In this document: positions 1 to 64,000 of the stretch, piece by piece | How positions within the stretch are numbered: the stretch's first letter is position 1 | Layout of the letters: every line of letters begins with the position of its first letter | NCBI RefSeq assembly: GCF_013426735.1 | Contig: NZ_AP023272.1 | Location: 2,400,501-2,464,500 of the forward strand | Source: Agrobacterium vitis | GTDB lineage: Bacteria; Pseudomonadota; Alphaproteobacteria; Rhizobiales; Rhizobiaceae | Length of the DNA stretch: 64,000 bases | Direction: 5' to 3' | Program-made: the position numbers and the translations under genes | Notes under the pieces: generated by a model | What the model saw: the letters and a program-made list of their open reading frames with translations, nothing else | What the model was told of the DNA's origin: nothing | Database searches by the model: none

Positions 1-1531
1 GTTCTGGCAAGTTGAAGTCCACCTGCGTCGTGCCGCATTGCCATTCACGGCCAATCGCGTCCTTCAGCGTATATTCGAATTTCGGACCGTAGAACGCACC
101 CTCGCCCGGCAGAATGCCGGTCTTGATCCGCCCACCGGACTGCTCTTCGATGGCCTTCAACACGTCGGTCATCACGCTTTCGGCGCGATCCCAAAGCTCG
201 TCGGAGCCAACGCGCTTTTCCGGGCGGGTCGAAAGCTTGACCACGACTTCCTTGAAGCCAAAATCCTCATAGACCGACAGGATCAGATCGTTGATCCGCA
301 GGCATTCCGCCGCCATCTGCTCTTCCGTGCAGAACACATGCGCGTCGTCCTGCGTAAAGCCGCGCACACGCATCAAGCCATGCAAAGCGCCCGACGCTTC
401 ATAGCGATGTACGAGGCCAAATTCCGCAAGACGAACAGGCAGTTCGCGGTAAGACTTCAACCCATGCTTGAAGATCTGCACGTGACCAGGGCAGTTCATG
501 GGTTTGAGCGCAAACACACGTTGATCAGCTTCCGGATCGTTCGGGTTGGTAAAGGCATGGGCGGATTTCACCGCAAACATGTTTTCCTGATACCAGCCCC
601 AGTGACCCGAGGTTTCCCAGAGCGACTTGTCCAGCACCTGCGGCGCGTTGACTTCCTGATAGGTATTGGCCAAGCGGCGGCGCATATAGGCGGTCAGCGA
701 CTGGAACATTTTCCAGCCCTTGCCATGCCAGAACACCACGCCCGGGCCTTCCTCCTGGAAATGGAACAGGTCCATTTCTCGGCCCAGCTTGCGGTGATCG
801 CGCTTTTCGGCTTCCGCCAGGATATGCAGGTAATTGTCGAGCTGTTCCTGCTCGGCAAAGGCTGTCCCGTAGATGCGCGTCAGCATCGGATTGTTGCTGT
901 CGCCGCGCCAATAGGCACCGGCCACCTTCATCAGTTTGAAGGCCGTGCCGATCTGTCCGGTGGAGGCCATATGCGGTCCACGGCAAGGATCGAACCAGTC
1001 GCCCTGATAATAGATCTTGATATCCTGATCTTCAGGAATGGCGTCGATCAACTCGACCTTGTAGGATTCGCCCTTGGCGGCAAACACCTCGCGCGCCATT
1101 TCACGCGACCAGACTTCCTTGCGGAACGGCTGATTGCGCTGAATGATTTCCTTCATCTTCTTTTCGATCTTCGGCAGATCTTCCGGCGTGAACGGCTCGT
1201 TTTTGGCAAAGTCGTAGTAGAAACCGTTTTCGATCACCGGACCGATGGTCACCTGCGTGCCCGGCCACATTTCCTGCACCGCTTCGGCGAGAACATGGGC
1301 GGTGTCGTGACGGATCAGTTCCAGCGCACGCGGATCGGCGCGGGTGACGATCTCGATTTTTCCATCGACAACCGGGTCGGCAAGGTCGCGCACAACGCCA
1401 TCGAGCGCAATGGCCACGGCCTTCTTGGCCAGCGACTTGGAAATCGATTCGGCAACATCACGGCCGGTCGCGCCAGCCGCAAAGCTGCGCACGGAACCAT
1501 CGGGAAATGTAAGGGAAACGGTGTCGGACAT
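1..1531 (-). CDS. thrS: Threonyl-tRNA synthetase (C-terminus beyond the left edge)
   Basis: Charges tRNA-Thr with threonine in the cytoplasm. Translated by eye from the ATG at 1529-1531, the product begins [17 protein letters not shown] and stays open for about 510 residues to the window edge. It shows an N-terminal TGS domain, then the editing domain with RHDTAH and [11 protein letters not shown], then the class II catalytic core with the zinc ligands in MNCPGH and QDDAHVF and the motif-2 stretch [10 protein letters not shown]. The family is usually about 650-670 residues, so the anticodon-binding domain and last part of the core lie outside the window. A 562-residue plus-strand reading frame over the same DNA is an antisense shadow. 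Confidence 0.97.
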
Positions 1532-1720
1532 GTTTTAAAGGCTCCTGATCCAGTCCCGCCAACCAATGCGGGTGGTAAAAATGACCGGCGCAAATGGCCG
1601 GGATTGAAGCGGCTGAATACTGAAATTCGGCTTTTCAGTAAAGCTTATTTCGCAGGGATATCGAAGCGCCAAAACCTGAGCGTCGCGCGTGCGACGCCTG
1701 ACGGTATTCTTCCGGTACCG

Positions 1721-2107
1721 TCATGAAACATGCCCTGAAGGATGCTTGCGTCCAAACGTCCACAGGCTCCAGACCTGCCAAAACCGAAAGCGAGTGCCAA
1801 GGGTCTGCGGCACATCATCCACGCCCCAGGTTCCGCCGGGGCCGCAGCGCCCGACCCGAAACAAGGTGAGCCAGCCGCCGCTCCACAGTCCATGGCGGGC
1901 GATGGCCTCATAGCCATATTCCGAGCACGTCGGGGAATGTCGGCAATGACTGCCGACCAGGCTGGAGAGCGTCAACTGGTAGAGTCGGATCAGCCCCATG
2001 CCCAACAACCGGTCCGGTGTCTTGCGAAAAGACCCGCGATAATTCCGGCCCCTGTGGCGCGGCCTTTCGTCCTCCTCGTCGTCGAGGTTTTCGCAGTACT
2101 GGCACAT
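1721..2107 (-). CDS. yidD: Membrane protein insertion efficiency factor YidD
   Basis: Small (128 aa) YidD-family protein. In other bacteria YidD associates with the inner membrane and aids YidC-dependent insertion. The diagnostic cysteine-rich core is present: IRLYQLTLSSLVG, then HCRHSPTCSEYGYEAI, then GGWLTLFRVGRCGPGG. The N-terminus carries an acidic/basic extension (MCQYCENLDDEEDE) before the core. I chose the ATG at 2107 because a longer start at 2170 would overlap the upstream scaffold gene by about 50 nt. The gene begins 11 nt after that gene's stop, so the two are probably co-transcribed. Confidence 0.9.
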   Translation of the reverse strand: MCQYCENLDDEEDERPRHRGRNYRGSFRKTPDRLLGMGLIRLYQLTLSSLVGSHCRHSPTCSEYGYEAIARHGLWSGGWLTLFRVGRCGPGGTWGVDDVPQTLGTRFRFWQVWSLWTFGRKHPSGHVS

Positions 2108-2118
2108 CGGCGAGACAA

Positions 2119-2562
2119 CTAGCCAGCCAGCGCCGCTTGGCGGGCCTCGATCTGGTCGAGACAGTCGCAAAGTGCATCCAGAATCAGCATGGTCGAGGCA
2201 TGGCGGGCCTTGTAGTCCCTCACAGGCATCAGGTAGCGCAGATCCTCAAACCGGCCCTGCGGCCCCTCGCCGCCTTCCTTCAACATATCAAGCATATCGG
2301 CCCGGGCCTTGCGAATCTCCATAAAGCTTGCGCCGACCACATGGCGCGCCGTGATCGACGCGGAGGCCTGACCCAGCGCGCAGGCACGCAACTCCTGCGA
2401 AAAATCAGTGACTTTTTCACCGTCCACGGTTACAAAAGCCTTGAGACGGGAACCACACAAGCGGGAGTGCTTTTCAGCCACGGCATCGGCATTGCTCAAT
2501 GCGCCGACGCGGACGATATTGCCGGCAAATTCCAGGATTTTGGTATTGTAAATATCATCCAT
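2119..2562 (-). CDS. IscU/NifU-N-like iron-sulfur cluster scaffold protein
   Basis: 147-aa protein of the IscU/SufU fold, which receives sulfur and iron and hands clusters to target proteins. Three cysteine positions match the family: RLCGSR, RACALGQASAS and ALCDC. The usual CGD motif is CGS here. From memory this is common in the alphaproteobacterial branch, so I do not read it as loss of function. The start MDDIYNTKILEFAGN (2562) matches the usual N-terminus. The longer start at 2622 adds residues unlike the family. No isc or suf genes are adjacent; it sits upstream of yidD and is divergent from folE. Confidence 0.85.
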   Translation of the reverse strand: MDDIYNTKILEFAGNIVRVGALSNADAVAEKHSRLCGSRLKAFVTVDGEKVTDFSQELRACALGQASASITARHVVGASFMEIRKARADMLDMLKEGGEGPQGRFEDLRYLMPVRDYKARHASTMLILDALCDCLDQIEARQAALAG

Positions 2563-2834
2563 CGCCAAACTTTGCTCCAAATGCCCGCCCATACGCAAAA
2601 ACCGACCTGTTGGATTATCCATATTTACGCAACACTGTGTCGCGTTTTGGCGTATGTCGTGACTGTGCGGGTTCTCTATATATCACATCGTATGTCGGTG
2701 TAGAAACATCAAGGCGAAAACTTTGAAACACGCCCACGAGGATTGGACTTGCCATCATGGCTCGAATTACGCAATTAAAGCCTGGATCGTCGAAAAGGGC
2801 TTCTGCCAGTATGAGTGACCGGGAGAGTAATGGC

Positions 2835-3440
2835 ATGGATGCCACAGTGAAAAAAATGTCGCCTGAAACGTCCCGCCCCAGCCGCGAGGAAGCCGAAAAC
2901 GCTGTGCGCACATTGCTGCGCTGGGCTGGTGACGATCCAAGCCGGGAAGGCTTGCTCGACACGCCAAAGCGTGTGGCCAAAGCTTATGGCGAACTGTTCG
3001 GTGGCTATAATGTCAATGTCGAGGACGTGCTGGGCACGACATTCGAAGAGGTTGGCGGCTATAACGACATCGTGCTCGTGCGAGACATCCCGTTTTTCTC
3101 TCATTGCGAGCATCACATGCTACCGGTAATCGGCAAGGCGCATGTCGCCTATCTGCCGAATGGCCGGGTCCTGGGCCTGTCGAAAATCGCCCGCGTCGTT
3201 GATCTCTTCGCCCGCCGCCTGCAAACCCAGGAAACCATGACGGCACAGATTGCCGATTCTCTCGTTCAGTATCTTCAGCCACGCGGCGTTGCGGTCATGG
3301 TTGATGCAGAACATATGTGCATGGCAATGCGCGGCATTCAGAAATCCGGCTCCACGACACTGACCACCACCTTTACCGGCGAGTTCAAAACCGATGTCCC
3401 TCAGCAGGTGCGGTTCATGACAATGGTCCAAAACCGCTGA
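2835..3440 (+). CDS. folE: GTP cyclohydrolase I
   Basis: Converts GTP to 7,8-dihydroneopterin triphosphate, the first step of tetrahydrofolate synthesis, in the cytoplasm. The 201-aa product has the zinc ligands in FSHCEHHML and [14 protein letters not shown], and the family block [20 protein letters not shown]. Length and C-terminus are normal. I chose the ATG at 2835 ([16 protein letters not shown]) because GGGAGAG lies about 8 nt upstream; in-frame starts at 2757 and 2811 would add an unconserved tail. It is followed by a strong terminator, so it is separate from hisI. Confidence 0.96.
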
Positions 3441-3480
3441 TCATCTCAGCGCTTGCTGCGAGACAGTTTTGATGGAATAC

Positions 3481-3516
3481 AATAACGCACCGTGTCGCCA
3501 CGGTGCGTTATTTTTT
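3481..3516 (+). terminator. Rho-independent terminator after folE
   Basis: A perfect 14-bp stem (3481-3494 with 3499-3512) with a TCGC loop runs into a T tract at 3511-3516. It lies 40 nt after the folE stop and just before hisI. A hisI start at 3503 would fall inside this hairpin, which argues for the ATG at 3539. Confidence 0.9.
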
Positions 3517-3538
3517 GCCTTTGTATTGGATAGACGGC

Positions 3539-3997
3539 ATGATCAGCTTTGCAGCCCCTTCGACCGACAAGACCATTCTGGAAGGCGCTGGTGTGTTGAC
3601 GCCGAAATTTGACGCCCATGGCTTGTTGACCGCCGTTGTGACCGATAACCGCGATGGCGAGTTGCTGATGGTTGCCCATATGAATGCCGAGGCCCTGGCG
3701 CTGACCATCGAAACCGGCCTTGCCCATTATTACAGCCGCTCGCGCAAAAGCCTCTGGAAAAAGGGCGAAAGCTCCGGCAACATGCAGAGCGTCAAGGAAA
3801 TTCGCGTCGATTGCGATCAGGATGCGATTTGGCTGAAGGTCGAGGTGGCTGGCCATGACGCCACTTGCCATACCGGTCGCAGATCCTGTTTTTACCGCTC
3901 CGTTCAGCTTGCCGATGGCGAGGCGAAAATGGTGATTACTGACGACCACAGGCATTTCGATCCTTCGCAGGTTTATGCCGGCAAGGACCAAAAATAG
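3539..3997 (+). CDS. hisI: Phosphoribosyl-AMP cyclohydrolase
   Basis: Histidine biosynthesis enzyme that opens the purine ring of phosphoribosyl-AMP (third step). The 152-aa product carries the full signature: [18 protein letters not shown], then the metal-binding DCDQDA region and [11 protein letters not shown]. It is the free-standing HisI form with no HisE domain. The start is taken at 3539 ([11 protein letters not shown]) because the upstream ATG lies in the folE terminator. No other his genes are nearby. Confidence 0.95.
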
Positions 3998-4299
3998 ACA
4001 TTTGCTATTTTAAACATCAAAAAGTCTTTACAGAAACGCTTTGGTAAACAAGGCGGCGCAGACTACCCCGGAAATACCGCATTTGAAGGCAGAGTAAATC
4101 TGCTGCATGCTCTCAAAACAGAGTTGGTGGACATGTAAATGCGGGCGGGCGTTACGACGTCGACGGGCACTTGAAGCATGCCGTACATGGCAACGCCGTG
4201 CATCGGACGTGATGCACCACTGTATGGTTTCTGACCTGAGCCAACGGCGGCTTTATGCAATGCAGTTGGGGACTGTTCGGTCGAAAGGGTGTTCTGGAA
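3998..4299. other. Non-coding stretch between hisI and the patatin gene
   Basis: About 300 bases. I see no conserved reading frame and no tRNA. A short inverted repeat around 4199-4218 (GTGCATC ... GATGCAC) is the only structure. The promoter of the downstream gene presumably lies here but I cannot place it. Confidence 0.4.
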
Positions 4300-5250
4300 A
4301 TGTTGAACTGGAATTTAAGAGGTCAAGGGGCCGGTCGGTCCGCAAAGCCAGGAAACCCATCGGGCGGAAGCACTGTCGCCGAATTGCCGCCGCCGGTGGT
4401 CAAGCCTAAGATTGCACTTGCCCTTGGCGGCGGTGCTGCCCGTGGCTGGTCACATATCGGTGTGTTGCGCGCGCTGGACGAGGCTGGCATCGAAGTCGGC
4501 ATGGTAGCGGGAACCTCTATTGGCGCGCTGGTCGGCGGCTGCTATCTGGCGGGAAAGCTGGATGAACTGGAGCAATTTGCGAGATCCCTGACCGTCCGGC
4601 GCATCGCGGCGCTTCTTGATCTGACCATTGGCGGCGGCGGCCTGTTGGGCGGCATGCGCCTGACGAAACGCATGCAGGAACATCTGGAAGGCCTGACCAT
4701 CGAAGATCTGCCGCAGCCCTTCGTGGCGGTTGCCTCCGAACTGACAAGCGGCCATGAAGTCTGGATCGATGGCGGCAATCTTGTCACTGCGCTTCGCGCT
4801 TCCTATGCATTGCCCGGTATTTTCGAGCCGGTGCGTTGCAACAACCGGACGCTGGTCGATGGCGCATTGGTCAATCCCGTCCCAGTGTCGGTCTGCCGCT
4901 CATACGAGCAGCCGCTGGTGGTGGCGGTTAACCTCCACTACGATCTTTATGGTCGCTCCGCCGTGGTCAAGCACAAGGTCGGCCCAATTGGCCCGGATAC
5001 CGGCGCGGTAAAGCAGCCGAATCGACTGGGGCTGACAGGCGTGATGGTGCAATCCTTTAACATCATTCAGGACCGGATTTCCCGCGCCCGGCTTGCAGGC
5101 GATCCGCCCGATCTGGCGCTGCATCCGCGTGTCAACGATATCGGCCTATCGGAATTCCACCGCGCTGGTGAATGCATTGCACGCGGCTATGAAGAAACCA
5201 TCGCCCGCATCGCTGAAATCCGCCGGATGCAGGAAGCTGTGATGCGATAA
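4300..5250 (+). CDS. Patatin-like phospholipase family protein (RssA/NTE type)
   Basis: Predicted serine lipid acyl hydrolase, 316 aa. The patatin catalytic dyad is visible: the oxyanion loop ALGGGAARGWSHIGVL, the nucleophile Ser in GTSIGALVG, and the Asp in LVDGALVNPVPV. Residues 1-45 are a low-complexity N-terminus before the domain. No signal peptide or transmembrane segment is evident, so it is probably cytoplasmic or peripheral. The ATG at 4300 (MLNWNLRGQG) fits better than 4255. It has no operon partner. Its stop is followed at once by a short RIME-like repeat. Confidence 0.9.
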   Translation: MLNWNLRGQGAGRSAKPGNPSGGSTVAELPPPVVKPKIALALGGGAARGWSHIGVLRALDEAGIEVGMVAGTSIGALVGGCYLAGKLDELEQFARSLTVRRIAALLDLTIGGGGLLGGMRLTKRMQEHLEGLTIEDLPQPFVAVASELTSGHEVWIDGGNLVTALRASYALPGIFEPVRCNNRTLVDGALVNPVPVSVCRSYEQPLVVAVNLHYDLYGRSAVVKHKVGPIGPDTGAVKQPNRLGLTGVMVQSFNIIQDRISRARLAGDPPDLALHPRVNDIGLSEFHRAGECIARGYEETIARIAEIRRMQEAVMR

Positions 5251-5298
5251 AGCATAGGACCAAAACGTGGAAACCGGTTTGCGGTCCGAATCTGTCGG
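5249..5298. repeat. Short degenerate RIME-like repeat (second family)
   Basis: Begins at the stop codon of the patatin gene (AAAGCATAGGACC) and continues with GTGGAAACCGGTTTGCGGTCC. It resembles the units at 26463, 31130, 40476 and 48578, which share an agagcatcggacc / gaaaaccgg pattern. Confidence 0.5.
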
Positions 5299-5320
5299 GT
5301 GGCATTCTCTCCACTCACAT

Positions 5321-5350
5321 AAAAAAGCCTGCCCGGACGAACCAGGCAGA
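5321..5350 (-). terminator. Rho-independent terminator after the CBS-domain gene
   Basis: Read on the minus strand, CTGCCTGG pairs with CCGGGCAG (one T-G wobble) around a TTCGT loop and is followed by a run of six T. It lies about 70 nt beyond the stop of the CBS gene and separates it from the convergent patatin gene. Confidence 0.75.
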
Positions 5351-5422
5351 CCAAATATTCACGCGGAAAACTGGCGCTTTATCGCGGAATGTTCGCACCA
5401 AAAACCAGGAACGACACCAGCA

Positions 5423-5857
5423 TTATCCGGCGATATAGGCCTTGATATGCTCGGCCTCCAGCTCCACCTCACGGATGCGTTGCTTGACCACGTCACCGAT
5501 CGAGACGATACCAATCAGCTTGCCGCCGTCTTCCACCGGTACGTGACGGAAGCGTTTGCTGCTCATCATTTCCATCAACTGGTTGACGGTGGTCTCTTCG
5601 CTACAGCGAAACACATTGGCGGTCATGGCTTTGGATACCGGCAAGGACAGAGCCTCGACGCCGCCTTTGCCGATGGCTGACGCCAGATCGCGCTCCGTGA
5701 AAATCCCGACGATCCGGCTTTCCATGCCGACAACCACCACCGCGCCGATCTTATTGTGATGCAAGACCTTGGCGGCCTCGGCCAGACTGACCGTCGGGCC
5801 GACCGTAATGACATCACGACCTTTTTCGCTGAGAATATTCCTTACTGTCACAGACAT
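5423..5857 (-). CDS. Tandem CBS-domain protein
   Basis: A 144-aa protein made almost entirely of one CBS pair (about residues 10-65 and 75-130), a module that binds adenine nucleotides such as AMP or ATP and reports energy state. Typical CBS phrases are present: KIGAVVVVGMESRIVGIFTERDLA and RFRHVPVEDGGKLIGIVSIGDVVK. No fused enzyme or channel domain exists, so its partner is unknown. The ATG at 5857 is preceded by GGAGGAGG five to six nt upstream, one of the clearest Shine-Dalgarno sites in the window; a GTG at 5863 is also possible. It has its own terminator and appears monocistronic. Confidence 0.92.
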   Translation of the reverse strand: MSVTVRNILSEKGRDVITVGPTVSLAEAAKVLHHNKIGAVVVVGMESRIVGIFTERDLASAIGKGGVEALSLPVSKAMTANVFRCSEETTVNQLMEMMSSKRFRHVPVEDGGKLIGIVSIGDVVKQRIREVELEAEHIKAYIAG

Positions 5858-5995
5858 ATGCACCTCCTCCTGGCAAATCTCCGGGCATGCAGGATTGGGT
5901 GTCTATCCTCCTCCTGGATCGACGCCCCCTGATCAGGAATGCTGCCTGCATTTACCGAAGAACGCAACCAATTGGATGCATCAGCGCAGCTTTTT

Positions 5996-6787
5996 TTAAA
6001 TGTCCGACGATTTTTTCCCAATGGGGCGGCGGTCAAACAGCGCAAACCCCAGAAAACCTAGGGTGAAGCCACCGAGATGCGCATCCCAGGCGATGGCAGC
6101 GCCCGGATCGCCCACCAGCGGAATCCCAAATGCGATAATCAGATTGCCAGCTAGAAACATCACAATGAAGACAAGCACAGTGCGCTCGGACAGGCTGGCC
6201 AGCACGCTCAACCGGGGTGGAAATGCATCCTGTTCACGCAACCGCAGGCCGGAGCGTCCGGGGCCGAAGGCAAACCGGCAGGCAGCTCCCATCAGGCCAG
6301 AAATGACGCCGGAAGCGCCGATCAGCAGGCTTGCGTCCCCCCAGTTCAGGCAGACATGCGCAACAGCGCCAGCGGCTGACGTCGCCAGCCAGAACAACCA
6401 GAACCGCACTGCCCCAATACGGCGCCAGACCGGCGTGCCGAAGGCTGCGAGCCATAGGCCATTGAAGCCGAGATGCTCGATACTGCCATGCAGCAGTGAA
6501 TAGGTGAAGGGTGTCCACAGCCAGGCCAGATCCTGGTTGGAAAAATCATAGACATAACGCACCGGCGAAAAGCCGAATTCCACCATGATCCAATTGGAGA
6601 TTTCATCAGACAGAATCCAGCCGGTCAGGGCATAGATCATTACCAGCAGCATCAGCGCGAGAAGAATGCCGCCCGGCATGTTGAACACCGGTTCGCGTCC
6701 ACTGGTCGCCGGATCGAGTCCCTCGTCCAGCGGGTCGTCCCCATCTTCAGGCTCGCGGTCCCATTGCCCCTTCGGCCTGTCGTCCAT
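5996..6787 (-). CDS. Rhomboid-family intramembrane serine protease
   Basis: 263 aa with an acidic cytosolic N-terminus (about 35 residues) and roughly six membrane segments. The catalytic serine lies in IGASGVISGLMG and the catalytic histidine in AWDAHLGGFTLGF, the usual rhomboid dyad. The loop-1 region (TPFTYSLLHGSIEHLGFN) with its His/Asn pair is also normal. It should cleave transmembrane substrates within the inner membrane; the substrate is unknown. It begins about 12 nt after AAGGA and is monocistronic. Confidence 0.92.
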   Translation of the reverse strand: MDDRPKGQWDREPEDGDDPLDEGLDPATSGREPVFNMPGGILLALMLLVMIYALTGWILSDEISNWIMVEFGFSPVRYVYDFSNQDLAWLWTPFTYSLLHGSIEHLGFNGLWLAAFGTPVWRRIGAVRFWLFWLATSAAGAVAHVCLNWGDASLLIGASGVISGLMGAACRFAFGPGRSGLRLREQDAFPPRLSVLASLSERTVLVFIVMFLAGNLIIAFGIPLVGDPGAAIAWDAHLGGFTLGFLGFALFDRRPIGKKSSDI

Positions 6788-6935
6788 GCATCTCTATTCC
6801 TTGTGACCCGTAAGCATCAGCATATAGCGAGAGATCAGCAAAAGGAAATGCAGGAGATCGTCGCTGTCAGAAAACTGTTGCACACAGACCTTAAGCAATC
6901 GCCAGCAAGACGGCTTCAGTTCACTAGAACGACAA

Positions 6936-6963
6936 TTGACACGGGAAATTCACAGCTATTAAT
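6936..6963 (+). promoter_or_regulatory. Candidate sigma-70-type promoter for the PAP2 gene
   Basis: TTGACA at 6936-6941 followed after 16 nt by ATTAAT (6958-6963), or after 15 nt by TATTAA. The -35 hexamer is consensus and the -10 is weak. It would give a leader of about 145 nt. Found by eye only. Confidence 0.35.
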
Positions 6964-7073
6964 CTACCACCTTGACGAATAACATCCGCGCTGCGCGCGC
7001 ATCTGCGAAAGCCCAGAAAACAAAGCCAGAAAACTCGGCAGATCAGCAGCAAGCTCTCGTTATCGCAGGGTTT

Positions 7074-7103
7074 CCAAAGCCCCAAGAGCCAAAGCCCCAA
7101 GAG
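7074..7103 (+). repeat. Exact 15-nt tandem duplication in the PAP2 leader
   Basis: The unit CCAAAGCCCCAAGAG occurs twice in direct succession (7074-7088, 7089-7103), ending 11 nt before the ATG and running directly into AAAGG. It may shift the ribosome-binding site spacing or simply be a replication slippage product. Confidence 0.8.
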
Positions 7104-7114
7104 AAAGGCCATAC

Positions 7115-9040
7115 ATGAAAAAACTCTCTTCAATCGCCGCTTTCGCGGCTGCCCTTTCACTTGCAACAGCGCTGACGCCAGCCTTCGCCGATGGCCTCAC
7201 CCTGCCCCCAGTTCCAGCCGGTGTCGGCCACGCCGATAGCGCGCCGCCACCGGCAGGCGTTATGGCCTATGTGGATACCGGCGCCACCAACCAGCGCGGC
7301 GATGCCTGCCATGCGACACCGCAAACCAATGCCGGTGTGCGGGTTCTGTCCGGTTTCCTGGAGCTTTGGACACCTCGCACGCCCTTTGTCGATGCCGATC
7401 AGGAAGCACCGGCCAAGGATGGCTGCCCGGCGATTGCCAAATCGGACTGGAGCGGCATTCCCGGCAGCCCAACCGATGGGGTCAAAAAGCTCCCGCACTT
7501 GCATGAGCAAAATATCGCCTATTCCATCCAGGTCACCGGCGAACATACGCCGGAACGCGATCTGGCCGCCTATCTGGACGACCGGCGGGGCAAGAATGTC
7601 AGCATTACCGATGGTCTTGGTCCCCTGGCCGATGCCTGGCGCCAGGGCGTGCGGCAAACAACGACCATCACCGGCATGCCTGCTGACGCGACAACCGTCA
7701 AATATGACGATAAGGGCAATAATCGCGGTGTCGGCTCCAAGGACAATACCGATCTCGGCAAGGCCGTCGATCTGATCGAGGCGGGCAGCGCCGATGGTTC
7801 AACTGAGCCTGCCAAGCGCTATTACAAATATGCCCGTCCCTACCGCGCCAGCGACAAGGTGCGGATCGTGCCGCAACTGGAACTGGCCAAGAGCGACAAA
7901 CCGGCCTCCGATGGCGGCTTCCCCTCCGGCCATACCGCCGAAGGCTGGCGCGATGCGCTGGTGATGGCCTATCTGGTGCCGCAGCGTTACCAGGAAATGT
8001 TGACCCGTGCCGCCATGCTGGGCGAAAACCGCATTCGCGCCGGCATGCACCAAACCTTCGACGTGCTGGGTGGGCGGGTGTTGGCCACTGCCATCGTCGC
8101 CTATAATCTCAACCGCCCGGATTATACGCCACTGCGCAGTGAAGCCTATCAGCAGAGCCAGACCTGGCTGATGAAGCAAACCGGTGCAAAAGACGGCCAA
8201 GCGCTGCTGGCGGTGGCCCATGCTCTTCCGAAATCGACGGATGCCTATGCCGATTACGCCTGGAACAAGCAATTTTTCGAACCACGCCTGACCTATGGCT
8301 ACAAGCAGATCGGCGATCCATCCTTGGCGCCCAGCGTGCCCAAGGGTGCCGAAGTGCTGCTGGAAACCCGCCTGCCCTATCTAAGTGCCGATCAGCGCCG
8401 GGTCGTCTTGAAAACCACGGAACTGGCCTCCGGCTATCCAATCATCAGTGATCCGGAAGGCTGGGGCCGTCTCGACCTGTTCCGGGCCGCCGATGGCTAC
8501 GGAGCCTTCGACGGCGATGTTACCCTTGTGATGGACGCTACCAAAGGTGGATTCAACGCCGACGACACGTGGAAAAACCCGATTTCCGGCAAAGGCAAGC
8601 TGACCAAGCAGGGCAGCGGCACACTGACGCTGTCGGCAAAGAACAGCTGGACCGGCGGCACGGTGATCGAGGACGGTCGTCTTGTTGCGCAATCACCGAC
8701 CGCCTTTGGCAAGGGCGACGTGTATCTTGCTGGCGGCACGATGGATATCGCCGCCGCGCCTCTGACCGTGACCGGCTCCCTGACACTGCGCAAGGATGCG
8801 ACCATGGAAATCGCCTCCAGCAAATCCAAGAAAGTGCCAAGCCTTGTGGTCAGCAAGACGCTGTTTATCGACGGCGGAAAACTGGTGGTCAAACCCGACG
8901 GTCAATGGAAAGCCGGACAGACCATCAAGCTGATCACCGCTGCCAGAATTGCTGGCAAATTCGGTACCGTTGAAGTTGATGGCCATAAGGTCAAGCCTGT
9001 TTATGGCAAGAAAACCATCTCCCTGCGCATCGAAGGATAA
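7115..9040 (+). CDS. Secreted PAP2-family acid phosphatase with C-terminal autotransporter-type repeat
   Basis: 641 aa. A signal peptide (about 1-25, ending TPAFA) directs export. The class A acid-phosphatase / PAP2 signature is complete: KYARPYR near residue 238, PSGHT near 269 and RIRAGMHQTFDV near 305-315, giving the catalytic histidines and phosphate-binding Arg/Lys. Residues about 495-530 (GSGTLTLSAKNSWTGG, then DGRLV) match the autotransporter-associated beta-strand repeat, and beta-rich sequence follows to the end. There is no recognisable outer-membrane barrel, and the last residues (KKTISLRIEG) do not look like a barrel-terminal strand. The family is usually about 250 aa, so this is a long fusion. 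The ATG is preceded by AAGG at good spacing. Confidence 0.9.
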   Translation: MKKLSSIAAFAAALSLATALTPAFADGLTLPPVPAGVGHADSAPPPAGVMAYVDTGATNQRGDACHATPQTNAGVRVLSGFLELWTPRTPFVDADQEAPAKDGCPAIAKSDWSGIPGSPTDGVKKLPHLHEQNIAYSIQVTGEHTPERDLAAYLDDRRGKNVSITDGLGPLADAWRQGVRQTTTITGMPADATTVKYDDKGNNRGVGSKDNTDLGKAVDLIEAGSADGSTEPAKRYYKYARPYRASDKVRIVPQLELAKSDKPASDGGFPSGHTAEGWRDALVMAYLVPQRYQEMLTRAAMLGENRIRAGMHQTFDVLGGRVLATAIVAYNLNRPDYTPLRSEAYQQSQTWLMKQTGAKDGQALLAVAHALPKSTDAYADYAWNKQFFEPRLTYGYKQIGDPSLAPSVPKGAEVLLETRLPYLSADQRRVVLKTTELASGYPIISDPEGWGRLDLFRAADGYGAFDGDVTLVMDATKGGFNADDTWKNPISGKGKLTKQGSGTLTLSAKNSWTGGTVIEDGRLVAQSPTAFGKGDVYLAGGTMDIAAAPLTVTGSLTLRKDATMEIASSKSKKVPSLVVSKTLFIDGGKLVVKPDGQWKAGQTIKLITAARIAGKFGTVEVDGHKVKPVYGKKTISLRIEG

Positions 9041-9050
9041 GCCCAATAGC

Positions 9051-9143
9051 CGGTAGCCTGTCAGGTTCGGATAGAAACAGGCAGGCTACCGTTTCCTTTG
9101 TTTTCGCTTGCCTTTTCGAGAAGACCGTTTCATTTATCTCAAG
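9051..9143. repeat. Diverged copy of the ~105-bp RIME-like repeat
   Basis: Starts with an inverted repeat (GGTAGCCTG at 9052-9060 with CAGGCTACC at 9082-9090) around TCAGGTTCGG, then TTTCCTTTGTTTTCGCTTG and a degenerate right part. This is the same arrangement as the copies at 15436, 20128, 48629 and 55608, but the last 50 bp have drifted. It lies 11 nt after the PAP2 stop, and the hairpin could act as a terminator. Confidence 0.65.
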
Positions 9144-9259
9144 TTATATCTTTAGCTTTAGCCCTGAAGATCTGTGGACAGATCGGTGAAGAGCAAAACA
9201 CTCTGTTAACGCATAGCGCCTAATATTTCAGGCGACTCAAAGCGTTGAAGACTCGTTGC

Positions 9260-9871
9260 ATGTATTCCTATAATCAGGCTCCCAATAGCGGTTCAGCACG
9301 CCCCCCGGTTCAGCGGGCGTTTCAGCGCGTCTCCGTGAGTCTTGAGGGTCGGCTGATGGTGCCGAGCGAGGATGAATATGTCTGCCTGACGGTGGATATG
9401 TCGCCGGGCGACGTCCGGGTGATCTGCGCTGCCCGCCCCGTGCCGGGCGAAAGGATCATTGCCTATATCGACCATATCGGCCGCATCGAAGGCACCGTGA
9501 TCAAGACCACCGATGATGGCTTTGTCATCAGCATTGTTGCAACGGAGCGCAAACGCGAAAAGCTTGCTGCTCAATTGACCTGGATTGCCAACAAGCACGA
9601 ACTGGGCCTGCCGGAAGATCGCCGTCACGACCGACTGACACCCAAGCAACCGCGCACCGAACTGGTCTTTGATGACGGACGTAAATATAGCTGCCGGATC
9701 ATGGACCTGTCCCTTTCCGGTGCGGCGATCGATATCGATATTCGCCCACCTCTTGGCACTGCGGTGCGCCTGGGCAGCATGCGCGGCCGCGTCGTGCGCC
9801 ACTTCCTTGAAGGCGTTGCCATCGAGTTCACCACCCTGCAATCCCGCGAGGCCCTGACAGAGTTTCTGTAG
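9260..9871 (+). CDS. Tandem PilZ-domain protein (likely c-di-GMP responsive)
   Basis: 203 aa with two PilZ-like halves. The first (about residues 18-105) has degenerate motifs (QRVSVSLEGRLM, then DMSPGDVRV). The second (about 118-203) has the c-di-GMP-binding pair intact: RRHDR (RxxxR type) and DLSLSGAAI (D/NxSxxG type). No enzymatic domain is present, so it should act as a receptor whose output partner is unknown. The start is the ATG at 9260 (MYSYNQAPNSG); a TTG at 9245 is also open. The stop TAG coincides with the left end of a diverged RIME-like repeat. Confidence 0.88.
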   Translation: MYSYNQAPNSGSARPPVQRAFQRVSVSLEGRLMVPSEDEYVCLTVDMSPGDVRVICAARPVPGERIIAYIDHIGRIEGTVIKTTDDGFVISIVATERKREKLAAQLTWIANKHELGLPEDRRHDRLTPKQPRTELVFDDGRKYSCRIMDLSLSGAAIDIDIRPPLGTAVRLGSMRGRVVRHFLEGVAIEFTTLQSREALTEFL

Positions 9872-9964
9872 GACCCGTCAGGTTCATATTAAGCCGCACC
9901 GCCGCTTGATAGTGGCTGTCTTTTCGCGACATCGGGTTTCACTTCGCCCTGGCAGTTTCGAGCA
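9869..9964. repeat. Diverged copy of the ~105-bp RIME-like repeat, sharing the PilZ stop codon
   Basis: TAGGACCCGTCAGGTTCATATT at the left matches the left end of better copies (TAGAGACTGTCAGGTTCATATT). The middle (CTGTCTTTTCGCGACATCGGG) and right end (TTTCACTTCGCCCTGGCAG) also follow the family pattern with several changes. The first TAG is the stop codon of the PilZ gene. Confidence 0.6.
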
Positions 9965-10489
9965 TGCGCAGAGGATAGCGCCCTCGGCTTTCTGTTGCCT
10001 CCCAAATCTCCTGCGTCATCTCGCTCATCCAGCCAAGGCGAAAACCGCTGTATATTTTCCAGCCTTATGCCTGATCCCAATCCCGTTCACCCATCATTCA
10101 CCAAAACCCATGCATTTTTGGAGGAATTCGCGTATTTCCTGCGGTTTTTTGGCGACAAATCCCTTTTTGGGTCCACTCGACATCAACCTCCACTTAAACT
10201 CGCGGGACAATGATGCGCCCTTTCGGGACAACACGCCACACTTTTCCTGGCGTGCCTTTCTATAATTTTTTAATATTTTCAAATAGATAACAATCCTGTT
10301 TGCAATGCAGTCATAGTCATTCGCACCCGCCCGCCTTGTCAATTCCCATAGAAAACAGGAGTAAATTGCCTAAAATTTTATTTTAATTTTATACTTATTT
10401 TCCTCGATTTTGTACTTATTCCTACCTTCCAATTTTGCCAGACGGCAAAGTATCACTGTCATTGTACTCCCATAACGGGGAGACACCCA
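9965..10489. other. AT-rich non-coding stretch upstream of the BTLCP gene
   Basis: About 525 bases with no supported gene. Base composition falls sharply toward the right, with TTTTTTAATATTTTC near 10267 and runs of ATTTTATTTTAATTTTATAC near 10374. An 82-codon minus-strand frame here lacks family resemblance and a ribosome site. The stretch most likely holds regulatory DNA for the downstream gene. Confidence 0.4.
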
Positions 10490-11104
10490 ATGACGAACAA
10501 GAAGACGACAACAGGTTTCGCCATCATCGCCGCTATCGTGGCAATCGCCAGCGCACAAGCGGCTTTTGCCGGCCAGCCTTCGATGAAAATCAATGGCAGA
10601 GCCAGCCAGCCGATAGGCCATTACGAGTTCTGCCAGCGTTACGCCAGCGAATGCCGTCCCTCCGGCAGCGACAGAGGTCCGCAACAGCTGACGCCCGCGC
10701 TCTGGCAAGACATTCTTGCCGTGAACTACACCGTCAACACCACGATCAAGCCGGAAACCGATATGGATCTTTACGGTGTCGAGGAATGGTGGGAATACCC
10801 AACCGTTGCCGGCGACTGCGAAGATTACGCCCTGCTCAAGCGCCGTCAGTTGATTGCGAAAGGCGTAGACGAATCCAACCTGCTGATAACCGTGGTGCTG
10901 CAACCGAATGGCGATGGCCATGCCGTGTTGACCGTCCGCACCGATCGCGGTGATTTCATCCTCGACAACATGCGCAACCAGGTACAGCTCTGGTCGGATA
11001 CGGAATATACATTCCTGAAACGCCAGTCCTCCGACAATCCGGGGCAATGGATGAAGATCCAGGATGGGCGCGCCGCAACGGTTGCCGCCCTTCCGAAAAA
11101 CTGA
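10490..11104 (+). CDS. Bacterial transglutaminase-like cysteine peptidase (BTLCP, DUF920 family)
   Basis: 204 aa, exported by an N-terminal signal peptide (about 1-27, ending AQAAFA). The papain/transglutaminase-like triad is visible: Cys in GDCEDYALLKR, His in GHAVLTVRT and Asp in FILDNMRNQ. Proteins of this family occur in pseudomonads and rhizobia; LapG, a relative, is a periplasmic protease controlled by c-di-GMP. No LapD-like partner is seen here, although a PilZ gene lies 0.6 kb upstream. GGGGAG eight nt before the ATG supports the start. It is closed by a strong terminator. Confidence 0.88.
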   Translation: MTNKKTTTGFAIIAAIVAIASAQAAFAGQPSMKINGRASQPIGHYEFCQRYASECRPSGSDRGPQQLTPALWQDILAVNYTVNTTIKPETDMDLYGVEEWWEYPTVAGDCEDYALLKRRQLIAKGVDESNLLITVVLQPNGDGHAVLTVRTDRGDFILDNMRNQVQLWSDTEYTFLKRQSSDNPGQWMKIQDGRAATVAALPKN

Positions 11105-11191
11105 CTGCCAAGGCGAGGACGCGACCGCATCCACGACGTCTGGCAGATATTGGCCCCGGTCGTCCCCGCATCTCCGTCCGACCAAGGCCAA

Positions 11192-11229
11192 GAGCCGGCT
11201 CCGCTGCCACGGAGCCGGCTCACTTTTTT
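11192..11229 (+). terminator. Rho-independent terminator after the BTLCP gene
   Basis: Perfect 12-bp stem (GAGCCGGCTCCG at 11192-11203 with its complement at 11210-11221), a six-base loop, then AC and six T. It lies about 90 nt after the stop codon. Confidence 0.9.
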
Positions 11230-11389
11230 GGATATTGCAGGCGGGCGCAAGGGCGCCATTAACGCGCCATTAACCATGCCCTGACCATGCTTCTACGTGC
11301 GACTCGGGTCCCGTCTTCAGGTTGTTGGCCAGTGCCTCACCCATGATGACGTGGAAGGGTTGTACAGCCAAGAGAAGGCCAGTCAAAGC

Positions 11390-12145
11390 ATGGACCACGC
11401 CGTCAAGTTACCCACAACCAACATTGAGAAGCCCCTGATTTCCACCAGGGCGCTGACGGTTTGTTTTGTGGGTCTCGCCCTTCTCCTGATCTTTTCCCTG
11501 GCGCTGTTTCTCGGCAGCGACTGGATTGGCCGGGCGTTGACAAGCGATCGGCGCAGCGAGAGCACGACACCACGGGCGATCACCATTGGCCTTGATCATC
11601 TGCGCATTGAAGACAACGCCATAAGGTTCCAACGCCAGCGCCACGATGGCGCTCTAGCCCGCGTGGATCTGGCCCTGACATGGCCGGAAATGCGCGGCTA
11701 TAGTCAGGTTGACCGGCTTCGTTTCGACGACATCAGACAATCGAATGAATTGATTTTCCTCCAGATTTCCCAGAGCACCATGTCACGCGACATGTCCGGC
11801 CGGATCGAGCCGATCTACAAGCAATTGTTCGAAGGAGCGCCGCAGCCAGGCCCCTTTGGCCTGACCGGTCACCGCTTTCGGGCGGGCAGCGGCTATGACG
11901 GGGAAATTCTTTACACAGCCCCACGGCCGGGTCGCCCAGACTTCGCCATCCGTTGCCTTTCCCTCGATCAAGCCGGGCTGCAACAGGACGGCCCCGCCGT
12001 CGACACCTGCCAACGCGATCTCAACGCCGGTCACGATCTCAGTGTACTTTACCGGTTCTCACGCCAGAAATTGGCCGACTGGAGGCAAATTGATACCGCG
12101 GTCGAAGCATTCGTCGCTTCCCGGCTGACCGTGAAGAGTGAGTAG
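11390..12145 (+). CDS. Membrane-anchored protein of unknown function
   Basis: 251 aa, not recognised as a named family. One hydrophobic segment (about residues 22-44, ALTVCFVGLALLLIF and onward) would anchor the protein in the inner membrane, with the remaining 200 residues likely periplasmic. That part is rich in charged residues and has one pair of cysteines (IRCLSL, DTCQRD) that could form a disulfide. AGAGAAGG lies 11 nt before the ATG at 11390. An upstream start at 11297 is open, but the extra residues look non-coding. Single-gene unit between two terminators or gaps. Confidence 0.75.
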   Translation: MDHAVKLPTTNIEKPLISTRALTVCFVGLALLLIFSLALFLGSDWIGRALTSDRRSESTTPRAITIGLDHLRIEDNAIRFQRQRHDGALARVDLALTWPEMRGYSQVDRLRFDDIRQSNELIFLQISQSTMSRDMSGRIEPIYKQLFEGAPQPGPFGLTGHRFRAGSGYDGEILYTAPRPGRPDFAIRCLSLDQAGLQQDGPAVDTCQRDLNAGHDLSVLYRFSRQKLADWRQIDTAVEAFVASRLTVKSE

Positions 12146-12394
12146 ATCCGAACCTTGTCCAGACTTGGCGCAGATTTTTATGGGCATTGGCAAAATTTTA
12201 GAAAAATGCAGCAGGGACCGGCAACCTGTTGTTCATCATAAACCACTTGGTAACGCTGTGGTGTTAGCGTCAGGAAATATGTCGCTGCGGGGCGGCCAAA
12301 GCAGGAATTCATACGCATAGCACCAGATCGGGGATGTCGCCCCGACCCTATGCGTGATCAGGGCTGGAATTCAGGAAAGAGTGCAGTGGTGAAT

Positions 12395-13849
12395 ATGCGA
12401 GTTGCTAGCCTCCTTGGTCGAAACATGATTGTTCGGCCTGTCATGCGTGTCTCTCTCACCGTGGCTCTGGTCTGTGCCACGTTGGTGGCTCCGGCTCCCG
12501 AGGCTGCGGCTGCATCGCGCTATGCCGACATTGTCGTGGATGTGAATAACGGCAAGGTTTTGCGCGCCACCGATGCTGACAGCCTGCGTTATCCGGCATC
12601 GCTCACCAAGATGATGACCCTGTATCTGGTTTTCGAAGCGCTGGAGAAGGGCCGTATCCGGTTGAATTCCTCTGTTCCCGTGTCGGCCCATGCTGCCTCC
12701 GAGCCACCATCCAAGCTTGGCCTTAGGCCCGGCGGCAGCTTTACCGTAGAGCAAGGCATTCAGGCCCTCGTCACCCGCTCCGCCAATGACGCGGCCACTG
12801 CGTTCGGCGAATATCTCGGTGGCTCCGAGGCCCGATTTGCCCAGATGATGACATCCAAGGCGCGCGCACTTGGCATGTCCCGCACCACCTATCGCAATGC
12901 AAATGGCCTGCCGAACTCCGGCCAGATGACCACGGCCCGCGATCAGGCGCGGCTGGGCATGGCGCTCAGACAGCATTTTCCGCAATATTACGCTTACTTT
13001 TCCACCCGCAGCTTCACCTATGGTCGCCAGGTAATCGGTAATCACAATCGCCTCATCGGCTCGGTGCGCGGCGTGGACGGGATCAAGACCGGCTTTACCA
13101 ATGCCTCCGGCTTCAACCTTGTGACATCCCTGCAGATCGATGGTAAATCCGTGGTTGGCGTGGTGCTGGGCGGTGCCTCAGGTGCAGCACGCGACAACCA
13201 GATGCGGAAGCTGATGGCAACCTATCTGCCGGAAGCCTCCCGTCGTGGTGGCGCAAGTCCGCTTATTGCCCGCCAAAGCACCGTGCCGGAGCCGATGGCG
13301 CCTGTTGCCCGCGAAACCGCCGTTGCACCGCAATTGCCTCAATCCGGTGTGCCCGTACCCGGCGGACGCTACGACACAGGTAGCCTAAGCGAAACAGCTT
13401 ATGCCGGTGGAGGAGGCGCCAATGATGCGGTTGCCGCCCTTGCGAAGCAAGCGGAGGCAAGCCAGGCCCTGGAAACAGAATCGGCTCCCATGCCGCAGAC
13501 CCGCAAAAGTGCGTCGCGCCATTCCAAATCATCTGGCCCCAAACCGCCAGCCGATGTCGACAACACAGTCACGTTCTCCACCAAGGCCCCAACTGCGGCA
13601 CCTTCGGGCTGGACCGTCCAGATCGGTGTTTCGGATAGCCAGGAAGCTGCGATGGACCTGCTGAAAAGCGCCCGTGCCAAGAGCGGTATTTCCCTCAAGG
13701 GTGCGCGACCTTTCGCCATGGCCTATGGCGAAGGAGCATCTCAGGTCTATCGCGCCCGGTTTGTCGGCTTCGATGATCAGAAGTCTGCGGTCAATGCCTG
13801 CAATCGCTTGAAAAAGGCTGGCGTCAGCTGCTGGGCCGCAATGCAGTAA
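12395..13849 (+). CDS. D-alanyl-D-alanine carboxypeptidase with C-terminal SPOR domain
   Basis: Low-molecular-mass penicillin-binding protein that trims the terminal D-Ala of peptidoglycan stem peptides in the periplasm. About 484 aa. Signal peptide is roughly residues 1-40 (ending APEAAAAS). All three active-site motifs are intact: SxxK in PASLTKMM, SxN in SANDAATA and KTG in GIKTGFTNASG. A 100-residue low-complexity linker leads to a SPOR domain (GWTVQIGVSDSQEAAMDLL to the end), which binds denuded septal glycan and suggests a division-site role. The start is uncertain: ATG 12395, or GTG 12386 with GGAAAG upstream. Compare the degenerate paralogue at 48780. Confidence 0.93.
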   Translation: MRVASLLGRNMIVRPVMRVSLTVALVCATLVAPAPEAAAASRYADIVVDVNNGKVLRATDADSLRYPASLTKMMTLYLVFEALEKGRIRLNSSVPVSAHAASEPPSKLGLRPGGSFTVEQGIQALVTRSANDAATAFGEYLGGSEARFAQMMTSKARALGMSRTTYRNANGLPNSGQMTTARDQARLGMALRQHFPQYYAYFSTRSFTYGRQVIGNHNRLIGSVRGVDGIKTGFTNASGFNLVTSLQIDGKSVVGVVLGGASGAARDNQMRKLMATYLPEASRRGGASPLIARQSTVPEPMAPVARETAVAPQLPQSGVPVPGGRYDTGSLSETAYAGGGGANDAVAALAKQAEASQALETESAPMPQTRKSASRHSKSSGPKPPADVDNTVTFSTKAPTAAPSGWTVQIGVSDSQEAAMDLLKSARAKSGISLKGARPFAMAYGEGASQVYRARFVGFDDQKSAVNACNRLKKAGVSCWAAMQ

Positions 13850-13936
13850 TCACTCTGTCTTACCGAGGCCTGCGCAGGTGTTTGCGCAAGGTTCGGTCAG
13901 ATCACCTCGAAATGTAATGCGTACGAGGATGTCATC

Positions 13937-14236
13937 ATGGCAAGCAATGAAAACCACCTGAACACCGGCCAGGTCGTGGACCAGGCAACGGATCACGCGG
14001 TTGGCAGTGATCCGGCATTTCGCTTCAACCCGCGCGCTGGCCTCAATCCGCTGCATGAGGCGGCGATCCGGCTGGCCGATGGCATCAACAAGCCGCGTGC
14101 CAAGACGCGGGACCTGATGAACCTCCTCCTCTGCCACGGCGCGCGTGCGTGGCGCTATTCTCAGCCGGAAGCGAGTATTCACCTGCATCTGGACCCGCAT
14201 TCCCGTCGGGTACCGGTAAAGCTAAGGTTGCGGTAA
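13937..14236 (+). CDS. Small hypothetical protein, possibly a gene remnant
   Basis: 99 codons from an ATG preceded by GAGGATG. The first 65 codons have the GC-rich third positions typical of the window. The tail (CHGARAWRYSQPEASIHLHL onward) looks less protein-like. I recognise no domain. An overlapping frame in another phase is also open here (14149-14343), so this may be a frameshifted remnant. A 116-codon antisense frame is probably a shadow. Confidence 0.35.
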   Translation: MASNENHLNTGQVVDQATDHAVGSDPAFRFNPRAGLNPLHEAAIRLADGINKPRAKTRDLMNLLLCHGARAWRYSQPEASIHLHLDPHSRRVPVKLRLR

Positions 14237-14309
14237 AAACCATAGGCCCCGAACGAGCAAGTTTGAGCAGACCGCATGTCCGCTGTCTCGGCGAACATGA
14301 CCAAGAATT

Positions 14310-14340
14310 AATCCAATCTCACTCGCTGGTGAATTGGATT
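14310..14340. repeat. Inverted repeat in the leader of the small secreted-protein gene
   Basis: AATCCAAT (14310-14317) pairs exactly with ATTGGATT (14333-14340) across a 15-nt loop, about 80 nt before the ATG of the next gene. It could be an operator or an mRNA leader hairpin. Confidence 0.4.
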
Positions 14341-14419
14341 TGAACGGATTAAGCGCGAGGATCTCCTTCACCGGCTAACGAGTTTTTCTCGCCGGTTTTG
14401 TTCCTGGAGGAGTGAACCC

Positions 14420-14773
14420 ATGTCTCGTATTGCCATGTCTCGCATTTCCAAAATTTCTCTTGCCGCCATTCTCGCAACCGCCGCCATGACTGGAATCAGC
14501 CATGCAGCCATGTCTGCCGCTGACAGGGCGCTGGCAACAGATCACAATCCCCGCTTCATGATCAGCACGCCGGATGAAATCGAAAAGCACGACACATTTC
14601 AGGATTTTCTCGGATCTCTGACGCCAACCAGCCCTGAGGCTCGCGAAGTCCAGGCCGCCATTCGCGAAAACCCGGTTCTGCGCAGGCAATTATTGTCGCA
14701 GAATGTTGAGCTCAAAAATGTGATTTACGCTGACGAAGCATCCGATGGCAGCTTCGTGCTCTATGTCCGCTGA
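14420..14773 (+). CDS. Small secreted protein of unknown function
   Basis: 117 aa with an N-terminal signal peptide (about residues 1-30; hydrophobic stretch ISLAAILATAAMTG, cleavage near SHAA). The mature part (about 85 residues) is hydrophilic, has no cysteine and matches no family I know. A strong GGAGGAG lies eight nt before the ATG, so translation is expected. A GC-rich palindrome lies shortly after the stop (about 14791-14814) but has no T tract. Confidence 0.75.
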   Translation: MSRIAMSRISKISLAAILATAAMTGISHAAMSAADRALATDHNPRFMISTPDEIEKHDTFQDFLGSLTPTSPEAREVQAAIRENPVLRRQLLSQNVELKNVIYADEASDGSFVLYVR

Positions 14774-14930
14774 CATACCCGCCATGACAGGGGCCGGGCA
14801 TATGCGCCCGGCCCAAAATATCATTACCATTAACCAGCAGATAAGCACGCCCTCCACGGGTTCAAAGCCCTTGCTTTTCTAAGGCCGATCCCGAAAGATC
14901 AGTGGCAGATCGATAAAAGGACCTGCAACC

Positions 14931-15476
14931 ATGCCACTTTACGCCCTCGGGGATCTGAAACCGCACCTGCCTTCCGCCGACCGTTACTGGGTCGCGCCCA
15001 ATGCGCAGGTCATCGGCAATGTGATCATCGGCGAGGATGTTGGCATATGGTTCGGTGCGGTGCTGCGGGGCGATAATGAGCCAATCACCATTGGCGCAGG
15101 CTCCAATGTGCAGGAAAACGTCACCATTCACACCGATATGGGCTTTCCGACAACCATCGGCCAAGGCTGCACAATCGGCCATAATGCCATCATTCACGGC
15201 TGCACTCTGGGCAATAACACGCTGGTGGGCATGGGGGCGACCGTGCTGAACGGTGCCAGGATCGGCAATAACTGCCTTATCGGTGCCAATGCGCTGATTA
15301 CCGAGGGCAAGGAATTTCCCGACAACTCCCTGATTGTCGGCTCACCAGCCCGCGCCATACGCACTCTCGATGACAAGGCGGTGGAAGGCCTGAAGCGCTC
15401 CGCGCAAAACTACATCGCCAACTGGCAACGGTTTGCTAGAGACTGTCAGGTTCATATTGAACCAGACAGTCTCTAG
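14931..15476 (+). CDS. Gamma-carbonic anhydrase family protein (YrdA/CaiE-like)
   Basis: 181-aa left-handed beta-helix protein built from hexapeptide repeats. The family's metal-binding histidines are present (VTIHTD, GHNAIIHG), with GSPARAIR near the end of the helix. Members are cytosolic trimers; many lack proven anhydrase activity, so the reaction is uncertain. The final residues (DCQVHIEPDSL) are encoded by a RIME-like repeat and differ from what the fold needs, so the native C-terminus has been replaced. The start at 14931 (MPLYALGDLKPHLP) is typical. Confidence 0.93.
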   Translation: MPLYALGDLKPHLPSADRYWVAPNAQVIGNVIIGEDVGIWFGAVLRGDNEPITIGAGSNVQENVTIHTDMGFPTTIGQGCTIGHNAIIHGCTLGNNTLVGMGATVLNGARIGNNCLIGANALITEGKEFPDNSLIVGSPARAIRTLDDKAVEGLKRSAQNYIANWQRFARDCQVHIEPDSL

Positions 15477-15540
15477 ATTCCTTTGTTTTCGTTTGTCATA
15501 TCGGGAAAACCGGTTTCCACTTTTCCCTGACAAACTCTAG
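15436..15540. repeat. RIME-like intergenic repeat, copy A
   Basis: About 105 bp. The left half is an imperfect palindrome (CTAGAGACTGTCAGGTTC then GAACCAGACAGTCTCTAG), followed by TTTGTTTTCGTTTGTC, CGGGAAAACCGG, TTTCCACTTTTCCCTGACAAACTCTAG. It overlaps the 3' end of the gamma-carbonic anhydrase gene, whose stop TAG is at 15474-15476. Closely similar copies are at 20128, 48629 and 55608. Confidence 0.92.
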
Positions 15541-15569
15541 TGAACTGAAACCGCTCTGAAGGCGTGATT

Positions 15570-15968
15570 TCAGACGAGGCACTCTGCACAGACGCCGCGA
15601 ATTTCGATTGTGGTTTTCTCGGCCTTGAAACCCTGGCCCTTCGACCAGTCTCCCAGCCGATGGTCGATGGAGTGATCGTGAAACTCCTTGACCTGCCCGC
15701 ATTTGCTACAGATTGCGAAGGCCACGGTTCCATGGTCACAGCAATCATGCTGGAGGTGGGAGCAGACGACAAAGGCGTTAAGGCTTTCCAGCCGATGCAC
15801 AAGGCCGAATTCCAGCAGCTTTTCCAGGGCGCGATATACCTGTAGCGGCGCGCGGAAACCACTATCGCGCAGCTTGTCGAGGATCGTATAGGCCGAAAGC
15901 GGGCCATCTGCCTTTTCGAGCGCCTGAAAGACCAGGCTTTGATTGCGGGTCAATTGCGGTGTGGACAT
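15570..15968 (-). CDS. zur: Zinc uptake regulator (Fur family)
   Basis: 132-aa Fur-superfamily repressor: winged helix about residues 1-75 (TRNQSLVFQALEKADGPLSAYTI), then a dimerisation domain with zinc ligands in SHLQHDCCDHG and the structural-zinc cysteines CSKC and CAEC. Its place directly after znuB (8-nt gap) and the presence of two Zur-type operators identify it as Zur rather than Fur or Irr. With zinc bound it should repress znuA, znuCB-zur and the GTPase gene, so it is probably autoregulated. Confidence 0.93.
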   Translation of the reverse strand: MSTPQLTRNQSLVFQALEKADGPLSAYTILDKLRDSGFRAPLQVYRALEKLLEFGLVHRLESLNAFVVCSHLQHDCCDHGTVAFAICSKCGQVKEFHDHSIDHRLGDWSKGQGFKAEKTTIEIRGVCAECLV

Positions 15969-15975
15969 CGAACGA

Positions 15976-16788
15976 TCATCCTTTCTTCACGACAGCCGTT
16001 GAAAAACGGCGTATCGGCAGCAAGCTGAGAATAAACAGGACAAGGGCGGCCACCACGATGGACGGGCCAGAGGGCGTGTCATAGGTCAGTGAGCCAAACA
16101 GGCCGCCAACCACGGCAACCGCACCGATGACAGACGCCAGAACCGCCATGATTTCCGGCGTCATGGAAAACCGCCGGGCGGTGGCAGCCGGAATGATCAG
16201 CAGCGCGGTGATCAGCAGAATGCCGACGACTTTCATGGCAATGGCAATCACCACGGCCATCAGCAGCATGAAGATCAGCCTGGCCCGCGCTGGTCTCAAG
16301 CCTTCCGCCTCGGCGACGTCCTCGTTGACGGTGGCCGCCAGCAAGGGCCGCCACAACAGACAAAGGCACAGGATGACGCCGACCCCGCCAATCCAAACCG
16401 TGGCGATATCCTGCGGCGTCACGGCCAGAATATCCCCGAATAAATAAGCCATCAAATCGACCCGCACCCAGGTCATGAAGGCCACCAGAACAAGGCCAAT
16501 CGCCAGCGTCGCGTGGCTGAGAATACCCAGCAGCGCATCGGCGGAAAGCCCGCGCCGGTTCTGCAATAACAACAGCAGCAGCGATACAATCGCAGCGACC
16601 AGAAACACGCTGAGCGTCAGATTGACGGAAAACAGCAGTGACAGCGCCACGCCCAACAACGAAGAATGTGCCATCGTATCCCCGAAATAGGCCATGCGCC
16701 GCCAGATGACGAAACACCCGAGCGGCCCAACCGTCAGCGCCAACCCGACACCCGCCAGCAATGCCCGAACGAAGAAATCATCCATCAT
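15976..16788 (-). CDS. znuB: Zinc ABC transporter permease ZnuB
   Basis: Inner-membrane channel of the high-affinity zinc importer. 270 aa with about eight or nine hydrophobic helices and the family phrases GPLGCFVIWRRMAYFGDTMA and VGILLITALLIIPAATAR. The ATG at 16788 overlaps the end of znuC by 11 nt and has GGAGG upstream inside the znuC coding sequence, so translation is probably coupled. A GTG at 16797 is also open. Confidence 0.95.
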   Translation of the reverse strand: MMDDFFVRALLAGVGLALTVGPLGCFVIWRRMAYFGDTMAHSSLLGVALSLLFSVNLTLSVFLVAAIVSLLLLLLQNRRGLSADALLGILSHATLAIGLVLVAFMTWVRVDLMAYLFGDILAVTPQDIATVWIGGVGVILCLCLLWRPLLAATVNEDVAEAEGLRPARARLIFMLLMAVVIAIAMKVVGILLITALLIIPAATARRFSMTPEIMAVLASVIGAVAVVGGLFGSLTYDTPSGPSIVVAALVLFILSLLPIRRFSTAVVKKG

Positions 16789-17707
16789 GACGATCACCCC
16801 TCCCCGAAGTCACCGACGGCCCTTCGCCGTGGTGGTGATGATCGTGGTGGTTCTCTTCAAGCTCAAGCGAATCCTCATGATGATGATGGCGCTCCTCACC
16901 CCGGCCATGATGATGGCCGTCATCAGGATGGCAGTGATCTGTCACCGACCCATCGAGGTGCTGGACCCGGCCATCCGGCAGATGCGTGTGGTCATGGCGG
17001 TGATTATAGACCGCAAGCGTGCGCGCCGCAGCAGCCCCGAACAGCCGCTGATATTCCGGGCTTTGGCTGACGACATCCGGTGTGCCACGGCAGCAGATAT
17101 GGCCGTTCAGGCAGACGACAATATCGGTCTCTGCCATCACCATATGCAGATCATGGGAAATCAGCAGCACACCGCAACCGGTCTTGTGCCTGATATCGGC
17201 GATCAATTCGTAAAGGGCGATTTCACCGGCAAAATCCACACCCTGCACCGGCTCATCCAGCACCAGCAGGTCCGGCTTGCGGGCAAGAGCGCGCGCCAGC
17301 AGCGCCCGCTGGAACTCGCCACCGGACAGATGCTGGACTTCGGCGCGTAGCAGATGGGCAATGCCGACAGCCTCTAAAGCAGCCTCAATTTCCGCCTTGG
17401 AGAGCTTGACGGTCAGGGTCATCAGCCGGTCAACTGTGAGCGGCATGGTCCAGTCGATGCTCAGTTTTTGCGGCACATAACCAACCGTAAACGCCCGCTC
17501 GCGCACCACCTCACCCTCGTCGGGCTTCAGCACGCCAAGCGCCATTTTCGCTGTCGTCGATTTTCCCGATCCGTTTGGACCGATCAGGGTGACAAGTTCG
17601 CCTTTGCGGATCGAAAGCTCAACGCCGCGCACCAGCCAGCGTGCGCCGCGCCTGATGCCGGCATTGCGCAGTGTCACCAATGGCTTTTCACCCAGCACCT
17701 TCAACAC
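16778..17707 (-). CDS. znuC: Zinc ABC transporter ATPase ZnuC with histidine-rich tail
   Basis: ATPase subunit of the zinc importer. Walker A is GPNGSGKST, the ABC signature is LSGGEFQRALLARAL, Walker B is LLVLDEPVQGVD, followed by the switch His in ISHDLHMV. The core is about 240 residues. A further 60 or so residues form a tail with 21 histidines (for example DHTHLPDG, HHHGRGEERHHHH, DHHHHGEG), unlike E. coli ZnuC. I prefer the GTG at 17707 because GGAG lies 10 nt upstream; a GTG at 17755 would add 16 unconserved residues. The Zur box lies upstream. Confidence 0.93.
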   Translation of the reverse strand: MLKVLGEKPLVTLRNAGIRRGARWLVRGVELSIRKGELVTLIGPNGSGKSTTAKMALGVLKPDEGEVVRERAFTVGYVPQKLSIDWTMPLTVDRLMTLTVKLSKAEIEAALEAVGIAHLLRAEVQHLSGGEFQRALLARALARKPDLLVLDEPVQGVDFAGEIALYELIADIRHKTGCGVLLISHDLHMVMAETDIVVCLNGHICCRGTPDVVSQSPEYQRLFGAAAARTLAVYNHRHDHTHLPDGRVQHLDGSVTDHCHPDDGHHHGRGEERHHHHEDSLELEENHHDHHHHGEGPSVTSGRGDRHDG

Positions 17708-17773
17708 GGATACCGAAACTCCACAGATTGAGTGTTGCAACCGGCTATGACACACGTTATAGCGTTACGCAAT

Positions 17774-17789
17774 CAATGTAATAACATTG
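17774..17789. promoter_or_regulatory. Zur box in the znuC-znuA divergent promoter region
   Basis: Perfect palindrome CAATGT-AATA-ACATTG. Its core AATGTAATAACATT is identical to the core of the second box at 18875-18888 (other strand). It lies about 55 nt before znuA and 65 nt before znuC, placed to control both. Confidence 0.85.
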
Positions 17790-17844
17790 CATATGCGATA
17801 CAAGGAAGCATCCTTGCTTTCACTTAGATAAATTGGAGACCGCC

Positions 17845-18816
17845 TTGCCTGTGAAGACAATGCCCTTGCTCAGCCTTATCCCCATGCTTCTGCTCGCGCC
17901 CGGCATGGCCGACGCCGCCCCTGATGTGGTCGCCTCGATCAAGCCAGTCAATTCCATCGTCGCCGCGATCATGAAGGGTGCTGGCACGCCACATCTTCTG
18001 GTGGAAGGCGCAGGCTCCCCGCATGATTATAGCCTGAAGCCCTCCAAGGCCAAAGCACTGCAACAGGCCGATCTGATATTCTGGGTCGGGCCGGGGCTGG
18101 AAACCTTTCTCGACAAGCCGTTGGATGCGCTGGCAGGCAAGGCCAAAGTGGTGGCGCTGGCAGAGGCCAAGGGCGTGGAACTGCTGCCCTTGCGCGAGGG
18201 TGGGCCTTTCGAAGCCCATGACGATGGCGATGCGCACGAAGCCGGGCATGGACATGACCACGATAAAAACCACGGGCATGATCATGAAGACGAGCATGGC
18301 GCCCATGACATGCATATCTGGCTCGACCCTGATAATGCCAAGGCGATGGCCGCAGCCATAGCCGACGCCTTGAGCAACGAGGACAAGCCCAATGCAGCAC
18401 TTTATGCCGAAAATCTTGCCCGCTTCCAGGCGCAGGTGGATACCATGGATAAGCAGATTGCCGCCATGCTGGCCCCGGTCAAGGACAAGCCCTTCATCGT
18501 CTTTCATGACGCCTATCAATATTTTGAGCACCGCTACCATGTGACGGTTGCCGGTTCCGTCACAGTCAGCCCGGAAACGGCTCCTGGGGCCGAACGAGTG
18601 GCCGCCATCCACGCCAAGGTCAAATCCCTGGACGCGGCCTGCATTTTTGCCGAGCCGCAATTTGCGCCGAAATTGATCAAGGTAGTGTCGGAAGGCAGCA
18701 ATGCCCGCACCGGCACGCTCGACCCGCTTGGCACAGGGCTGGCCGATGGCCCTGACCTTTATCCCGCCCTGATGACGGACCTGGCAACCGCTATGACGAC
18801 CTGCCTGAATGGCTGA
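17845..18816 (+). CDS. znuA: Zinc ABC transporter periplasmic binding protein ZnuA
   Basis: Binds zinc in the periplasm and delivers it to ZnuBC. About 323 aa: signal peptide to about residue 24 (GMADA), then the cluster A-I fold. The likely zinc ligands are visible (SPHDYSLKPS, DMHIWLDP, VFHDAYQYFEHRY), with a histidine/aspartate-rich loop between (AGHGHDHDKNHGHDHED) that is typical of ZnuA. No ATG sits at a good distance from a ribosome site; TTG 17845 has GGAG six nt upstream. TTG 17833 and ATG 17860 are alternatives. Confidence 0.94.
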   Translation: MPVKTMPLLSLIPMLLLAPGMADAAPDVVASIKPVNSIVAAIMKGAGTPHLLVEGAGSPHDYSLKPSKAKALQQADLIFWVGPGLETFLDKPLDALAGKAKVVALAEAKGVELLPLREGGPFEAHDDGDAHEAGHGHDHDKNHGHDHEDEHGAHDMHIWLDPDNAKAMAAAIADALSNEDKPNAALYAENLARFQAQVDTMDKQIAAMLAPVKDKPFIVFHDAYQYFEHRYHVTVAGSVTVSPETAPGAERVAAIHAKVKSLDAACIFAEPQFAPKLIKVVSEGSNARTGTLDPLGTGLADGPDLYPALMTDLATAMTTCLNG

Positions 18817-18830
18817 CAGACGCTACAACC

Positions 18831-18859
18831 AAAAAGGCGAGCGCCCTGCTCGCCTTTTT
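18831..18859 (+). terminator. Rho-independent terminator after znuA
   Basis: Eleven-bp stem AAAAAGGCGAG (18831-18841) with CTCGCCTTTTT (18849-18859) around a seven-base loop. It ends in five T and, read the other way, also in T. It separates znuA from the GTPase gene. Confidence 0.85.
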
Positions 18860-18869
18860 CAGAACCATC

Positions 18870-18888
18870 AATGTAATGTTATTACATT
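18870..18888. promoter_or_regulatory. Zur box before the zinc GTPase gene
   Basis: Palindrome AATGTAAT-GTT-ATTACATT, ending 12 nt before the ATG and touching the ribosome-binding site AAGGAG. On the minus strand it contains the same 14-mer core as the znuA/znuC box. A repressor bound here would block transcription of the GTPase gene independently of znuA. Confidence 0.85.
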
Positions 18889-18900
18889 AAGGAGTTGAGG

Positions 18901-20115
18901 ATGGACAACAAGCTTCCCGTGACTGTGCTGTCCGGCTTTCTCGGTGCCGGCAAAACCACGGTTCTCAATCATATTCTTGGCAACCGGGCCGGGCTGAAGG
19001 TCGCGGTGATTGTCAATGACATGAGCGAGGTGAATATCGATGCCGCCCTGGTGCGTGATGGCGGTGCCAATCTGTCGCGCACCGACGAGCAATTGGTGGA
19101 AATGAGCAATGGCTGCATCTGCTGCACCCTGCGCGAAGACCTGCTGACGGAAGTGCGGCAACTGGCCGATTCAGGCCGGTTCGACTATCTGCTGATCGAG
19201 GCGACCGGCATTGCCGAACCACTGCCAATTGCCAGCACGTTTGAGTTTCGTGACGAAGACGGCAACAGCCTCTCCGACATCGCGCGGCTGGATACGATGG
19301 TAACGGTGGTCGATGCCGCCAACCTGTTGCGTGATTACAGTTCAAGCGACTTCCTCTCCGACCGGGGCGAAACGGCGGGCGAAGACGATAACCGCACGCT
19401 CGTTGACCTTCTGGTCGAACAGATCGAGTTTGCCGATGTGGTCGTCCTCAACAAGGCCGAAACCGCAGGACCTGCCCGGCTGGATGCAGCCCGCAAGATC
19501 ATCGTCGGCCTCAACCCGGATGCGCGGATCATTGAGACCGATTTCGGCCAGATCGAACCGAAGGACGTGCTGGGAACCGGGCGGTTCGACCTTGGCCGGG
19601 CGGAAACCCATCCTCTGTGGTTCAAGGAATTGCACGGCTTTAAGGACCATGTGCCTGAAACGGAAGAATATGGCATTCGCAGCTTTGTCTATCGCGCCCG
19701 CCGTCCCTTCGCTCCACTGAAATTCCAGGATTTCATTGACAGCGACTGGCCGGGCGTAATCCGCGCCAAGGGCTTTTTCTGGCTGGCCACCCGGCCACAT
19801 CATGTTGGAGAACTGAGCCAGGCCGGACCGATGGTGCGCACCGGGCGCATGGGCCTGTGGTGGGCCTCTGTACCCAAGCAACAATGGCCGCAGGACAAGG
19901 GCTTTCTCAATGCCATGAAACCCTATCTCGACCCGATCTGGAGTGATCGACGCCAGGAACTCGTATTTATCGGCGCAGATCCCATGGATGAAGCCGAAAT
20001 CCGCGTCCGGCTGGACGCTTGTCTGGTGCCTGCGGATCGCTTCACGCCCGGTGCTTGGCGCGACATGCAGGACCCGTTCCCCAACTGGGCGCCGCCGCAA
20101 TTTGCGGAGGCTTGA
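18901..20115 (+). CDS. COG0523/CobW-family GTPase, zinc-responsive (candidate zinc metallochaperone)
   Basis: 404 aa. G3E-type GTPase with P-loop [10 protein letters not shown], the metal-binding GCICC motif (CxCC) that defines COG0523, Walker B-like IEATGIAEP, and NKAE for guanine specificity. The C-terminal CobW domain (about residues 285-390) includes RAKGFFWLA. The Zur box directly upstream indicates derepression under zinc starvation, as for the YeiR/ZNG1-type proteins thought to deliver zinc to essential client enzymes. The client is unknown. The start ATG 18901 has AAGGAG six nt upstream; 18895 is out of the best spacing. Confidence 0.92.
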
Positions 20116-20127
20116 GCCTGCTTCGGA

Positions 20128-20231
20128 CTAGAGTCTGTCAGGTTCAGATTGAACCAGACAGACTCTAGCTTCTCTTATTTTCGTTTGTCTTTTCGGGAAA
20201 ACCGGATTCCACTTTTCCCTGACAAACTCTA
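20128..20231. repeat. RIME-like intergenic repeat, copy B
   Basis: About 104 bp: left palindrome CTAGAGTCTGTCAGGTTC / GAACCAGACAGACTCTAG, then TTTTCGTTTGTCTTTTCGGG, AAAACCGGATTCCAC, TTTTCCCTGACAAACTCTAA. It lies between the convergent ends of the GTPase and ROK genes. Its right end supplies the ROK stop codon (TAG on the minus strand at 20229-20231). Confidence 0.92.
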
Positions 20232-21377
20232 AATGAAGTAGCGCATCTTGAGCGGCAGAAGCGCTGCACCAATGACTGCTGCATCTCCCTTCACTTCGCT
20301 GAGCACCAGTCGGGCCTCCTTTGGCCCGACGCCGTAACGATGAACCCGCTGCGAGGGCATCGGGCATCTTTCGATCATCATCGCGCCCAGTGCTGGCGGC
20401 AATTGGCCGCCGAAAACGATGGCCTGCGGATCGATCACGGCGATCAATACCGCCACCAGCCGCTCGACCTGTGGCATGGTTGCTTCCAGCCAAGCCTCCA
20501 CGCCTGGCCAACCTGGATCGAATGTCCGGTAAAGGGTATCGACGGAATCAATCTCGATGCCGTGGTCTTGAAGGCTCCGAAGCAAATATTGCAGGGCTGG
20601 ACGCCGAGGTGCCTCGGTCGGGTCGTAAATCCCTGATAATTCAGCGGCATTGCCATGGAATCCGTAAAACGGCTGACCATTGAGGATCAGTCCGCCACCG
20701 AAACCATAGTTGAACGACAGATAGGCAAAGGTCTGGCACCATCGCCCCACACCTTGCAAGCTTTCGCCGATAGCACCTGTGGTCCCATTGTTCTCCTGCC
20801 AGACGGGAAGCTGAAACGTCTGTTCAAGGATCGGGCGAAGATCCGTCAGCGACCAGTCCTGCAAGGGTTCCGGCGCATTGAATATCCGGTCATCGGCAAC
20901 AGAAAAGCCCGACATGGCAAATCCCAGCCCCAGCAGCCGCTCGCGCGGCAGATTATGGGCCTCAAGCATCTCATCCAGGGTCCGTGACAAGGCAGCAAGG
21001 GTGGCCTCACGGCTGAGCGGCAAGAGATTGAGTTTCTTCTGGCTAATCACGCCGCAGCTGAAATCCGCGAGGCAGATAATCGCCGAATCGGTGTTGATCG
21101 ATATGCCCAGCGACGCCACGGACTCCACCGCAAGCTCGATGGTCGGGCTCGGCTGGCCGCGTGCGCCCTTCAGCGGCGCGCCGGTGCGCAGCAAACCGCG
21201 CTCGATCAGCCCCTCAATCAACCGATGCACCGATTGCTGCGTCAGGTTGGTGTGGGTGGTGATCACTGAGCGGGCAATGGGTCCGTGGCGGCGGACGATG
21301 TCCAGAATCAGACGTTCGTTCTCGCTGGCAAGCGGGTTTCTGTCAAAGCGAGAGGGCTGTTTGGCTTGGGTCGTCAT
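20229..21377 (-). CDS. ROK-family transcriptional regulator
   Basis: 382 aa: an N-terminal winged helix-turn-helix (about residues 18-75, ENERLILDIVRRHGPIARSVIT and LTQQSVHRLIEGL) followed by a ROK sugar-kinase-like sensor domain. The ATP/sugar-binding features are partly kept (NNGTTGAIGE, GFGGGLILNG, FHGNAAELSG), but the usual ROK cysteine-rich zinc motif is not visible. It is divergent from a four-gene ABC importer with a GDPD gene and probably regulates it. The start ATG 21377 (MTTQAKQPSRFD) is preferred to 21419. The stop lies in the adjoining repeat. Confidence 0.9.
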   Translation of the reverse strand: MTTQAKQPSRFDRNPLASENERLILDIVRRHGPIARSVITTHTNLTQQSVHRLIEGLIERGLLRTGAPLKGARGQPSPTIELAVESVASLGISINTDSAIICLADFSCGVISQKKLNLLPLSREATLAALSRTLDEMLEAHNLPRERLLGLGFAMSGFSVADDRIFNAPEPLQDWSLTDLRPILEQTFQLPVWQENNGTTGAIGESLQGVGRWCQTFAYLSFNYGFGGGLILNGQPFYGFHGNAAELSGIYDPTEAPRRPALQYLLRSLQDHGIEIDSVDTLYRTFDPGWPGVEAWLEATMPQVERLVAVLIAVIDPQAIVFGGQLPPALGAMMIERCPMPSQRVHRYGVGPKEARLVLSEVKGDAAVIGAALLPLKMRYFI

Positions 21378-21515
21378 GGTTGAACATCTATCCGGCGTCT
21401 CGCGGTCAGGCAATCGCAACTCGACTGCGGAACCAAATTTCGTGGCCTGTCACAAATATTACACCCAAAGTGTATTACTACATCTGCAATTGATCCAGCT
21501 CTGATGGAGACCCCA

Positions 21516-22745
21516 ATGCAGATGAAATTCCTGGCCATCGCGGCCCTGACGCTCGCGGCTTCTGTCGCTCCGTGTTTGAGCGCCGAAACCAATATGAAAA
21601 ATCTTGATTTCGATCTCTCCAAGGTCACAAGGGAGAATTTCTACGACATCGTCGTTCCCGCCGCCAAAGCCGAGGGAGCGGTGACCATGTATAATTTTGC
21701 TGGCAGCTTCGCTGGCACCTGGAAAAAGCTGACCGACAGTTTCACCGCCAAGTACGGCATCAAGGTCGTCTATAGCGACGTCAACGGCGATCAGGCCAAC
21801 CAGCAGCTGATTGCCGTTCAGACGTCAGGGCAGGATGCGCCCGTCGATGCTTATTTCGCTGGCGGCGGCAGCTATCCGCTACTCTCGGCCAAAGGTGTCA
21901 TCGGTAAAATTCCACTGACGCAAATCCTGCCGAACATGGCAACCTATGATCCGGTCCTGGCGCAGACATTGTTCGGACGCCAGCATGGCGGCACTTTTCC
22001 ACTGGTGCATCTCAACCAAACGGCAATCGGCTATGACAGCGCCTTCGTCAAACCGAATGAGGTTCCCAAGAGTTTCGACGAACTGCTGGCCTGGGCGGAA
22101 AACCATCCCAAGCGCCTGGGCGTCACCTTGCCAGCCAAGGGCGGATCGGGTGGAGGCTTCATCTATTCCGTGGCGCTCAATTATCTGACTGGCGATTGCC
22201 GCACAGCCCTGACCGACTACAGCAAAACGCTTCAACAAGCTGAAGACTGGGCAATGACCTCCGAATGCCTGACACCTGTCTGGGACTATTACCGCCGCCT
22301 GCTGAAGGCTGCGGAACTGACCAATGGCAATGCCGATACGCTGAACCTGATCAACAACCAGCAGCTCTATATGGGGACGGTCTGGGAAGATCAGGTGATG
22401 AGCTTTCTCGGCAACAAGCAATTGCCCGAAACCTTCCGTCTGACGCTGCTGGAAAAGGGACAGGTCGGTTCCGGTGACGCGATGTTCGTCCCGGCCAATG
22501 CCAAGCATGTCGCCGCCGCCCTGCTGCTGATCGATATGGCCATGAGCAAGGAATTCCAGACCTTCAAGCTGGAAACCAAGGCATCGCGCTCGCCGCGCAC
22601 CGATATCACCAACGATCTGATCCCGGCTGCCCTACAGGATCATGTTCTGCCGAAAAGTGTCTATCCCCGCCTGTCGGTTCCAGCCTTCTGGGACATGTCA
22701 ACCGCCCTTGCCGAAGCGCTCGATGAGAAAGTCCTGAACCAGTAA
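21516..22745 (+). CDS. ABC transporter solute-binding protein (family 1, iron/spermidine/phosphonate-like fold)
   Basis: 409 aa, exported (signal peptide about 1-22, CLSAE). A type II periplasmic binding protein of the extracellular solute-binding family 1 group; YFAGGGSYPL, GTFPLVHLNQTAIGYDS and AWAENHPKRLGV resemble putative spermidine/putrescine- or phosphonate-type receptors. The substrate cannot be read directly. The linked phosphodiesterase suggests a glycerophosphodiester or related phosphate ester. ATG 21516 (MQMKFLAIAA) has GGAG seven nt upstream. First gene of a five-gene operon divergent from the ROK gene. Confidence 0.85.
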   Translation: MQMKFLAIAALTLAASVAPCLSAETNMKNLDFDLSKVTRENFYDIVVPAAKAEGAVTMYNFAGSFAGTWKKLTDSFTAKYGIKVVYSDVNGDQANQQLIAVQTSGQDAPVDAYFAGGGSYPLLSAKGVIGKIPLTQILPNMATYDPVLAQTLFGRQHGGTFPLVHLNQTAIGYDSAFVKPNEVPKSFDELLAWAENHPKRLGVTLPAKGGSGGGFIYSVALNYLTGDCRTALTDYSKTLQQAEDWAMTSECLTPVWDYYRRLLKAAELTNGNADTLNLINNQQLYMGTVWEDQVMSFLGNKQLPETFRLTLLEKGQVGSGDAMFVPANAKHVAAALLLIDMAMSKEFQTFKLETKASRSPRTDITNDLIPAALQDHVLPKSVYPRLSVPAFWDMSTALAEALDEKVLNQ

Positions 22746-22785
22746 TGCTGGAAAAGCCTGATACACGACGAACAGGGGCAAAGAC

Positions 22786-23826
22786 ATGAGCGAGCTAGAC
22801 ATCAACGATATCACCAAGGACTTCGGATCAGCCCGTGTCCTCCATCCGGTTTCGCTTACCGTCGAAAAGGGTGAATTTGTCACCATTCTCGGTCCCTCCG
22901 GCTGCGGAAAATCGACGCTGCTGCGCATTCTGATGGGCATCAGCGAGGCATCCAGCGGCGAAATCCGGCTGGCAGGCAAGCGGATTGACGAACTCGCGCC
23001 CGAAGCCCGCGATATCGCCATGGTGTTCCAGTCCTATGCGCTGTTTCCGCATATGTCGGTCGCCAAAAACCTTGGCTTTGGCCTGAAGATGAAGAATGTG
23101 CCAAAGGACGAGCGGGCGCGGCGCATCGCCCATGTATTGGAGATCTGCAATCTTGGCGCGTTGGTTGATCGTATGCCCCGGCAATTGTCCGGCGGCCAGC
23201 AGCAGCGCGTGGCGCTGGCCCGCGCCATTGTCATGCAGCCAAGTCTTTTGCTGTTTGACGAACCGCTGTCTAATCTCGATGCCAAGCTGCGTGACAGCCT
23301 GCGCCACGAGCTGGTCGAACTGCATCGCCGCATCGGCGCAACAAGCCTATACGTCACCCATGACCAGGCCGAGGCCATGGCGATGTCCGACCGGATCGTG
23401 GTGATGAACGGCGGTCAGGTTGTCGAAATCGGCACGCCGCTGGAGCTGTACCGGTCGCCAAAAGCGGCCTTTACAGCCAGCTTCCTCGGCCAGACCAATC
23501 TTCTCTCCGTCAAGGCGTCCGGCATGGATGCGCTGCTGCCCTGGGGCCAGAAAGTGGTGCTGGATCGTCCCGCTTTGGGCTCCATGCAGATTTCAGTCCG
23601 CCCGGAAAATATTGGCGTCGAGCGCGACGAGAGCGGATCGGCAATCGTTACCTCCGTCTCCTTCATGGGCGCCAATATTCTTTACACCGCCGATATTGGT
23701 GCCATCAGGGTCAAGATCAGCCAGTCGGGCGGCGGAACACCGATAGAAATGGGCAGCCGGGTTTCACTGACATTCCACGACACCGTGCATGTCCTTGAAG
23801 ACCAGCCGGTGATGGAGGCTGCGTGA
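22786..23826 (+). CDS. ABC transporter ATP-binding protein (PotA/UgpC type)
   Basis: 346 aa. Walker A GPSGCGKST, Q-loop MVFQSYALFPHMSV, signature LSGGQQQRVALARAI, Walker B LLLFDEPLSNLD, switch His THDQAEAMA. The C-terminal 100 residues form a TOBE-like regulatory domain (MQISVRPENIGVERD). Its stop overlaps the start of the first permease (TGATG), showing tight operon structure. Confidence 0.93.
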   Translation: MSELDINDITKDFGSARVLHPVSLTVEKGEFVTILGPSGCGKSTLLRILMGISEASSGEIRLAGKRIDELAPEARDIAMVFQSYALFPHMSVAKNLGFGLKMKNVPKDERARRIAHVLEICNLGALVDRMPRQLSGGQQQRVALARAIVMQPSLLLFDEPLSNLDAKLRDSLRHELVELHRRIGATSLYVTHDQAEAMAMSDRIVVMNGGQVVEIGTPLELYRSPKAAFTASFLGQTNLLSVKASGMDALLPWGQKVVLDRPALGSMQISVRPENIGVERDESGSAIVTSVSFMGANILYTADIGAIRVKISQSGGGTPIEMGSRVSLTFHDTVHVLEDQPVMEAA

Positions 23827-24680
23827 TGCGATCTCTGCTTCGCCGTCGCCCGGTTCAACTTTTCCTCCTGCTTCTGCCGGGGGTTGGCTACCTGCTATTC
23901 TTCTTCGGCCTGCCGCTGCTGTCGGCGCTGGTCGGCAGTTTCCGTCTGGAAGATGGCAGCTTTACGCTCAGCTGGTATCAGCGGATCTTTACACGGCCCT
24001 CCATGCTGCGCGGGCTGTCCACTTCAATCTATTACGGCGTCATGCCGGTTCTGGTGTCGCTGGCGCTGTCTGTGCCGCTGGCGCTTTTGCTGCGCAAAAG
24101 CTTTCTCGGACGCAAGCTATTCAGCGGGCTTTACAAGCTGCCGATGGCCGTTCCGAGCATTATCGTCGGGCTGATGATCATCGTCGTCTTCGAGCGCGGT
24201 GGCTTTTTCGACCGCCTGCTGGCACCACTCGGCTTTACCCTGCCAAAACTGGTCCGTGATGACCTGGGCGCGGGCGTCATCATCGCCAATTCCTGGAAGC
24301 AGATTCCATTCATGACGCTGATCATCACCAGCGCCTTTGCCGCCATTCCCGAAGATATCCGCTTTGCCGCCCGCACCCTTGGCGCGTCCCGGATTCGGAC
24401 ATTCTTGGCTGTAGACGTGCCGCTTGCCATGCCGGGCATTACCGCCGCCATTCTCCTGACCTTCATCGGCTCCATGGGCTCCTATGCCATTCCCGATATT
24501 GTCGGCCCCCCGACGGCGCGGCCACTCTCTGTCCTGATGGTGCAAGAGTTCAAACAGGGACGGTTCGAGCAGGTCTATGCGATGGGCATGGTGCTCAGCC
24601 TGTTCGCTGTCATCGTTCTCCTGACCTATTATGCCCTGACCAGCCGGATCGGTGCTGGCAATACGCGGGGGAATGCGTGA
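23826..24680 (+). CDS. ABC transporter permease, first subunit
   Basis: 284 aa with about six transmembrane helices. The EAA loop that contacts the ATPase is visible as DIRFAARTLGASRIRTFLAV followed by PLAMPGI. It starts in a TGATG overlap with the ATPase gene and ends in the same kind of overlap with the second permease, so the two permeases should be made in equal amounts and form a heterodimer. Confidence 0.92.
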   Translation: MRSLLRRRPVQLFLLLLPGVGYLLFFFGLPLLSALVGSFRLEDGSFTLSWYQRIFTRPSMLRGLSTSIYYGVMPVLVSLALSVPLALLLRKSFLGRKLFSGLYKLPMAVPSIIVGLMIIVVFERGGFFDRLLAPLGFTLPKLVRDDLGAGVIIANSWKQIPFMTLIITSAFAAIPEDIRFAARTLGASRIRTFLAVDVPLAMPGITAAILLTFIGSMGSYAIPDIVGPPTARPLSVLMVQEFKQGRFEQVYAMGMVLSLFAVIVLLTYYALTSRIGAGNTRGNA

Positions 24681-25543
24681 TGGCTGTTCTTGAGCTCGCC
24701 CCACCTGTTACAGCACGACGCCGCATGTTCCGGCCCGAAGACCGCATTCTCGTTACTATTGGTTTGTTCGGTTCGCTAGCCCTTGCCATCGCCCTGCCGC
24801 TCGCCCTGATGTTTATCTGGAGCATTGCTGATGGCTGGCAGCCGCCGCATGTGCTGCCGCAGGTCTATACGGCCAGCCGCTGGGCCAGCGTGCTCAGCGA
24901 TCAGGGATTGATCCAGGCCATGGCCACCAGCCTTGCCATTGCCTTCACGGTCACGTTCGCAACGGCAATCATCGCCTTGCCGACGGCCTGGGCCATGGCC
25001 CGTTTTCCCTTCCGGCTGAAACGGTTGGTGGAGATCTTCATTCTCGCGCCAGTCATCATTCCCGGCCTGGTGGTCGCGGTCGGCATCGGACAGGTGTTCC
25101 TGGCGCTGGGCCTTGCCTATTCGGTGGCTGGCGTCATCATTGTCCAGATCGTCGGCACCCTGCCGCTGATGATCCGGCTGATGACCGCAACGCTTGAGAC
25201 CATTCCCGACGAGCTGATCCATGCGGCCCGCTCGCTCGGGGCCGGAACAGTTGGCATTGTCGCGCATATCATCCTGCCGCTGGCCGTACCCGGCCTGCTG
25301 GCGGGCGGGTTGATGTCCTTCATCGGCAGTTTTGAGGAATTCGACAAATCCTTCATTGTCGGCGCGCCTGTAGTCCAGACCCTGCCGATCAAGCTTTACA
25401 TGTATCTCGACCCCTATTCGATGCAGCTACCGCTGGCCGCCATCGTTTCCTTCATCCTGCTTTTGCCAGCCCTCATCGTCTTCATCATCGCCGGTCGCAT
25501 CCTGCGCGACGACCTGATGGCGGCAGGCATGGGCAAGATCTGA
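24680..25543 (+). CDS. ABC transporter permease, second subunit
   Basis: 287 aa, six predicted helices after a 30-residue cytosolic N-terminus. The EAA loop is DELIHAARSLGAGTVGIVAH followed by LPLAVPGLLAG. It overlaps the first permease gene by one base pair (TGATG). The GDPD gene begins 36 nt downstream on the same strand. Confidence 0.92.
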   Translation: MAVLELAPPVTARRRMFRPEDRILVTIGLFGSLALAIALPLALMFIWSIADGWQPPHVLPQVYTASRWASVLSDQGLIQAMATSLAIAFTVTFATAIIALPTAWAMARFPFRLKRLVEIFILAPVIIPGLVVAVGIGQVFLALGLAYSVAGVIIVQIVGTLPLMIRLMTATLETIPDELIHAARSLGAGTVGIVAHIILPLAVPGLLAGGLMSFIGSFEEFDKSFIVGAPVVQTLPIKLYMYLDPYSMQLPLAAIVSFILLLPALIVFIIAGRILRDDLMAAGMGKI

Positions 25544-25579
25544 TTTCTCCCAAACCCGTAACAGCCGAAAGTCCAATCC

Positions 25580-26461
25580 ATGCCTGTCCAGAATTCTCCG
25601 CTTGCGCACCAGTCCGAGACCACCCGTCCTTGCTCGATTGCCGAAATGGCATCGCGCACCAATCCCACCATTCTGACCATCGCCCATCGCGGCCTGTGGA
25701 AGAGCACGGCGGAAAACTCGCTGGCCTCGATCCGGGCAGCAATTGCCCAAGGCGTGGATATGGTCGAAATCGACACCCAGTCCAGCGCCGATGGCCATCT
25801 TGTGGTTATTCACGATGCGACCCTGGACAGAACAACGACCGGCAGCGGCACGGTCAGCGAATTGCCATTCGATGTCATCCGTCGGGCAAAGTTGCGCAGC
25901 GGCGCGGGTGGCCCGGAGGCTGATATAACGGAGGAATGCGTTCCGACACTGGAGGAAATTCTTGAAGAGGCTCGCGGTCGGATTACCGTCAATATCGACA
26001 CGAAGTTCACCCGTGATCTGCCGCAGGTGATGGAAACAGTGCTGCGGATGAACATTGCCGATCAGGTTCTGGTCAAGACCGACATCGATCCAGACGCTGA
26101 CCATTTCACCATTATCGATGCCGACTGGTTCGGTAAGATTCCGCATATGCCGATGTTTCCCGTACGTCGGGGCCGGTTTGCCGAAGACCTGCGCCGCATC
26201 GAGAGCCTCAAGGCGCCGATGATCGAAGTGAAATTCACGGATCTCGCCGATATCGCCCATGCTCGCGCCGAACTGGAGCGTCAAAACATCCGCGTCTGGA
26301 TCAACACGCTCGACGTCTCTCATTGCCTCGATTTCAACGATACCCGCGCCCTTTCCGATCCAGACGGCGTTTGGACCGTGCTGGCAGATGCAGGCGTCGG
26401 CGCCATCCAGACCGACGAGGTCGATGCATTCAAGGCTTGGCTGCACACCAGACAGGCGTAG
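25580..26461 (+). CDS. Glycerophosphodiester phosphodiesterase
   Basis: 293 aa TIM-barrel enzyme of the GDPD family, which hydrolyses glycerophosphodiesters to glycerol-3-phosphate and an alcohol. Catalytic and metal residues are in place: AHRGLW (His and Arg), TAENSLAS, DMVEIDTQSSADGHLV (Glu and Asp) and VIHDATLDRTTTG (second His). There is no signal peptide, so it acts in the cytoplasm on imported substrate. As last gene of the ABC operon, it ties the importer to phosphodiester breakdown. Confidence 0.92.
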   Translation: MPVQNSPLAHQSETTRPCSIAEMASRTNPTILTIAHRGLWKSTAENSLASIRAAIAQGVDMVEIDTQSSADGHLVVIHDATLDRTTTGSGTVSELPFDVIRRAKLRSGAGGPEADITEECVPTLEEILEEARGRITVNIDTKFTRDLPQVMETVLRMNIADQVLVKTDIDPDADHFTIIDADWFGKIPHMPMFPVRRGRFAEDLRRIESLKAPMIEVKFTDLADIAHARAELERQNIRVWINTLDVSHCLDFNDTRALSDPDGVWTVLADAGVGAIQTDEVDAFKAWLHTRQA

Positions 26462-26462
26462 G

Positions 26463-26509
26463 ACAGAGCATCGGACCGAAATTTAAGAACAGGTTTTCGG
26501 TCCAATGCA
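26463..26509. repeat. Short RIME-like repeat (second family)
   Basis: CAGAGCATCGGACCGAAA and ACAGGTTTTCGGTCCAATGC form a partial inverted pair directly after the GDPD stop. The same agagcatcggacc and ggttttcgg pieces occur at 5249, 40476 and 48578. Confidence 0.55.
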
Positions 26510-26542
26510 GTAATTTGAGGTTCGGTGCTATCAACTCGGTCT

Positions 26543-26599
26543 CTTCTCCCCTGCGGGGAGAAGGTGGCGGCAGCCGGATGAGGGGGTGGCGAAGCCCCG
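26543..26599. repeat. REP-like palindromic element
   Basis: Perfect 9-bp inverted repeat CTTCTCCCC-TGC-GGGGAGAAG (26543-26563), followed by GTGGCGGCAGCCGGATGAGG and GGGTGGCGAAGCCCC. The combination of these blocks is very common between genes in rhizobial and other alphaproteobacterial genomes, from memory. Only one copy is in this window. Confidence 0.75.
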
Positions 26600-26655
26600 A
26601 AATCTTTGCGTCGTGCACTGTGATTTCGGTTTTCTGTACGATGATCCAGAAATAG

Positions 26656-26690
26656 AAACGCCGTGCGTCCAATCTGGATGCATGGCGTTT
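26656..26690 (-). terminator. Long hairpin between convergent genes, probable terminator
   Basis: A 16-bp stem with two G-T pairs (AAACGCCGTGCGTCCA with TGGATGCATGGCGTTT) around a three-base loop. It lies 26 nt beyond the stop of the esterase-like gene. T tracts are weak on both sides (CGTTTCTATTTC on the minus strand), so termination is likely but not certain. Confidence 0.55.
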
Positions 26691-26716
26691 TACTGTAGAG
26701 CAATTCTGAACGTAAA

Positions 26717-28192
26717 TTACTTGGCAGTCATGCCCGGCAGGGTCACGCGGAACACCTGGAACATGGTATCAACATCGGCACCACCTTCGGCCTTGTAAGC
26801 CGCGCCAACCTGATAACCATCCTGGGTCAGGAAGTCGTTGTCATTGGCGACGAACAGGAAATAATCGTCCGGCGCGGCTGGATCGAGGGCCGAAGCAACC
26901 GACATCGCCTCCCATTTTTCGGAGAGATTGTTGGCATCGTTCGGCGCGCCATTGTGCAGGCCGAAGCGGGCGAGGTCCTTGTTGTCGTTGATGTCGATGA
27001 ACGGCGTCACCGCTGCCACCTTGACGGAGGCATCCACCACGCCCTTTGGGGCCACCGGCTTCGCATCATCGAATTCGCTATTGGCAATGTCCGTGGCCGC
27101 TGACAGATCGACTAGATCAATCTTGCGATAGACCGATGTGTCGTTCTTCATGCCCTGCCCGCTATTGCTGTCTCGCGCCAGCATCAGGAAGGTCTTGTCT
27201 GACAAGGCCAGGATTTCGCTCTGGGCGGCCACGGCGACCTTGCCCTTGCTGTCGAAGGTCGGCAACGGCACGACATATTCATGCACCAGCTTCAGATGAT
27301 CCATATCGGCAGCATCATAGACGAGAGCGCGGGTATTCATCCGGGTCGTGCTGCTATCGCCACCATCCTGGCGGGTCGCTGATTGCAGCAGCGCGATCAG
27401 GAACTTGCCATCCGGCGTCAGCGACATGCCTTCGAGGCCCTGGTTGTTCTGGCGACCGGTATCGGGATCCTTCGGGTCCGGCTTCTTACCGCCTTCACCG
27501 ACATTGTTGGACGAGAAGTTCAGCTCACCCTTGCGCATCGGCAGCAGGGCTTTCGGCGACTGGGTGGCGGAAATCAGTTTTCCCAGCGCCGAGAAATGAT
27601 AGATATAGGGGCCATATTCGTCGCTGATCATCATCGAGCCGTCCTTCAACAGGACCACGGCTTCCGGATCGAGCGAGATCTTGCCGGTGGTTGCTTGCGG
27701 CAAGGCTGGCAATGTCTTGGTCGCAGCGCGAACACCCGATTCCGGGTCCAGGCCAGTCAGGCTCTTGCCTTCCCCATCCGTCAGCAGGATCGTATCGGCA
27801 AGCTTTGCATCAAAGCCCTTCTGCTGCTTATCGGCTGGCAGAGTGGTTCCTGCCGGTGCTGGTGCCAGGGTAAAATCAATCTTGTTGATACGGGTGTTGT
27901 AATCAGTCGTGCCTTCGACATTGTAGCCACGATCCGGCAGGAGCCAAAGCGAACCGGAATAGGTCTCGCCCTGCTTTTTCCATTGGGTCAGATCGATAGC
28001 CATGCCGGAACCCGAACCGAAAGTTTCCTTGAACTTGTCGCGCTCGTTGGCCGGAATGCGGCCGATGGCGACAAGGCCCTTGTTGGCGATCGTCACTCCA
28101 TTGGCGCTGACCGTTCCTTCCGCCAGAACGACACCAGCCGAGGAGACCAGAACAGTTGCAGCCAGAAGCAATGCCTTGCGTGAAAATACCAT
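26717..28192 (-). CDS. Secreted esterase-like/phytase-family beta-propeller protein
   Basis: 491 aa with a signal peptide (about 1-24, VVLAE). The body resembles the esterase-like activity of phytase family (PF13449): LVAIGRIPANERDKF, GSLWLLPDRGYNVEG, SLDPEAVVLLKDGSMMISDEYGPYIYHFS and NQGLEGMSLTPDGKFLIALLQS. Enzymatic activity is largely inferred for this family, and the substrate (phosphate ester or other ester) is unknown. It is likely periplasmic. ATG 28192 (MVFSRKALLL) is preferred; ATG 28213 adds seven residues. Confidence 0.87.
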   Translation of the reverse strand: MVFSRKALLLAATVLVSSAGVVLAEGTVSANGVTIANKGLVAIGRIPANERDKFKETFGSGSGMAIDLTQWKKQGETYSGSLWLLPDRGYNVEGTTDYNTRINKIDFTLAPAPAGTTLPADKQQKGFDAKLADTILLTDGEGKSLTGLDPESGVRAATKTLPALPQATTGKISLDPEAVVLLKDGSMMISDEYGPYIYHFSALGKLISATQSPKALLPMRKGELNFSSNNVGEGGKKPDPKDPDTGRQNNQGLEGMSLTPDGKFLIALLQSATRQDGGDSSTTRMNTRALVYDAADMDHLKLVHEYVVPLPTFDSKGKVAVAAQSEILALSDKTFLMLARDSNSGQGMKNDTSVYRKIDLVDLSAATDIANSEFDDAKPVAPKGVVDASVKVAAVTPFIDINDNKDLARFGLHNGAPNDANNLSEKWEAMSVASALDPAAPDDYFLFVANDNDFLTQDGYQVGAAYKAEGGADVDTMFQVFRVTLPGMTAK

Positions 28193-28349
28193 GATCCCGA
28201 TCCTTTGCATCAACCGGGGCAGCGCTCAGCCTTGATGGGACACGGCATATCTGTCTGCCGTATCACTGCTCCCCCATCAGGGCCATTAGAAGCTTCCCGT
28301 GACAGGATCGTGACAAGGTCCTACAGGAAACGAGCGTTCTGCCGAAAGC

Positions 28350-29057
28350 CTAGAGCCCCGTTTTTCCCGTTGCAACATCCACGACGGGCGGCATGGCAAT
28401 CGTGCCGGAAGCCGGTTTCCATGCGGGCATGACCAATCCCCCGGAAATCAGCAGTTTGGCGCCTTCTTCCGGCGTCATATCCAGCAATTTCAGGCGGCTG
28501 CGGGGAACGAACATCAGGAAGCCAGCCGTAGGCACCGGGGTCGGCGGCATGAAGACAGCAATCATCTCCTCGCCCTCCTCATTCAGCCGGGCAGCAATTT
28601 CGCCGGTCACTTCGGTGGCGATAAACACCATGGCCCAGGTGCCGGGAGCCGGGAACTCGATCAGCCCGACCTTCTTGAAGGAACTGGACTGTTCCTTCAG
28701 CACCGTTTCAAAAATCTGCTTCAGGCTTTTATAGAGGGTGCGGACCAGCGGCATCCGGTTGAGGATCGACTCCCCAAAATTGACGACAGATCGCCCGACG
28801 AGATTGCGCCCCAGAAAGCCGATCATGGTGATGCCGACCACCGCAATCACCAGGCCGGTGCCGGGAATGGCGATATTGAAGTAATATTCCGGATTGTAGC
28901 GCTGCGGAATATAGGGCGTGACCCAGCTATCCGCCCAATCGATGAAGGTAAAGGTCAGCCAGACGGTGATCGCCAAGGGCGCACAGATGATCATGCCGGT
29001 CAGGAAATTGGTCCTTAGCCGGCTGGCAAAAGAAATTCGTTCTGGTTTATCCGACAT
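28350..29057 (-). CDS. DUF502 family membrane protein
   Basis: 235 aa, two transmembrane helices near the N-terminus (about residues 18-40 and 65-90) and a soluble C-terminal part. Family phrases are present: LRTNFLTGMIICAPLAITVW, GRSVVNFGESILNRMPLVRTLYKSLKQ (split here as separate motifs GESILNRMPLVRTLY and KSLKQIFETVL), and FMPPTPVPTAGFLMFVP. The function of DUF502 proteins is unknown. It follows glmS on the same strand with a 116-nt gap. Confidence 0.9.
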   Translation of the reverse strand: MSDKPERISFASRLRTNFLTGMIICAPLAITVWLTFTFIDWADSWVTPYIPQRYNPEYYFNIAIPGTGLVIAVVGITMIGFLGRNLVGRSVVNFGESILNRMPLVRTLYKSLKQIFETVLKEQSSSFKKVGLIEFPAPGTWAMVFIATEVTGEIAARLNEEGEEMIAVFMPPTPVPTAGFLMFVPRSRLKLLDMTPEEGAKLLISGGLVMPAWKPASGTIAMPPVVDVATGKTGL

Positions 29058-29132
29058 ATGACCCGATTTTTAATGAAATGGCCTGCTTCGCCGCATAAAC
29101 GCACACCGAAGCAGTCTGGTCAAACTGTGCGG

Positions 29133-29156
29133 CACCTTGCCCGCCAAGGCAAGGTG
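29133..29156. repeat. Inverted repeat between glmS and the DUF502 gene
   Basis: CACCTTGCC (29133-29141) and GGCAAGGTG (29148-29156) form a perfect 9-bp stem with a six-base loop, 18 nt beyond the glmS stop. No T tract follows on the minus strand, so it may stabilise the mRNA end or attenuate rather than terminate. Confidence 0.5.
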
Positions 29157-29173
29157 TGCAGTGCATAAATCGA

Positions 29174-31000
29174 TCACTCAACCGTGACGGATTTCGCCAG
29201 ATTGCGCGGCTGATCGACATCCGTGCCCATGAACACCGCCGTATGATAGGCGAGCAACTGGATCGGCAGTGAAAACACCATGGGCGCGATGATTTCCGCC
29301 ACATCGGGCAGAACGATGGTCGCCATGGTTTCCAGCCTGGAGGATGCCGCGCCCTTCTCATCGGTGATGAAAATGATCCTGCCGCCGCGCGCCGCCACTT
29401 CCTGCATGTTCGAGACGGTCTTTTCAAAGAACCGGTCATGCGGAGCGATGACGATGACCGGCATGTTTTCATCGATCAGCGCAATCGGCCCATGCTTCAA
29501 CTCACCCGCAGCATAGCCCTCGGCATGAATATAGGAAATTTCCTTGAGCTTCAGCGCCCCTTCCAAGGCCAGCGGATAGCTGGTGCCGCGACCGAGATAG
29601 AGCACGTCCTTGAATTTCGACAGGTCTCGCGACAGGCTTTCCATCTGAGGCTGGATCAGGTTAACCACCCAGCTCATGATGCGCGGCAGTTCGGACAGAT
29701 GCCGCACCATCTCCTTTTCTTCTTGGTTGCCGATCAGGCCCCGCGCCTTCCCGGCGGCAATCGCCAGCGATGCCATGACGGCGAGTTGGCAGGTGAAGGC
29801 CTTGGTGGAGGCAACGCCGATCTCCGGCCCGGCCAAAATTGGAAAGACTGCATCGGCCTCGCGGGCAATTGTCGATTCCTGCACATTGACGACCGCACCG
29901 ATTTTCAACCCCGCTTCCTTGCAATAGCGCAGCGAGGCCAGCGTATCGGCGGTTTCACCCGATTGCGAAATAAACAGCGCCGCCTGATCCGGCGACAGCG
30001 GCATTTCCCGATAACGAAATTCGGATGCGACATCGATTTCGACAGGCAGCCGGGCATAACGCTCGAACCAGTATTTGCCGATCAGACCCGCCAGATAGGC
30101 CGTCCCGCAGGCCGAAATCGCCAGACCACGCAAGCGGGCAAAATCCAGGCCGATCACATCGCTTTTCACCGTATGGGCAGCCAGATCGACATAATGCGCC
30201 AGCGCATGGGAGATCACCTCCGGCTGTTCATAGATTTCCTTCTCCATGAAATGGCGGTGATTGCCCTTATCGACCAGATAGGCGCTGCCCTGGGAGACCT
30301 GCTTGATTCGCTTGACCGGCTTGCCCGCGAAATCCATGATCTGGGCACTGCGATGGCCAATCACAGCGAAATCCCCATCGACCAGATAGGTAATCTGGTT
30401 GGTGAAAGGCGACAGGGCAATGGCGTCGGAGCCCAGGAACATTTCACCTTTGCCATGGCCGATGGCCAGCGGCGGGCCGAACCGGGCGGCAAAAAGCTGA
30501 GTCGGATCATCGGCAAACATCACCACCAGCGCATAGGCGCCGGTAATCCGGTTCAGCATCGCCAGCATCGCGCCCTTATGATCCAGCCCCTGACGGCGGA
30601 AACGGGCAAGAAGCTGGGCGACAACTTCGGTGTCGGTCTGGCTGGTGAACGTAGCGCCGTCAGCGACAAGTTCGTCGCGCAACTCGGAGAAATTCTCGAT
30701 AATGCCGTTGTGAACGACCGCGACGCCTTCGACGAAATGCGGATGGGCATTGGCTTCGTTCGGCACGCCATGCGTGGCCCAGCGGGTATGGGCAATGCCG
30801 ATTGTGCCTGGAAGCGGCTGTTGTGCCAGCTTGGTTTCTAGGTTGAACAGCTTGCCCTCGGCGCGGCGGCGATCCATCACCCCATGATCGAGCGTCGCGA
30901 CACCTGCCGAATCATACCCCCGGTATTCCAGCCGCTTCATGGCGTCCACCAAACGTTCTGAGACCGGCCGATCACCGACAATTCCGACAATACCGCACAT
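29174..31000 (-). CDS. glmS: Glutamine--fructose-6-phosphate aminotransferase (isomerizing)
   Basis: Makes glucosamine-6-phosphate from fructose-6-phosphate and glutamine, the first committed step to UDP-GlcNAc. 608 aa from MCGIVGIVG, in which Cys2 becomes the N-terminal nucleophile of the glutaminase domain (to about residue 220). Two SIS domains follow (ISACGTAYLAGLIGKYWFE; YLGRGTSYPLALEGALKLKE) and the usual end AKSVTVE. The start at 31000 is fixed by the need to expose Cys. No glmS ribozyme is expected or seen. It is downstream of glmU on the same strand. Confidence 0.97.
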   Translation of the reverse strand: MCGIVGIVGDRPVSERLVDAMKRLEYRGYDSAGVATLDHGVMDRRRAEGKLFNLETKLAQQPLPGTIGIAHTRWATHGVPNEANAHPHFVEGVAVVHNGIIENFSELRDELVADGATFTSQTDTEVVAQLLARFRRQGLDHKGAMLAMLNRITGAYALVVMFADDPTQLFAARFGPPLAIGHGKGEMFLGSDAIALSPFTNQITYLVDGDFAVIGHRSAQIMDFAGKPVKRIKQVSQGSAYLVDKGNHRHFMEKEIYEQPEVISHALAHYVDLAAHTVKSDVIGLDFARLRGLAISACGTAYLAGLIGKYWFERYARLPVEIDVASEFRYREMPLSPDQAALFISQSGETADTLASLRYCKEAGLKIGAVVNVQESTIAREADAVFPILAGPEIGVASTKAFTCQLAVMASLAIAAGKARGLIGNQEEKEMVRHLSELPRIMSWVVNLIQPQMESLSRDLSKFKDVLYLGRGTSYPLALEGALKLKEISYIHAEGYAAGELKHGPIALIDENMPVIVIAPHDRFFEKTVSNMQEVAARGGRIIFITDEKGAASSRLETMATIVLPDVAEIIAPMVFSLPIQLLAYHTAVFMGTDVDQPRNLAKSVTVE

Positions 31001-31129
31001 GCAATTCTCCTTCTCGCGCTTACGCGAGGCCAGTCCTACCAATTCCGGAGGATTTCTCAATTCCAGGAATGGTCAATTTGGATATCGTGACGTTACGAAA
31101 ATATCCGTGATCACGAACCGGATTTTTTC

Positions 31130-31196
31130 ATGGCTCTAAGTCCTTTGATTTACGCATTTCCGGACGCAAAACCGCTTCACACTTTTCCTGAAAATG
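31130..31196. repeat. RIME-like repeat (second family) at the end of glmU
   Basis: GGCTCTAAGTCCTTTGATTTACGCATTTCCGGACGCAAAACCGCTTCACACTTTTCCTGAAAATGC in pieces: TTTACGCATTTCCGGACG, AAAACCGCTTCACACTTTTC, CTGAAAATGCTTT. It shares TTTACGCAT, the CCGGA and AAAACCG blocks with the copy at 40476, and CACTTTTCC(C)TGA with the first family. It overlaps the 3' end of glmU, encoding its last residues (AFSGKV) and stop. Confidence 0.6.
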
Positions 31197-32535
31197 CTTT
31201 GATCGCCATATTCCGCTCCCGGATCGCTTTTGCCCGCCCCGGTTTGATTTCCTGGCGCGCCCGGCCAAGTGCCAACGCATCGGCAGGCACATCATCCGTA
31301 ATCACGCTGCCAGAGGCGATCAGCGCGCCATCGCCAATCGTCACCGGGGCGACCAGGGCGCTGTTGGAGCCGATAAAGGCATTCGCGCCAATCCGGGTCT
31401 CATGCTTGTTCACCCCATCGTAATTGCAGGTAATCGTACCTGCGCCAATGTTGGTTTCCGCGCCAATAAAGGCATCACCGATATAGGTGAGATGGTTGAT
31501 CTTGGCGCCAGCGCCAATCTCGGCCTTTTTCACCTCGCAGAAATTGCCGACCTTGGAGCCCTCGCCCAGATTGGCACCGGGCCGCAGCCGCGCAAACGGG
31601 CCGACTGTCGCACCGGATGCCACATGCGCACCTTCCAGATGCGAAAAGGCATGGATCACCGCACCGCTTTCCACAGTCACGCCGGGACCGAACACCACAT
31701 TCGGCTCGATCAGCACATCCTGCGCCAGAACAGTATCATAGGCCAGAAACACCGTTTCCGGGGCAATCATCGAGACGCCTGACAGCATCAATTCATGACG
31801 CCGACGCTCCTGCCAGAGCTTTTCGATCACCGCCAGTTCGGCGCGATTGTTGCAGCCCGCAAGCTCAGATTCCGGCGCATCGACAGCCACCGCCTTGCCG
31901 CCCAGCGAGCGGACGATTTCGACCAGATCGGTCAGGTAATATTCACCCTTGGCATTGGCATTGCCGATCCGCCCCAGAAGGTCCAACGCCTTGGCACCAT
32001 TGATCGCCATCAAGCCACTATTGCACCACGTCACCTTGCGCTCTTCGTCGCTGGCATCCTTTTCTTCGCGGATGGCGACCAATTCACCGTCCTCGACCAG
32101 AAGACGGCCATAGCCGGTCGGCTTTTCAGTGTGAAAACCAATCACCGCAATGTCATTGCCGTCAGCCAGAGCCGCACGCGCTGCCAACAGCGGACCTGAT
32201 GTAATCAGCGGTGCATCGCCATAGGCCACCAGAATATCGTCATAGCCTCGGGCAAACGCCTCACCCGCTGTCAAAACGGCATGGCCGGTGCCAAGCCGCT
32301 CGGTTTGCACGAAGGGGGTGACGGACAGGCCTTTGATGCTGGCGGCTTTTGTCACCTTATCCGCATCACGCCCGACGACCAGCGCTACATCGGCAATATC
32401 GCTGGCGGCAATCGCCTGCATCACATGGGCAATCATCGGCAGGCCCGCCACCGGATGCAGCACCTTGGACATCGCGGATTTCATTCGCGTGCTATCGCCT
32501 GCGGCGAGAATGACGGCAAGACAGGTGCGGCTCAT
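31177..32535 (-). CDS. glmU: Bifunctional UDP-N-acetylglucosamine pyrophosphorylase / glucosamine-1-phosphate N-acetyltransferase
   Basis: Catalyses the last two steps to UDP-GlcNAc. 452 aa from [20 protein letters not shown] (the uridyltransferase loop), an N-terminal nucleotidyltransferase domain to about residue 230, then a left-handed beta-helix acetyltransferase domain ([21 protein letters not shown]). The last six codons and stop fall in a RIME-like repeat, so the extreme C-terminus is probably not ancestral. The 452-aa length is close to normal. The ATG at 32535 is supported by the conserved N-terminus; ATGs up to 32628 are open but would run across the BMP-operon terminator. Confidence 0.96.
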
Positions 32536-32598
32536 CAGGTATCTCCGAAAGTCGGTCATTTTGGCGTGAGCTATCATGCCGTGACCTTGATCGGCAAT

Positions 32599-32623
32599 GA
32601 AAAAGGGCGCCCGAAGACGCCCT
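32599..32623 (-). terminator. Rho-independent terminator of the BMP transporter operon
   Basis: On the minus strand AGGGCGTC-TTCG-GGCGCCCT forms an 8-bp stem with a stable TTCG tetraloop closed by C-G, followed by five T. It lies 25 nt after the last gene of the operon and upstream of glmU. Confidence 0.9.
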
Positions 32624-32648
32624 CTCAATCATTCCACGCGTCTGAAGA

Positions 32649-33722
32649 TTACTTCGGCAGCTTATCGTCCACGCCTTCGACATAGAAGTTCATACCGAGC
32701 AGGGTCTTGTCATCGGCCTTTTCGCCAGCCTTCAACCAAGCTGTGCCGTCCTGCTTGTTCACAGGACCGGTGAAGGGATGCAATTCGCCGGACTTGATCT
32801 TGGCTTCGGTGTCTTCGGCCAGCTTTTTCACATCGTCGGGCATGTTGGTGTAGGGCGCCATGGTCAGGATGCCGTCCTTCAGGCCGTCGAAGCTCTGCTC
32901 CGAGGTCCATTTTCCGTCCAGCAGGGCCTGGGTGCGCTTGATGTAATAGGCGCCCCAGGTGTCCTTGATGGCTGTTAGCTGCGAGGTCGGGCCAGCAGCG
33001 ATCATGTCGGAGGCCTGGCCGAACGCCTTGATGCCGCGCTCCTGGGCGATCTGCATTGGAGCCGTGGTGTCGGTGTGCTGGGTCAGGATATCGACGCCCT
33101 GGTCCAGCAGCGCCTTGGCGGCATCGGCTTCCTTGCCGGGGTCGAACCAGGTATTGACCCAGATGACCTTCATCTTGAAATCCGGATTGACGGATTTCGC
33201 GCCAAGCTCGAACGCATTGATGCCCATCACCACTTCGGGAATCGGGAAGGAGGCGATGTAGCCGGCCTCACCCTTCTTCGACATCTTACCGGCAATCACG
33301 CCGGAAATGTAGCGGCCTTCGTAAAAGCGCGAATTGTAGGTCGCAACATTTTCAGCCGATTTGAAGCCGGTTGCATGTTCAAATTTCACCTTTGGGAATT
33401 TCTTGGCGACCTTGACGGTGGCATCCATGAAACCGAAGGAGGTAGTGAAGATCAGCTTGCAGTCTTCGCGGGCCAAACGCTCGATAGCGCGTTCAGCATC
33501 CGGTCCTTCAGGCACGTTTTCCAGGAAAGGCGTGTCGATCTTGTCGCCGAAATGCTTCTGCAATTCCTGGCGGCCCAGCTCATGAGCCTGGGTCCAACCG
33601 CCATCCGTCTTGCTGCCGACGTAAACGAAGCAGATCTTGGTCTTGTCGGCGGCGCTGGCGCTACCGGCAACGGAAAGCATCGTGGCGACGGAGGCCGCAA
33701 ATGCGAGTGCGAGTTTTTTCAT
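32649..33722 (-). CDS. BMP-family ABC transporter substrate-binding protein
   Basis: 357 aa. Signal peptide about 1-24 (AGSASA). The Bmp/PnrA family binds purine or other nucleosides; family phrases are KICFVYVGSKTDGGWTQAHELG, PKVKFEHATGF, YNSRFYEGRYISGVIAGKM and GYIASFPIPEVVMGINAFELG. It is the last gene of the importer operon and is followed by a strong terminator. ATG 33722 (MKKLALAFAA) follows GGGGAAAC closely. The exact nucleoside cannot be told from the sequence. Confidence 0.93.
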   Translation of the reverse strand: MKKLALAFAASVATMLSVAGSASAADKTKICFVYVGSKTDGGWTQAHELGRQELQKHFGDKIDTPFLENVPEGPDAERAIERLAREDCKLIFTTSFGFMDATVKVAKKFPKVKFEHATGFKSAENVATYNSRFYEGRYISGVIAGKMSKKGEAGYIASFPIPEVVMGINAFELGAKSVNPDFKMKVIWVNTWFDPGKEADAAKALLDQGVDILTQHTDTTAPMQIAQERGIKAFGQASDMIAAGPTSQLTAIKDTWGAYYIKRTQALLDGKWTSEQSFDGLKDGILTMAPYTNMPDDVKKLAEDTEAKIKSGELHPFTGPVNKQDGTAWLKAGEKADDKTLLGMNFYVEGVDDKLPK

Positions 33723-33775
33723 AGTTTCCCCTGATTGCATGAGAGTGAAGGTTTCATGAGAGTGAAGACGATGGG

Positions 33776-34693
33776 TCAGCGATCCGGAACGAAGGGCTTT
33801 CCCAGAGAAGCGGGTGTATTGATCAGCGTCGTGCGCCGATTATGCGAAATCGCGATCAAAACGACAATGGTCGCAGCATAAGGAAGTGCTGATAAAAACT
33901 GCGACGGCAATCCGATGCCGAATGCCTGCGCATGCAGCTGGCCGATGGTGACCGCCCCAAACAGATAGCCGCCCGCCAGCACCCGCCCCGGTCGCCAGGA
34001 GGCAAACACCACCAGCGCCAGCGCGATCCAGCCCCGCCCAGCCGACATGTTTTCCACCCATTGCGGCGTATAGACCAGCGACAATTGCGCCCCGGCCAGA
34101 CCGGAACAGGCACCGCCGAACATCACCGCCAGATAGCGGGTGCGGATGACTTTCAGCCCCAATGTATGCGCAGACGCGGGACTATCGCCCACCGCCCGCA
34201 ACATCAGCCCTGCCCGGCTTTTAAACAGGAACCAGTGGACGCCGATGACAAGGACAATCGCCAGATAAAAGATCAGATCCTGCCGAAACAGCAGAGGGCC
34301 GACGACGGGAATATCCGACAGGACCGGAAACTCAATGGCCTGAAGCTTGACGCCGGGCTTGCCGACAAAACTCTCGCCCAACTGGCCGGACACGCCAAGC
34401 CCCAGAATGGTCAGCGCCAACCCGGTAGCCACCTGGTTGGTGACGAGCGTCAGCGTCAAAAATCCAAACAGCAGCGAAAATCCTGCACCGGCGACAATGC
34501 CCGCCACCACGCCCAGCAGCGGTGATCCGGTGGAATAGGCAGTTGCAAAAGCGGCAACCGCGCCCATAACCATCATGCCTTCGACGCCGAGATTGAGCAC
34601 ACCGGCGCGCTCAGTGACAAGCTCGCCAAGGGCAGCGATAACCAGCGGGGTTGAGGCAGTGATAACCGTCAGAAGAATGGCTTCGAGGATCAT
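33776..34693 (-). CDS. Nucleoside-type ABC transporter permease (YufQ-like)
   Basis: 305 aa, about eight or nine helices. This is the branched-chain-amino-acid-type permease fold used by BMP systems: LGELVTERAGVLNLGVEGMM near the N-terminus and GDSPASAHTLGLKVIRTRYL in the ATPase-contact loop. It overlaps the preceding permease gene by four nt (ATGA), so the two are coupled. Confidence 0.92.
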   Translation of the reverse strand: MILEAILLTVITASTPLVIAALGELVTERAGVLNLGVEGMMVMGAVAAFATAYSTGSPLLGVVAGIVAGAGFSLLFGFLTLTLVTNQVATGLALTILGLGVSGQLGESFVGKPGVKLQAIEFPVLSDIPVVGPLLFRQDLIFYLAIVLVIGVHWFLFKSRAGLMLRAVGDSPASAHTLGLKVIRTRYLAVMFGGACSGLAGAQLSLVYTPQWVENMSAGRGWIALALVVFASWRPGRVLAGGYLFGAVTIGQLHAQAFGIGLPSQFLSALPYAATIVVLIAISHNRRTTLINTPASLGKPFVPDR

Positions 34694-35787
34694 TTCGCAC
34701 CCTCTGCCACGGAGGAGCGGGTTTTGGAAAACACCAGCCTGATCCTATAATAAATCAACGTGTCGCAGGAGAGCACGAAGAACAGCAACAGCCCCTGAAA
34801 CACCCGCGCCACCTTATCCGAAACGCCAATGGCCAGCTGCGCGCCCTCGCCGCCCAGATAGGTCAGCGCCAGAACCAAACCGGCAACAATGATACCGAGC
34901 GGATTGAGCCTGCCGAGAAACGCGACAATGATCGCCGTAAAGCCGTAGCCCGGCGAAATTGACGGCTGCAAGTGATTGATCGACCCAGACACCTCAGAAA
35001 TCCCGGCAAGACCGGCCAGCGCCCCGGAAAACAGCATGGAAAACCAAACCATGCCCCTGGAGGAAAAACCGGCAAACCGCCCTGCCCGTTCCGATTGGCC
35101 AAGCACGACGATTTCAAAGCCCTTCAGCGTATAACGCATCATCAACCAGACGCCGACAGCCGCAACCAAGGCAAAGACAAAGCCCCAATGGGCGCGTCCT
35201 GAGTCTTCCCAGATGGCAGGCAGAATGCCCTCCGTGACGAATTCGCGGGTCTGGGGAAAATTGAAGCCTTGCGGGTCGCGCCAGGGACCGCGCACCAGGT
35301 AATCCAGAATGAACTGAGCAATATAGACCAGCATCAGGCTGGTGAGAATTTCATTGGTGTTGAAGCGGGTTTTCAACAGCGCCGGGATGGCGGCGTAAAG
35401 CGCACCACCAACCATGCCCATCACCATCATCAGCGGCAAAAGCAGCGGCGATTGCCATTCGTAAAAGATCACCGGAATGATCGAACCGCAAATCGCCCCT
35501 ACCGTGAACTGGCCTTCCGCGCCAATATTCCAATTGTTCGAGCGATAACAGACAGACAGTCCGACAGCGATCAGGATCAGCGGTGCCGCCTTGATCGCCA
35601 GCTCATGCAGCGACCAGACCTCGGTGAGCGGCGCAATGAAAAAGCTGTAAAGCGCAAAGAACGGGTCCTTGCCCAGCGCTGCAAACATCAACCCGCCGAA
35701 AAACAGCGTCAAAGCCAGCGCCAGTAAGGGTGAGACCAGCGTAAACAGCCCGGACGCGCGGGCGCGCTTTTCCAGTTCAATGCGCAT
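34690..35787 (-). CDS. Nucleoside-type ABC transporter permease (YufP-like)
   Basis: 365 aa, about nine or ten helices; ALGKDPFFALYSFFI and SVCYRSNNWNIGAEGQFTVGAI are typical. The ATG at 35787 overlaps the end of the ATPase gene by 11 nt. It forms a heterodimeric channel with the YufQ-like subunit. Confidence 0.92.
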   Translation of the reverse strand: MRIELEKRARASGLFTLVSPLLALALTLFFGGLMFAALGKDPFFALYSFFIAPLTEVWSLHELAIKAAPLILIAVGLSVCYRSNNWNIGAEGQFTVGAICGSIIPVIFYEWQSPLLLPLMMVMGMVGGALYAAIPALLKTRFNTNEILTSLMLVYIAQFILDYLVRGPWRDPQGFNFPQTREFVTEGILPAIWEDSGRAHWGFVFALVAAVGVWLMMRYTLKGFEIVVLGQSERAGRFAGFSSRGMVWFSMLFSGALAGLAGISEVSGSINHLQPSISPGYGFTAIIVAFLGRLNPLGIIVAGLVLALTYLGGEGAQLAIGVSDKVARVFQGLLLFFVLSCDTLIYYRIRLVFSKTRSSVAEGAK

Positions 35788-37339
35788 CGGCGCTCTCCAG
35801 ACCATGCAAGCCGCCCATCAACAGACCGATCTTCTCGCGGTTCATCACGCCGCTTGGGTAGACTTTCGACAGCCTGCCCTCCGAAATTGCCGCAATCGAT
35901 GTCGAGACTTCGAAAATCTCGTCCAGATCCTGGCTGATGATCACCACCGCCGAGCCTTGAGCCGCAAGATCGATAAGCGCCTGGCGAATGCGGCTGGCCG
36001 CACCCGCATCCACACCCCAGGTTGGCTGGTTGACGACCAGCACCGCCGGTTTGCGGTCCAGCTCACGCCCGACAATGAATTTTTGCAGGTTGCCGCCCGA
36101 AAGCGATCCGGCGGAAGGGTCCTCACCGCTCTTTCGCACATCCATCGCCTCGCAAATCTGTAGGGTGGACGACTTGATGGCGCTGTGGCGGATCAGGCCG
36201 AACAGACCTGAGACATAACGCCCACGATCAGAGCGATGCCGCGCCAAAAGCAGATTGTCCGACAGCGAAAGGCCGGTAACGGCGGCATGGCCATGGCGCT
36301 CTTCCGGCACGAAACCAGCTCCGATCAACCGACGCCGGTTGATACCGAAGCGCCCGACCGGCTGGCCGCATAGCTGGATGGCTTGATGGTCACGCACGGT
36401 ATATTCGCCCGACAGCACATCAAACAATTCGCTCTGGCCATTACCGGCCACGCCCGCCAGTCCGAGGATTTCACCGGCACGAACAGTCAGCCACACATCC
36501 TTCAACGCCATGGAAAACGGCGTGCGTGCATCGACGCTGAGATTGCGAACAGTGAGTAGGTCCGCACCAACAGGAGCCGCAGCATCTGGCGTCACACCGA
36601 TGACGTCCGCGCCTACCATCATTCGCGCCAGCGTGGACGGGGTTTCCTGACGCGGATCGCAGGTGCCTGTCACCTTACCGTGGCGCAAAACCGTGGCACG
36701 GTCGCAAATGCGCTGCACCTCTTCCAACCGATGGCTGATATAGAGCACTGAACGCCCTTCGGCCCGCAGCTTTTCCAGCGTTTCAAACAGCTTGTCGGCC
36801 TCCTGCGGGGTCAGCACCGAGGTCGGCTCGTCAAGAATGATTAGTTTCGGATTTTGCAACAATGCCCGGACGATTTCGATCCGCTGACGCTCGCCAACCG
36901 ACAGATCCGCGACATGGGCCGAAGGATCGAGCGGCAAACCGTAAGACAGCGACAAGGTCCGCGCCTGTTCCGAAATTTCGCCAATCGAGACCGAACGATC
37001 CAAGGACAAGGCGATGTTCTCAGCCACAGTCAGCGCTTCAAACAGCGAAAAATGCTGGAAGACCATACCGATGCCAAGCCGACGGGCCTCCGCTGGAGAC
37101 GCGACCTCGACGGGCCCTTGATGGTCCCAATGAATCTCGCCAGCGCTCGGGGTCAGCACGCCAAAGAGCATTTTGACGAGCGTTGATTTGCCAGCGCCAT
37201 TTTCTCCAAGGAGGGCATGGATTTCGCCGGGAAGAATGTCGAGATCAATGCCATCGCAGGCGGCAAATGTGCCGAATCGCTTCGTCAGGCTGCGAACCGA
37301 AAGCAGCGGAGATGGCGCTACTTCTTTGCTATGCGACAC
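35777..37339 (-). CDS. Nucleoside-type ABC transporter ATPase with two ABC domains (YufO-like)
   Basis: About 520 aa with two fused nucleotide-binding domains. The first has GENGAGKST, LSVGERQRIEIVRAL and LIILDEPTSVL; the second has a degenerate Walker A (GVAGNGQSE), signature LSGGNLQKFIVGREL and Walker B-like VLVVNQPTWGVD. A weak second site is usual in RbsA/YufO ATPases. I prefer the GTG at 37339 (MSHSKEVAPSPLL) because AAGGGGG lies four nt upstream; TTG 37384 or ATG 37375 would lengthen it. First gene of the operon. Confidence 0.93.
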   Translation of the reverse strand: MSHSKEVAPSPLLSVRSLTKRFGTFAACDGIDLDILPGEIHALLGENGAGKSTLVKMLFGVLTPSAGEIHWDHQGPVEVASPAEARRLGIGMVFQHFSLFEALTVAENIALSLDRSVSIGEISEQARTLSLSYGLPLDPSAHVADLSVGERQRIEIVRALLQNPKLIILDEPTSVLTPQEADKLFETLEKLRAEGRSVLYISHRLEEVQRICDRATVLRHGKVTGTCDPRQETPSTLARMMVGADVIGVTPDAAAPVGADLLTVRNLSVDARTPFSMALKDVWLTVRAGEILGLAGVAGNGQSELFDVLSGEYTVRDHQAIQLCGQPVGRFGINRRRLIGAGFVPEERHGHAAVTGLSLSDNLLLARHRSDRGRYVSGLFGLIRHSAIKSSTLQICEAMDVRKSGEDPSAGSLSGGNLQKFIVGRELDRKPAVLVVNQPTWGVDAGAASRIRQALIDLAAQGSAVVIISQDLDEIFEVSTSIAAISEGRLSKVYPSGVMNREKIGLLMGGLHGLESADAH

Positions 37340-37544
37340 TCGACCCCCTTGCTCCGCCTCGGTTGGGACGAACATCCACAACAAGGAGACGAAACGGATA
37401 CCTAAACCATTTCAACACCTTCACGTCATGACCCTGCGTGAAGTATAGATTGCTGATCGTATTGATACCGGTTTTATTGCCGCTTACAACTACCGGAAAG
37501 GTTATTTTTTGGGTCTTGCCCGTTTTTAAGGCAGAGTATTATTT

Positions 37545-38270
37545 TCAACTACGGCCAAGCGACGGAAAAGCCTGGAGAATTCCACCAATCACATAGAGGT
37601 AAATGCCGCTAATAATGAAGGGGATGACCAGGAAAGACGGCGTTTGGAAATGCATCAGCAACGCCGCACCCCCCAATCCGCACCACAGGAAAAACACCGC
37701 CAGATTAAGTGGTCGCAGCCGCTTGACCCGGACGGGATGCAGAAAGCTGATCGGCAGGAAGGTCAGCGCCACGGAAATGCCGACCACGACCATCGCGGTC
37801 GTTGCCGAGGCATCGATGACGAACAGGGTAAAAACGATCATATTCCAAACGACTGGAAAGCCGGAGAAGAAATATTCGTCGGTCTTCATGCCCATATCGG
37901 CATAGTAGATGGCGCTGGACACTACGATCATTCCGGCAGCGACGAAAGAACAGGGCTGGCCGATCATACCGCTCTGGTAAAGCGCAAAAGCGGGTAGCAG
38001 GACATAGGTCACATAGTCGATAATGTTATCGAGCGTATCGCCTGACCAATTGGGCAGGACCTCCTTGACCTTGACCTTGCGGGCAATCGGTCCATCGATA
38101 CCATCCACGGCCAGCGCCAGGCCAAGCCACCAGAACATATCGACAAAGCGATGTTCCGCCGCAGCGACGACGCCCAAAAATGCCAGGAACGAGCCGGAGG
38201 CTGTCAGAATATGCACGGAAAACGCGCGCATCTCTGCATAGGGTACGCGCTTATAGTTGAAAATCTTCAT
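37545..38270 (-). CDS. pcs: Phosphatidylcholine synthase
   Basis: Condenses CDP-diacylglycerol with choline to form phosphatidylcholine in the inner membrane, a reaction characteristic of rhizobia and relatives. 241 aa with about seven or eight helices. The CDP-alcohol phosphotransferase motif DG(x)2AR(x)8G(x)3D(x)3D appears as DGIDGPIARKVKV followed by WSGDTLDNIIDYV. The start ATG 38270 (MKIFNYKRVPYAEM) is the family N-terminus; the frame is open to 38411 but that part is non-conserved. Confidence 0.95.
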   Translation of the reverse strand: MKIFNYKRVPYAEMRAFSVHILTASGSFLAFLGVVAAAEHRFVDMFWWLGLALAVDGIDGPIARKVKVKEVLPNWSGDTLDNIIDYVTYVLLPAFALYQSGMIGQPCSFVAAGMIVVSSAIYYADMGMKTDEYFFSGFPVVWNMIVFTLFVIDASATTAMVVVGISVALTFLPISFLHPVRVKRLRPLNLAVFFLWCGLGGAALLMHFQTPSFLVIPFIISGIYLYVIGGILQAFPSLGRS

Positions 38271-38467
38271 AATCCGCCGGTAAAAACCCCTTTGATCGGT
38301 TGGGGGATATTCTCCGAATCTGCCCCAAATGCAACCTTTCTTCCGGGCTTTACCCGATTTCCAGCGCCATGCCGCGACACAATGCCATTCGCTAGCGCCA
38401 CGCAAGCCCATGGATTTTCAGCATCCGACACCCTATTTTGCACATGAACCTATGCAGGGAGAAAACG

Positions 38468-39676
38468 ATGGAAACGGTCGATGTCACGGTAATTGGCGCA
38501 GGTCTGGCTGGGTCCGTCGCGGCACTGGCACTGGCCCGACGCGGGCGCAAGGTAACGTTGGTTGCCGGGGATACCCGCCCGAAAGATCGCCGCACCACGG
38601 CTCTGATGGATCAATCCATCCGCTTTCTCGACCGTCTCGGCCTATGGGAAGAGCTCAAATCCCAAGGTGAAGCGCTTTCGACCATGCAGATCATCGATGG
38701 CACAAAGCGACTGCTGCGCGCGCCGCCCGTCGCGTTTCGCAGTTCCGAAATCGGGCTGGCCGCCTTCGGCTATAATTTTCAAAACAGCGATCTTCTCGAT
38801 GTGTTCGATGCTGCCCTGGCACGCGAATCCAACCTTACCGTTTTGCATCAACAGGCTGCGTCCATTGATTTCTCCCAGGAAAATGCTCGCGTAACACTTG
38901 CCGATAACACGGTTATCGAATGCGATCTGGTGGTCGGTGCCGATGGCCGGCACTCAATGACGCGCGGCGCGGCAGATGTGGCGGTGCGGACCTGGTCCTA
39001 TCCGCAAACGGCCGTGGTGTTGAATTTCACCCACACCCTGCCCCACAACAATGTCTCGACCGAATTTCATACGGAAACCGGGCCGTTCACCCAGGTGCCG
39101 CTCAAAGGCAATCGTTCCAGCCTGGTCTGGGTGGTCGAGCCTGAGGAAGCGGAACGGCTGAAATCCTTGCCGCTCAACGATCTCAGCGCTCTGGTCGAAG
39201 CGCGCATGCAGTCGCTTCTGGGTCAAGTCACGGTCGAGGCACCAGCCCAGGTCTGGCCGCTTTCAGGCATGAGCGCTAACCGCTACGGCAAGGGCCGCGC
39301 CGTTTTCATTGGTGAGGCGGCACATGCCTTCCCGCCCATCGGCGCGCAAGGTCTTAATCTCAGCCTGCGCGACATCATGGTCCTGGAAGATCTTGTTGGG
39401 CATGAGCCGCAAAAGCCACTCGGCTCGACGCTGGGCGACCGCTTCGATCGCCGCCGCAAGGTGGATGTCTGGAGCCGCACTGCCAGCGTCGATCTTCTCA
39501 ACAGGTCGCTGCTGTCGTCCTTCCTGCCGGTGCAAATGGTGCGCGCTGCCGGCATTCATCTTCTCTCAAACCTGTCACCGCTGCGCCATTTCGCCATGCG
39601 CGAGGGCGTTGCACCGGGCTGTGGCTTCGGCGCGTTTCCGCAGATGATCCGCGACAAGATCAAATCGCGATTTTGA
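38468..39676 (+). CDS. UbiH/UbiF-like FAD-dependent monooxygenase
   Basis: 402 aa. Rossmann FAD motif VTVIGAGLAGSVAALALARRG at the N-terminus (GxGxxG), the DG motif VVGADGRHS near residue 160, and the second FAD motif GKGRAVFIGEAAHAFPPIGAQGLNLSLRD near 280. These match ubiquinone-ring hydroxylases, so a role in ubiquinone synthesis is likely. Which ring position it oxidises cannot be said. ATG 38468 is preceded by GGGAG; 38438 is less likely. It ends 23 nt before the convergent ccdA gene. Confidence 0.9.
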   Translation: METVDVTVIGAGLAGSVAALALARRGRKVTLVAGDTRPKDRRTTALMDQSIRFLDRLGLWEELKSQGEALSTMQIIDGTKRLLRAPPVAFRSSEIGLAAFGYNFQNSDLLDVFDAALARESNLTVLHQQAASIDFSQENARVTLADNTVIECDLVVGADGRHSMTRGAADVAVRTWSYPQTAVVLNFTHTLPHNNVSTEFHTETGPFTQVPLKGNRSSLVWVVEPEEAERLKSLPLNDLSALVEARMQSLLGQVTVEAPAQVWPLSGMSANRYGKGRAVFIGEAAHAFPPIGAQGLNLSLRDIMVLEDLVGHEPQKPLGSTLGDRFDRRRKVDVWSRTASVDLLNRSLLSSFLPVQMVRAAGIHLLSNLSPLRHFAMREGVAPGCGFGAFPQMIRDKIKSRF

Positions 39677-39699
39677 ACCGTGATTTAGAAAATTCCTGT

Positions 39700-40446
39700 T
39701 TATCCGATCCGCGACAGGATCGGAAAACTCTGCTGAAACCAGATCGCCAGATCGGACACAAAGCCGAATATGAAGGCAAGCCCGGTTGCCACCAGAAGCA
39801 GCCCCATGAGCTTTTCCACCAGACCGAGATGACGGCGAAACCGGGTGAGAAACCGCATGAATGCTCCTGAAAAGCCTGCGGCGATCCAGAACGGAATGGC
39901 AAGCCCCAGCGAATAGACCGCCAGCAGTACGGCCCCCTGCCCAACCGTATCGCGGGCCGCCGCAACCGCAAGGATCGCGCCCAGCACAGGGCCGATGCAG
40001 GGCGTCCAGCCAAAGGCAAAGGCTAGCCCCATCACATAGGCCCCTGTCAGGGTCGCGGGCTTGCCGCCACCTGCAAAGCGCATTTCGCGGGCCAGCAGGC
40101 CGATGCGAAACAGGCCTAGAAAATTCAACCCCATGACGATGATGATCAAGCCGCCGATCTTCGACAGGAGATCGAGATGCTGACGCAACATCATGCCAAT
40201 GGAGGAAGCGCCTGCCCCGAGCGCCACGAAGACCGTGGCAAAGCCCAGGGTGAAACACAGGGCCGAAAAAATCACCGCCGAGCGCGCCCGCCGGTCAACC
40301 GCCACCGCCTCGCCGCGAAACTGCTCGACGCTGACCCCCGCCATATAGCAGAGGTAAGGCGGCACCAGCGGCAAAACACAGGGCGACAGAAAGGACAAGG
40401 TCCCGGCCACAAGCGCCGTCAGAAATGGAATGTCAGCAATCGTCAC
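39700..40446 (-). CDS. ccdA: Cytochrome c biogenesis / thiol-disulfide transporter CcdA
   Basis: 248 aa, six predicted helices. Moves reducing equivalents across the inner membrane to periplasmic thiol proteins (heme-lyase or DsbD-like partners). The redox-active cysteines are in LSFLSPCVLPLVPP (helix 1) and GWTPCIGPVLGA (helix 4). The GTG at 40446 (MTIADIPFLTAL) has GGTGAGG upstream and seems better than the TTG at 40470. No thioredoxin-like partner gene is adjacent. Confidence 0.9.
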   Translation of the reverse strand: MTIADIPFLTALVAGTLSFLSPCVLPLVPPYLCYMAGVSVEQFRGEAVAVDRRARSAVIFSALCFTLGFATVFVALGAGASSIGMMLRQHLDLLSKIGGLIIIVMGLNFLGLFRIGLLAREMRFAGGGKPATLTGAYVMGLAFAFGWTPCIGPVLGAILAVAAARDTVGQGAVLLAVYSLGLAIPFWIAAGFSGAFMRFLTRFRRHLGLVEKLMGLLLVATGLAFIFGFVSDLAIWFQQSFPILSRIG

Positions 40447-40475
40447 AATGTCCTCACCGCCCAGCACCAAATTCT

Positions 40476-40580
40476 AGAGCATCGTGCAGAAAATCGGAAT
40501 CAGCACGATGCTCTCAATTTTAGTTTACGCATCGGAGTTGTCCGAAAACCGGTTCTTAACTTTCGGTTCGATGCTCTATC
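40476..40580. repeat. RIME-like repeat (second family), longest copy
   Basis: AGAGCATCGTGC and GCACGATGCTCT form a perfect 12-bp inverted pair at the left. TTTTAGTTTACGCATCGGAG, TCCGAAAACCGG and TTTCGGTTCGATGCTCTAT follow. It lies between ccdA and the tRNA-Lys promoter. Confidence 0.75.
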
Positions 40581-40676
40581 GGTGTGGTAGCCCCGATGGC
40601 AATGACGTGCCAATCACCTTTTTGCCAGAGCCATAAAAACCTCTGGTGAAAATGTGAAAAAAGCTGTTTTTTTGGG

Positions 40677-40705
40677 TTGACCGAAAACACCGCCCTGCAT
40701 ATGGT
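40677..40705 (+). promoter_or_regulatory. Sigma-70-type promoter of tRNA-Lys
   Basis: TTGACC (40677-40682), a 17-nt spacer, then TATGGT (40700-40705). The position gives a leader of about 30 nt before the mature tRNA. Spacing and -35 are close to consensus. Confidence 0.65.
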
Positions 40706-40741
40706 CCGCGCACTTCCAGAGGGGCATTTGCTCCGCTTCGG

Positions 40742-40817
40742 GAGCGCGTAGCTCAGCCGGTAGAGCAACTGACTTTTAATCAGTAGGTCCAGGGTTCGAA
40801 TCCCTGCGCGCTCACCA
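40742..40817 (+). tRNA. tRNA-Lys (anticodon TTT)
   Basis: 76 nt with encoded CCA. Acceptor stem GAGCGCG (40742-40748) pairs with CGCGCTC (40807-40813), discriminator A, CCA at 40815-40817. D arm GCTC-AGCCGGTA-GAGC, anticodon arm ACTGA-CTTTTAA-TCAGT with TTT, and T arm CAGGGTTCGAATCCCTG are all regular. It reads AAA and AAG lysine codons. Confidence 0.98.
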
Positions 40818-40861
40818 CTTTCCTAGAAGATCCCACCACATCATCTTGGCCCCCTAAGAGG

Positions 40862-42646
40862 TTAAAACTCGCCTGCAACCTCACGGCGTCTGAGGTCAAG
40901 TTCTTCGCTGTAGCGGCGAAGCGTGTGGCTTTCGGTCAGCAAGCCGATGGGACGGTTCTGCACACGATCATTCATGACGGCCAGTGCTTCGCTCTGGGTG
41001 GAATCAAAGATGGCGGCGGCCTGCTTGACGTTCATGGTCGGCAAAAGCACATCCTTGGTATAGCGCAGATAGGTTTCCAGGCTGCGGCTCTCATTCTCAC
41101 GATCCATTGGATCGGCATAGATTTCCGGCAAAAGCACGATACCGGCATAGCGACCGTCGTCATTAACCATGATCACACGCTGGGTCGAACCTAGGGGAAA
41201 TTGCTTGCAGAATTCCTCAAGCCCCATGGAGAGCTTGGCGGTGCGGACATCGGCGCGCATCATCTTGGCCACCGTCAGGTCGCGTATCCAGCCGACATCC
41301 TGGGCGCTGCGAATGGTTTCTCCGCGCAGGTGAAAACGCCATGTGGCGAAGGAATAGCCAAACGACACCCGCACCACCAGCGAGGTGGTGATAACGGAGG
41401 CAAGCACCAGCGCGGTGATGGGAAAGTCGCCGGTCAATTCCAGAGCCAGGAAGGTCATGGTCAGCGGTCCACCAATGACGGCGGCGGCAAAGGCGCTCAT
41501 GCCAACCACCGCATAAATCACCGGCGTCAGCGTCACCGCTGGAAACAGCATGGCACCAAAGGCGAAGATCTTGCCAAGCAGCGCCCCCATGAACAGCGAG
41601 GCGAAAAACAGGCCACCACGAAAGCCGGAGCCGATGGAGATGGCGCTGGCAATGGATTTGAGCACGAACAGCAGAACCAGTGCATAAAGGCTGCTCTGGG
41701 TATTGAGGTTGATATGCAGCGCGCCGTGGCCACCGGCCAGAACCTGCGGGGAAACCAGCGCCAGAAGGCCGATAATGATTCCGCCAATCATCGGCCTGAA
41801 TGGCTGCGAGATAAAGCTTTTGCGCGCCGTTTCCTCAATGAAGGAAACGGCCTGCATGAGGACGATGCCAACGCCCGCGCAGACGATGCCGAGCATGACG
41901 GCGGGCAGGTAATCGATTGGGGTGATGTTACCAACCGCACCGATATCGATGGACAGCCCCTGCCCGCCGATCTGGCTGGTAACGATTTTTGCCACCAGTG
42001 CCGAGACGATCACCGGGGCGAGCGTCACGACCGTATAGGAGCCAATGATCAGTTCAACCGCATAGAAGGCGCCGGTCAATGGCGCATCGAAAGCCGCGGC
42101 AATCGCACCGGCGGCCCCGCAGCCGACCAGCAGTCGTAAGTCGCCGCGCCGCAGCTTCAGCTTGACGCCAAGCTTGGAGGCAAAGCCGGAGGCGATCTGG
42201 GTGTAACCGGCCTCCAACCCGACCGAGGCCCCGAAGCCATTGGAAATGATGTTCTGCACACAAACGATGATGCTGTCGGTCAGCGACAACCGTCCACCAT
42301 GCAACGCATTGGCCTCGATGGGGTCCACCATCGGTTTTTTACGGGTTTTGGACAGAATGAAGACAATGACGCCGAGGATGACGCCGCCGATAATAGGACC
42401 GCCCAGCACGATAGGCCCGGTAATGCCGCTGCCACTCAACGTGCCCTCAACGCCGAAGATTAGAAAATGCAGGCTAGCGCTCAGGAAGCTGACCAGCGAC
42501 ACCAGCAACCCCGCGAGTATGCCGATAATGGCGGCCAGCACCACCAGCCCCAGCTCGCCCCGCCGCAGCAGCGCCTGAAGCCGGGAGGCTTTCAGATTGT
42601 TGAGAAAGCTGGCCGTGCTGGGAGATTGAAAGGGCTTGTTCAACAT
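40862..42646 (-). CDS. ClC-family chloride channel/antiporter with C-terminal CBS pair
   Basis: 594 aa: about ten or more membrane helices (residues 30-440) and a cytosolic CBS pair (about 455-580, TVAKMMRADVRTAKLSMGLEEF, then VIMVNDDGRYAGIVLL and PIGLLTESHTL). The three ClC selectivity signatures are divergent: GSGITGP for GSGIP, GLEAGYTQ for GREGP and FRGGLFFASLFMGA for GGIFAP. The gating glutamate is retained in GLEAG, so proton-coupled exchange remains possible. The CBS pair suggests nucleotide control. It is monocistronic and ends 44 nt from tRNA-Lys. Confidence 0.92.
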   Translation of the reverse strand: MLNKPFQSPSTASFLNNLKASRLQALLRRGELGLVVLAAIIGILAGLLVSLVSFLSASLHFLIFGVEGTLSGSGITGPIVLGGPIIGGVILGVIVFILSKTRKKPMVDPIEANALHGGRLSLTDSIIVCVQNIISNGFGASVGLEAGYTQIASGFASKLGVKLKLRRGDLRLLVGCGAAGAIAAAFDAPLTGAFYAVELIIGSYTVVTLAPVIVSALVAKIVTSQIGGQGLSIDIGAVGNITPIDYLPAVMLGIVCAGVGIVLMQAVSFIEETARKSFISQPFRPMIGGIIIGLLALVSPQVLAGGHGALHINLNTQSSLYALVLLFVLKSIASAISIGSGFRGGLFFASLFMGALLGKIFAFGAMLFPAVTLTPVIYAVVGMSAFAAAVIGGPLTMTFLALELTGDFPITALVLASVITTSLVVRVSFGYSFATWRFHLRGETIRSAQDVGWIRDLTVAKMMRADVRTAKLSMGLEEFCKQFPLGSTQRVIMVNDDGRYAGIVLLPEIYADPMDRENESRSLETYLRYTKDVLLPTMNVKQAAAIFDSTQSEALAVMNDRVQNRPIGLLTESHTLRRYSEELDLRRREVAGEF

Positions 42647-42680
42647 CGTCTATCCTGGCCCGCGCCACGTTTTCAAGAAA

Positions 42681-43499
42681 TCAGGCCGGCAGCGTGAGCT
42701 CAAATTGCATCTGGTCATACGCCGGCTCGACATGGTCAGGCGTTTCGCGCAGGACGGTCTCGTAATCGAGTGGAATATGCATATGGGTCAATATCGCCCG
42801 CTTCGGGGCAAGCGATTCGATCCAGGCTAGCGATTGCGACAGGGACAGATGGCTCGGATGCTCCCTGTATTGCAGGGCATCGATAACAAGCACATCCAGC
42901 CCGGCCAGACGCTGCACGGTTTTCTCTGGAAAATCGCTGACATCGCTGCAATAGGCGACATCACCAATGCGAAAGCCGAGTGAAATAATGTCGCCATGCT
43001 GCTGTTCCAGCGGCAAGAGCGCAATGCGTCCGCCTGCGCCATCGATCTCAACCGGCTGGTTCATGTCCTCGATGATATGGGGACGGACGATGGGTGGATA
43101 ATTGCTACCATCAGGGGTCTTCAGGCAGTAGCCGAACCCCGTCTCTATCCGACGCATGGTCTCCGGCTCGGCATAGATCGGAATGCGTCCGCGCTGCATC
43201 AAGGAATAGCCGCGAAGATCATCGATGCCATGCAAGTGGTCGGCATGGGCGTGGCTGTAGACGACAGCGTCCAGCGACTGGACACCCGCACGGATCATCT
43301 GTTCACGAAAATCCGGACCGGTATCGACGAGAACCACGGTCTTGCCGCCATCCGGGCCGATCTGCTCGATCAGAAAAGACGCGCGTGTGCGCCTGTTCTT
43401 CGGGTTCGACGGATCGCAATCTCCCCAGTCACCATTGATCCGCGGCACGCCCGGCGAGGATGAACATCCCAGAATGGTGAAGCGGCGGAGATAGGTCAT
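42681..43499 (-). CDS. MBL-fold metallo-hydrolase (PhnP-like)
   Basis: 272 aa beta-lactamase-fold metal-dependent hydrolase. Ligands: YSHAHADHLHGIDD (HxHxDH), EQQHGDI, CSDVSDF and LTHMH. The start (RRFTILGCSSSPGVPRINGDWG) is the group also annotated as cyclic phosphodiesterase or PhnP-like. No phosphonate genes are nearby, so the substrate is unknown, and a nucleic-acid or cyclic phosphodiester is possible. It follows tatD with a 7-nt gap at the end of the metG cluster. Confidence 0.9.
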   Translation of the reverse strand: MTYLRRFTILGCSSSPGVPRINGDWGDCDPSNPKNRRTRASFLIEQIGPDGGKTVVLVDTGPDFREQMIRAGVQSLDAVVYSHAHADHLHGIDDLRGYSLMQRGRIPIYAEPETMRRIETGFGYCLKTPDGSNYPPIVRPHIIEDMNQPVEIDGAGGRIALLPLEQQHGDIISLGFRIGDVAYCSDVSDFPEKTVQRLAGLDVLVIDALQYREHPSHLSLSQSLAWIESLAPKRAILTHMHIPLDYETVLRETPDHVEPAYDQMQFELTLPA

Positions 43500-43506
43500 C
43501 GGTCAC

Positions 43507-44289
43507 TCAAAGCCTTGGCATTTTCGAAAACAGTCGCAATGCATTATCCGTGGTGATCGCGGCGATTTCGGCGTAGCTGACGCCTTTGACCTCGGCCAGC
43601 ACCTCCGCCGTATTGACGACATAGGAGGGCTCGTTGCGTTTTCCACGCCAGCGCTTTGGCGCAAGGTACGGCGCGTCTGTTTCCACCAAAAGGCGATCCA
43701 GAGGAATTTCCTTGGCGATATCGCGCAGCTCCTGCGATTTCGGAAAGGTCAGAATGCCGGAAAAGGAAATATAGCCGCCCAGCTCGACGCCGGTTTTCGC
43801 CAAAGCCTCGCCAGCCGAAAAGCAATGCAGAATGAAGGGAAACACACCCTTGGCCGTCTCGTCGCGCAGGATCTGCGCCATGTCGTCATCGGCGCTGCGG
43901 CTATGGATCACCAGTGGCAATTGCGTGCGGCGCGATGCCTCGATATGGCGCAGGAAGCCGGTCTTCTGGTCCTCAGGCGTCTGGGTATCGTAGAAATAGT
44001 CCAGGCCGCATTCGCCGATGGCAACGACTTTCTCATGCGTCTCGGCCAGCCGCACCAGATCGTCCGCAGCGATCTCCAGCTCTTCATTGGCATTGTTGGG
44101 ATGGGTGCCGACCGAGCAGAATACCGAAGGGTAGCGCTCGGTCAGCGCCAAAAGCGCCGGAAGCTTGGCGACGCGGGTGGAGATCGTCACCATCTGCTTG
44201 ACGCCTGCGTCATGGGCGCGCTTCACCAGCTCGTCGCGCTCTTCCTCGAAATCGGCGAAATCCAGGTGGCAATGGGTATCGATCAGCAT
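43507..44289 (-). CDS. TatD-family metal-dependent hydrolase (DNase)
   Basis: 260 aa TIM-barrel amidohydrolase-like enzyme. Motifs: LIDTHCHLDF (first metal pair), GECGLDYFYD (Glu), LPLVIHSRSADDD, FILHCFSAG and LLVETDAPYLAP (last Asp). Relatives act as 3'-5' exonucleases in DNA repair or quality control. ATG 44289 follows the metG stop immediately (TGAGTGATG); GTG 44292 is also open. It is part of the metG-tatD-MBL run. Confidence 0.95.
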   Translation of the reverse strand: MLIDTHCHLDFADFEEERDELVKRAHDAGVKQMVTISTRVAKLPALLALTERYPSVFCSVGTHPNNANEELEIAADDLVRLAETHEKVVAIGECGLDYFYDTQTPEDQKTGFLRHIEASRRTQLPLVIHSRSADDDMAQILRDETAKGVFPFILHCFSAGEALAKTGVELGGYISFSGILTFPKSQELRDIAKEIPLDRLLVETDAPYLAPKRWRGKRNEPSYVVNTAEVLAEVKGVSYAEIAAITTDNALRLFSKMPRL

Positions 44290-44292
44290 CAC

Positions 44293-45870
44293 TCAGGCCC
44301 TGTCTGCTGCTTTGTCTGCTGCTTTGTCTGCATCTGGGGCAATGTAGCGCGGGAAGACCGGTGAGACGGCAGGAAGCTCCGTGCCGGGCGTCAGGCGACC
44401 GGCTTGCCCCAACTTGGCGAACACCCGATCATCCGGCGCAATCGCCACGAGATCAAGCAGCTTCGCTGCACTATCAGGCATGATCGGCTGGAACAGGATG
44501 GCGATCTGCCGCACCACTTCCGCCGTCACATACAGCACGGTTTCCATACGCGGCACATCCGTCTTGCGCAGCACCCAAGGGGCCTGGGCGGCGAAATAAC
44601 GGTCGGCTTCGTTGACGATGTTCATGATCGCGCCCACAGCCTTGTGGATCTGCTGGCGGGACATTTCCTCGCGGCAGATGGCAATCGCTTCATCCGCCGT
44701 GGCGAGAATAGCCTCGTCGGCATCGGTCAGAGGGCCGGGCTGCGGCACCTTGCCGTCGAGGTTCTTGGCGATCATCGACAGCGAACGGCTGGCGAGATTG
44801 CCGATGCCGTTGGCGAGATCGGCATTGATGCGAGTGGCGATCCCCTCTTCCGAATAGGAACCGTCCTGACCGAACGACACTTCCCGCAGGAAGAAGAACC
44901 GCACCTGATCCAGGCCGAAGTGATTGACCAGATTGACCGGGTCCACCACATTGCCGACAGATTTCGACATCTTCTCACCCTTGTTGAGAAGAAAGCCATG
45001 CGCATAGACCCGCTTGGGCAACGGCAGGCCAGCCGACATCAGAAAAGCCGGCCAGTAGACGGCGTGAAAGCGAATGATATCCTTGCCGATGATATGGGCG
45101 TCTGCTGGCCAGTATTTGGCGCGCGGGCCGTTTTCATCGGTCAGATAGCCGGTTGCGGTGACGTAATTGGTCAGCGCATCGACCCAGACATACATGACAT
45201 GCTTGTCATCGCCGGGCACTTTGATGCCCCAATCGAAAGTGGTGCGCGAAATCGACAGGTCCTTGAGGCCGGACTTGACGAAGGACATCACCTCGTTGCG
45301 GCGCTCATTGGGGCCAATGAAATCCGGCTGATCCTCGTAGAGCTTCAGGAGCTTGTCTTCATAGGCCGCGAGCTTGAAGAAATAGCTTTCCTCCTCCACC
45401 CATTCCACCGGCGTTCCCTGTGGCCCATAGCGAACGCCATCGGCGCGAAGCTCGGTTTCGTCTTCGGCGTAATAGGCCTCGTCGCGTACCGAGTACCAGC
45501 CCGCATAGCTGTCCTTGTAGATATCGCCGTTCTTCTCCATCCGCTTCCAGATTTCCTGGCTGGCGGCGTGGTGACGCGGCTCAGTGGTACGGATGAAATC
45601 GTCGTTGGAGGCATTGAGCAACTTGCCCATAGCGCGGAATTCGCCGGAATTGCGCTCCGCCAGTTCCTCAGGTGCAATGCCTTCGTTGCGGGCGGTCTGC
45701 TGCATTTTCTGGCCATGTTCGTCGGTGCCGGTCAGGAAGAACACGTCCTTGCCATCCAGCCGCTGGAAGCGCGCCATCGCATCCGTGGCGATCAGCTCAT
45801 AGGCATGGCCGATATGCGGCTTGCCGTTCGGATAGGAAATGGCGGTGGTGATGTAGAACGTATCTTTCAT
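44293..45870 (-). CDS. metG: Methionyl-tRNA synthetase
   Basis: Charges tRNA-Met. 525 aa, the short class without a C-terminal dimerisation domain. HIGH-type motif HIGHAYE near residue 19, KMSKS motif [14 protein letters not shown] near 300, and an anticodon-binding helical domain after about 360. The C-terminus ends in a small lysine/alanine repeat ([12 protein letters not shown]) encoded by a 12-nt tandem repeat. A 524-codon plus-strand frame over the same DNA is a shadow. It is divergent from the tauE-like gene. Confidence 0.97.
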
Positions 45871-46081
45871 GGGTCGGCCCTTGCAGTCCGCTTTATCGAT
45901 CAGGAATGTCCGCCGCTCTTAGCGCATGTCGCCGCGTTGCGAAACAACAAGTTTCTCGGCCACGCGCTTTGCGCATGAGGTCGCCGCCTTGACCGGCGTG
46001 CATTCCTTTCGCTAGATCGCTTCCATCGGCCCTGTCCGAATCCGAGGAGGCGACGTTCTGACCGATTTTTCATTCGATCCA

Positions 46082-46855
46082 ATGGTTTCGCTTTCAGGCT
46101 TTTTCGTCGGGGCTCTGGTTGGTATTACCGGCGTTGGCGGCGCCTCGCTGATGACGCCATTGATGGTGCTGCTGTTCGGCATTCACCCGGCAACCGCGGT
46201 GGGAACCGACCTTCTCTATGCGGCAATCACCAAGATGGCGGGGGCTGCCGTGCATCATCGTCATGGGCATATCCGCTGGCGGCTGGTCGGCCTGCTGGCA
46301 CTGGGCAGCATTCCGGCAACCTCAGTGACGCTCTGGCTGATGAGCGGCGTTGACAGGAAAAGCGCCCATTCCACTGATCTCCTGACCACCAGCCTCGGCA
46401 TTATGCTGATGATCACTGCACTCATCCTGCTGTTTCGCGATCTGCTGATGCGCTATGAAATCAAATGGCTTCAAGCCCATCGCAGCCCAAGCCCACGCAC
46501 CATTGCAATCGGCACCTTCGGTCTTGGCCTGGTGCTGGGTGCCGTGGTCACGCTGACTTCGGTTGGCGCTGGGGCCATCGGCGTGACCGTGCTGCTGTTT
46601 CTCTACCCACGCGCTGCCATCAACGATATCGTCGGCTCCGATATCGCACATGCCATTCCGCTGACGTTGATCGGCGGCATCGGCTACTGGGTGATCGGCG
46701 ACGTCAATTGGGTGCTGCTGGGCTCGCTACTGATCGGCTCCATTCCCGGCATCGTCATGGGGAGTTACGCGGCACCACGTCTGCCGGAAAAAGCGGTGAG
46801 AATGATCCTGGCGGTTATTCTGGTCGTCGTCGCAGCAAAGCTGATCGCGCTATAG
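46082..46855 (+). CDS. TauE/SafE-family (sulfite-exporter-like) membrane protein
   Basis: 257 aa from the first ATG, about eight helices. Glycine-rich family repeats are seen in both halves: VGALVGITGVGGASLMTPLMVLLFG and VVTLTSVGAGAIGVTVLLFLYP. Substrates of this family are organic or inorganic sulfur anions; none is indicated here. The only good ribosome site (AGGAGG at 46045-46050) lies 31 nt before the ATG but seven nt before an in-frame CTG at 46058, which would add MTDFSFDP. The gene sits on the plus strand between metG and holB, interrupting a minus-strand cluster. Confidence 0.9.
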   Translation: MVSLSGFFVGALVGITGVGGASLMTPLMVLLFGIHPATAVGTDLLYAAITKMAGAAVHHRHGHIRWRLVGLLALGSIPATSVTLWLMSGVDRKSAHSTDLLTTSLGIMLMITALILLFRDLLMRYEIKWLQAHRSPSPRTIAIGTFGLGLVLGAVVTLTSVGAGAIGVTVLLFLYPRAAINDIVGSDIAHAIPLTLIGGIGYWVIGDVNWVLLGSLLIGSIPGIVMGSYAAPRLPEKAVRMILAVILVVVAAKLIAL

Positions 46856-46868
46856 AACCCGGTCAAGC

Positions 46869-47891
46869 TTATACAGCCGCGACCTCGCCAAGAATTTCCA
46901 GCAGAGTCTGCTTACGGTCGAGGTTATAGGCCCCGGCCACGCCAAGCTTTTCGATAATAGCACTGGAGAGCCGCGACAGCCGCTCGGCCCGGGCAAGATC
47001 GCCCGCCATCGCCACCTGCCGCGCATTGTCCATCAAGAATTCGGACAGATGCTCGATGAAGAAATGGTAGATCACGTCGCTGTCCTTGGCTGAAAGTGCA
47101 TCGGCCAGCTTGTGCATCTGTTTTCTTGCCGCCGGACCTTCACTGGCGAGGATCGCATTGAAGGCCGCGATGATTTCCATGCCGCCGTAATTGATCAGTT
47201 TCAACGCCTGCGACACACTGCCCTTGGAGAGATCAGAAAGCGCCGCCATCTGCTCTACAGGTGGTGAGACCCCCAGATGCGCCAGCGCGCTTGCCAAATC
47301 GTCCGCGCCAAGCGTTTGCAGTTTCAGCGGCATGCAACGTGAGCGGATGGTGGGCAAAAGCTTGCCCGGCGCATGGGACAGAACCAGAAACAGCGAGCGT
47401 TTCGGCGGCTCCTCCAGCACTTTCAAAATCGCATTGGCGGCATTGCGGTTCATGTCGTCGGCGGGATCGAGGATGACGATCCGCCAATTGCCACCACCTG
47501 AGGTCTGGGAAAAGAAATGACCAGCCTTGCGGATTTCCTCCACGGTAATCGAGGATTTTACCCTGCCGGTCTTCTCATCCACCGGCCGGGCAATATGCAG
47601 GAGATTATGCGAGGCCCCGGACGCAATCTGCCGCCCAACCAGCGAATTGGGGTCCGGGTCGGCGAGGACGAAGGGCGCGCTGGCGGGGTCGGGATGCGAT
47701 AGAACATGATGAGCGAAACGGAAGGCCAGCGTTGCCTTGCCGATCCCCTCCGGCCCTTCGATCAGGATTGCATGATGCAGCTTGCCGGACTGGTAGGAAC
47801 TGGCCAGAAACTGTTCCGCAGCGCCATGGCCAAACAGCCTGTCATTGGCAAAAGGCGCAATGGCGCCATCGAGAAGGCCGGGCTTTTCCAT
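46869..47891 (-). CDS. holB: DNA polymerase III subunit delta-prime
   Basis: Clamp-loader subunit, 340 aa. AAA+ core with P-loop EGPEGIGKATLA and a Walker B-like region VILDPADDMNRNAANAILKVLEEPPKRSLFLVLSH in pieces (ILDPADDMN, ILKVLEEPP). The P-loop is largely kept, as in other alphaproteobacterial delta-prime proteins. The ATG at 47891 overlaps the tmk stop (TAGAATG) and has GGAAGG seven nt upstream. It follows tmk, the standard arrangement. Confidence 0.94.
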   Translation of the reverse strand: MEKPGLLDGAIAPFANDRLFGHGAAEQFLASSYQSGKLHHAILIEGPEGIGKATLAFRFAHHVLSHPDPASAPFVLADPDPNSLVGRQIASGASHNLLHIARPVDEKTGRVKSSITVEEIRKAGHFFSQTSGGGNWRIVILDPADDMNRNAANAILKVLEEPPKRSLFLVLSHAPGKLLPTIRSRCMPLKLQTLGADDLASALAHLGVSPPVEQMAALSDLSKGSVSQALKLINYGGMEIIAAFNAILASEGPAARKQMHKLADALSAKDSDVIYHFFIEHLSEFLMDNARQVAMAGDLARAERLSRLSSAIIEKLGVAGAYNLDRKQTLLEILGEVAAV

Positions 47892-47892
47892 T

Positions 47893-48558
47893 CTAGCGCC
47901 TTCCATTGTTGTGAGGCAGGAGTGGTTTCACGGCAGCAAAAATTTCCTCGGCGATCTTCTCGATCCCGGCGCGCGCATCCACTACCTTGCAACGCCCAGG
48001 CTCGGCCCGCGCAATGGCCAGAAAAGCCTCGCGGCGGCGTTCGTGAATGGCGATTTCCTCTTTCTCGAAACGGTCCGGCGCATCTTCTCCCAAAGCCCCG
48101 GCCCGGTTTTTGGCCCGCGCCAATCCAATATTGGCTGGCAGATCGAGGATGATCGTCAGGTCCGGCACCACGCCATCAACGGCAATCGCTTGCAGCCGCT
48201 CGATAAAGGCTGAAGAGAGATTGCCGGTTGCGCCCTGATAGACCCGCGAGGAATCCATGAACCGATCACAAAGCACCACATCGCCCCGCAGCAGCGCCGG
48301 ACGCAGCCGGGCTTCGACATGGTCATTGCGGGCAGCGGCAAACAGAATGGCCTCCATTTCCACCCCGAACGGCTCGGCGGCCCCCGACAGCAGCACATGT
48401 CGCAAGGCCTCGGCGCAGGGTGAGCCACCCGGTTCACGGCTGGTGACGACGGCAAAGCCGAGTGCCTCCAGCGCGTTCGCCAAACGCCTGATCTGGGTGG
48501 ACTTGCCCGCCCCCTCGCCGCCTTCGAATGTTACGAATAATCCGCTGCCAACCGACAC
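47893..48558 (-). CDS. tmk: Thymidylate kinase
   Basis: Phosphorylates dTMP to dTDP. 221 aa: P-loop [15 protein letters not shown], the dTMP-binding SREPGGSP and [13 protein letters not shown], and a lid region with [10 protein letters not shown] prefer GTG 48558 ([13 protein letters not shown]), which has GGAAAG upstream and a normal N-terminus; the frame is open to 48612 but that part is RIME-like repeat sequence. First gene of the tmk-holB pair. Confidence 0.95.
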
Positions 48559-48577
48559 TGATCCGCTTTCTTTCCTG

Positions 48578-48628
48578 TTTAGAGTGTTTCCGGACGGGAA
48601 AACGGTCCCCACGTTTCGGTCCGATGCT
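48578..48628. repeat. Short RIME-like repeat (second family), joined to copy C
   Basis: TTTAGAGTGTTTCCGGACGG, GAAAACGGTCCCCACG and TTTCGGTCCGATGCTC. It abuts copy C of the first family, giving a composite of about 155 bp between dac and tmk. Confidence 0.6.
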
Positions 48629-48733
48629 CTAGAGTCTGTCAGATTCAGATTGAACCAGACAGACTCTAGCTACTCTTGTTTTCGTTTGTCTTTTCGGGAA
48701 AACCGGATTCCACTTTTCCCTGACAAACTCTAG
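48629..48733. repeat. RIME-like intergenic repeat, copy C
   Basis: About 105 bp, nearly identical to copy B: CTAGAGTCTGTCAGATTC / GAACCAGACAGACTCTAG, TTGTTTTCGTTTGTC, TTTTCGGGAAAACCGG, ATTCCACTTTTCCCTGAC, AAACTCTAG. It lies 47 nt after the end of the dac gene. Confidence 0.93.
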
Positions 48734-48779
48734 AACCGCTGTGTAACGTAAGCTTGCGCCCTCGGAAACCTCTGTCGGT

Positions 48780-50015
48780 TCAAACCCAGGAAAACAGCAG
48801 TTCCACCAATGCGTCACGGGTACGTTTGACCAGCGAGCCCAGCGTCGATGGTGACGCGGCCTGAAGCGGCATGTCGCGCAGCAGCTTGTCGCCAAGCAAC
48901 ACCTTCAAATGTCCGACCTGCTGGCCCTGCGCAACGCCGGGACGCAATGGCCAGGGATAAATCACCTTGGCTTCCAGCTTATCGCTCGCGCCAACCGGCA
49001 GATAGACATCAACCGGCTGCGGCGACACCAGTGGCACTTGCGCCGGTTCACCGCCATAAACGCTGGCCTCACCGATCACTTGCCCCGCCTCGAACAGGCG
49101 GCGCTTCTCAAAAGCGGAAAAGCCCCAGGCGAGTGCCTTTGCCGCATCCTCCTGCCGGGTCTTGTCGCTTTCGCTGCCCGCCAGGCCCAGATAGAGCCGC
49201 ACGCCGTTCTGCTGGGCGGACGCAACGATGGAATAACCTTCCCCCTCGGCAAACCCTGCCGCCAGGCCATCCACACCGGGTGACTGGCCGAGAAGCGGAT
49301 TGCGATTACGCTGGAAGATCTTGTTCCATTCGAAATCCGGCTGGGCGTAGAGCGCATAGAGATCCGGGTAATTGGTCTTGAGCGCCTGCGCCAGCGTGAT
49401 CATATCCCTCAGGCTGACTTTATTACCGGGGTCAGGAAGACCGGTTGCATTGGCAAAATGGCTGTCCTTCAGGCCAAGCGCCGCTGCCCGCTCATTCATA
49501 AGCTTGACGAAACCCTGCTCCGATCCAGCCATGCCTTCGGCAAGGATCAGGCAGGCATCATTGGCCATTTGCACCATGACGCCCTTCAGCAGCGCCTCCA
49601 CGGGCACGCGCGAGCGCACAGCAGCAAACATCGTCGCCGTGCGCGACGGCGCGCCACCGGTGCGCCAGGCAAATTCGGAAACGGGAAAGTCCTGGGACAG
49701 CGTCAGACGACCGGATTTCAGCGCATCGAGCACCACTTCCGCAACCATCATCTTGGAGAGAGAGGCCGAGGTAAAGGGCTGATCGCTGTTCTTTTCAAAC
49801 AGCACGCTGCCGGTTTCCGCCTCGATCAGCAGGACCTGCTTGGCCTCGGTGGCATAGACGGCGGGCGTTGCCGCGTCGGCTGCCGCTCCTTGCGCAAAGG
49901 CGCCGGTCTGAAGACTTACGCCGTAGAAAAGCGCCGCAAGCAGCACAAGCATCTTTCTATCGTATAATCCAGCATACGCCCAAAAGCGCTTTGTGACCGG
50001 CAAGCCGATATGCAT
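48780..50015 (-). CDS. DD-carboxypeptidase-family (PBP5-like) protein with degenerate active site
   Basis: 411 aa: signal peptide (about 1-41, GAFAQ), serine-beta-lactamase-fold domain to about 290, and a C-terminal all-beta domain (about 300-390) ending in a hydrophobic helix (DALVELLFSWV) for membrane attachment. SxxK is kept (S85-L-S-K88 in SASLSKMM). The SxN motif reads M-A-N (residues 150-152, QMANDACL) and KTG reads A-A-G (252-254, DGLAAGFAEG). Both losses should cripple carboxypeptidase turnover. The intact paralogue is at 12395. ATG 50015 follows AAGGA. Neighbours rlpA and tmk. Confidence 0.9.
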   Translation of the reverse strand: MHIGLPVTKRFWAYAGLYDRKMLVLLAALFYGVSLQTGAFAQGAAADAATPAVYATEAKQVLLIEAETGSVLFEKNSDQPFTSASLSKMMVAEVVLDALKSGRLTLSQDFPVSEFAWRTGGAPSRTATMFAAVRSRVPVEALLKGVMVQMANDACLILAEGMAGSEQGFVKLMNERAAALGLKDSHFANATGLPDPGNKVSLRDMITLAQALKTNYPDLYALYAQPDFEWNKIFQRNRNPLLGQSPGVDGLAAGFAEGEGYSIVASAQQNGVRLYLGLAGSESDKTRQEDAAKALAWGFSAFEKRRLFEAGQVIGEASVYGGEPAQVPLVSPQPVDVYLPVGASDKLEAKVIYPWPLRPGVAQGQQVGHLKVLLGDKLLRDMPLQAASPSTLGSLVKRTRDALVELLFSWV

Positions 50016-50158
50016 CGCCATCCTTCACCAATAATAAGATGCCAGAGGGCGAGAATCGCCACCGGCATCTATAATGGATAGGTTTTATGGAGGAAGGCGT
50101 CTACCCTTGAAAACGGCGAGAGGAAGGCTCAAGCAAGCCTCACCAGCGCCAGTTGGGA

Positions 50159-51319
50159 TCAGCCTTCATTGGGATTGGAATAGGCATTGGCTGTCACAGG
50201 AGCCGGGCCGACATGCCAGCCGGGCGGCAGGCCGCCACCAGACGGTGCCGCCACCGGCTTCTGACGGGTCGCAGTGGCACGAACCGGCTGCGGTGCGGCC
50301 ACAGGCGCCATCTCCCGGCGAGCAACGCCGGTGCTGGCAGCATTGCGCGGCTGCGGCATCGGCTCAGCGGAGGCAATGGCCGGAGCCTGCCATTCGCGGG
50401 TCGGTTCAATGCGGGTCGGTTCTGGCCGCGATACGGCGACCGGCTGACGCTGGACCGGGCGCGGTGCATTGGCACTGGCGGAAACCGGATAGGAGTTGCT
50501 GCCGTAAGCCGAGGCTGACGCCGGCGCAATAACCGGTTTGGCCGTTTTCGGCTGCGGTGCAGACGCGCTGGCCGGGCCTGCGAAACGGCCGAAGAAATTC
50601 TGCTGCGGCGCATTCGACGCCACCATCACGCCACTGGCGATCTGGCCTCCACCGAAGGGATCGACGCCGGGAACGCGCTGGCCCTTGCGGACGTAAGACG
50701 CCATCAGATAGGGCATGTCATGTCCCGTCATGTCGGCTGGGCCAACATATTTGACCTTAACATGGGCCGTGCCATGGCCCTTAACGTCAAGAAGTTCGGC
50801 TGCCTTGTCGGAAAGGTCGATCAGGCGATTGGCGTGGAACGGGCCACGATCGTTGACGCGGACAATGACCGAACTGCCGGTATCGAGATTGGTGACACGA
50901 GCATAGCTGGGCAATGGCATTGTCGGATGGGCGGCGGAAATGCCGTATTGGTCATAGACTTCGCCATTGGCGGTGTAGCGACCATGGAAAGCCGAGCCAT
51001 ACCAGGAGGCAAGCCCGGAGGCTTCGTAATTTGGGTTTTCGCGCGGCTTATAGACCTTGCCTGCCACCACGTAGGGGTTCCCAACCAGACGGCGACCGCC
51101 GCCCTTCGGCACAGGACCATTTTCCACCACTCGCGGGCTAGCCTTCACGCCATAGGCGGATTCGGCAAAATATTCCTTGCTGCGTTTCTTGGTCGTGCTG
51201 ACCTTGCTCACATCATGGTTTGCGCCACAGGACGTCACCGCCACGCCCGCCAGAACAACCCATGCCATCCGCAAACATCCGGAAACTGAACGCCGCTGCA
51301 AAACCATTTTTACCGTCAT
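50159..51319 (-). CDS. rlpA: RlpA-like septal-ring lytic transglycosylase family lipoprotein
   Basis: 386 aa. Lipoprotein-like signal (AWVVLAGVAVTSCGANH, lipobox VTSC). A double-psi beta-barrel domain about residues 95-190: GLASWYGSAFHGRYTANGEVYDQ, then VRVNDRGPFHANRLIDLS, the RlpA catalytic signature with its Asp. The C-terminal 180 residues are Ala/Pro/Gln-rich and disordered, and the usual SPOR domain is absent. It probably cleaves naked glycan strands at the septum or modifies the wall. ATG 51319 chosen; ATG 51307 possible; the frame is open to 51529 but looks non-coding. Confidence 0.9.
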   Translation of the reverse strand: MTVKMVLQRRSVSGCLRMAWVVLAGVAVTSCGANHDVSKVSTTKKRSKEYFAESAYGVKASPRVVENGPVPKGGGRRLVGNPYVVAGKVYKPRENPNYEASGLASWYGSAFHGRYTANGEVYDQYGISAAHPTMPLPSYARVTNLDTGSSVIVRVNDRGPFHANRLIDLSDKAAELLDVKGHGTAHVKVKYVGPADMTGHDMPYLMASYVRKGQRVPGVDPFGGGQIASGVMVASNAPQQNFFGRFAGPASASAPQPKTAKPVIAPASASAYGSNSYPVSASANAPRPVQRQPVAVSRPEPTRIEPTREWQAPAIASAEPMPQPRNAASTGVARREMAPVAAPQPVRATATRQKPVAAPSGGGLPPGWHVGPAPVTANAYSNPNEG

Positions 51320-51525
51320 CGCACCGACACACCAATCAGGACCGCGACGCGGCCATTGCAAAGAATAAATGTCAAATTTTAGTCCCCCGAAGTGACACAG
51401 GACTGTGCCACAATAGAAATGGGGATAAAATGGCGAAAATGCGATTATGGTTAAGACGTTAGGGGGAATAGTTCGAGTTATGGTTAATGAAGGGTTAAGC
51501 GGAGACGGACATCCCCTCCAAACGG

Positions 51526-52233
51526 TCATACCGACCGGGTCAATCCACCATCCACTTTAAGATTTTGACCAGTGATATACCCTGCGCCCTCGGACGCCAG
51601 AAAAGCGACGGTCGCGGCGATCTCCGCGCTTGTGCCATATCGCTTCATTGGAACGGCATCCCGACGCTGTTCGGTTGCGGGCAGGCTGTCGATCCAGCCC
51701 GGCAGAACATTGTTCATGCGAATATTGTCCGCGGCATAGGTATCGGCGAAAATCTTCGTATAGGCGGCAAGACCGGCGCGAAACACTGCCGAGGTCGGAA
51801 ACATCGACGAAGGCTCAAACGCCCAGGCGGTGGAAATATTGATGATAGCGCCCGATTTTTGCGCCTGCATGATGGGTGTGACGAGACGGACAGGACGGAT
51901 GACGTTCAACAGGTAGACGTCCATGCCCATATGCCATTGCTCATCGGTGATCTCGATGATCTGGGCGCGCGGGCCATGACCGGCACTGTTGACCAGTACA
52001 TCGATCCGCCCCCAGGCTTCCATGGTGATATCGGTCAGACGCGCCAGGTCGTCATTGGATTGATTGGACCCGGTTACGCCAATACCGCCAAGCTCAGTCG
52101 CCAGCGCCTCGCCCTTGCCGGAAGATGACAGGATGGCGACCTTGTAGCCATCACCGGCAAGACGTCTGGCGCATTCGGCTCCCATGCCGCTTCCGCCAGC
52201 CGTAACGACAGCAACTTTCTCTGCGGACATCAT
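51526..52233 (-). CDS. SDR-family protein lacking the canonical Tyr/Lys pair
   Basis: 235 aa Rossmann-fold short-chain dehydrogenase/reductase relative. The cofactor loop TAGGSGMG and NSAG are present, with VDGGLT at the C-terminus. The catalytic region aligns as INISTAW (Ser kept) and TSAVFRAGLAAYTK; against YxxxK the Tyr is Ser148 and the Lys is Arg152. Classic SDR chemistry is therefore unlikely unless another residue substitutes. Function unknown. GGGAGAGAT precedes the ATG. No co-transcribed neighbour. Confidence 0.88.
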   Translation of the reverse strand: MMSAEKVAVVTAGGSGMGAECARRLAGDGYKVAILSSSGKGEALATELGGIGVTGSNQSNDDLARLTDITMEAWGRIDVLVNSAGHGPRAQIIEITDEQWHMGMDVYLLNVIRPVRLVTPIMQAQKSGAIINISTAWAFEPSSMFPTSAVFRAGLAAYTKIFADTYAADNIRMNNVLPGWIDSLPATEQRRDAVPMKRYGTSAEIAATVAFLASEGAGYITGQNLKVDGGLTRSV

Positions 52234-52347
52234 ATCTCTCCCAAGGGCTAACCGGAAAATTATGCAGTAGCGCAGCCCGCCATAATGCGTTCGTGCGGCA
52301 GAAACACTGACGCACGAAACTCGGTCTCGACGATACAGCGCCGAAAA

Positions 52348-53160
52348 TCAGCCAACGAACGCCCGCTCGATGACGAATTCAGCTGGCTTGTTGTTCGCAC
52401 CTTCAGTCAGCCCGGCCTTTTCCAGCAGCGCTTTGGTGTCCTTCAGCATCGCTGTCGAGCCGCAGATCATTCCACGGTCAATGGCCGCGTCCAGCGCCGG
52501 GACGCCAAGGTCGGTAAACAGCTTGCCGTTTTCGATAAGGTCGGTGATCCGGCCCATGAAGGGGTAATCTTGGCGGGTGGCGGTGGCGTAATGCTTCAGC
52601 TTGTCGCCGACGATTTCGCTCAGCATCTCATCGGCCTTGATTTCAGAAATCAGGTCGAATCCGTATTTCAACTCAGCGACATCGCGGCAGGTATGCGTGA
52701 GGATGACTTCCTCGAATTTCTCATAGGTTTCCGGGTCGCGGATCAGGCTGGCGAAGGGCGCAATGCCGGTGCCGGTCGAGAACATATAAAGCCGCTTGCC
52801 GGGCGTCAGCGCGTCCAGCACCAGGGTGCCGGTCGGCTTCTTGCGCATCAGCACCCGATCGCCCGGCTTAATCCGCTGCAAATGCTGGGTCAGCGGTCCG
52901 TTCGGCACCTTGATCGAGAAGAATTCCAGTTCCTCGTCCCAGGACGGGCTGGCGATGGAATAGGCGCGGTAGAGCGGCTTGCCATCCACCATCAGGCCGA
53001 TCATCGCGAACTCGCCCGAACGGAAACGAAAACCGGCAGGCCGGGTCATCCGGAAGCGGAACAGGTGGTCGGTATAATGCGTCACGCTCAGCACCGTTTC
53101 GGCATAGACGCCTTCCGGGACGATCAGTTCGGCATTATCGGTCTTTGCAGGAGCATTCAT
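52348..53160 (-). CDS. fpr: Ferredoxin--NADP+ reductase
   Basis: Transfers electrons between NADPH and ferredoxin or flavodoxin. 270 aa: FAD domain with RAYSIASPS (RxYS), the linker GDRVLMRKKPTGTLVL, and NADP domain with FSTGTGIAPFASLIRDPETYEKF, THTCRDVAEL and CGSTAMLKDT. The C-terminus VIERAFVG is typical of bacterial Fpr. It lies 240 nt beyond the sulfite-reductase operon on the same strand and may supply its electrons. Confidence 0.94.
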   Translation of the reverse strand: MNAPAKTDNAELIVPEGVYAETVLSVTHYTDHLFRFRMTRPAGFRFRSGEFAMIGLMVDGKPLYRAYSIASPSWDEELEFFSIKVPNGPLTQHLQRIKPGDRVLMRKKPTGTLVLDALTPGKRLYMFSTGTGIAPFASLIRDPETYEKFEEVILTHTCRDVAELKYGFDLISEIKADEMLSEIVGDKLKHYATATRQDYPFMGRITDLIENGKLFTDLGVPALDAAIDRGMICGSTAMLKDTKALLEKAGLTEGANNKPAEFVIERAFVG

Positions 53161-53400
53161 CAGCGTTCGAGTCCTTCAAATCGCATGTTGAACCGCCGCG
53201 CATCAGGGCGTATTCGGCCATGCATTATCCGCCTTGGCGGGCCTGTTACTGTAAAATCCCAAGCATGGCCAGAGGCCACACGCGGATGCGATCATAAACC
53301 GCAGCAGAGCACGCCTTCCGGATAACAGAAAGCGTGCAACCGACAGTGAGGCGAGACGCGCAGCAAGGCCATTACATCGTTCCTTATGAGTAGACCGGCG

Positions 53401-53907
53401 TCAAGAAGCCGACCGGCGGCGCCAGCTATAACCGCCAACCTCAGCAGCTGGCCGGGCAGTTGGCTGATAATGATTGGCAATCCCCGGCAGACGCCCCTCT
53501 TCCAGCCGTTTCAGCGCCACCGTATTGGTAACAGCAAAGCTGTTAAAGCCGGTGCGCAGCATCAGCGGCACCTGATCGATCAGCACGTCGCCCACCGCCC
53601 GCAATTCGCCCTGATAACCAAGCCGGTCGCGCAACAGCGAAGCATGGCTAAAGCCACGCCCGTCGTTATAGGCCGGGAATTTCACGGCAATGATGGCGAT
53701 ACGGTCGAGATAGGGTTTCAGCTTCGTCACGTCATCGGCTGGCGCGATTACCACGCCGAGATCGACGGCATTGCTGTCTTCAGCCGCAGCGATAAAGGCG
53801 TCCAGCGGCAGAAGCGCTTTCTGGCCCTCAGCCACCTTCAGCTCTTCGGTTTCCTCCAGCCAGATGTCCTGCGCGGTAAAACCGGTTTCGGTCCAGATAC
53901 GGGTCAT
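53401..53907 (-). CDS. DUF934 family protein, sulfite-reductase associated
   Basis: 168 aa, soluble. Conserved DUF934 segments: FPAYNDGRGFSHASLLRDRLGY and GELRAVGDVLIDQVPLMLRTGF (pieces RAVGDVLIDQV and MLRTGFNSF). The family almost always sits directly after the sulfite-reductase hemoprotein gene (here 11 nt gap). Its biochemical role is not established; an accessory role in sulfite reduction is inferred. Confidence 0.88.
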   Translation of the reverse strand: MTRIWTETGFTAQDIWLEETEELKVAEGQKALLPLDAFIAAAEDSNAVDLGVVIAPADDVTKLKPYLDRIAIIAVKFPAYNDGRGFSHASLLRDRLGYQGELRAVGDVLIDQVPLMLRTGFNSFAVTNTVALKRLEEGRLPGIANHYQPTARPAAEVGGYSWRRRSAS

Positions 53908-53918
53908 GATCGCGCTCC

Positions 53919-55592
53919 TCAGGCGGCTTCGGCGGATGCGCCGCCATACAGGGCTTCCTTGAAGGGCTTTGGCCCGACACGGCGATAAGCCTCAAGGAAG
54001 GTCTCCTTCGGATCAAGGCGTAGTGCCAGATAGGTATCGACCACCGTCTCCACCGCATCCGTCACCTTTTCCGGCTCGAAACCGCGACCGATGATTTCGC
54101 CGATGGACGAGTTTTCATCACCCGATCCGCCCAGCGTGATCTGGTAAAGCTCCGCACCCTTCTTTTCCACACCCAGCAGACCGATATGCCCAACATGGTG
54201 ATGGCCGCAGGCATTGATACAGCCAGAAATCTTGATTTTCAGCTCACCGATTTCCGCCTGGCGCGCCTGGGAGCCGAAGCGCGAGGAAATTGCCTGCGCC
54301 ACCGGAATGGCGCGGGCATTGGCCAGCGCGCAATAGTCCAGCCCGGGACAGGCAATAATGTCGGTGATCAGGCCCGCATTGGCGGTGCCAAGATTAGCAC
54401 CGGACAGTGCCTGATAGAGCGCTGGCAGATCGGCCATCGCCACATGCGGCAGGATCAGGTTCTGTTCATGGCTGACGCGGATTTCGTCAAAGCCGTAGCG
54501 TTCGGCCAGATCCGCCACCAGATCCATCTGGGCATCGCTGGCATCGCCGGGAATGCCGCCGATCGGCTTCAGCGAAATCGTCACCATGCCGTAATCGGGA
54601 TGCTTATGCGGCTGCACATTCTGCCCAAGCCAGGTAGCAAAGCCGTCATCGGCCTTTTTGGCTTTGGCCAGAACTTCCCAGCCTTCCGGGCGCTCAACCA
54701 GTTCAGGCAGGGCGAAATAGCTCTCGATGGCGCGAATATCGGCATCGGGCAGCTTCAGAACACTGTCCTTCAGGTTTGCGAATTCCGCATCGATCTGGCG
54801 GGTCAGTTCTTCCGTGCCGGTTTCATGCACGAGGATCTTGATCCGCGCCTTGTATTTGTTGTCGCGGCGACCATGCAGATTATAAACCCGCACAATGGCG
54901 GTGATATAGGACAGCATGTCTTCTTCGGGCAGGAAATCTTTGATCTTCTTGGCAATCATCGGCGTTCTGCCCTGACCGCCGCCGACATAGACGGCAAAGC
55001 CAAGATTTCCGCTCGCGTCCTTCTTCACATGCAAGCCGATATCATGCACCTGGATGGCGGCGCGGTCGCGCTCAGCCCCGGTCACGGCAATCTTGAACTT
55101 GCGCGGCAGGAAGGAAAACTCCGGGTGGACCGAAGACCATTGCCGCAGGATTTCAGCGTAGGGGCGTGGATCGGCAACCTCATCCTGCGCTGCACCGGCA
55201 AAATGGTCGGCGGTGACATTGCGGATACAGTTGCCGGAGGTCTGGATCGCGTGCATCTCGACGCTGGCCAGCTCTTGCAGAATATCCGGCGTATCCGACA
55301 GCTTCGGCCAGTTATACTGGATGTTCTGGCGTGTTGTGAAATGACCATAGCCGCGGTCATATTTGCGCGCCACATGGGCCAGCATCCGCATCTGCTTGGC
55401 GTTCAACGTGCCATAGGGAATGGCGACGCGCAGCATATAGGCATGCAGTTGCAGGTAAACGCCGTTCATCAACCGAAGCGGCTTGAACGCATCTTCCGCC
55501 AACTCGCCGGACAAGCGGCGACTTACCTGATCGCGAAACTGGTCCACGCGGGCCGCAACAAAGGCATGGTCAAATTCATCGTAACGATACAT
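53919..55592 (-). CDS. cysI: Sulfite (nitrite/sulfite) reductase hemoprotein
   Basis: 557-aa siroheme/4Fe4S enzyme reducing sulfite to sulfide. The two ferredoxin-like half-domains are visible, and the cluster/siroheme ligands are CPGLDYCALANAR and KISGCINACGHHH (Cys-x5-Cys and Cys-x3-Cys). Positive residues for the anion are present in the first half (YGHFTTRQNIQ). With siroheme synthase upstream and DUF934 downstream, sulfite rather than nitrite is the likely substrate. GAGGAAAG precedes ATG 55592. A RIME-like repeat separates it from DUF2849. Confidence 0.95.
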   Translation of the reverse strand: MYRYDEFDHAFVAARVDQFRDQVSRRLSGELAEDAFKPLRLMNGVYLQLHAYMLRVAIPYGTLNAKQMRMLAHVARKYDRGYGHFTTRQNIQYNWPKLSDTPDILQELASVEMHAIQTSGNCIRNVTADHFAGAAQDEVADPRPYAEILRQWSSVHPEFSFLPRKFKIAVTGAERDRAAIQVHDIGLHVKKDASGNLGFAVYVGGGQGRTPMIAKKIKDFLPEEDMLSYITAIVRVYNLHGRRDNKYKARIKILVHETGTEELTRQIDAEFANLKDSVLKLPDADIRAIESYFALPELVERPEGWEVLAKAKKADDGFATWLGQNVQPHKHPDYGMVTISLKPIGGIPGDASDAQMDLVADLAERYGFDEIRVSHEQNLILPHVAMADLPALYQALSGANLGTANAGLITDIIACPGLDYCALANARAIPVAQAISSRFGSQARQAEIGELKIKISGCINACGHHHVGHIGLLGVEKKGAELYQITLGGSGDENSSIGEIIGRGFEPEKVTDAVETVVDTYLALRLDPKETFLEAYRRVGPKPFKEALYGGASAEAA

Positions 55593-55607
55593 GTCTTTCC
55601 TCAGGCT

Positions 55608-55712
55608 CTAGAGTCGGTCAGGTTCAGATTGAACCAAACAGACTCTAGATCTTTTTTGTTTTCGTTTATCTTTCGGGAAAACCGGGTCCCACTTTTCCCT
55701 GATAAACTTTAG
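55608..55712. repeat. RIME-like intergenic repeat, copy D, inside the sulfite-reductase operon
   Basis: About 105 bp: CTAGAGTCGGTCAGGTTC / GAACCAAACAGACTCTAG, TTGTTTTCGTTTATC, GGGAAAACCGGGTCCCAC, TTTTCCCTGATAAACTTTAG. It fills nearly the whole gap between DUF2849 and cysI and supplies the DUF2849 stop codon (TAA, minus strand 55709-55711). Confidence 0.92.
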
Positions 55713-56023
55713 ACGGCGACAAAATCAGGATCGGCATGCCCATGCCCATCCGCATAGGGAATGGTCGGACCTGCGGCGCGAATACGCTCACGCAGGCGCA
55801 GCGGCCAGAGCTTTCCATCCCGCTCTTCCACATCGACCACAGCGACGTCAACAACGAGATTATTGGTAAAGTCCCGTTTGCCGCTGGCTTCCAGCGCCGC
55901 GACAGCCTCTGCATGACGGGCAACCAGCGACGATTGCAGGTCTTCCACCCATTGGCCGGAGGCATCGAGCCAGACAGCGATGCCATCGCTCAAGCGGTTG
56001 GCGGTCAAGACTTTTTCTGCCAT
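55709..56023 (-). CDS. DUF2849 domain-containing protein
   Basis: 104 aa. Small soluble protein characteristic of alphaproteobacterial siroheme/sulfite-reductase operons: KVLTANRLSDGIAVWLD and WVEDLQSSLVARH are typical, and VEERDGKLWPLRLRERIRAAGPT gives the C-terminal half. Function unknown. ATG 56023 has GAGGG upstream and overlaps the end of cysG within a few nt. The last codon and stop adjoin the repeat. Confidence 0.85.
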   Translation of the reverse strand: MAEKVLTANRLSDGIAVWLDASGQWVEDLQSSLVARHAEAVAALEASGKRDFTNNLVVDVAVVDVEERDGKLWPLRLRERIRAAGPTIPYADGHGHADPDFVAV

Positions 56024-56025
56024 TG

Positions 56026-57483
56026 TCAAACCCTCGTCATCTGCTGTTGATCGACATTTGCCAGGGCAAGGCGCGCCTGCGCCAGCGGCATCGACCGCTC
56101 GAAATTCGCACCCGCCACCGCATCGCCGATAATGACCATAACCGGCCCAGTCAATTCCGTCATGCCTTCCAGACCCGGCAATTCCCTCAGTGTACCATGC
56201 AGCAGCCTGCGGTCACCGCGCCCGGCATTTTCCACCACGGCAACCGTCGTGTCCTGCGCCAGACCACCGGCAATCAGCCGTTCAGCCACGGATGCAGCCA
56301 CCGTGCGGCCCATATAGACGGCCACGGTTGCACCTGATAGCGCCAACCGCGCCCAATCGGGCAAAACATCGCCAGTCAGGTCATGGCCGGTGGTAAAGAC
56401 CAGCGAAGAGGATACGCCGCGCAAGGTCAAGGGCAATTCAAAATCGGCAGCCGCTGCCAGCGCAGAGGTAACACCGGGCACGATCTCATAGGCGATACCG
56501 GCATCGCGCAACGCCGCCATTTCCTCACCTGCCCGACCGAAGATCAAGGGATCACCGGATTTCAGCCGCACGACACGTTTTCCAGCTTGGCCAAGCGAAA
56601 CGAGGAGATCATTGATCTCACTCTGTGACTTGGAATGACAGCCCTTGCGCTTGCCGACGGGAATGCGGTCCGCATCACGCCTTCCCATATCGACAACGGC
56701 TTGTGGCACCAGCGCATCATAAACAATGGCGTCGGCTTCCATCATCAGCCGATGGGCGCGAAGGGTCAACAGGTCCTCCGCCCCCGGCCCTGCCCCGACC
56801 AGAAAGATCCGACCTTCCGGCACGGTATTGGCCGCCGTCTTTAACAATTTTGTCGCGCGGCGACGTGCAGCCTTCACATCGCCACCTTCCATGGCATCAG
56901 CCACGTCGCCTTGAAAGAAAGAACGCCAGAACAAACGGCGTGCAACGCCGCGTGGCACCAATCTGTCAACGGCATGACGGTAGCTGTTGGCCAACCGACC
57001 CAACTTGCCGAGCGATCTCGGCAATTGCCGGTCGATCCCGGCACGGATCATCTGCGCCAGCACCGGCCCCACGCCTTCCGTGCCAATTGCCACCGCAATC
57101 GGCGCACGATTAACAAGAGCAGGTGTATAGAAATCACAATAGTCAGGCTGATCGACGGCATTGGCAGGAATTTTTTGCAGCCTTGCCGCTTCAACAATCA
57201 TCCGATCCGCCGCGCCATCACCGGTCGCGGCAAAAACCATTTTCATCCCCGCCAGCAGATCAGGAGAAAACGGCGATGGATCGATTTCGATGGCTTTACG
57301 CTTCAGAAAGGCTGCATATGCAGGGGCTGGATCCCGAGTGAAGGCAATGATGGTCGCAGAGGTGTTGGCGATCAGTCTAGCCTTGGCAAACGCCTCGTCG
57401 CCATCGCCGAACACAGCCAATTTCGCGCCGGAAACGCGAAAAAATGCCGGAAAAACCGCCAGCTTGTCAGACTCGATGCTCAA
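56026..57483 (-). CDS. cysG: Siroheme synthase (uroporphyrinogen-III methyltransferase / precorrin-2 dehydrogenase-ferrochelatase)
   Basis: Trifunctional enzyme making siroheme for sulfite reductase. About 485 aa: N-terminal dehydrogenase/ferrochelatase (FPAFFRVSGAKLAVFGDGDEA in parts; GTEGVGPVLAQMIRAGID), a dimerisation region, then the SAM methyltransferase domain (VGAGPGAEDLLTLRAHRLM, KSGDPLIFGRAGEE, VPGVTSA). I prefer the TTG at 57483 (MSIESDKLAVFPAFF), with AAGGA eight nt upstream, because the family starts just before FPAFF; the frame is open to 57543. It leads the operon. Confidence 0.94.
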   Translation of the reverse strand: MSIESDKLAVFPAFFRVSGAKLAVFGDGDEAFAKARLIANTSATIIAFTRDPAPAYAAFLKRKAIEIDPSPFSPDLLAGMKMVFAATGDGAADRMIVEAARLQKIPANAVDQPDYCDFYTPALVNRAPIAVAIGTEGVGPVLAQMIRAGIDRQLPRSLGKLGRLANSYRHAVDRLVPRGVARRLFWRSFFQGDVADAMEGGDVKAARRRATKLLKTAANTVPEGRIFLVGAGPGAEDLLTLRAHRLMMEADAIVYDALVPQAVVDMGRRDADRIPVGKRKGCHSKSQSEINDLLVSLGQAGKRVVRLKSGDPLIFGRAGEEMAALRDAGIAYEIVPGVTSALAAAADFELPLTLRGVSSSLVFTTGHDLTGDVLPDWARLALSGATVAVYMGRTVAASVAERLIAGGLAQDTTVAVVENAGRGDRRLLHGTLRELPGLEGMTELTGPVMVIIGDAVAGANFERSMPLAQARLALANVDQQQMTRV

Positions 57484-57757
57484 AGACCCATTCCTTGTTA
57501 TCTCGCCATTATCCGGGAAAACAACGCTCCTATGAAGAAACACGAATCTGCCTTCCCGACAGCATCGATATTTCTATCCTAACGCATTTGAAGATAAGAG
57601 CAAAACCAACCCGTCCCGGCAATTTTCAATCAATACGCAGAGGAAGGCTTTCCCTTGGCCCTTGCTTGCCGCTAAATGCGCTGCGAGTTTGTCCGGCAAA
57701 AGTGTCCACCGATTTTGCCGAAACGACAAAGACGAATTTCAAGGAGCGCCGCCCATC

Positions 57758-58345
57758 ATGACCGATCAAAATCTCACCGCCAGATTGCTTGACGTGATCG
57801 AGCAGGACATCATCCCGCTGACGGAAAAAGGCGTGGCCGACGGCAACAAGATTTTCGGCGCGGCAATCTTGCGCAAATCGGACCTGTCGCTGGTGCTGGC
57901 GGAAACCAATAACGAGCTGGAAAATCCGCTCTGGCACGGCGAAGTTCATACACTGAAGCGCTTTTACGAACTGGGCGAGCGCCCACCGACATCAGAGCTG
58001 ATTTTTCTCTCCACCCACGAACCCTGCACCATGTGCATGTCGGCAATCACCTGGGCCGGTTTCGACAATTTCTATTATTTCTTCAGCCATGAAGATAGCC
58101 GCGATGCCTTCGCCATTCCTCATGACCTGAAAATTCTGAAGGAAGTGTTCGGACTTGAGCCCGGCGGCTATCGCAAACAGAATGCCTTCTGGCACAGTTT
58201 CGCTATCAACGACATGATTGAAGTGGAAGACGATGCCATTCGTGGTGAACTGCTGACCCAGGCCCAGAAGATCCGTGGCCTCTATGGCAATCTGTCCGGC
58301 CAGTATCAATCGGCCAAAAGCGGCAACGACATTCCGCTAAACTGA
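57758..58345 (+). CDS. Nucleoside/cytidine-type deaminase family protein
   Basis: 195 aa zinc-dependent deaminase fold. Metal site: WHGEVHTL (HxE with Gly between) and EPCTMCMSAITW (PCxxC). The C-terminal 60 residues (YRKQNAFWHSFAIND onward) are a family extension I cannot assign. Substrate unknown; guanine, cytosine or tRNA-type deamination are all possible for this fold. ATG 57758 has AAGGAG 11 nt upstream; 57662 is an extended frame. Divergent from cysG, and mazG follows after 23 nt. Confidence 0.85.
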   Translation: MTDQNLTARLLDVIEQDIIPLTEKGVADGNKIFGAAILRKSDLSLVLAETNNELENPLWHGEVHTLKRFYELGERPPTSELIFLSTHEPCTMCMSAITWAGFDNFYYFFSHEDSRDAFAIPHDLKILKEVFGLEPGGYRKQNAFWHSFAINDMIEVEDDAIRGELLTQAQKIRGLYGNLSGQYQSAKSGNDIPLN

Positions 58346-58368
58346 TCTTTCTTGAATAAGGAAAAACT

Positions 58369-59211
58369 ATGCAGCCTTCAAAGGATATCGCCCGGCTGAT
58401 CGAAATCATGGCGGCGCTTCGCGATCCGCAAACCGGCTGCCCCTGGGACATTGTCCAGACCTTCGAGACGATCAAGCCTTATACGCTGGAAGAAGCCTAT
58501 GAAGTGGCCGACGCCATTGAGCGCAACGACCCGGACGATCTCTGCGAAGAATTGGGCGATCTTCTGCTGCAAGTGGTGTTTCATGCGCGGATTGCCGAGG
58601 AGGCCGGACTGTTTTCCTTCGGCGACGTGGTCGAGGCTGTGACCTCCAAGATGATCCGCCGTCATCCGCATGTGTTTGCCCGCTCAGAGGCCGATACGCC
58701 TGACGCCGTCAAGCTGCAATGGGATGCGATTAAAAAACAGGAAAAGCAGGAAAGAGCCGAACGCCGCGCAGCGCGTGGTGTGGCCGAGATGTTTAAAGAC
58801 GGTCATCTCGGCTCAGTGCAGCGAACATTTCCGGCCCTGACGGAGGCCGTCAAGCTTCAGGAACAGGCTGCAAAGGTCGGGTTCGATTGGGCTGAGGCCG
58901 AACCCATTCTCGACAAGATCGAGGAAGAGATCGCTGAACTGCGTGAAGCGCTCCAAGCCGGGCAGCCAGACAAGATAAAGGACGAGTTGGGAGATCTGAT
59001 TTTCGCTCTGGTCAATATTGGCCGACACACCGGCAGCGATCCCGAGCAAGCCCTGCGGGGAACGAATGTGAAATTCAGACGGCGTTTCGGCCATATCGAA
59101 CAATCCTTGGCCGCCGAAAAATCATCGCTGGAAGATGCCAGCCTTGAGCGGATGGAGGAGCTTTGGCAGGCTGCAAAGCAGCTGGAACGCGGCGGCAAAA
59201 CTGATGGCTAG
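58369..59211 (+). CDS. mazG: Nucleoside triphosphate pyrophosphohydrolase MazG
   Basis: Hydrolyses non-canonical or excess NTPs to NMP and pyrophosphate. 280 aa with the MazG motif repeated: LRDPQTGCPWDIVQTFETI with EEAYEVADAIE and EELGDLLLQVVFH in the first half, EIAELREAL and DELGDLIFALVNIGRH in the second. Both EExxE/ExxD metal sites look intact. Probably co-transcribed with the deaminase gene. Confidence 0.95.
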   Translation: MQPSKDIARLIEIMAALRDPQTGCPWDIVQTFETIKPYTLEEAYEVADAIERNDPDDLCEELGDLLLQVVFHARIAEEAGLFSFGDVVEAVTSKMIRRHPHVFARSEADTPDAVKLQWDAIKKQEKQERAERRAARGVAEMFKDGHLGSVQRTFPALTEAVKLQEQAAKVGFDWAEAEPILDKIEEEIAELREALQAGQPDKIKDELGDLIFALVNIGRHTGSDPEQALRGTNVKFRRRFGHIEQSLAAEKSSLEDASLERMEELWQAAKQLERGGKTDG

Positions 59212-59277
59212 CCAAATTCCAATCGCGGACATCAAGCCACGATTTTGATTTTAAATACTTTTTGGATTTTCTCAAAA

Positions 59278-59307
59278 GCGCAATCGTATCGGTGGATGCG
59301 ATTGCGC
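59278..59307. repeat. Inverted repeat downstream of mazG
   Basis: GCGCAATCG (59278-59286) and CGATTGCGC (59299-59307) are a perfect 9-bp pair with a 12-nt loop, in an otherwise AT-rich gap. There is no T tract on the plus strand; the minus strand reads TTTTGAG after it. It could be a weak terminator or an operator for the next gene. Confidence 0.5.
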
Positions 59308-59421
59308 ACGTGATCGCAGAACTCCACTCTCGCACAAGTTATCAGTTATAATTATTTTTAATAAATATTATATCGACAACGCTTGCCTTTGAGCTGGCCA
59401 GTCGCTTGTGGAGCTCGCATC

Positions 59422-60492
59422 ATGAACGTACATGTCAAGACCAGGCCGCCCGGACAATCACCGCAGCCCGAAGACATTGCCCACTTCATGCAGATTCTAT
59501 CCTGTATCCCGGATGCGCAGACGGCATGTTGGATGGGAACGGAGTTCCTTTCTCAACTGGCGCCGCAGGACCTCCGTGAGGCAACGGTGGCGTTGTCGCA
59601 TGTCCATCCCTTCTTCTTGCCCGATATCGACAACGATGGAGCAGAAAACCTCAAACTCTGCCTTGGTCGGTTTGCCGAGACGGTCCTTCAGGCGCGATTG
59701 ACCGCTCATCGAGCGAATAATCTCAACCTGCTTGTGGCTGGCACGCCGGGATCGGCAGACAGTGTCGGACATGCTCTTCGCAGGCCGCTCGGGTTGCGCT
59801 CAGCCAATCTCGTCACCATGGCATATTCGGATTATTCCGCCTCCCTGTTTGGAGCCAATCTCAGCTCAAAAGAGCTGGACGAACTGGCCTTACAGCGCAA
59901 TGGGCTGGACAGTGTCGGGTATGTGGCAGAGCATCCGGTGCTTTGCACACCCTATGTTGCCCGACAAATGGCGCTCTATGGGATCAGCCCGATTGTTACC
60001 ACCCGCAATTTTTTCGTTTCCCTGATCTGCACAGATGACGCCCTGATGCAAGCAAGAGGCCTGCAAAACAGCATGGGTGAACGCTTTTTTGAGGATGGTC
60101 TACCCGCCTGCTACCAGGATCTACCCCTGGAAAAACGCCTGGATCTGTTGGTAGACGCACAAGCCGTCTGGTACGCGCAATTTGTCGCCAGTTGGCAGAA
60201 ATGCGAGGCGAGTGGACAGGTGAAGCCGCTCTGGATTTCCTATGAAAAGGATATTCTCGGAGATGTGCACTCTCTGGCCGGGAAAATTGCCGATTTCATC
60301 GGTAATCATCAGGCTGACGCGACGGTCATTGCCCAGGCACTGACCGATGAGAAAGCTGCCAACACCACAATGGCTGATAAAAGCCTGGCATATCGGGCAA
60401 AGATCATACCGACAGCAATCCGAGCGCGCGCCATGACGATTTTTGAACGTTATGCGGGGGACGCTGATCTGAAAAACCTGATTGGAGAATAG
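59422..60492 (+). CDS. Sulfotransferase-like P-loop protein of unknown function
   Basis: 356 aa, not a close match to any named protein I know. Residues 105-118 (VAGTPGSADSVGHAL) sit where sulfotransferases have the 5' PAPS loop; EHPVLC (170-175), VTTRNFFVSLI (192-202, Arg195 and Ser200 as in the 3'-phosphate motif RxxxxxxS), WISYEKD (271-277) and IADFIG (289-294) follow in the right order and spacing for the family. The loop lacks the usual SGT. No signal peptide or membrane segment. The upstream DNA is AT-rich with an inverted repeat. Single gene between mazG and hflX. Confidence 0.6.
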   Translation: MNVHVKTRPPGQSPQPEDIAHFMQILSCIPDAQTACWMGTEFLSQLAPQDLREATVALSHVHPFFLPDIDNDGAENLKLCLGRFAETVLQARLTAHRANNLNLLVAGTPGSADSVGHALRRPLGLRSANLVTMAYSDYSASLFGANLSSKELDELALQRNGLDSVGYVAEHPVLCTPYVARQMALYGISPIVTTRNFFVSLICTDDALMQARGLQNSMGERFFEDGLPACYQDLPLEKRLDLLVDAQAVWYAQFVASWQKCEASGQVKPLWISYEKDILGDVHSLAGKIADFIGNHQADATVIAQALTDEKAANTTMADKSLAYRAKIIPTAIRARAMTIFERYAGDADLKNLIGE

Positions 60493-60514
60493 GTCCGCCG
60501 ATCATCCGCGCTGT

Positions 60515-61963
60515 TCAGTCCCAATCCTCGCTGCGAACCGGCTGGATCAGACCAAGCTTGCGCTCCAGCGCGCTGGCTTGTTGCTCTGAAAGCCGTAAAT
60601 CGAGTGAAACCGAGCCATCATCTCGGTCCTCCCGGCTGTCCACCATGGTGTTCTCATAGACCCAGGAGATCAGGGAGAGCTTGTCTGGCGGCAAAATCAC
60701 CGTGGTTTCCGTCACCACACCGGAAAGCCGCTGAGCGATCTCGGCCATCAGGGCGTCAACCCCCTCACCCGTAACTGCCGAAACAGCCATCACGTTTTGC
60801 CGGCCAGTTGCCTTTTCCGCGATAGCCTGATGCGCTTCCGGCTCCAGCCTGTCGATCTTATTCCAAACCTCGATAATGCGTTCGTCACGCTCTTTTTCAT
60901 CAATGCCGAGGTCGGAGAGAATCCGCATAACATCACCCGCCTGCGCACCATTGTCCGGGTCGGCCATGTCACGCACATGCAGGATCAAGTCCGCTTCCAG
61001 CACTTCTTCAAGCGTAGCGCGAAAGGCTGCGACCAGATGGGTCGGCAGGTCCGAGATAAAGCCAACCGTATCCGAGAGAATGACGGTGCGGCCCTGTGGC
61101 AATTTCATGCGGCGCAGCGTCGGGTCCAGCGTGGCAAACAGCATATCTTCGGCCAGTACACCTGCCCCGGTAATCCGATTGAACAGTGTCGATTTTCCGG
61201 CATTGGTATAGCCGACAAGGGCAACGATCGGATGCGGCACCTTGCGGCGTTTGGCGCGGTGCAGTTGGCGGGTTCGCACCACCTGCTCCAACTCGCGTTC
61301 CAGCCGCACGATGCGATCCTGCAACATCCGCCGGTCGGCCTCGATCTGGGTTTCGCCGGGACCGCCCATGAAACCCGCACCACCGCGCTGACGCTCCAAG
61401 TGGGTCCAGCTACGGACCAGGCGACCCTTCTGGTAATTCAGATGGGCCAGATCGACCTGCAATGTGCCTTCCTTGGTGGAGGCGCGGCGGCCGAAGATTT
61501 CCAGGATCAGACCCGTGCGGTCGATGACCTTGGCGTTCCATTGCTTTTCCAGATTGCGCTGCTGAACCGGCGTCAATGGATGATCAACAATGACCAGACC
61601 GGCATCATGGCTATCGAGCAGCGCCTTGATTTCCTCGATCTTGCCGCTGCCGATAAGGGTCGCCGGACGCGGCTGGTTGACGGTAACGATCAGGCCTTGC
61701 ACGATTGTCAGATCAATGGCACGGGCAAGGCCCATGGCCTCTTCCAATCGGCTCTCGTGGCTGCGGGTCGTGGTCGGACCAAGCTCAGCCGAGGCCTTTT
61801 CACTGGAACGGGCCTGCTTCAGCACTGGAACAAGAACCACGGCGCGCATGTCGTCGCGGTGCATTTCCTGTTCGGGAATAATGCTATCGGATGTGGTGTC
61901 TCGATTGGCTATAGCCGTTGTCCTGTTGTTAAACGCCAAAAATGGATTGTTCCGCCTGTCCAA
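60515..61963 (-). CDS. hflX: GTPase HflX
   Basis: Ribosome-associated GTPase that splits stalled or heat-damaged 70S ribosomes. About 482 aa: N-terminal HflX domain (about 40-200, VDHPLTPVQQRNLEKQ, GGAGFMGGPGETQIEADRR in pieces) and a G domain with GYTNAGKSTLF (G1), ATLDPT (G2), DTVGFI (G3) and NKID (G4), then a short C-terminal domain. The start is uncertain: TTG 61963 gives the longest form and ATGs at residues 34 and 39 are alternatives. It follows hfq by 43 nt and is probably in its operon. Confidence 0.93.
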   Translation of the reverse strand: MDRRNNPFLAFNNRTTAIANRDTTSDSIIPEQEMHRDDMRAVVLVPVLKQARSSEKASAELGPTTTRSHESRLEEAMGLARAIDLTIVQGLIVTVNQPRPATLIGSGKIEEIKALLDSHDAGLVIVDHPLTPVQQRNLEKQWNAKVIDRTGLILEIFGRRASTKEGTLQVDLAHLNYQKGRLVRSWTHLERQRGGAGFMGGPGETQIEADRRMLQDRIVRLERELEQVVRTRQLHRAKRRKVPHPIVALVGYTNAGKSTLFNRITGAGVLAEDMLFATLDPTLRRMKLPQGRTVILSDTVGFISDLPTHLVAAFRATLEEVLEADLILHVRDMADPDNGAQAGDVMRILSDLGIDEKERDERIIEVWNKIDRLEPEAHQAIAEKATGRQNVMAVSAVTGEGVDALMAEIAQRLSGVVTETTVILPPDKLSLISWVYENTMVDSREDRDDGSVSLDLRLSEQQASALERKLGLIQPVRSEDWD

Positions 61964-62006
61964 CGGAAATCAACCCATTCTGTTCCGGCAGGAAGTCTTG
62001 TCGAAT

Positions 62007-62249
62007 TTATGATGCGGCTTCTTCGCTTTCGAACATCTGCATGGGCTGGCCCGGCATGATGGTCGAAATGGCGTGCTTGTAGACGAGCTGGGAATGCCCA
62101 TCGCGACGCAACAGCACGCAGAAATTATCGAACGAGGTGACGACGCCGGTCAGCTTCACGCCGTTGATCAGAAAAATAGTGAGGGAAATCTTCTGCTTGC
62201 GAACCGTATTGAGAAATAGGTCCTGCAAATTCTGAGAACGTTCCGCCAT
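62007..62249 (-). CDS. hfq: RNA chaperone Hfq
   Basis: 80-aa Sm-like protein that binds small RNAs and mRNAs as a hexamer. The core is typical: [59 protein letters not shown], seen as [30 protein letters not shown] and YKHAIST. The tail ([14 protein letters not shown]) is short, as in alphaproteobacteria. ATG 62249 is the family start; the frame to 62333 is non-conserved. It precedes hflX. Confidence 0.97.
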
Positions 62250-62442
62250 GGCGCCGCTTCTTTCTATCTTGCCGGTCGGGGGTGCCGGTTGCAATTTTCT
62301 AATTTTTTTGGACAGGCTTCCCCAAATGCCCATCAGTCATGTTTGGTATCAAATCGGAAGTCGTTCCGCAATCGAGAAAACCCCAAGCAAATTCATTGTC
62401 GAATTGCAATGGTTTCCCTTTCCAGCCAATGCCCAGGCCAGC

Positions 62443-63807
62443 TCAAACACCCAGCGACTTCAACTTCCGATGTAGCGCCGATCGCTCCATGCCGACAAAT
62501 TCCGCCGTCCGGGAAATATTGCCGCCAAAGCGGTTGATCTGGGCGATCAGATAATCGCGCTCGAACATTTCGCGGGCTTCGCGCAGCGGCAAAGTCATAA
62601 TCTGGTAATCGCTGCGACCGGAGACTTTCGGCAGCATTTCGCCAAGATCCGTCGGCAGCATTTCGGCGCTGATCGGCACATCTGCCCCATCGTTCTGGGT
62701 CAAGATCAACAGCCGCTCGATATTGTTGCGCAATTGCCGGATATTGCCCGGCCAGTCATGGGCCTGCAACACTGCCATCGCGTCCTCGCCGATCTTGCGC
62801 TTTCGAATACCGGCCTGTTCGGCGATATGGCGCATCAGCATATCCACGAGGAAAGGAATATCTTCGCGCCGCTCAGCCAGTGGCGGAACCCGCACCGGCA
62901 CCACCGCCAGACGGTGAAACAGATCCTCACGGAACCGGCCTTCAGCAATCAGGCTTTCAAGATTATAGGCGCTGGAGGAAATGATCCGCACATCGACCTT
63001 GACCCGCTTGTTGCCACCGACGCGCTCGAATTGCTGGTCAACCAGCACCCGCAGGATCTTGTTCTGGGTCTCGCGCGGCATTTCGCCGACTTCATCAAGA
63101 TAGAGAATACCACGATGCGCCTCTTCCAACGCACCAATGCGCCGCGACTGGCCGGGACCGCCTTCAGTGCCGAACAGCGCCACTTCCATGCGGTCAGGGG
63201 TGATGGCCGCGGCATTCAGCGTCACGAACGGCCCCGCGGCGCGGGCCGAGCGCTTGTGGATCATCCGCGCCACCAACTCCTTGCCGCTGCCGGACGGGCC
63301 GACGATCATGATCCGGCTATTGGTCGGTGCGACTTTCTCGATGGTCTGGCGCAGTTGCGAAACTGCCACCGAACTGCCGATCAGCTCATTGGCATCGCCG
63401 GTGCGTCGTTTCAATTCGGTCACTTCACGTTTCAGCTTGGAATTTTCCAGCGCCCGCTCGGCAATCAGGATCAACCTGTCGGCCTTGAACGGCTTTTCGA
63501 TGAAGTCGAAAGCGCCGCGCTTGATGGCCGAAACCGCCGTCTCGACATTGCCATGACCGGAAATCATCACCACCGGCAGGTCGGGATGCCGAGCCTTGAT
63601 TTCATCCAGCAATGCCAGCCCGTCCAACCGACTGCCATGCATCCAGATATCGAGAAAGATCAGCCGGGGCGCCCGGTCGGAAATTGCCGCGAGCGCGCTG
63701 TCGGCATCGTGCGCCGTGCGGGTTTCATGTCCTTCGTCGCTCAAGATACCGGAGACGATGTCGCGGATGTCTTCCTCGTCGTCAACCACCAGGATGTCAG
63801 AGGCCAT
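62443..63807 (-). CDS. ntrX: Nitrogen assimilation response regulator NtrX
   Basis: 454-aa sigma-54-type response regulator. The receiver domain (1-120) carries the phospho-acceptor Asp in [10 protein letters not shown]. The AAA+ domain has Walker [10 protein letters not shown] and Walker [11 protein letters not shown]. Where canonical activators have the sigma-54-contacting GAFTGA loop this reads [19 protein letters not shown], so the loop is missing, as is usual for NtrX. A Fis-like helix-turn-helix closes the protein ([21 protein letters not shown]). It overlaps ntrY by 11 nt. Confidence 0.96.
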
Positions 63808-64000
63808 AAGCTGCTTCCTTATCATGTTCTTCAGTGGCGGCAGAGGCTGCTCCGGCCTGTCGCGGCAGCACAACGCGGATCATCGCGCCACGTCCGCCGT
63901 CGAACTCAGCCGGCGCATCATGCAATTCAAGCTGACCGCCATGCTCTTCAATGATTTTCTTGACGATGGCGAGGCCGAGGCCCGTGCCCTTCTCCCGCAT
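63797..64000 (-). CDS. ntrY: Sensor histidine kinase NtrY (C-terminal part only)
   Basis: The last 67 residues of a larger gene running off the right edge. [18 protein letters not shown] is the G-box end of a HATPase domain, and the position directly before ntrX with an 11-nt overlap identifies NtrY. The membrane, PAS/HAMP and histidine-phosphotransfer parts are outside the window. The C-terminal tail ([17 protein letters not shown]) is low complexity. Confidence 0.9.

Follow-up and report, generated by a model that had tools for sequence, protein, structure and literature searches.

RUP of Streptococcus pneumoniae is a 107-bp MITE for which IS630-Spn1 has been proposed as the mover (PMC2229807, PMC3049150). 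A second pneumococcal repeat, BOX, overlaps 58 CDSs, lying in 36 of them at the extreme 3′ end with the stop codon encoded by BOX, and alignments of orthologues gave no strong evidence of truncation (PMC3049150). C-terminal extensions have been described for ERIC/RU-1 of enterobacteria, in the amidase ECA3499 (PMC2759123), and for QMITE2 of Coxiella, in EnhC (PMC5896051). Here and below, these systems are cited from excerpts of the papers.

The repeat studied here, which we call the first family, is a small, mobile, noncoding IS630-type MITE of the grapevine-associated bacterium Agrobacterium vitis (Rhizobiaceae). It resembles RUP in size, in having terminal repeats like those of a host IS630 and in its TA target but differs in sequence and host, and the excerpts of PMC2229807 and PMC3049150 make no mention of stop-codon coincidence for RUP. 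BOX, in contrast, is linked to ISSpn2 rather than IS630, and the excerpt of PMC3049150 holds no target-motif account. ERIC/RU-1 and QMITE2 share C-terminal extension with the first family, although the sequences differ and their extensions are described, in the excerpts, gene by gene.

The explanation that we propose is, taken as a whole, very probable. An IS630-family transposase encoded in the same genome would move the ~102-bp MITE into the TA of Y-TA-R, duplicating the TA. Since YTAR reads as TAR on both strands, any native TAA or TAG stop that follows a pyrimidine would be a target, and insertion there would rebuild a TAG at the same codon, leaving the upstream protein unchanged, because the terminal TAG consists of the target TA and the first G of the element. 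If the TA sits in a different reading frame within the final codons, the gene would enter the element, reach an inner stop and acquire a rewritten tail, as in gamma-carbonic anhydrase and PhnL. Selection would remove most insertions in genes and promoters while those at 3′ ends survive, and survivorship combined with a stop-like target would yield the excess at stops.

Ends, target and hairpins of the repeat

First-family copies are ~102 to 104 bp long and numerous, occupying 40 distinct places in the A. vitis genome among the best 40 of 145 candidates; the best 40 candidates were likewise scored in each of G032, G028 and G011. In all, 160 copies (the best-matching 40 of 101 to 161 first-look candidates per genome) were scored and 147 fetched, giving 134 distinct sites, with distinctness set by ungapped flank identity. 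A gapped check found long shared flanks in two cross-genome pairs (L002/L136 and L154/L227), which were still counted separately, and short stretches in common near other sites.

The ends have the form 5′-TA/GAG...CTC/TA-3′, with a GAG start at either end, so that each junction reads TAG going inward. The preliminary description had assigned CTAGAG-like sequence to both ends; it is present there, although its C (or T) and its TA derive from the target and not from the element. The target is Y-TA-R with the TA duplicated in 54 of the 62 sites having both ends intact, a sample for which TA at both ends (though not Y or R) was the entry condition and which is skewed towards stop sites because selection keeps a used stop. 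Empty sites carry a single TA: at L012, G032 reads CAC TAA TGC, and the filled site reads CAC TAGAG...CTCTA ATGC.

The same genome holds two 1,054-bp IS630-family elements whose terminal repeats match the first-family repeat. The element ends are TAGAGTCTGTCAGC and TAGAGTCTGTCAGGTTTAGTTTGAACCA, compared with repeat ends TAGAGTCTGTCAGGTTCAGATTGAACCA (2 differences in 28) and TAGAGTTTGTCAGG, a match that is short. In profile searches the DDE frame of the element matched IS630 transposase NF033545 (6.3e-44) and DDE_3 (1.1e-31), and a 99.4% identical copy carries the annotation "IS630 family transposase." The first-family repeat is thus putatively moved by the IS630-family transposase of its own genome; presence or absence of the repeat between genomes records past movement only.

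RIME (Rhizobium-specific intergenic mosaic elements), compared by description, resembles the first family in host group, size class and two palindromes. REP/BIME elements are marked by association with a RAYT transposase and by a GTAG/CGTC-tagged hairpin, and this identity was set aside, as the TA duplication and the IS630 partner argue otherwise. Rfam at the gathering threshold returned only a tRNA in the 64-kb window. Among the literature titles searched, whose partial coverage makes this weak evidence of absence, the repeat was not named for Agrobacterium or Allorhizobium vitis.

The first-family consensus (119 of the 134 sites) is predicted to form two strong hairpins (−43.7 kcal/mol). Changes on both sides of the stems numbered 78, against a mean of 22 and a maximum of 36 in 300 column shuffles, a test that overstates covariation, the copies being related. 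These figures would suit a role of the hairpins as 3′ mRNA stabilizers or terminators, by which copies at 3′ ends would be positively retained; however, kinship among copies inflates covariation over shuffles, and the transposition cycle can also keep palindromes. We regard such a role as a tentative possibility, more doubtful than probable.

Repeat copies and gene ends in the 64-kb window

Four clear first-family copies, with 82 to 100% identity to the reference copy, lie in the window (the whole 64-kb stretch of DNA analyzed), starting at 15436, 20128, 48629 and 55608. Copies, diverged relatives and associated genes are as follows.

9051..9154, plus strand: diverged first-family copy, 63% to the reference, ~10 bp beyond the end of the 7115-9040 gene
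9260..9871, plus strand: PilZ-domain gene; stop TAG at 9869-9871, native
9867..9968, plus strand: first-family-like sequence, strongly diverged, at the PilZ stop codon; limits placed by eye and approximate
14931..15476, plus strand: gamma-carbonic anhydrase-like gene; element-encoded tail DCQVHIEPDSL
15436..15539, plus strand: first-family MITE copy inserted among the C-terminal codons of gamma-carbonic anhydrase; the site is empty in R. paknamense and G032
15541..15559, plus strand: old 3′-end relic of gamma-carbonic anhydrase (GAACTGAAACCGCTCTGA), now 3′ of the element
20128..20231, plus strand: first-family MITE copy, the reference copy, in the native ROK stop codon between two convergent genes
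20229..21377, minus strand: ROK-family regulator gene; stop TAG at 20229-20231, rebuilt in place
31111..31131, minus strand: old glmU 3′-end relic (MKKSGS, then TGA), downstream of the second-family unit
31133..31198, minus strand: second-family unit in the glmU 3′ end (G000:C1:2431633-2431698)
31177..32484, minus strand: glmU; tail FSGKV encoded by the repeat, replacing MKKSGS
48629..48732, plus strand: intergenic first-family MITE copy that coincides with no stop; it lies 50 bp beyond the stop codon of the next minus-strand gene
55608..55711, plus strand: first-family MITE copy inserted into the native DUF2849 stop
55709..56023, minus strand: DUF2849 gene; stop TAA at 55709-55711, same codon as in relatives

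The stop positions given earlier for the PilZ, gamma-carbonic anhydrase, ROK, DUF2849 and GlmU genes were all confirmed, including the GlmU end AFSGKV in the second-family unit, where the TGA lies inside the repeat. The stretch at the PilZ stop had a single match elsewhere, 78% over 51 nt, when compared with the window, 40 copies and 20 stretches. The gamma-carbonic anhydrase-like protein had NF050158 as its best NCBIfam match, at 151 bits, under the cutoff of 250.

Gene stops at element ends in four genomes

The stop of a called gene coincided precisely with the terminal TA(G/A) at 40 of the 134 distinct sites (own genome, 9/40; G028, 16/38; G032, 7/27; G011, 8/29), compared with 45 stop codons among 695 noncoding YTAR sites (6.5%) in 464 kb of the own genome, an excess over chance. 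The gene caller was home-made and called 348 genes with stops in the 464 kb, missing some, which affects observed and null counts alike. At each other offset from −60 to +105, at most 4 gene ends fell. The 40 genes are all different, and only two of them are paralogous, at 35% identity. NCBI annotation was concordant in all 7 plasmid records examined, which were chosen from 26 matching records, 18 of them with a feature under the best match. With 40 of 134 examined sites in stops, these elements will often be encountered when genomes of this group are annotated or their C-termini compared.

In gaps of ≤600 bp, 38 of 94 sites were at a stop, compared with 34 of 289 null sites (odds ratio, 5.1; P = 1e-8), and 73 of 94 lay ≤60 bp from a 3′ end, compared with 83 of 289. 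Within this 60-bp zone, stops were used at 38 of 73 sites versus 34 of 83 null sites (P = 1.0 for convergent and 0.43 for tandem gaps); without the gap limit the figures were 40 of 80 versus 45 of 114 (P = 0.19). A special affinity for stops over other YTAR sites near 3′ ends was not supported, there being no significant excess, and the overall excess at stops therefore fits survival near 3′ ends together with a stop-like target.

A transposase that actively prefers stops or 3′ ends, for example, through terminator hairpins or transcription state, would match the strong bias to 3′ ends and to convergent gaps (30 of 94 sites versus 18 of 289 null sites). Yet no such excess of stops was seen within 60 bp of 3′ ends, and purifying selection alone predicts under-use of genes and of divergent gaps, the latter holding 7 of 94 sites versus 85 of 289 null sites. 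Active preference is consequently unlikely, and we infer that the 3′-end bias stems from selection and not from targeting.

In two of the seven plasmid records (NZ_CP015738.1 and NC_011981.1), a TA shared by overlapping convergent stops has been split with each gene keeping its stop, as annotated on both sides. It would be speculative, and we think quite improbable, to see in the YTAR target and GAG ends an evolved "stop-safe" insertion grammar of an IS630 subgroup, with stops self-repairing on either strand and overlapping convergent stops splittable.

Native stops and rewritten tails

The preliminary description had held that element ends donate stop codons to neighboring genes. Orthologues at empty sites were sought for 23 of the 40 stop sites (2 of the 23 had none), and in 20 of the 21 resolvable cases the element-free orthologue stops at the same codon, C-termini being read by eye from DNA for right-sided own sites and some indel cases (L176, GlmU in G012/G011, and PilZ in G013). 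In most cases, therefore, the ends restore a stop that was already there and do not donate one. Element-free relatives have the same C-terminal residues and stop for PilZ (TEFL* in G010), ROK (RYFI* in G032) and DUF2849 (FVAV* in G032), and a donated origin of these three stops was rejected. Small length differences occur, with G011 one residue longer at L026 and G025 three longer at L236; other relatives match.

In the one discordant case, a galE-like gene of G032 (L136), the G011 orthologue extends 12 residues further; judged on this orthologue alone, the element seems to have donated a stop and truncated the protein. That elements generally land upstream of the native stop and truncate or re-end the protein by an in-frame TAG is very improbable, and as a general rule it is refuted, since, despite L136 and the rewritten tails described below, nearly all resolved stops are native and truncating insertions should read on about twice as often (in the other two frames) as they end at the terminus, whereas 10 genes run into an element and 40 end at its end; donation stands for single genes.

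Genes reading into an element include those at L020 and L116 (both with the stop at +21) and those at L119, L148, L234 and L258. The proposal that C-termini can be rewritten was borne out by three proteins that differ from element-free orthologues and are true cases of tail rewriting. The gamma-carbonic anhydrase gene extends across the left palindrome of the copy at 15436 to an inner TAG at 15474-15476, ending RFARDCQVHIEPDSL in place of RFARELKPL in R. paknamense. GlmU ends MAIKAMKKSGS* in element-free G012 and AFSGKV-TGA when filled by the second-family unit. PhnL, outside the window, ends SQFSPRSIAA* in element-free G011 and SQFSPRGRQVQIEPAIL* when filled. These tails are natural experiments on C-terminal freedom. 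L029, with a stop at +37, was rejected as a further case: G032, which lacks the element, shows identical codons and an identical stop, and L029 is a copy without the left palindrome, at a native TAA.

The earlier suggestion that insertion at a 3′ end is nearly harmless is supported, since both element ends carry a TAG. Under insertion into stop-like targets with survival at 3′ ends, a stop-like target and a stop-restoring end would give a simple, quantitative reason for mobile repeats inside gene ends, with insertion usually harmless and a new protein tail only now and then.

The second family, whose ends are TAGAGC, behaves like the first. Of its 30 copies in the own genome, 4 have a gene stop at the left end, and these 4 are among the 9 with an intact TAR end.

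Structure, target and IS630 relatives of the first-family repeat

The first-family repeat consists of a palindrome, TAGAGTCTGTCAGGTTCAGATTGAACCAGACAGACTCTA, a short AT-rich spacer and an imperfect second palindrome ending in CTGACAAACTCTA; its ends, each read inwards, are TAGAGTCTGTCAGG and TAGAGTTTGTCAGG. It was matched in 16 of the 60 genomes searched (our own genome, G000, included) and at 40 distinct places in the own genome, a lower bound since only 40 of 145 candidates were scored. The window contains four clear copies and one diverged copy, at 9051; a stretch that has diverged strongly lies at the PilZ stop. The diverged copy (9051-9154) lies directly 3′ of the gene at 7115-9040, and its palindrome arms are altered yet pairing (GGTAGCCTGTC...GCAGGCTACC), in line with the both-side changes seen across copies. 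Another copy (L029), at a native TAA, lacks the left palindrome, its first bases being the inner TA of the element, so that movement or retention of the right palindrome by itself may be possible.

We fetched 147 of 160 scored places from four genomes (G000, 40; G032, 37; G028, 40; G011, 30) and, after removing 13 shared insertions, retained 134 distinct sites. Where both TA ends were intact (62 sites), the neighbors were Y-TA-R in 54 (CTAA, 19; CTAG, 18; TTAG, 9; TTAA, 8) and other in 8. The YTAR target carries TAR, that is, TAA or TAG, on each strand. Tenzen and Ohtsubo reportedly found in 1991 that CTAG is the preferred IS630 target. ISY100 is described as inserting nearly always at TA, with TA duplication.

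The own genome contains two copies, 2 differences apart, of an element that is 1,054 bp long and has TAGAGTCTGTCAGC and TAGAGTCTGTCAGGTTTAGTTTGAACCA at its ends. Its two overlapping open frames, searched separately, correspond to an HTH part, which matched the IS630 model below the model cutoff (1.2e-14), and a DDE part, which matched it above the cutoff (6.3e-44) and also matched DDE_3 (1.1e-31). On a plasmid of A. vitis F2/5, a copy with 99.4% identity carries the annotation "IS630 family transposase." A DDE_3 search of 12 genomes gave matches in 7, with 28 loci in all, among which the element's terminal repeat was present (≤3 mismatches) at both ends only in L188 and L193 and at one end in L189, L190, and L213. 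In L188 (G000:C1:3437204-3440611), one of the two own-genome copies of the IS occupies positions 975 to 2028; it begins at the TAG with which a called gene of 292 codons stops, and an apparent right half of a first-family MITE directly adjoins its end.

Coincidence of element ends with stop codons

All five stop codons that the preliminary description had placed in repeats were found at their positions. With genes called by a codon-usage caller trained on the window, the terminal TA(G/A) of the element was a gene stop codon at 40 of the 134 sites (TAG, 35; TAA, 5; right end, 26; left end, 14), while every other offset from −60 to +105 had at most 4 gene stops. For the null, we used 464 kb of the own genome (the window and 20 other stretches) with elements masked; stop codons made up 45 of 695 noncoding YTAR sites (38/728 under a stricter gene threshold; 6.0% when weighted by target use). 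Element ends in the four genomes thus meet stops beyond this own-genome chance rate.

Gap analysis covered the 94 sites lying in gaps of ≤600 bp between called genes; outside it fell 14 sites without a called gene on one side, 19 with a larger gap, and 7 with a gene reading in. In these gaps, 38/94 elements were at stops, compared to 34/289 null sites; a gene 3′ end was at most 60 bp away for 73/94 and 83/289, respectively, and 7/94 and 85/289 were in divergent gaps. Among sites this close to a 3′ end, 38/73 elements and 34/83 null sites were at a stop (convergent, P = 1.0; tandem, P = 0.43) or, with no gap limit, 40/80 and 45/114 (P = 0.19). Because of this comparison, a 3′-end bias and a stop-like target suffice: the stop excess fits the two together, an extra stop preference is not required, and a small one is possible.

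Native stops and rewritten C termini

Element-free orthologues were compared for 23 of the 40 stop sites, comprising 9/9 in the own genome and 14 in other genomes. Relatives stop at the same codon at L001 (ROK), L004, L011, L012, L022 (DUF2849), L026, L111, and L114 of the own genome and at L157, L167, L170, L176, L180, L225, L227, L132, L140, L215, L236, and L244 elsewhere. Counting against a native stop are one additional residue in the G011 orthologue of L026 and three in the G025 orthologue of L236, the other relatives matching in both cases. A search for element-free orthologues found none for L023 (own genome) or L185. The galE-like gene of G032 (L136) looks truncated, since its G011 orthologue, the sole one read, extends 12 residues further. 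The proposal that repeat ends donate stops therefore fails for the ROK and DUF2849 genes, where element-free relatives use the same codon, and looks correct for L136. PilZ orthologues end in TEFL, with TGA in G010 and G013 and TAG in G032; in G028, a clearer element with a well-preserved right half sits at that same codon. In G012 (L333, C17:550320-550885), ~220 bp of other DNA lies 3′ of the stop codon that the MITE occupies at L026.

Rewriting of C termini, also proposed earlier, was borne out for the gamma-carbonic anhydrase and GlmU, whose ends differ from those of element-free relatives. Over the 170 residues compared, the anhydrase is 100% identical to that of A. vitis CG78, which places the window, on contig C1, in a genome close to the Agrobacterium/Allorhizobium vitis group. 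Among 80 relatives, insert and tail are common to two from A. vitis (L031 and L032). Without the insert, the protein ends in RFARELKPL in R. paknamense (95% identical) and in FARELKPL in G032, and the former end is still legible directly 3′ of the element. PhnL (L018; TIGR02324, 3.6e-97) ends in SQFSPRSIAA in G011, with similar ends of equal length in G013, G033, and G008; with the element it ends in SQFSPRGRQVQIEPAIL, as in G032 and G012. The rewritten anhydrase and PhnL tails use the same left-palindrome frame (Q-V-x-I-E-P). GlmU ends in IKAMKKSGS in G012 and G011 and in KAFSGKV in G000 and G032, its former end remaining 3′ of the second-family unit.

Plasmid records, precedents and the second family

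The first-family repeat matched 26 plasmid records, and its best place overlapped a feature in 18; in 7/7 of these that were opened, an annotated CDS stopped exactly at a terminal TAG. In two of the seven (NZ_CP015738.1 and NC_011981.1), a convergent gene pair stopped at the element, one gene at each end. The element-free G011 ribokinase stops at the same codon as in NC_011981.1; for the second gene of that pair no empty site was found, since the matches, in 5 of 36 genomes with the own genome among them, were all on the ribokinase side. NZ_CP084753.1 and NZ_CP084754.1, labeled Roseateles sp. XES5 (UNVERIFIED_ORG, a betaproteobacterium), have 19 and 17 places, and in the Roseateles-labeled record opened, the CDS ending at the terminal TAG encodes a short hypothetical protein. 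The label may be wrong, because the remaining matching records bear alphaproteobacterial genus names.

Earlier reports describe similar elements. RUP, for which IS630-Spn1 was proposed as the mover, inserts at TA (PMC2229807) and resembles the first family in target and IS630-type partner. BOX overlaps 58 CDSs, 36 of which end inside it with a BOX-supplied stop and without strong evidence of truncation (PMC3049150); here, too, gene stops fall in the repeat, mostly with no sign of truncation. C-terminal extension by a MITE has been described for ERIC/RU-1 (PMC2759123) and Coxiella QMITE2 (PMC5896051). Given these precedents, the kind of element is already known; what is new, as far as the literature searched shows, is the first family itself, its IS630 partner, and the attribution of the stop excess partly to target and partly to survival.

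Better-preserved second-family copies likewise start with TAGAGC. The family had 31 matches in the own genome, and 30 of these copies were fetched: in 4, a gene stops at the left end, and in 9, that end has an intact TAR. A G025 second-family copy (L410) lies in the same stop codon as a G032 first-family copy (L132). Seven own-genome matches to the second-family query (L431, L433-L437, and L439) have in common a longer well-conserved stretch, with ACGTGAG upstream of ACAAGCATT..CCAG.AAAAGT.CGAAGC and another block downstream of it; judged by this shared sequence, the group is a distinct repeat type.
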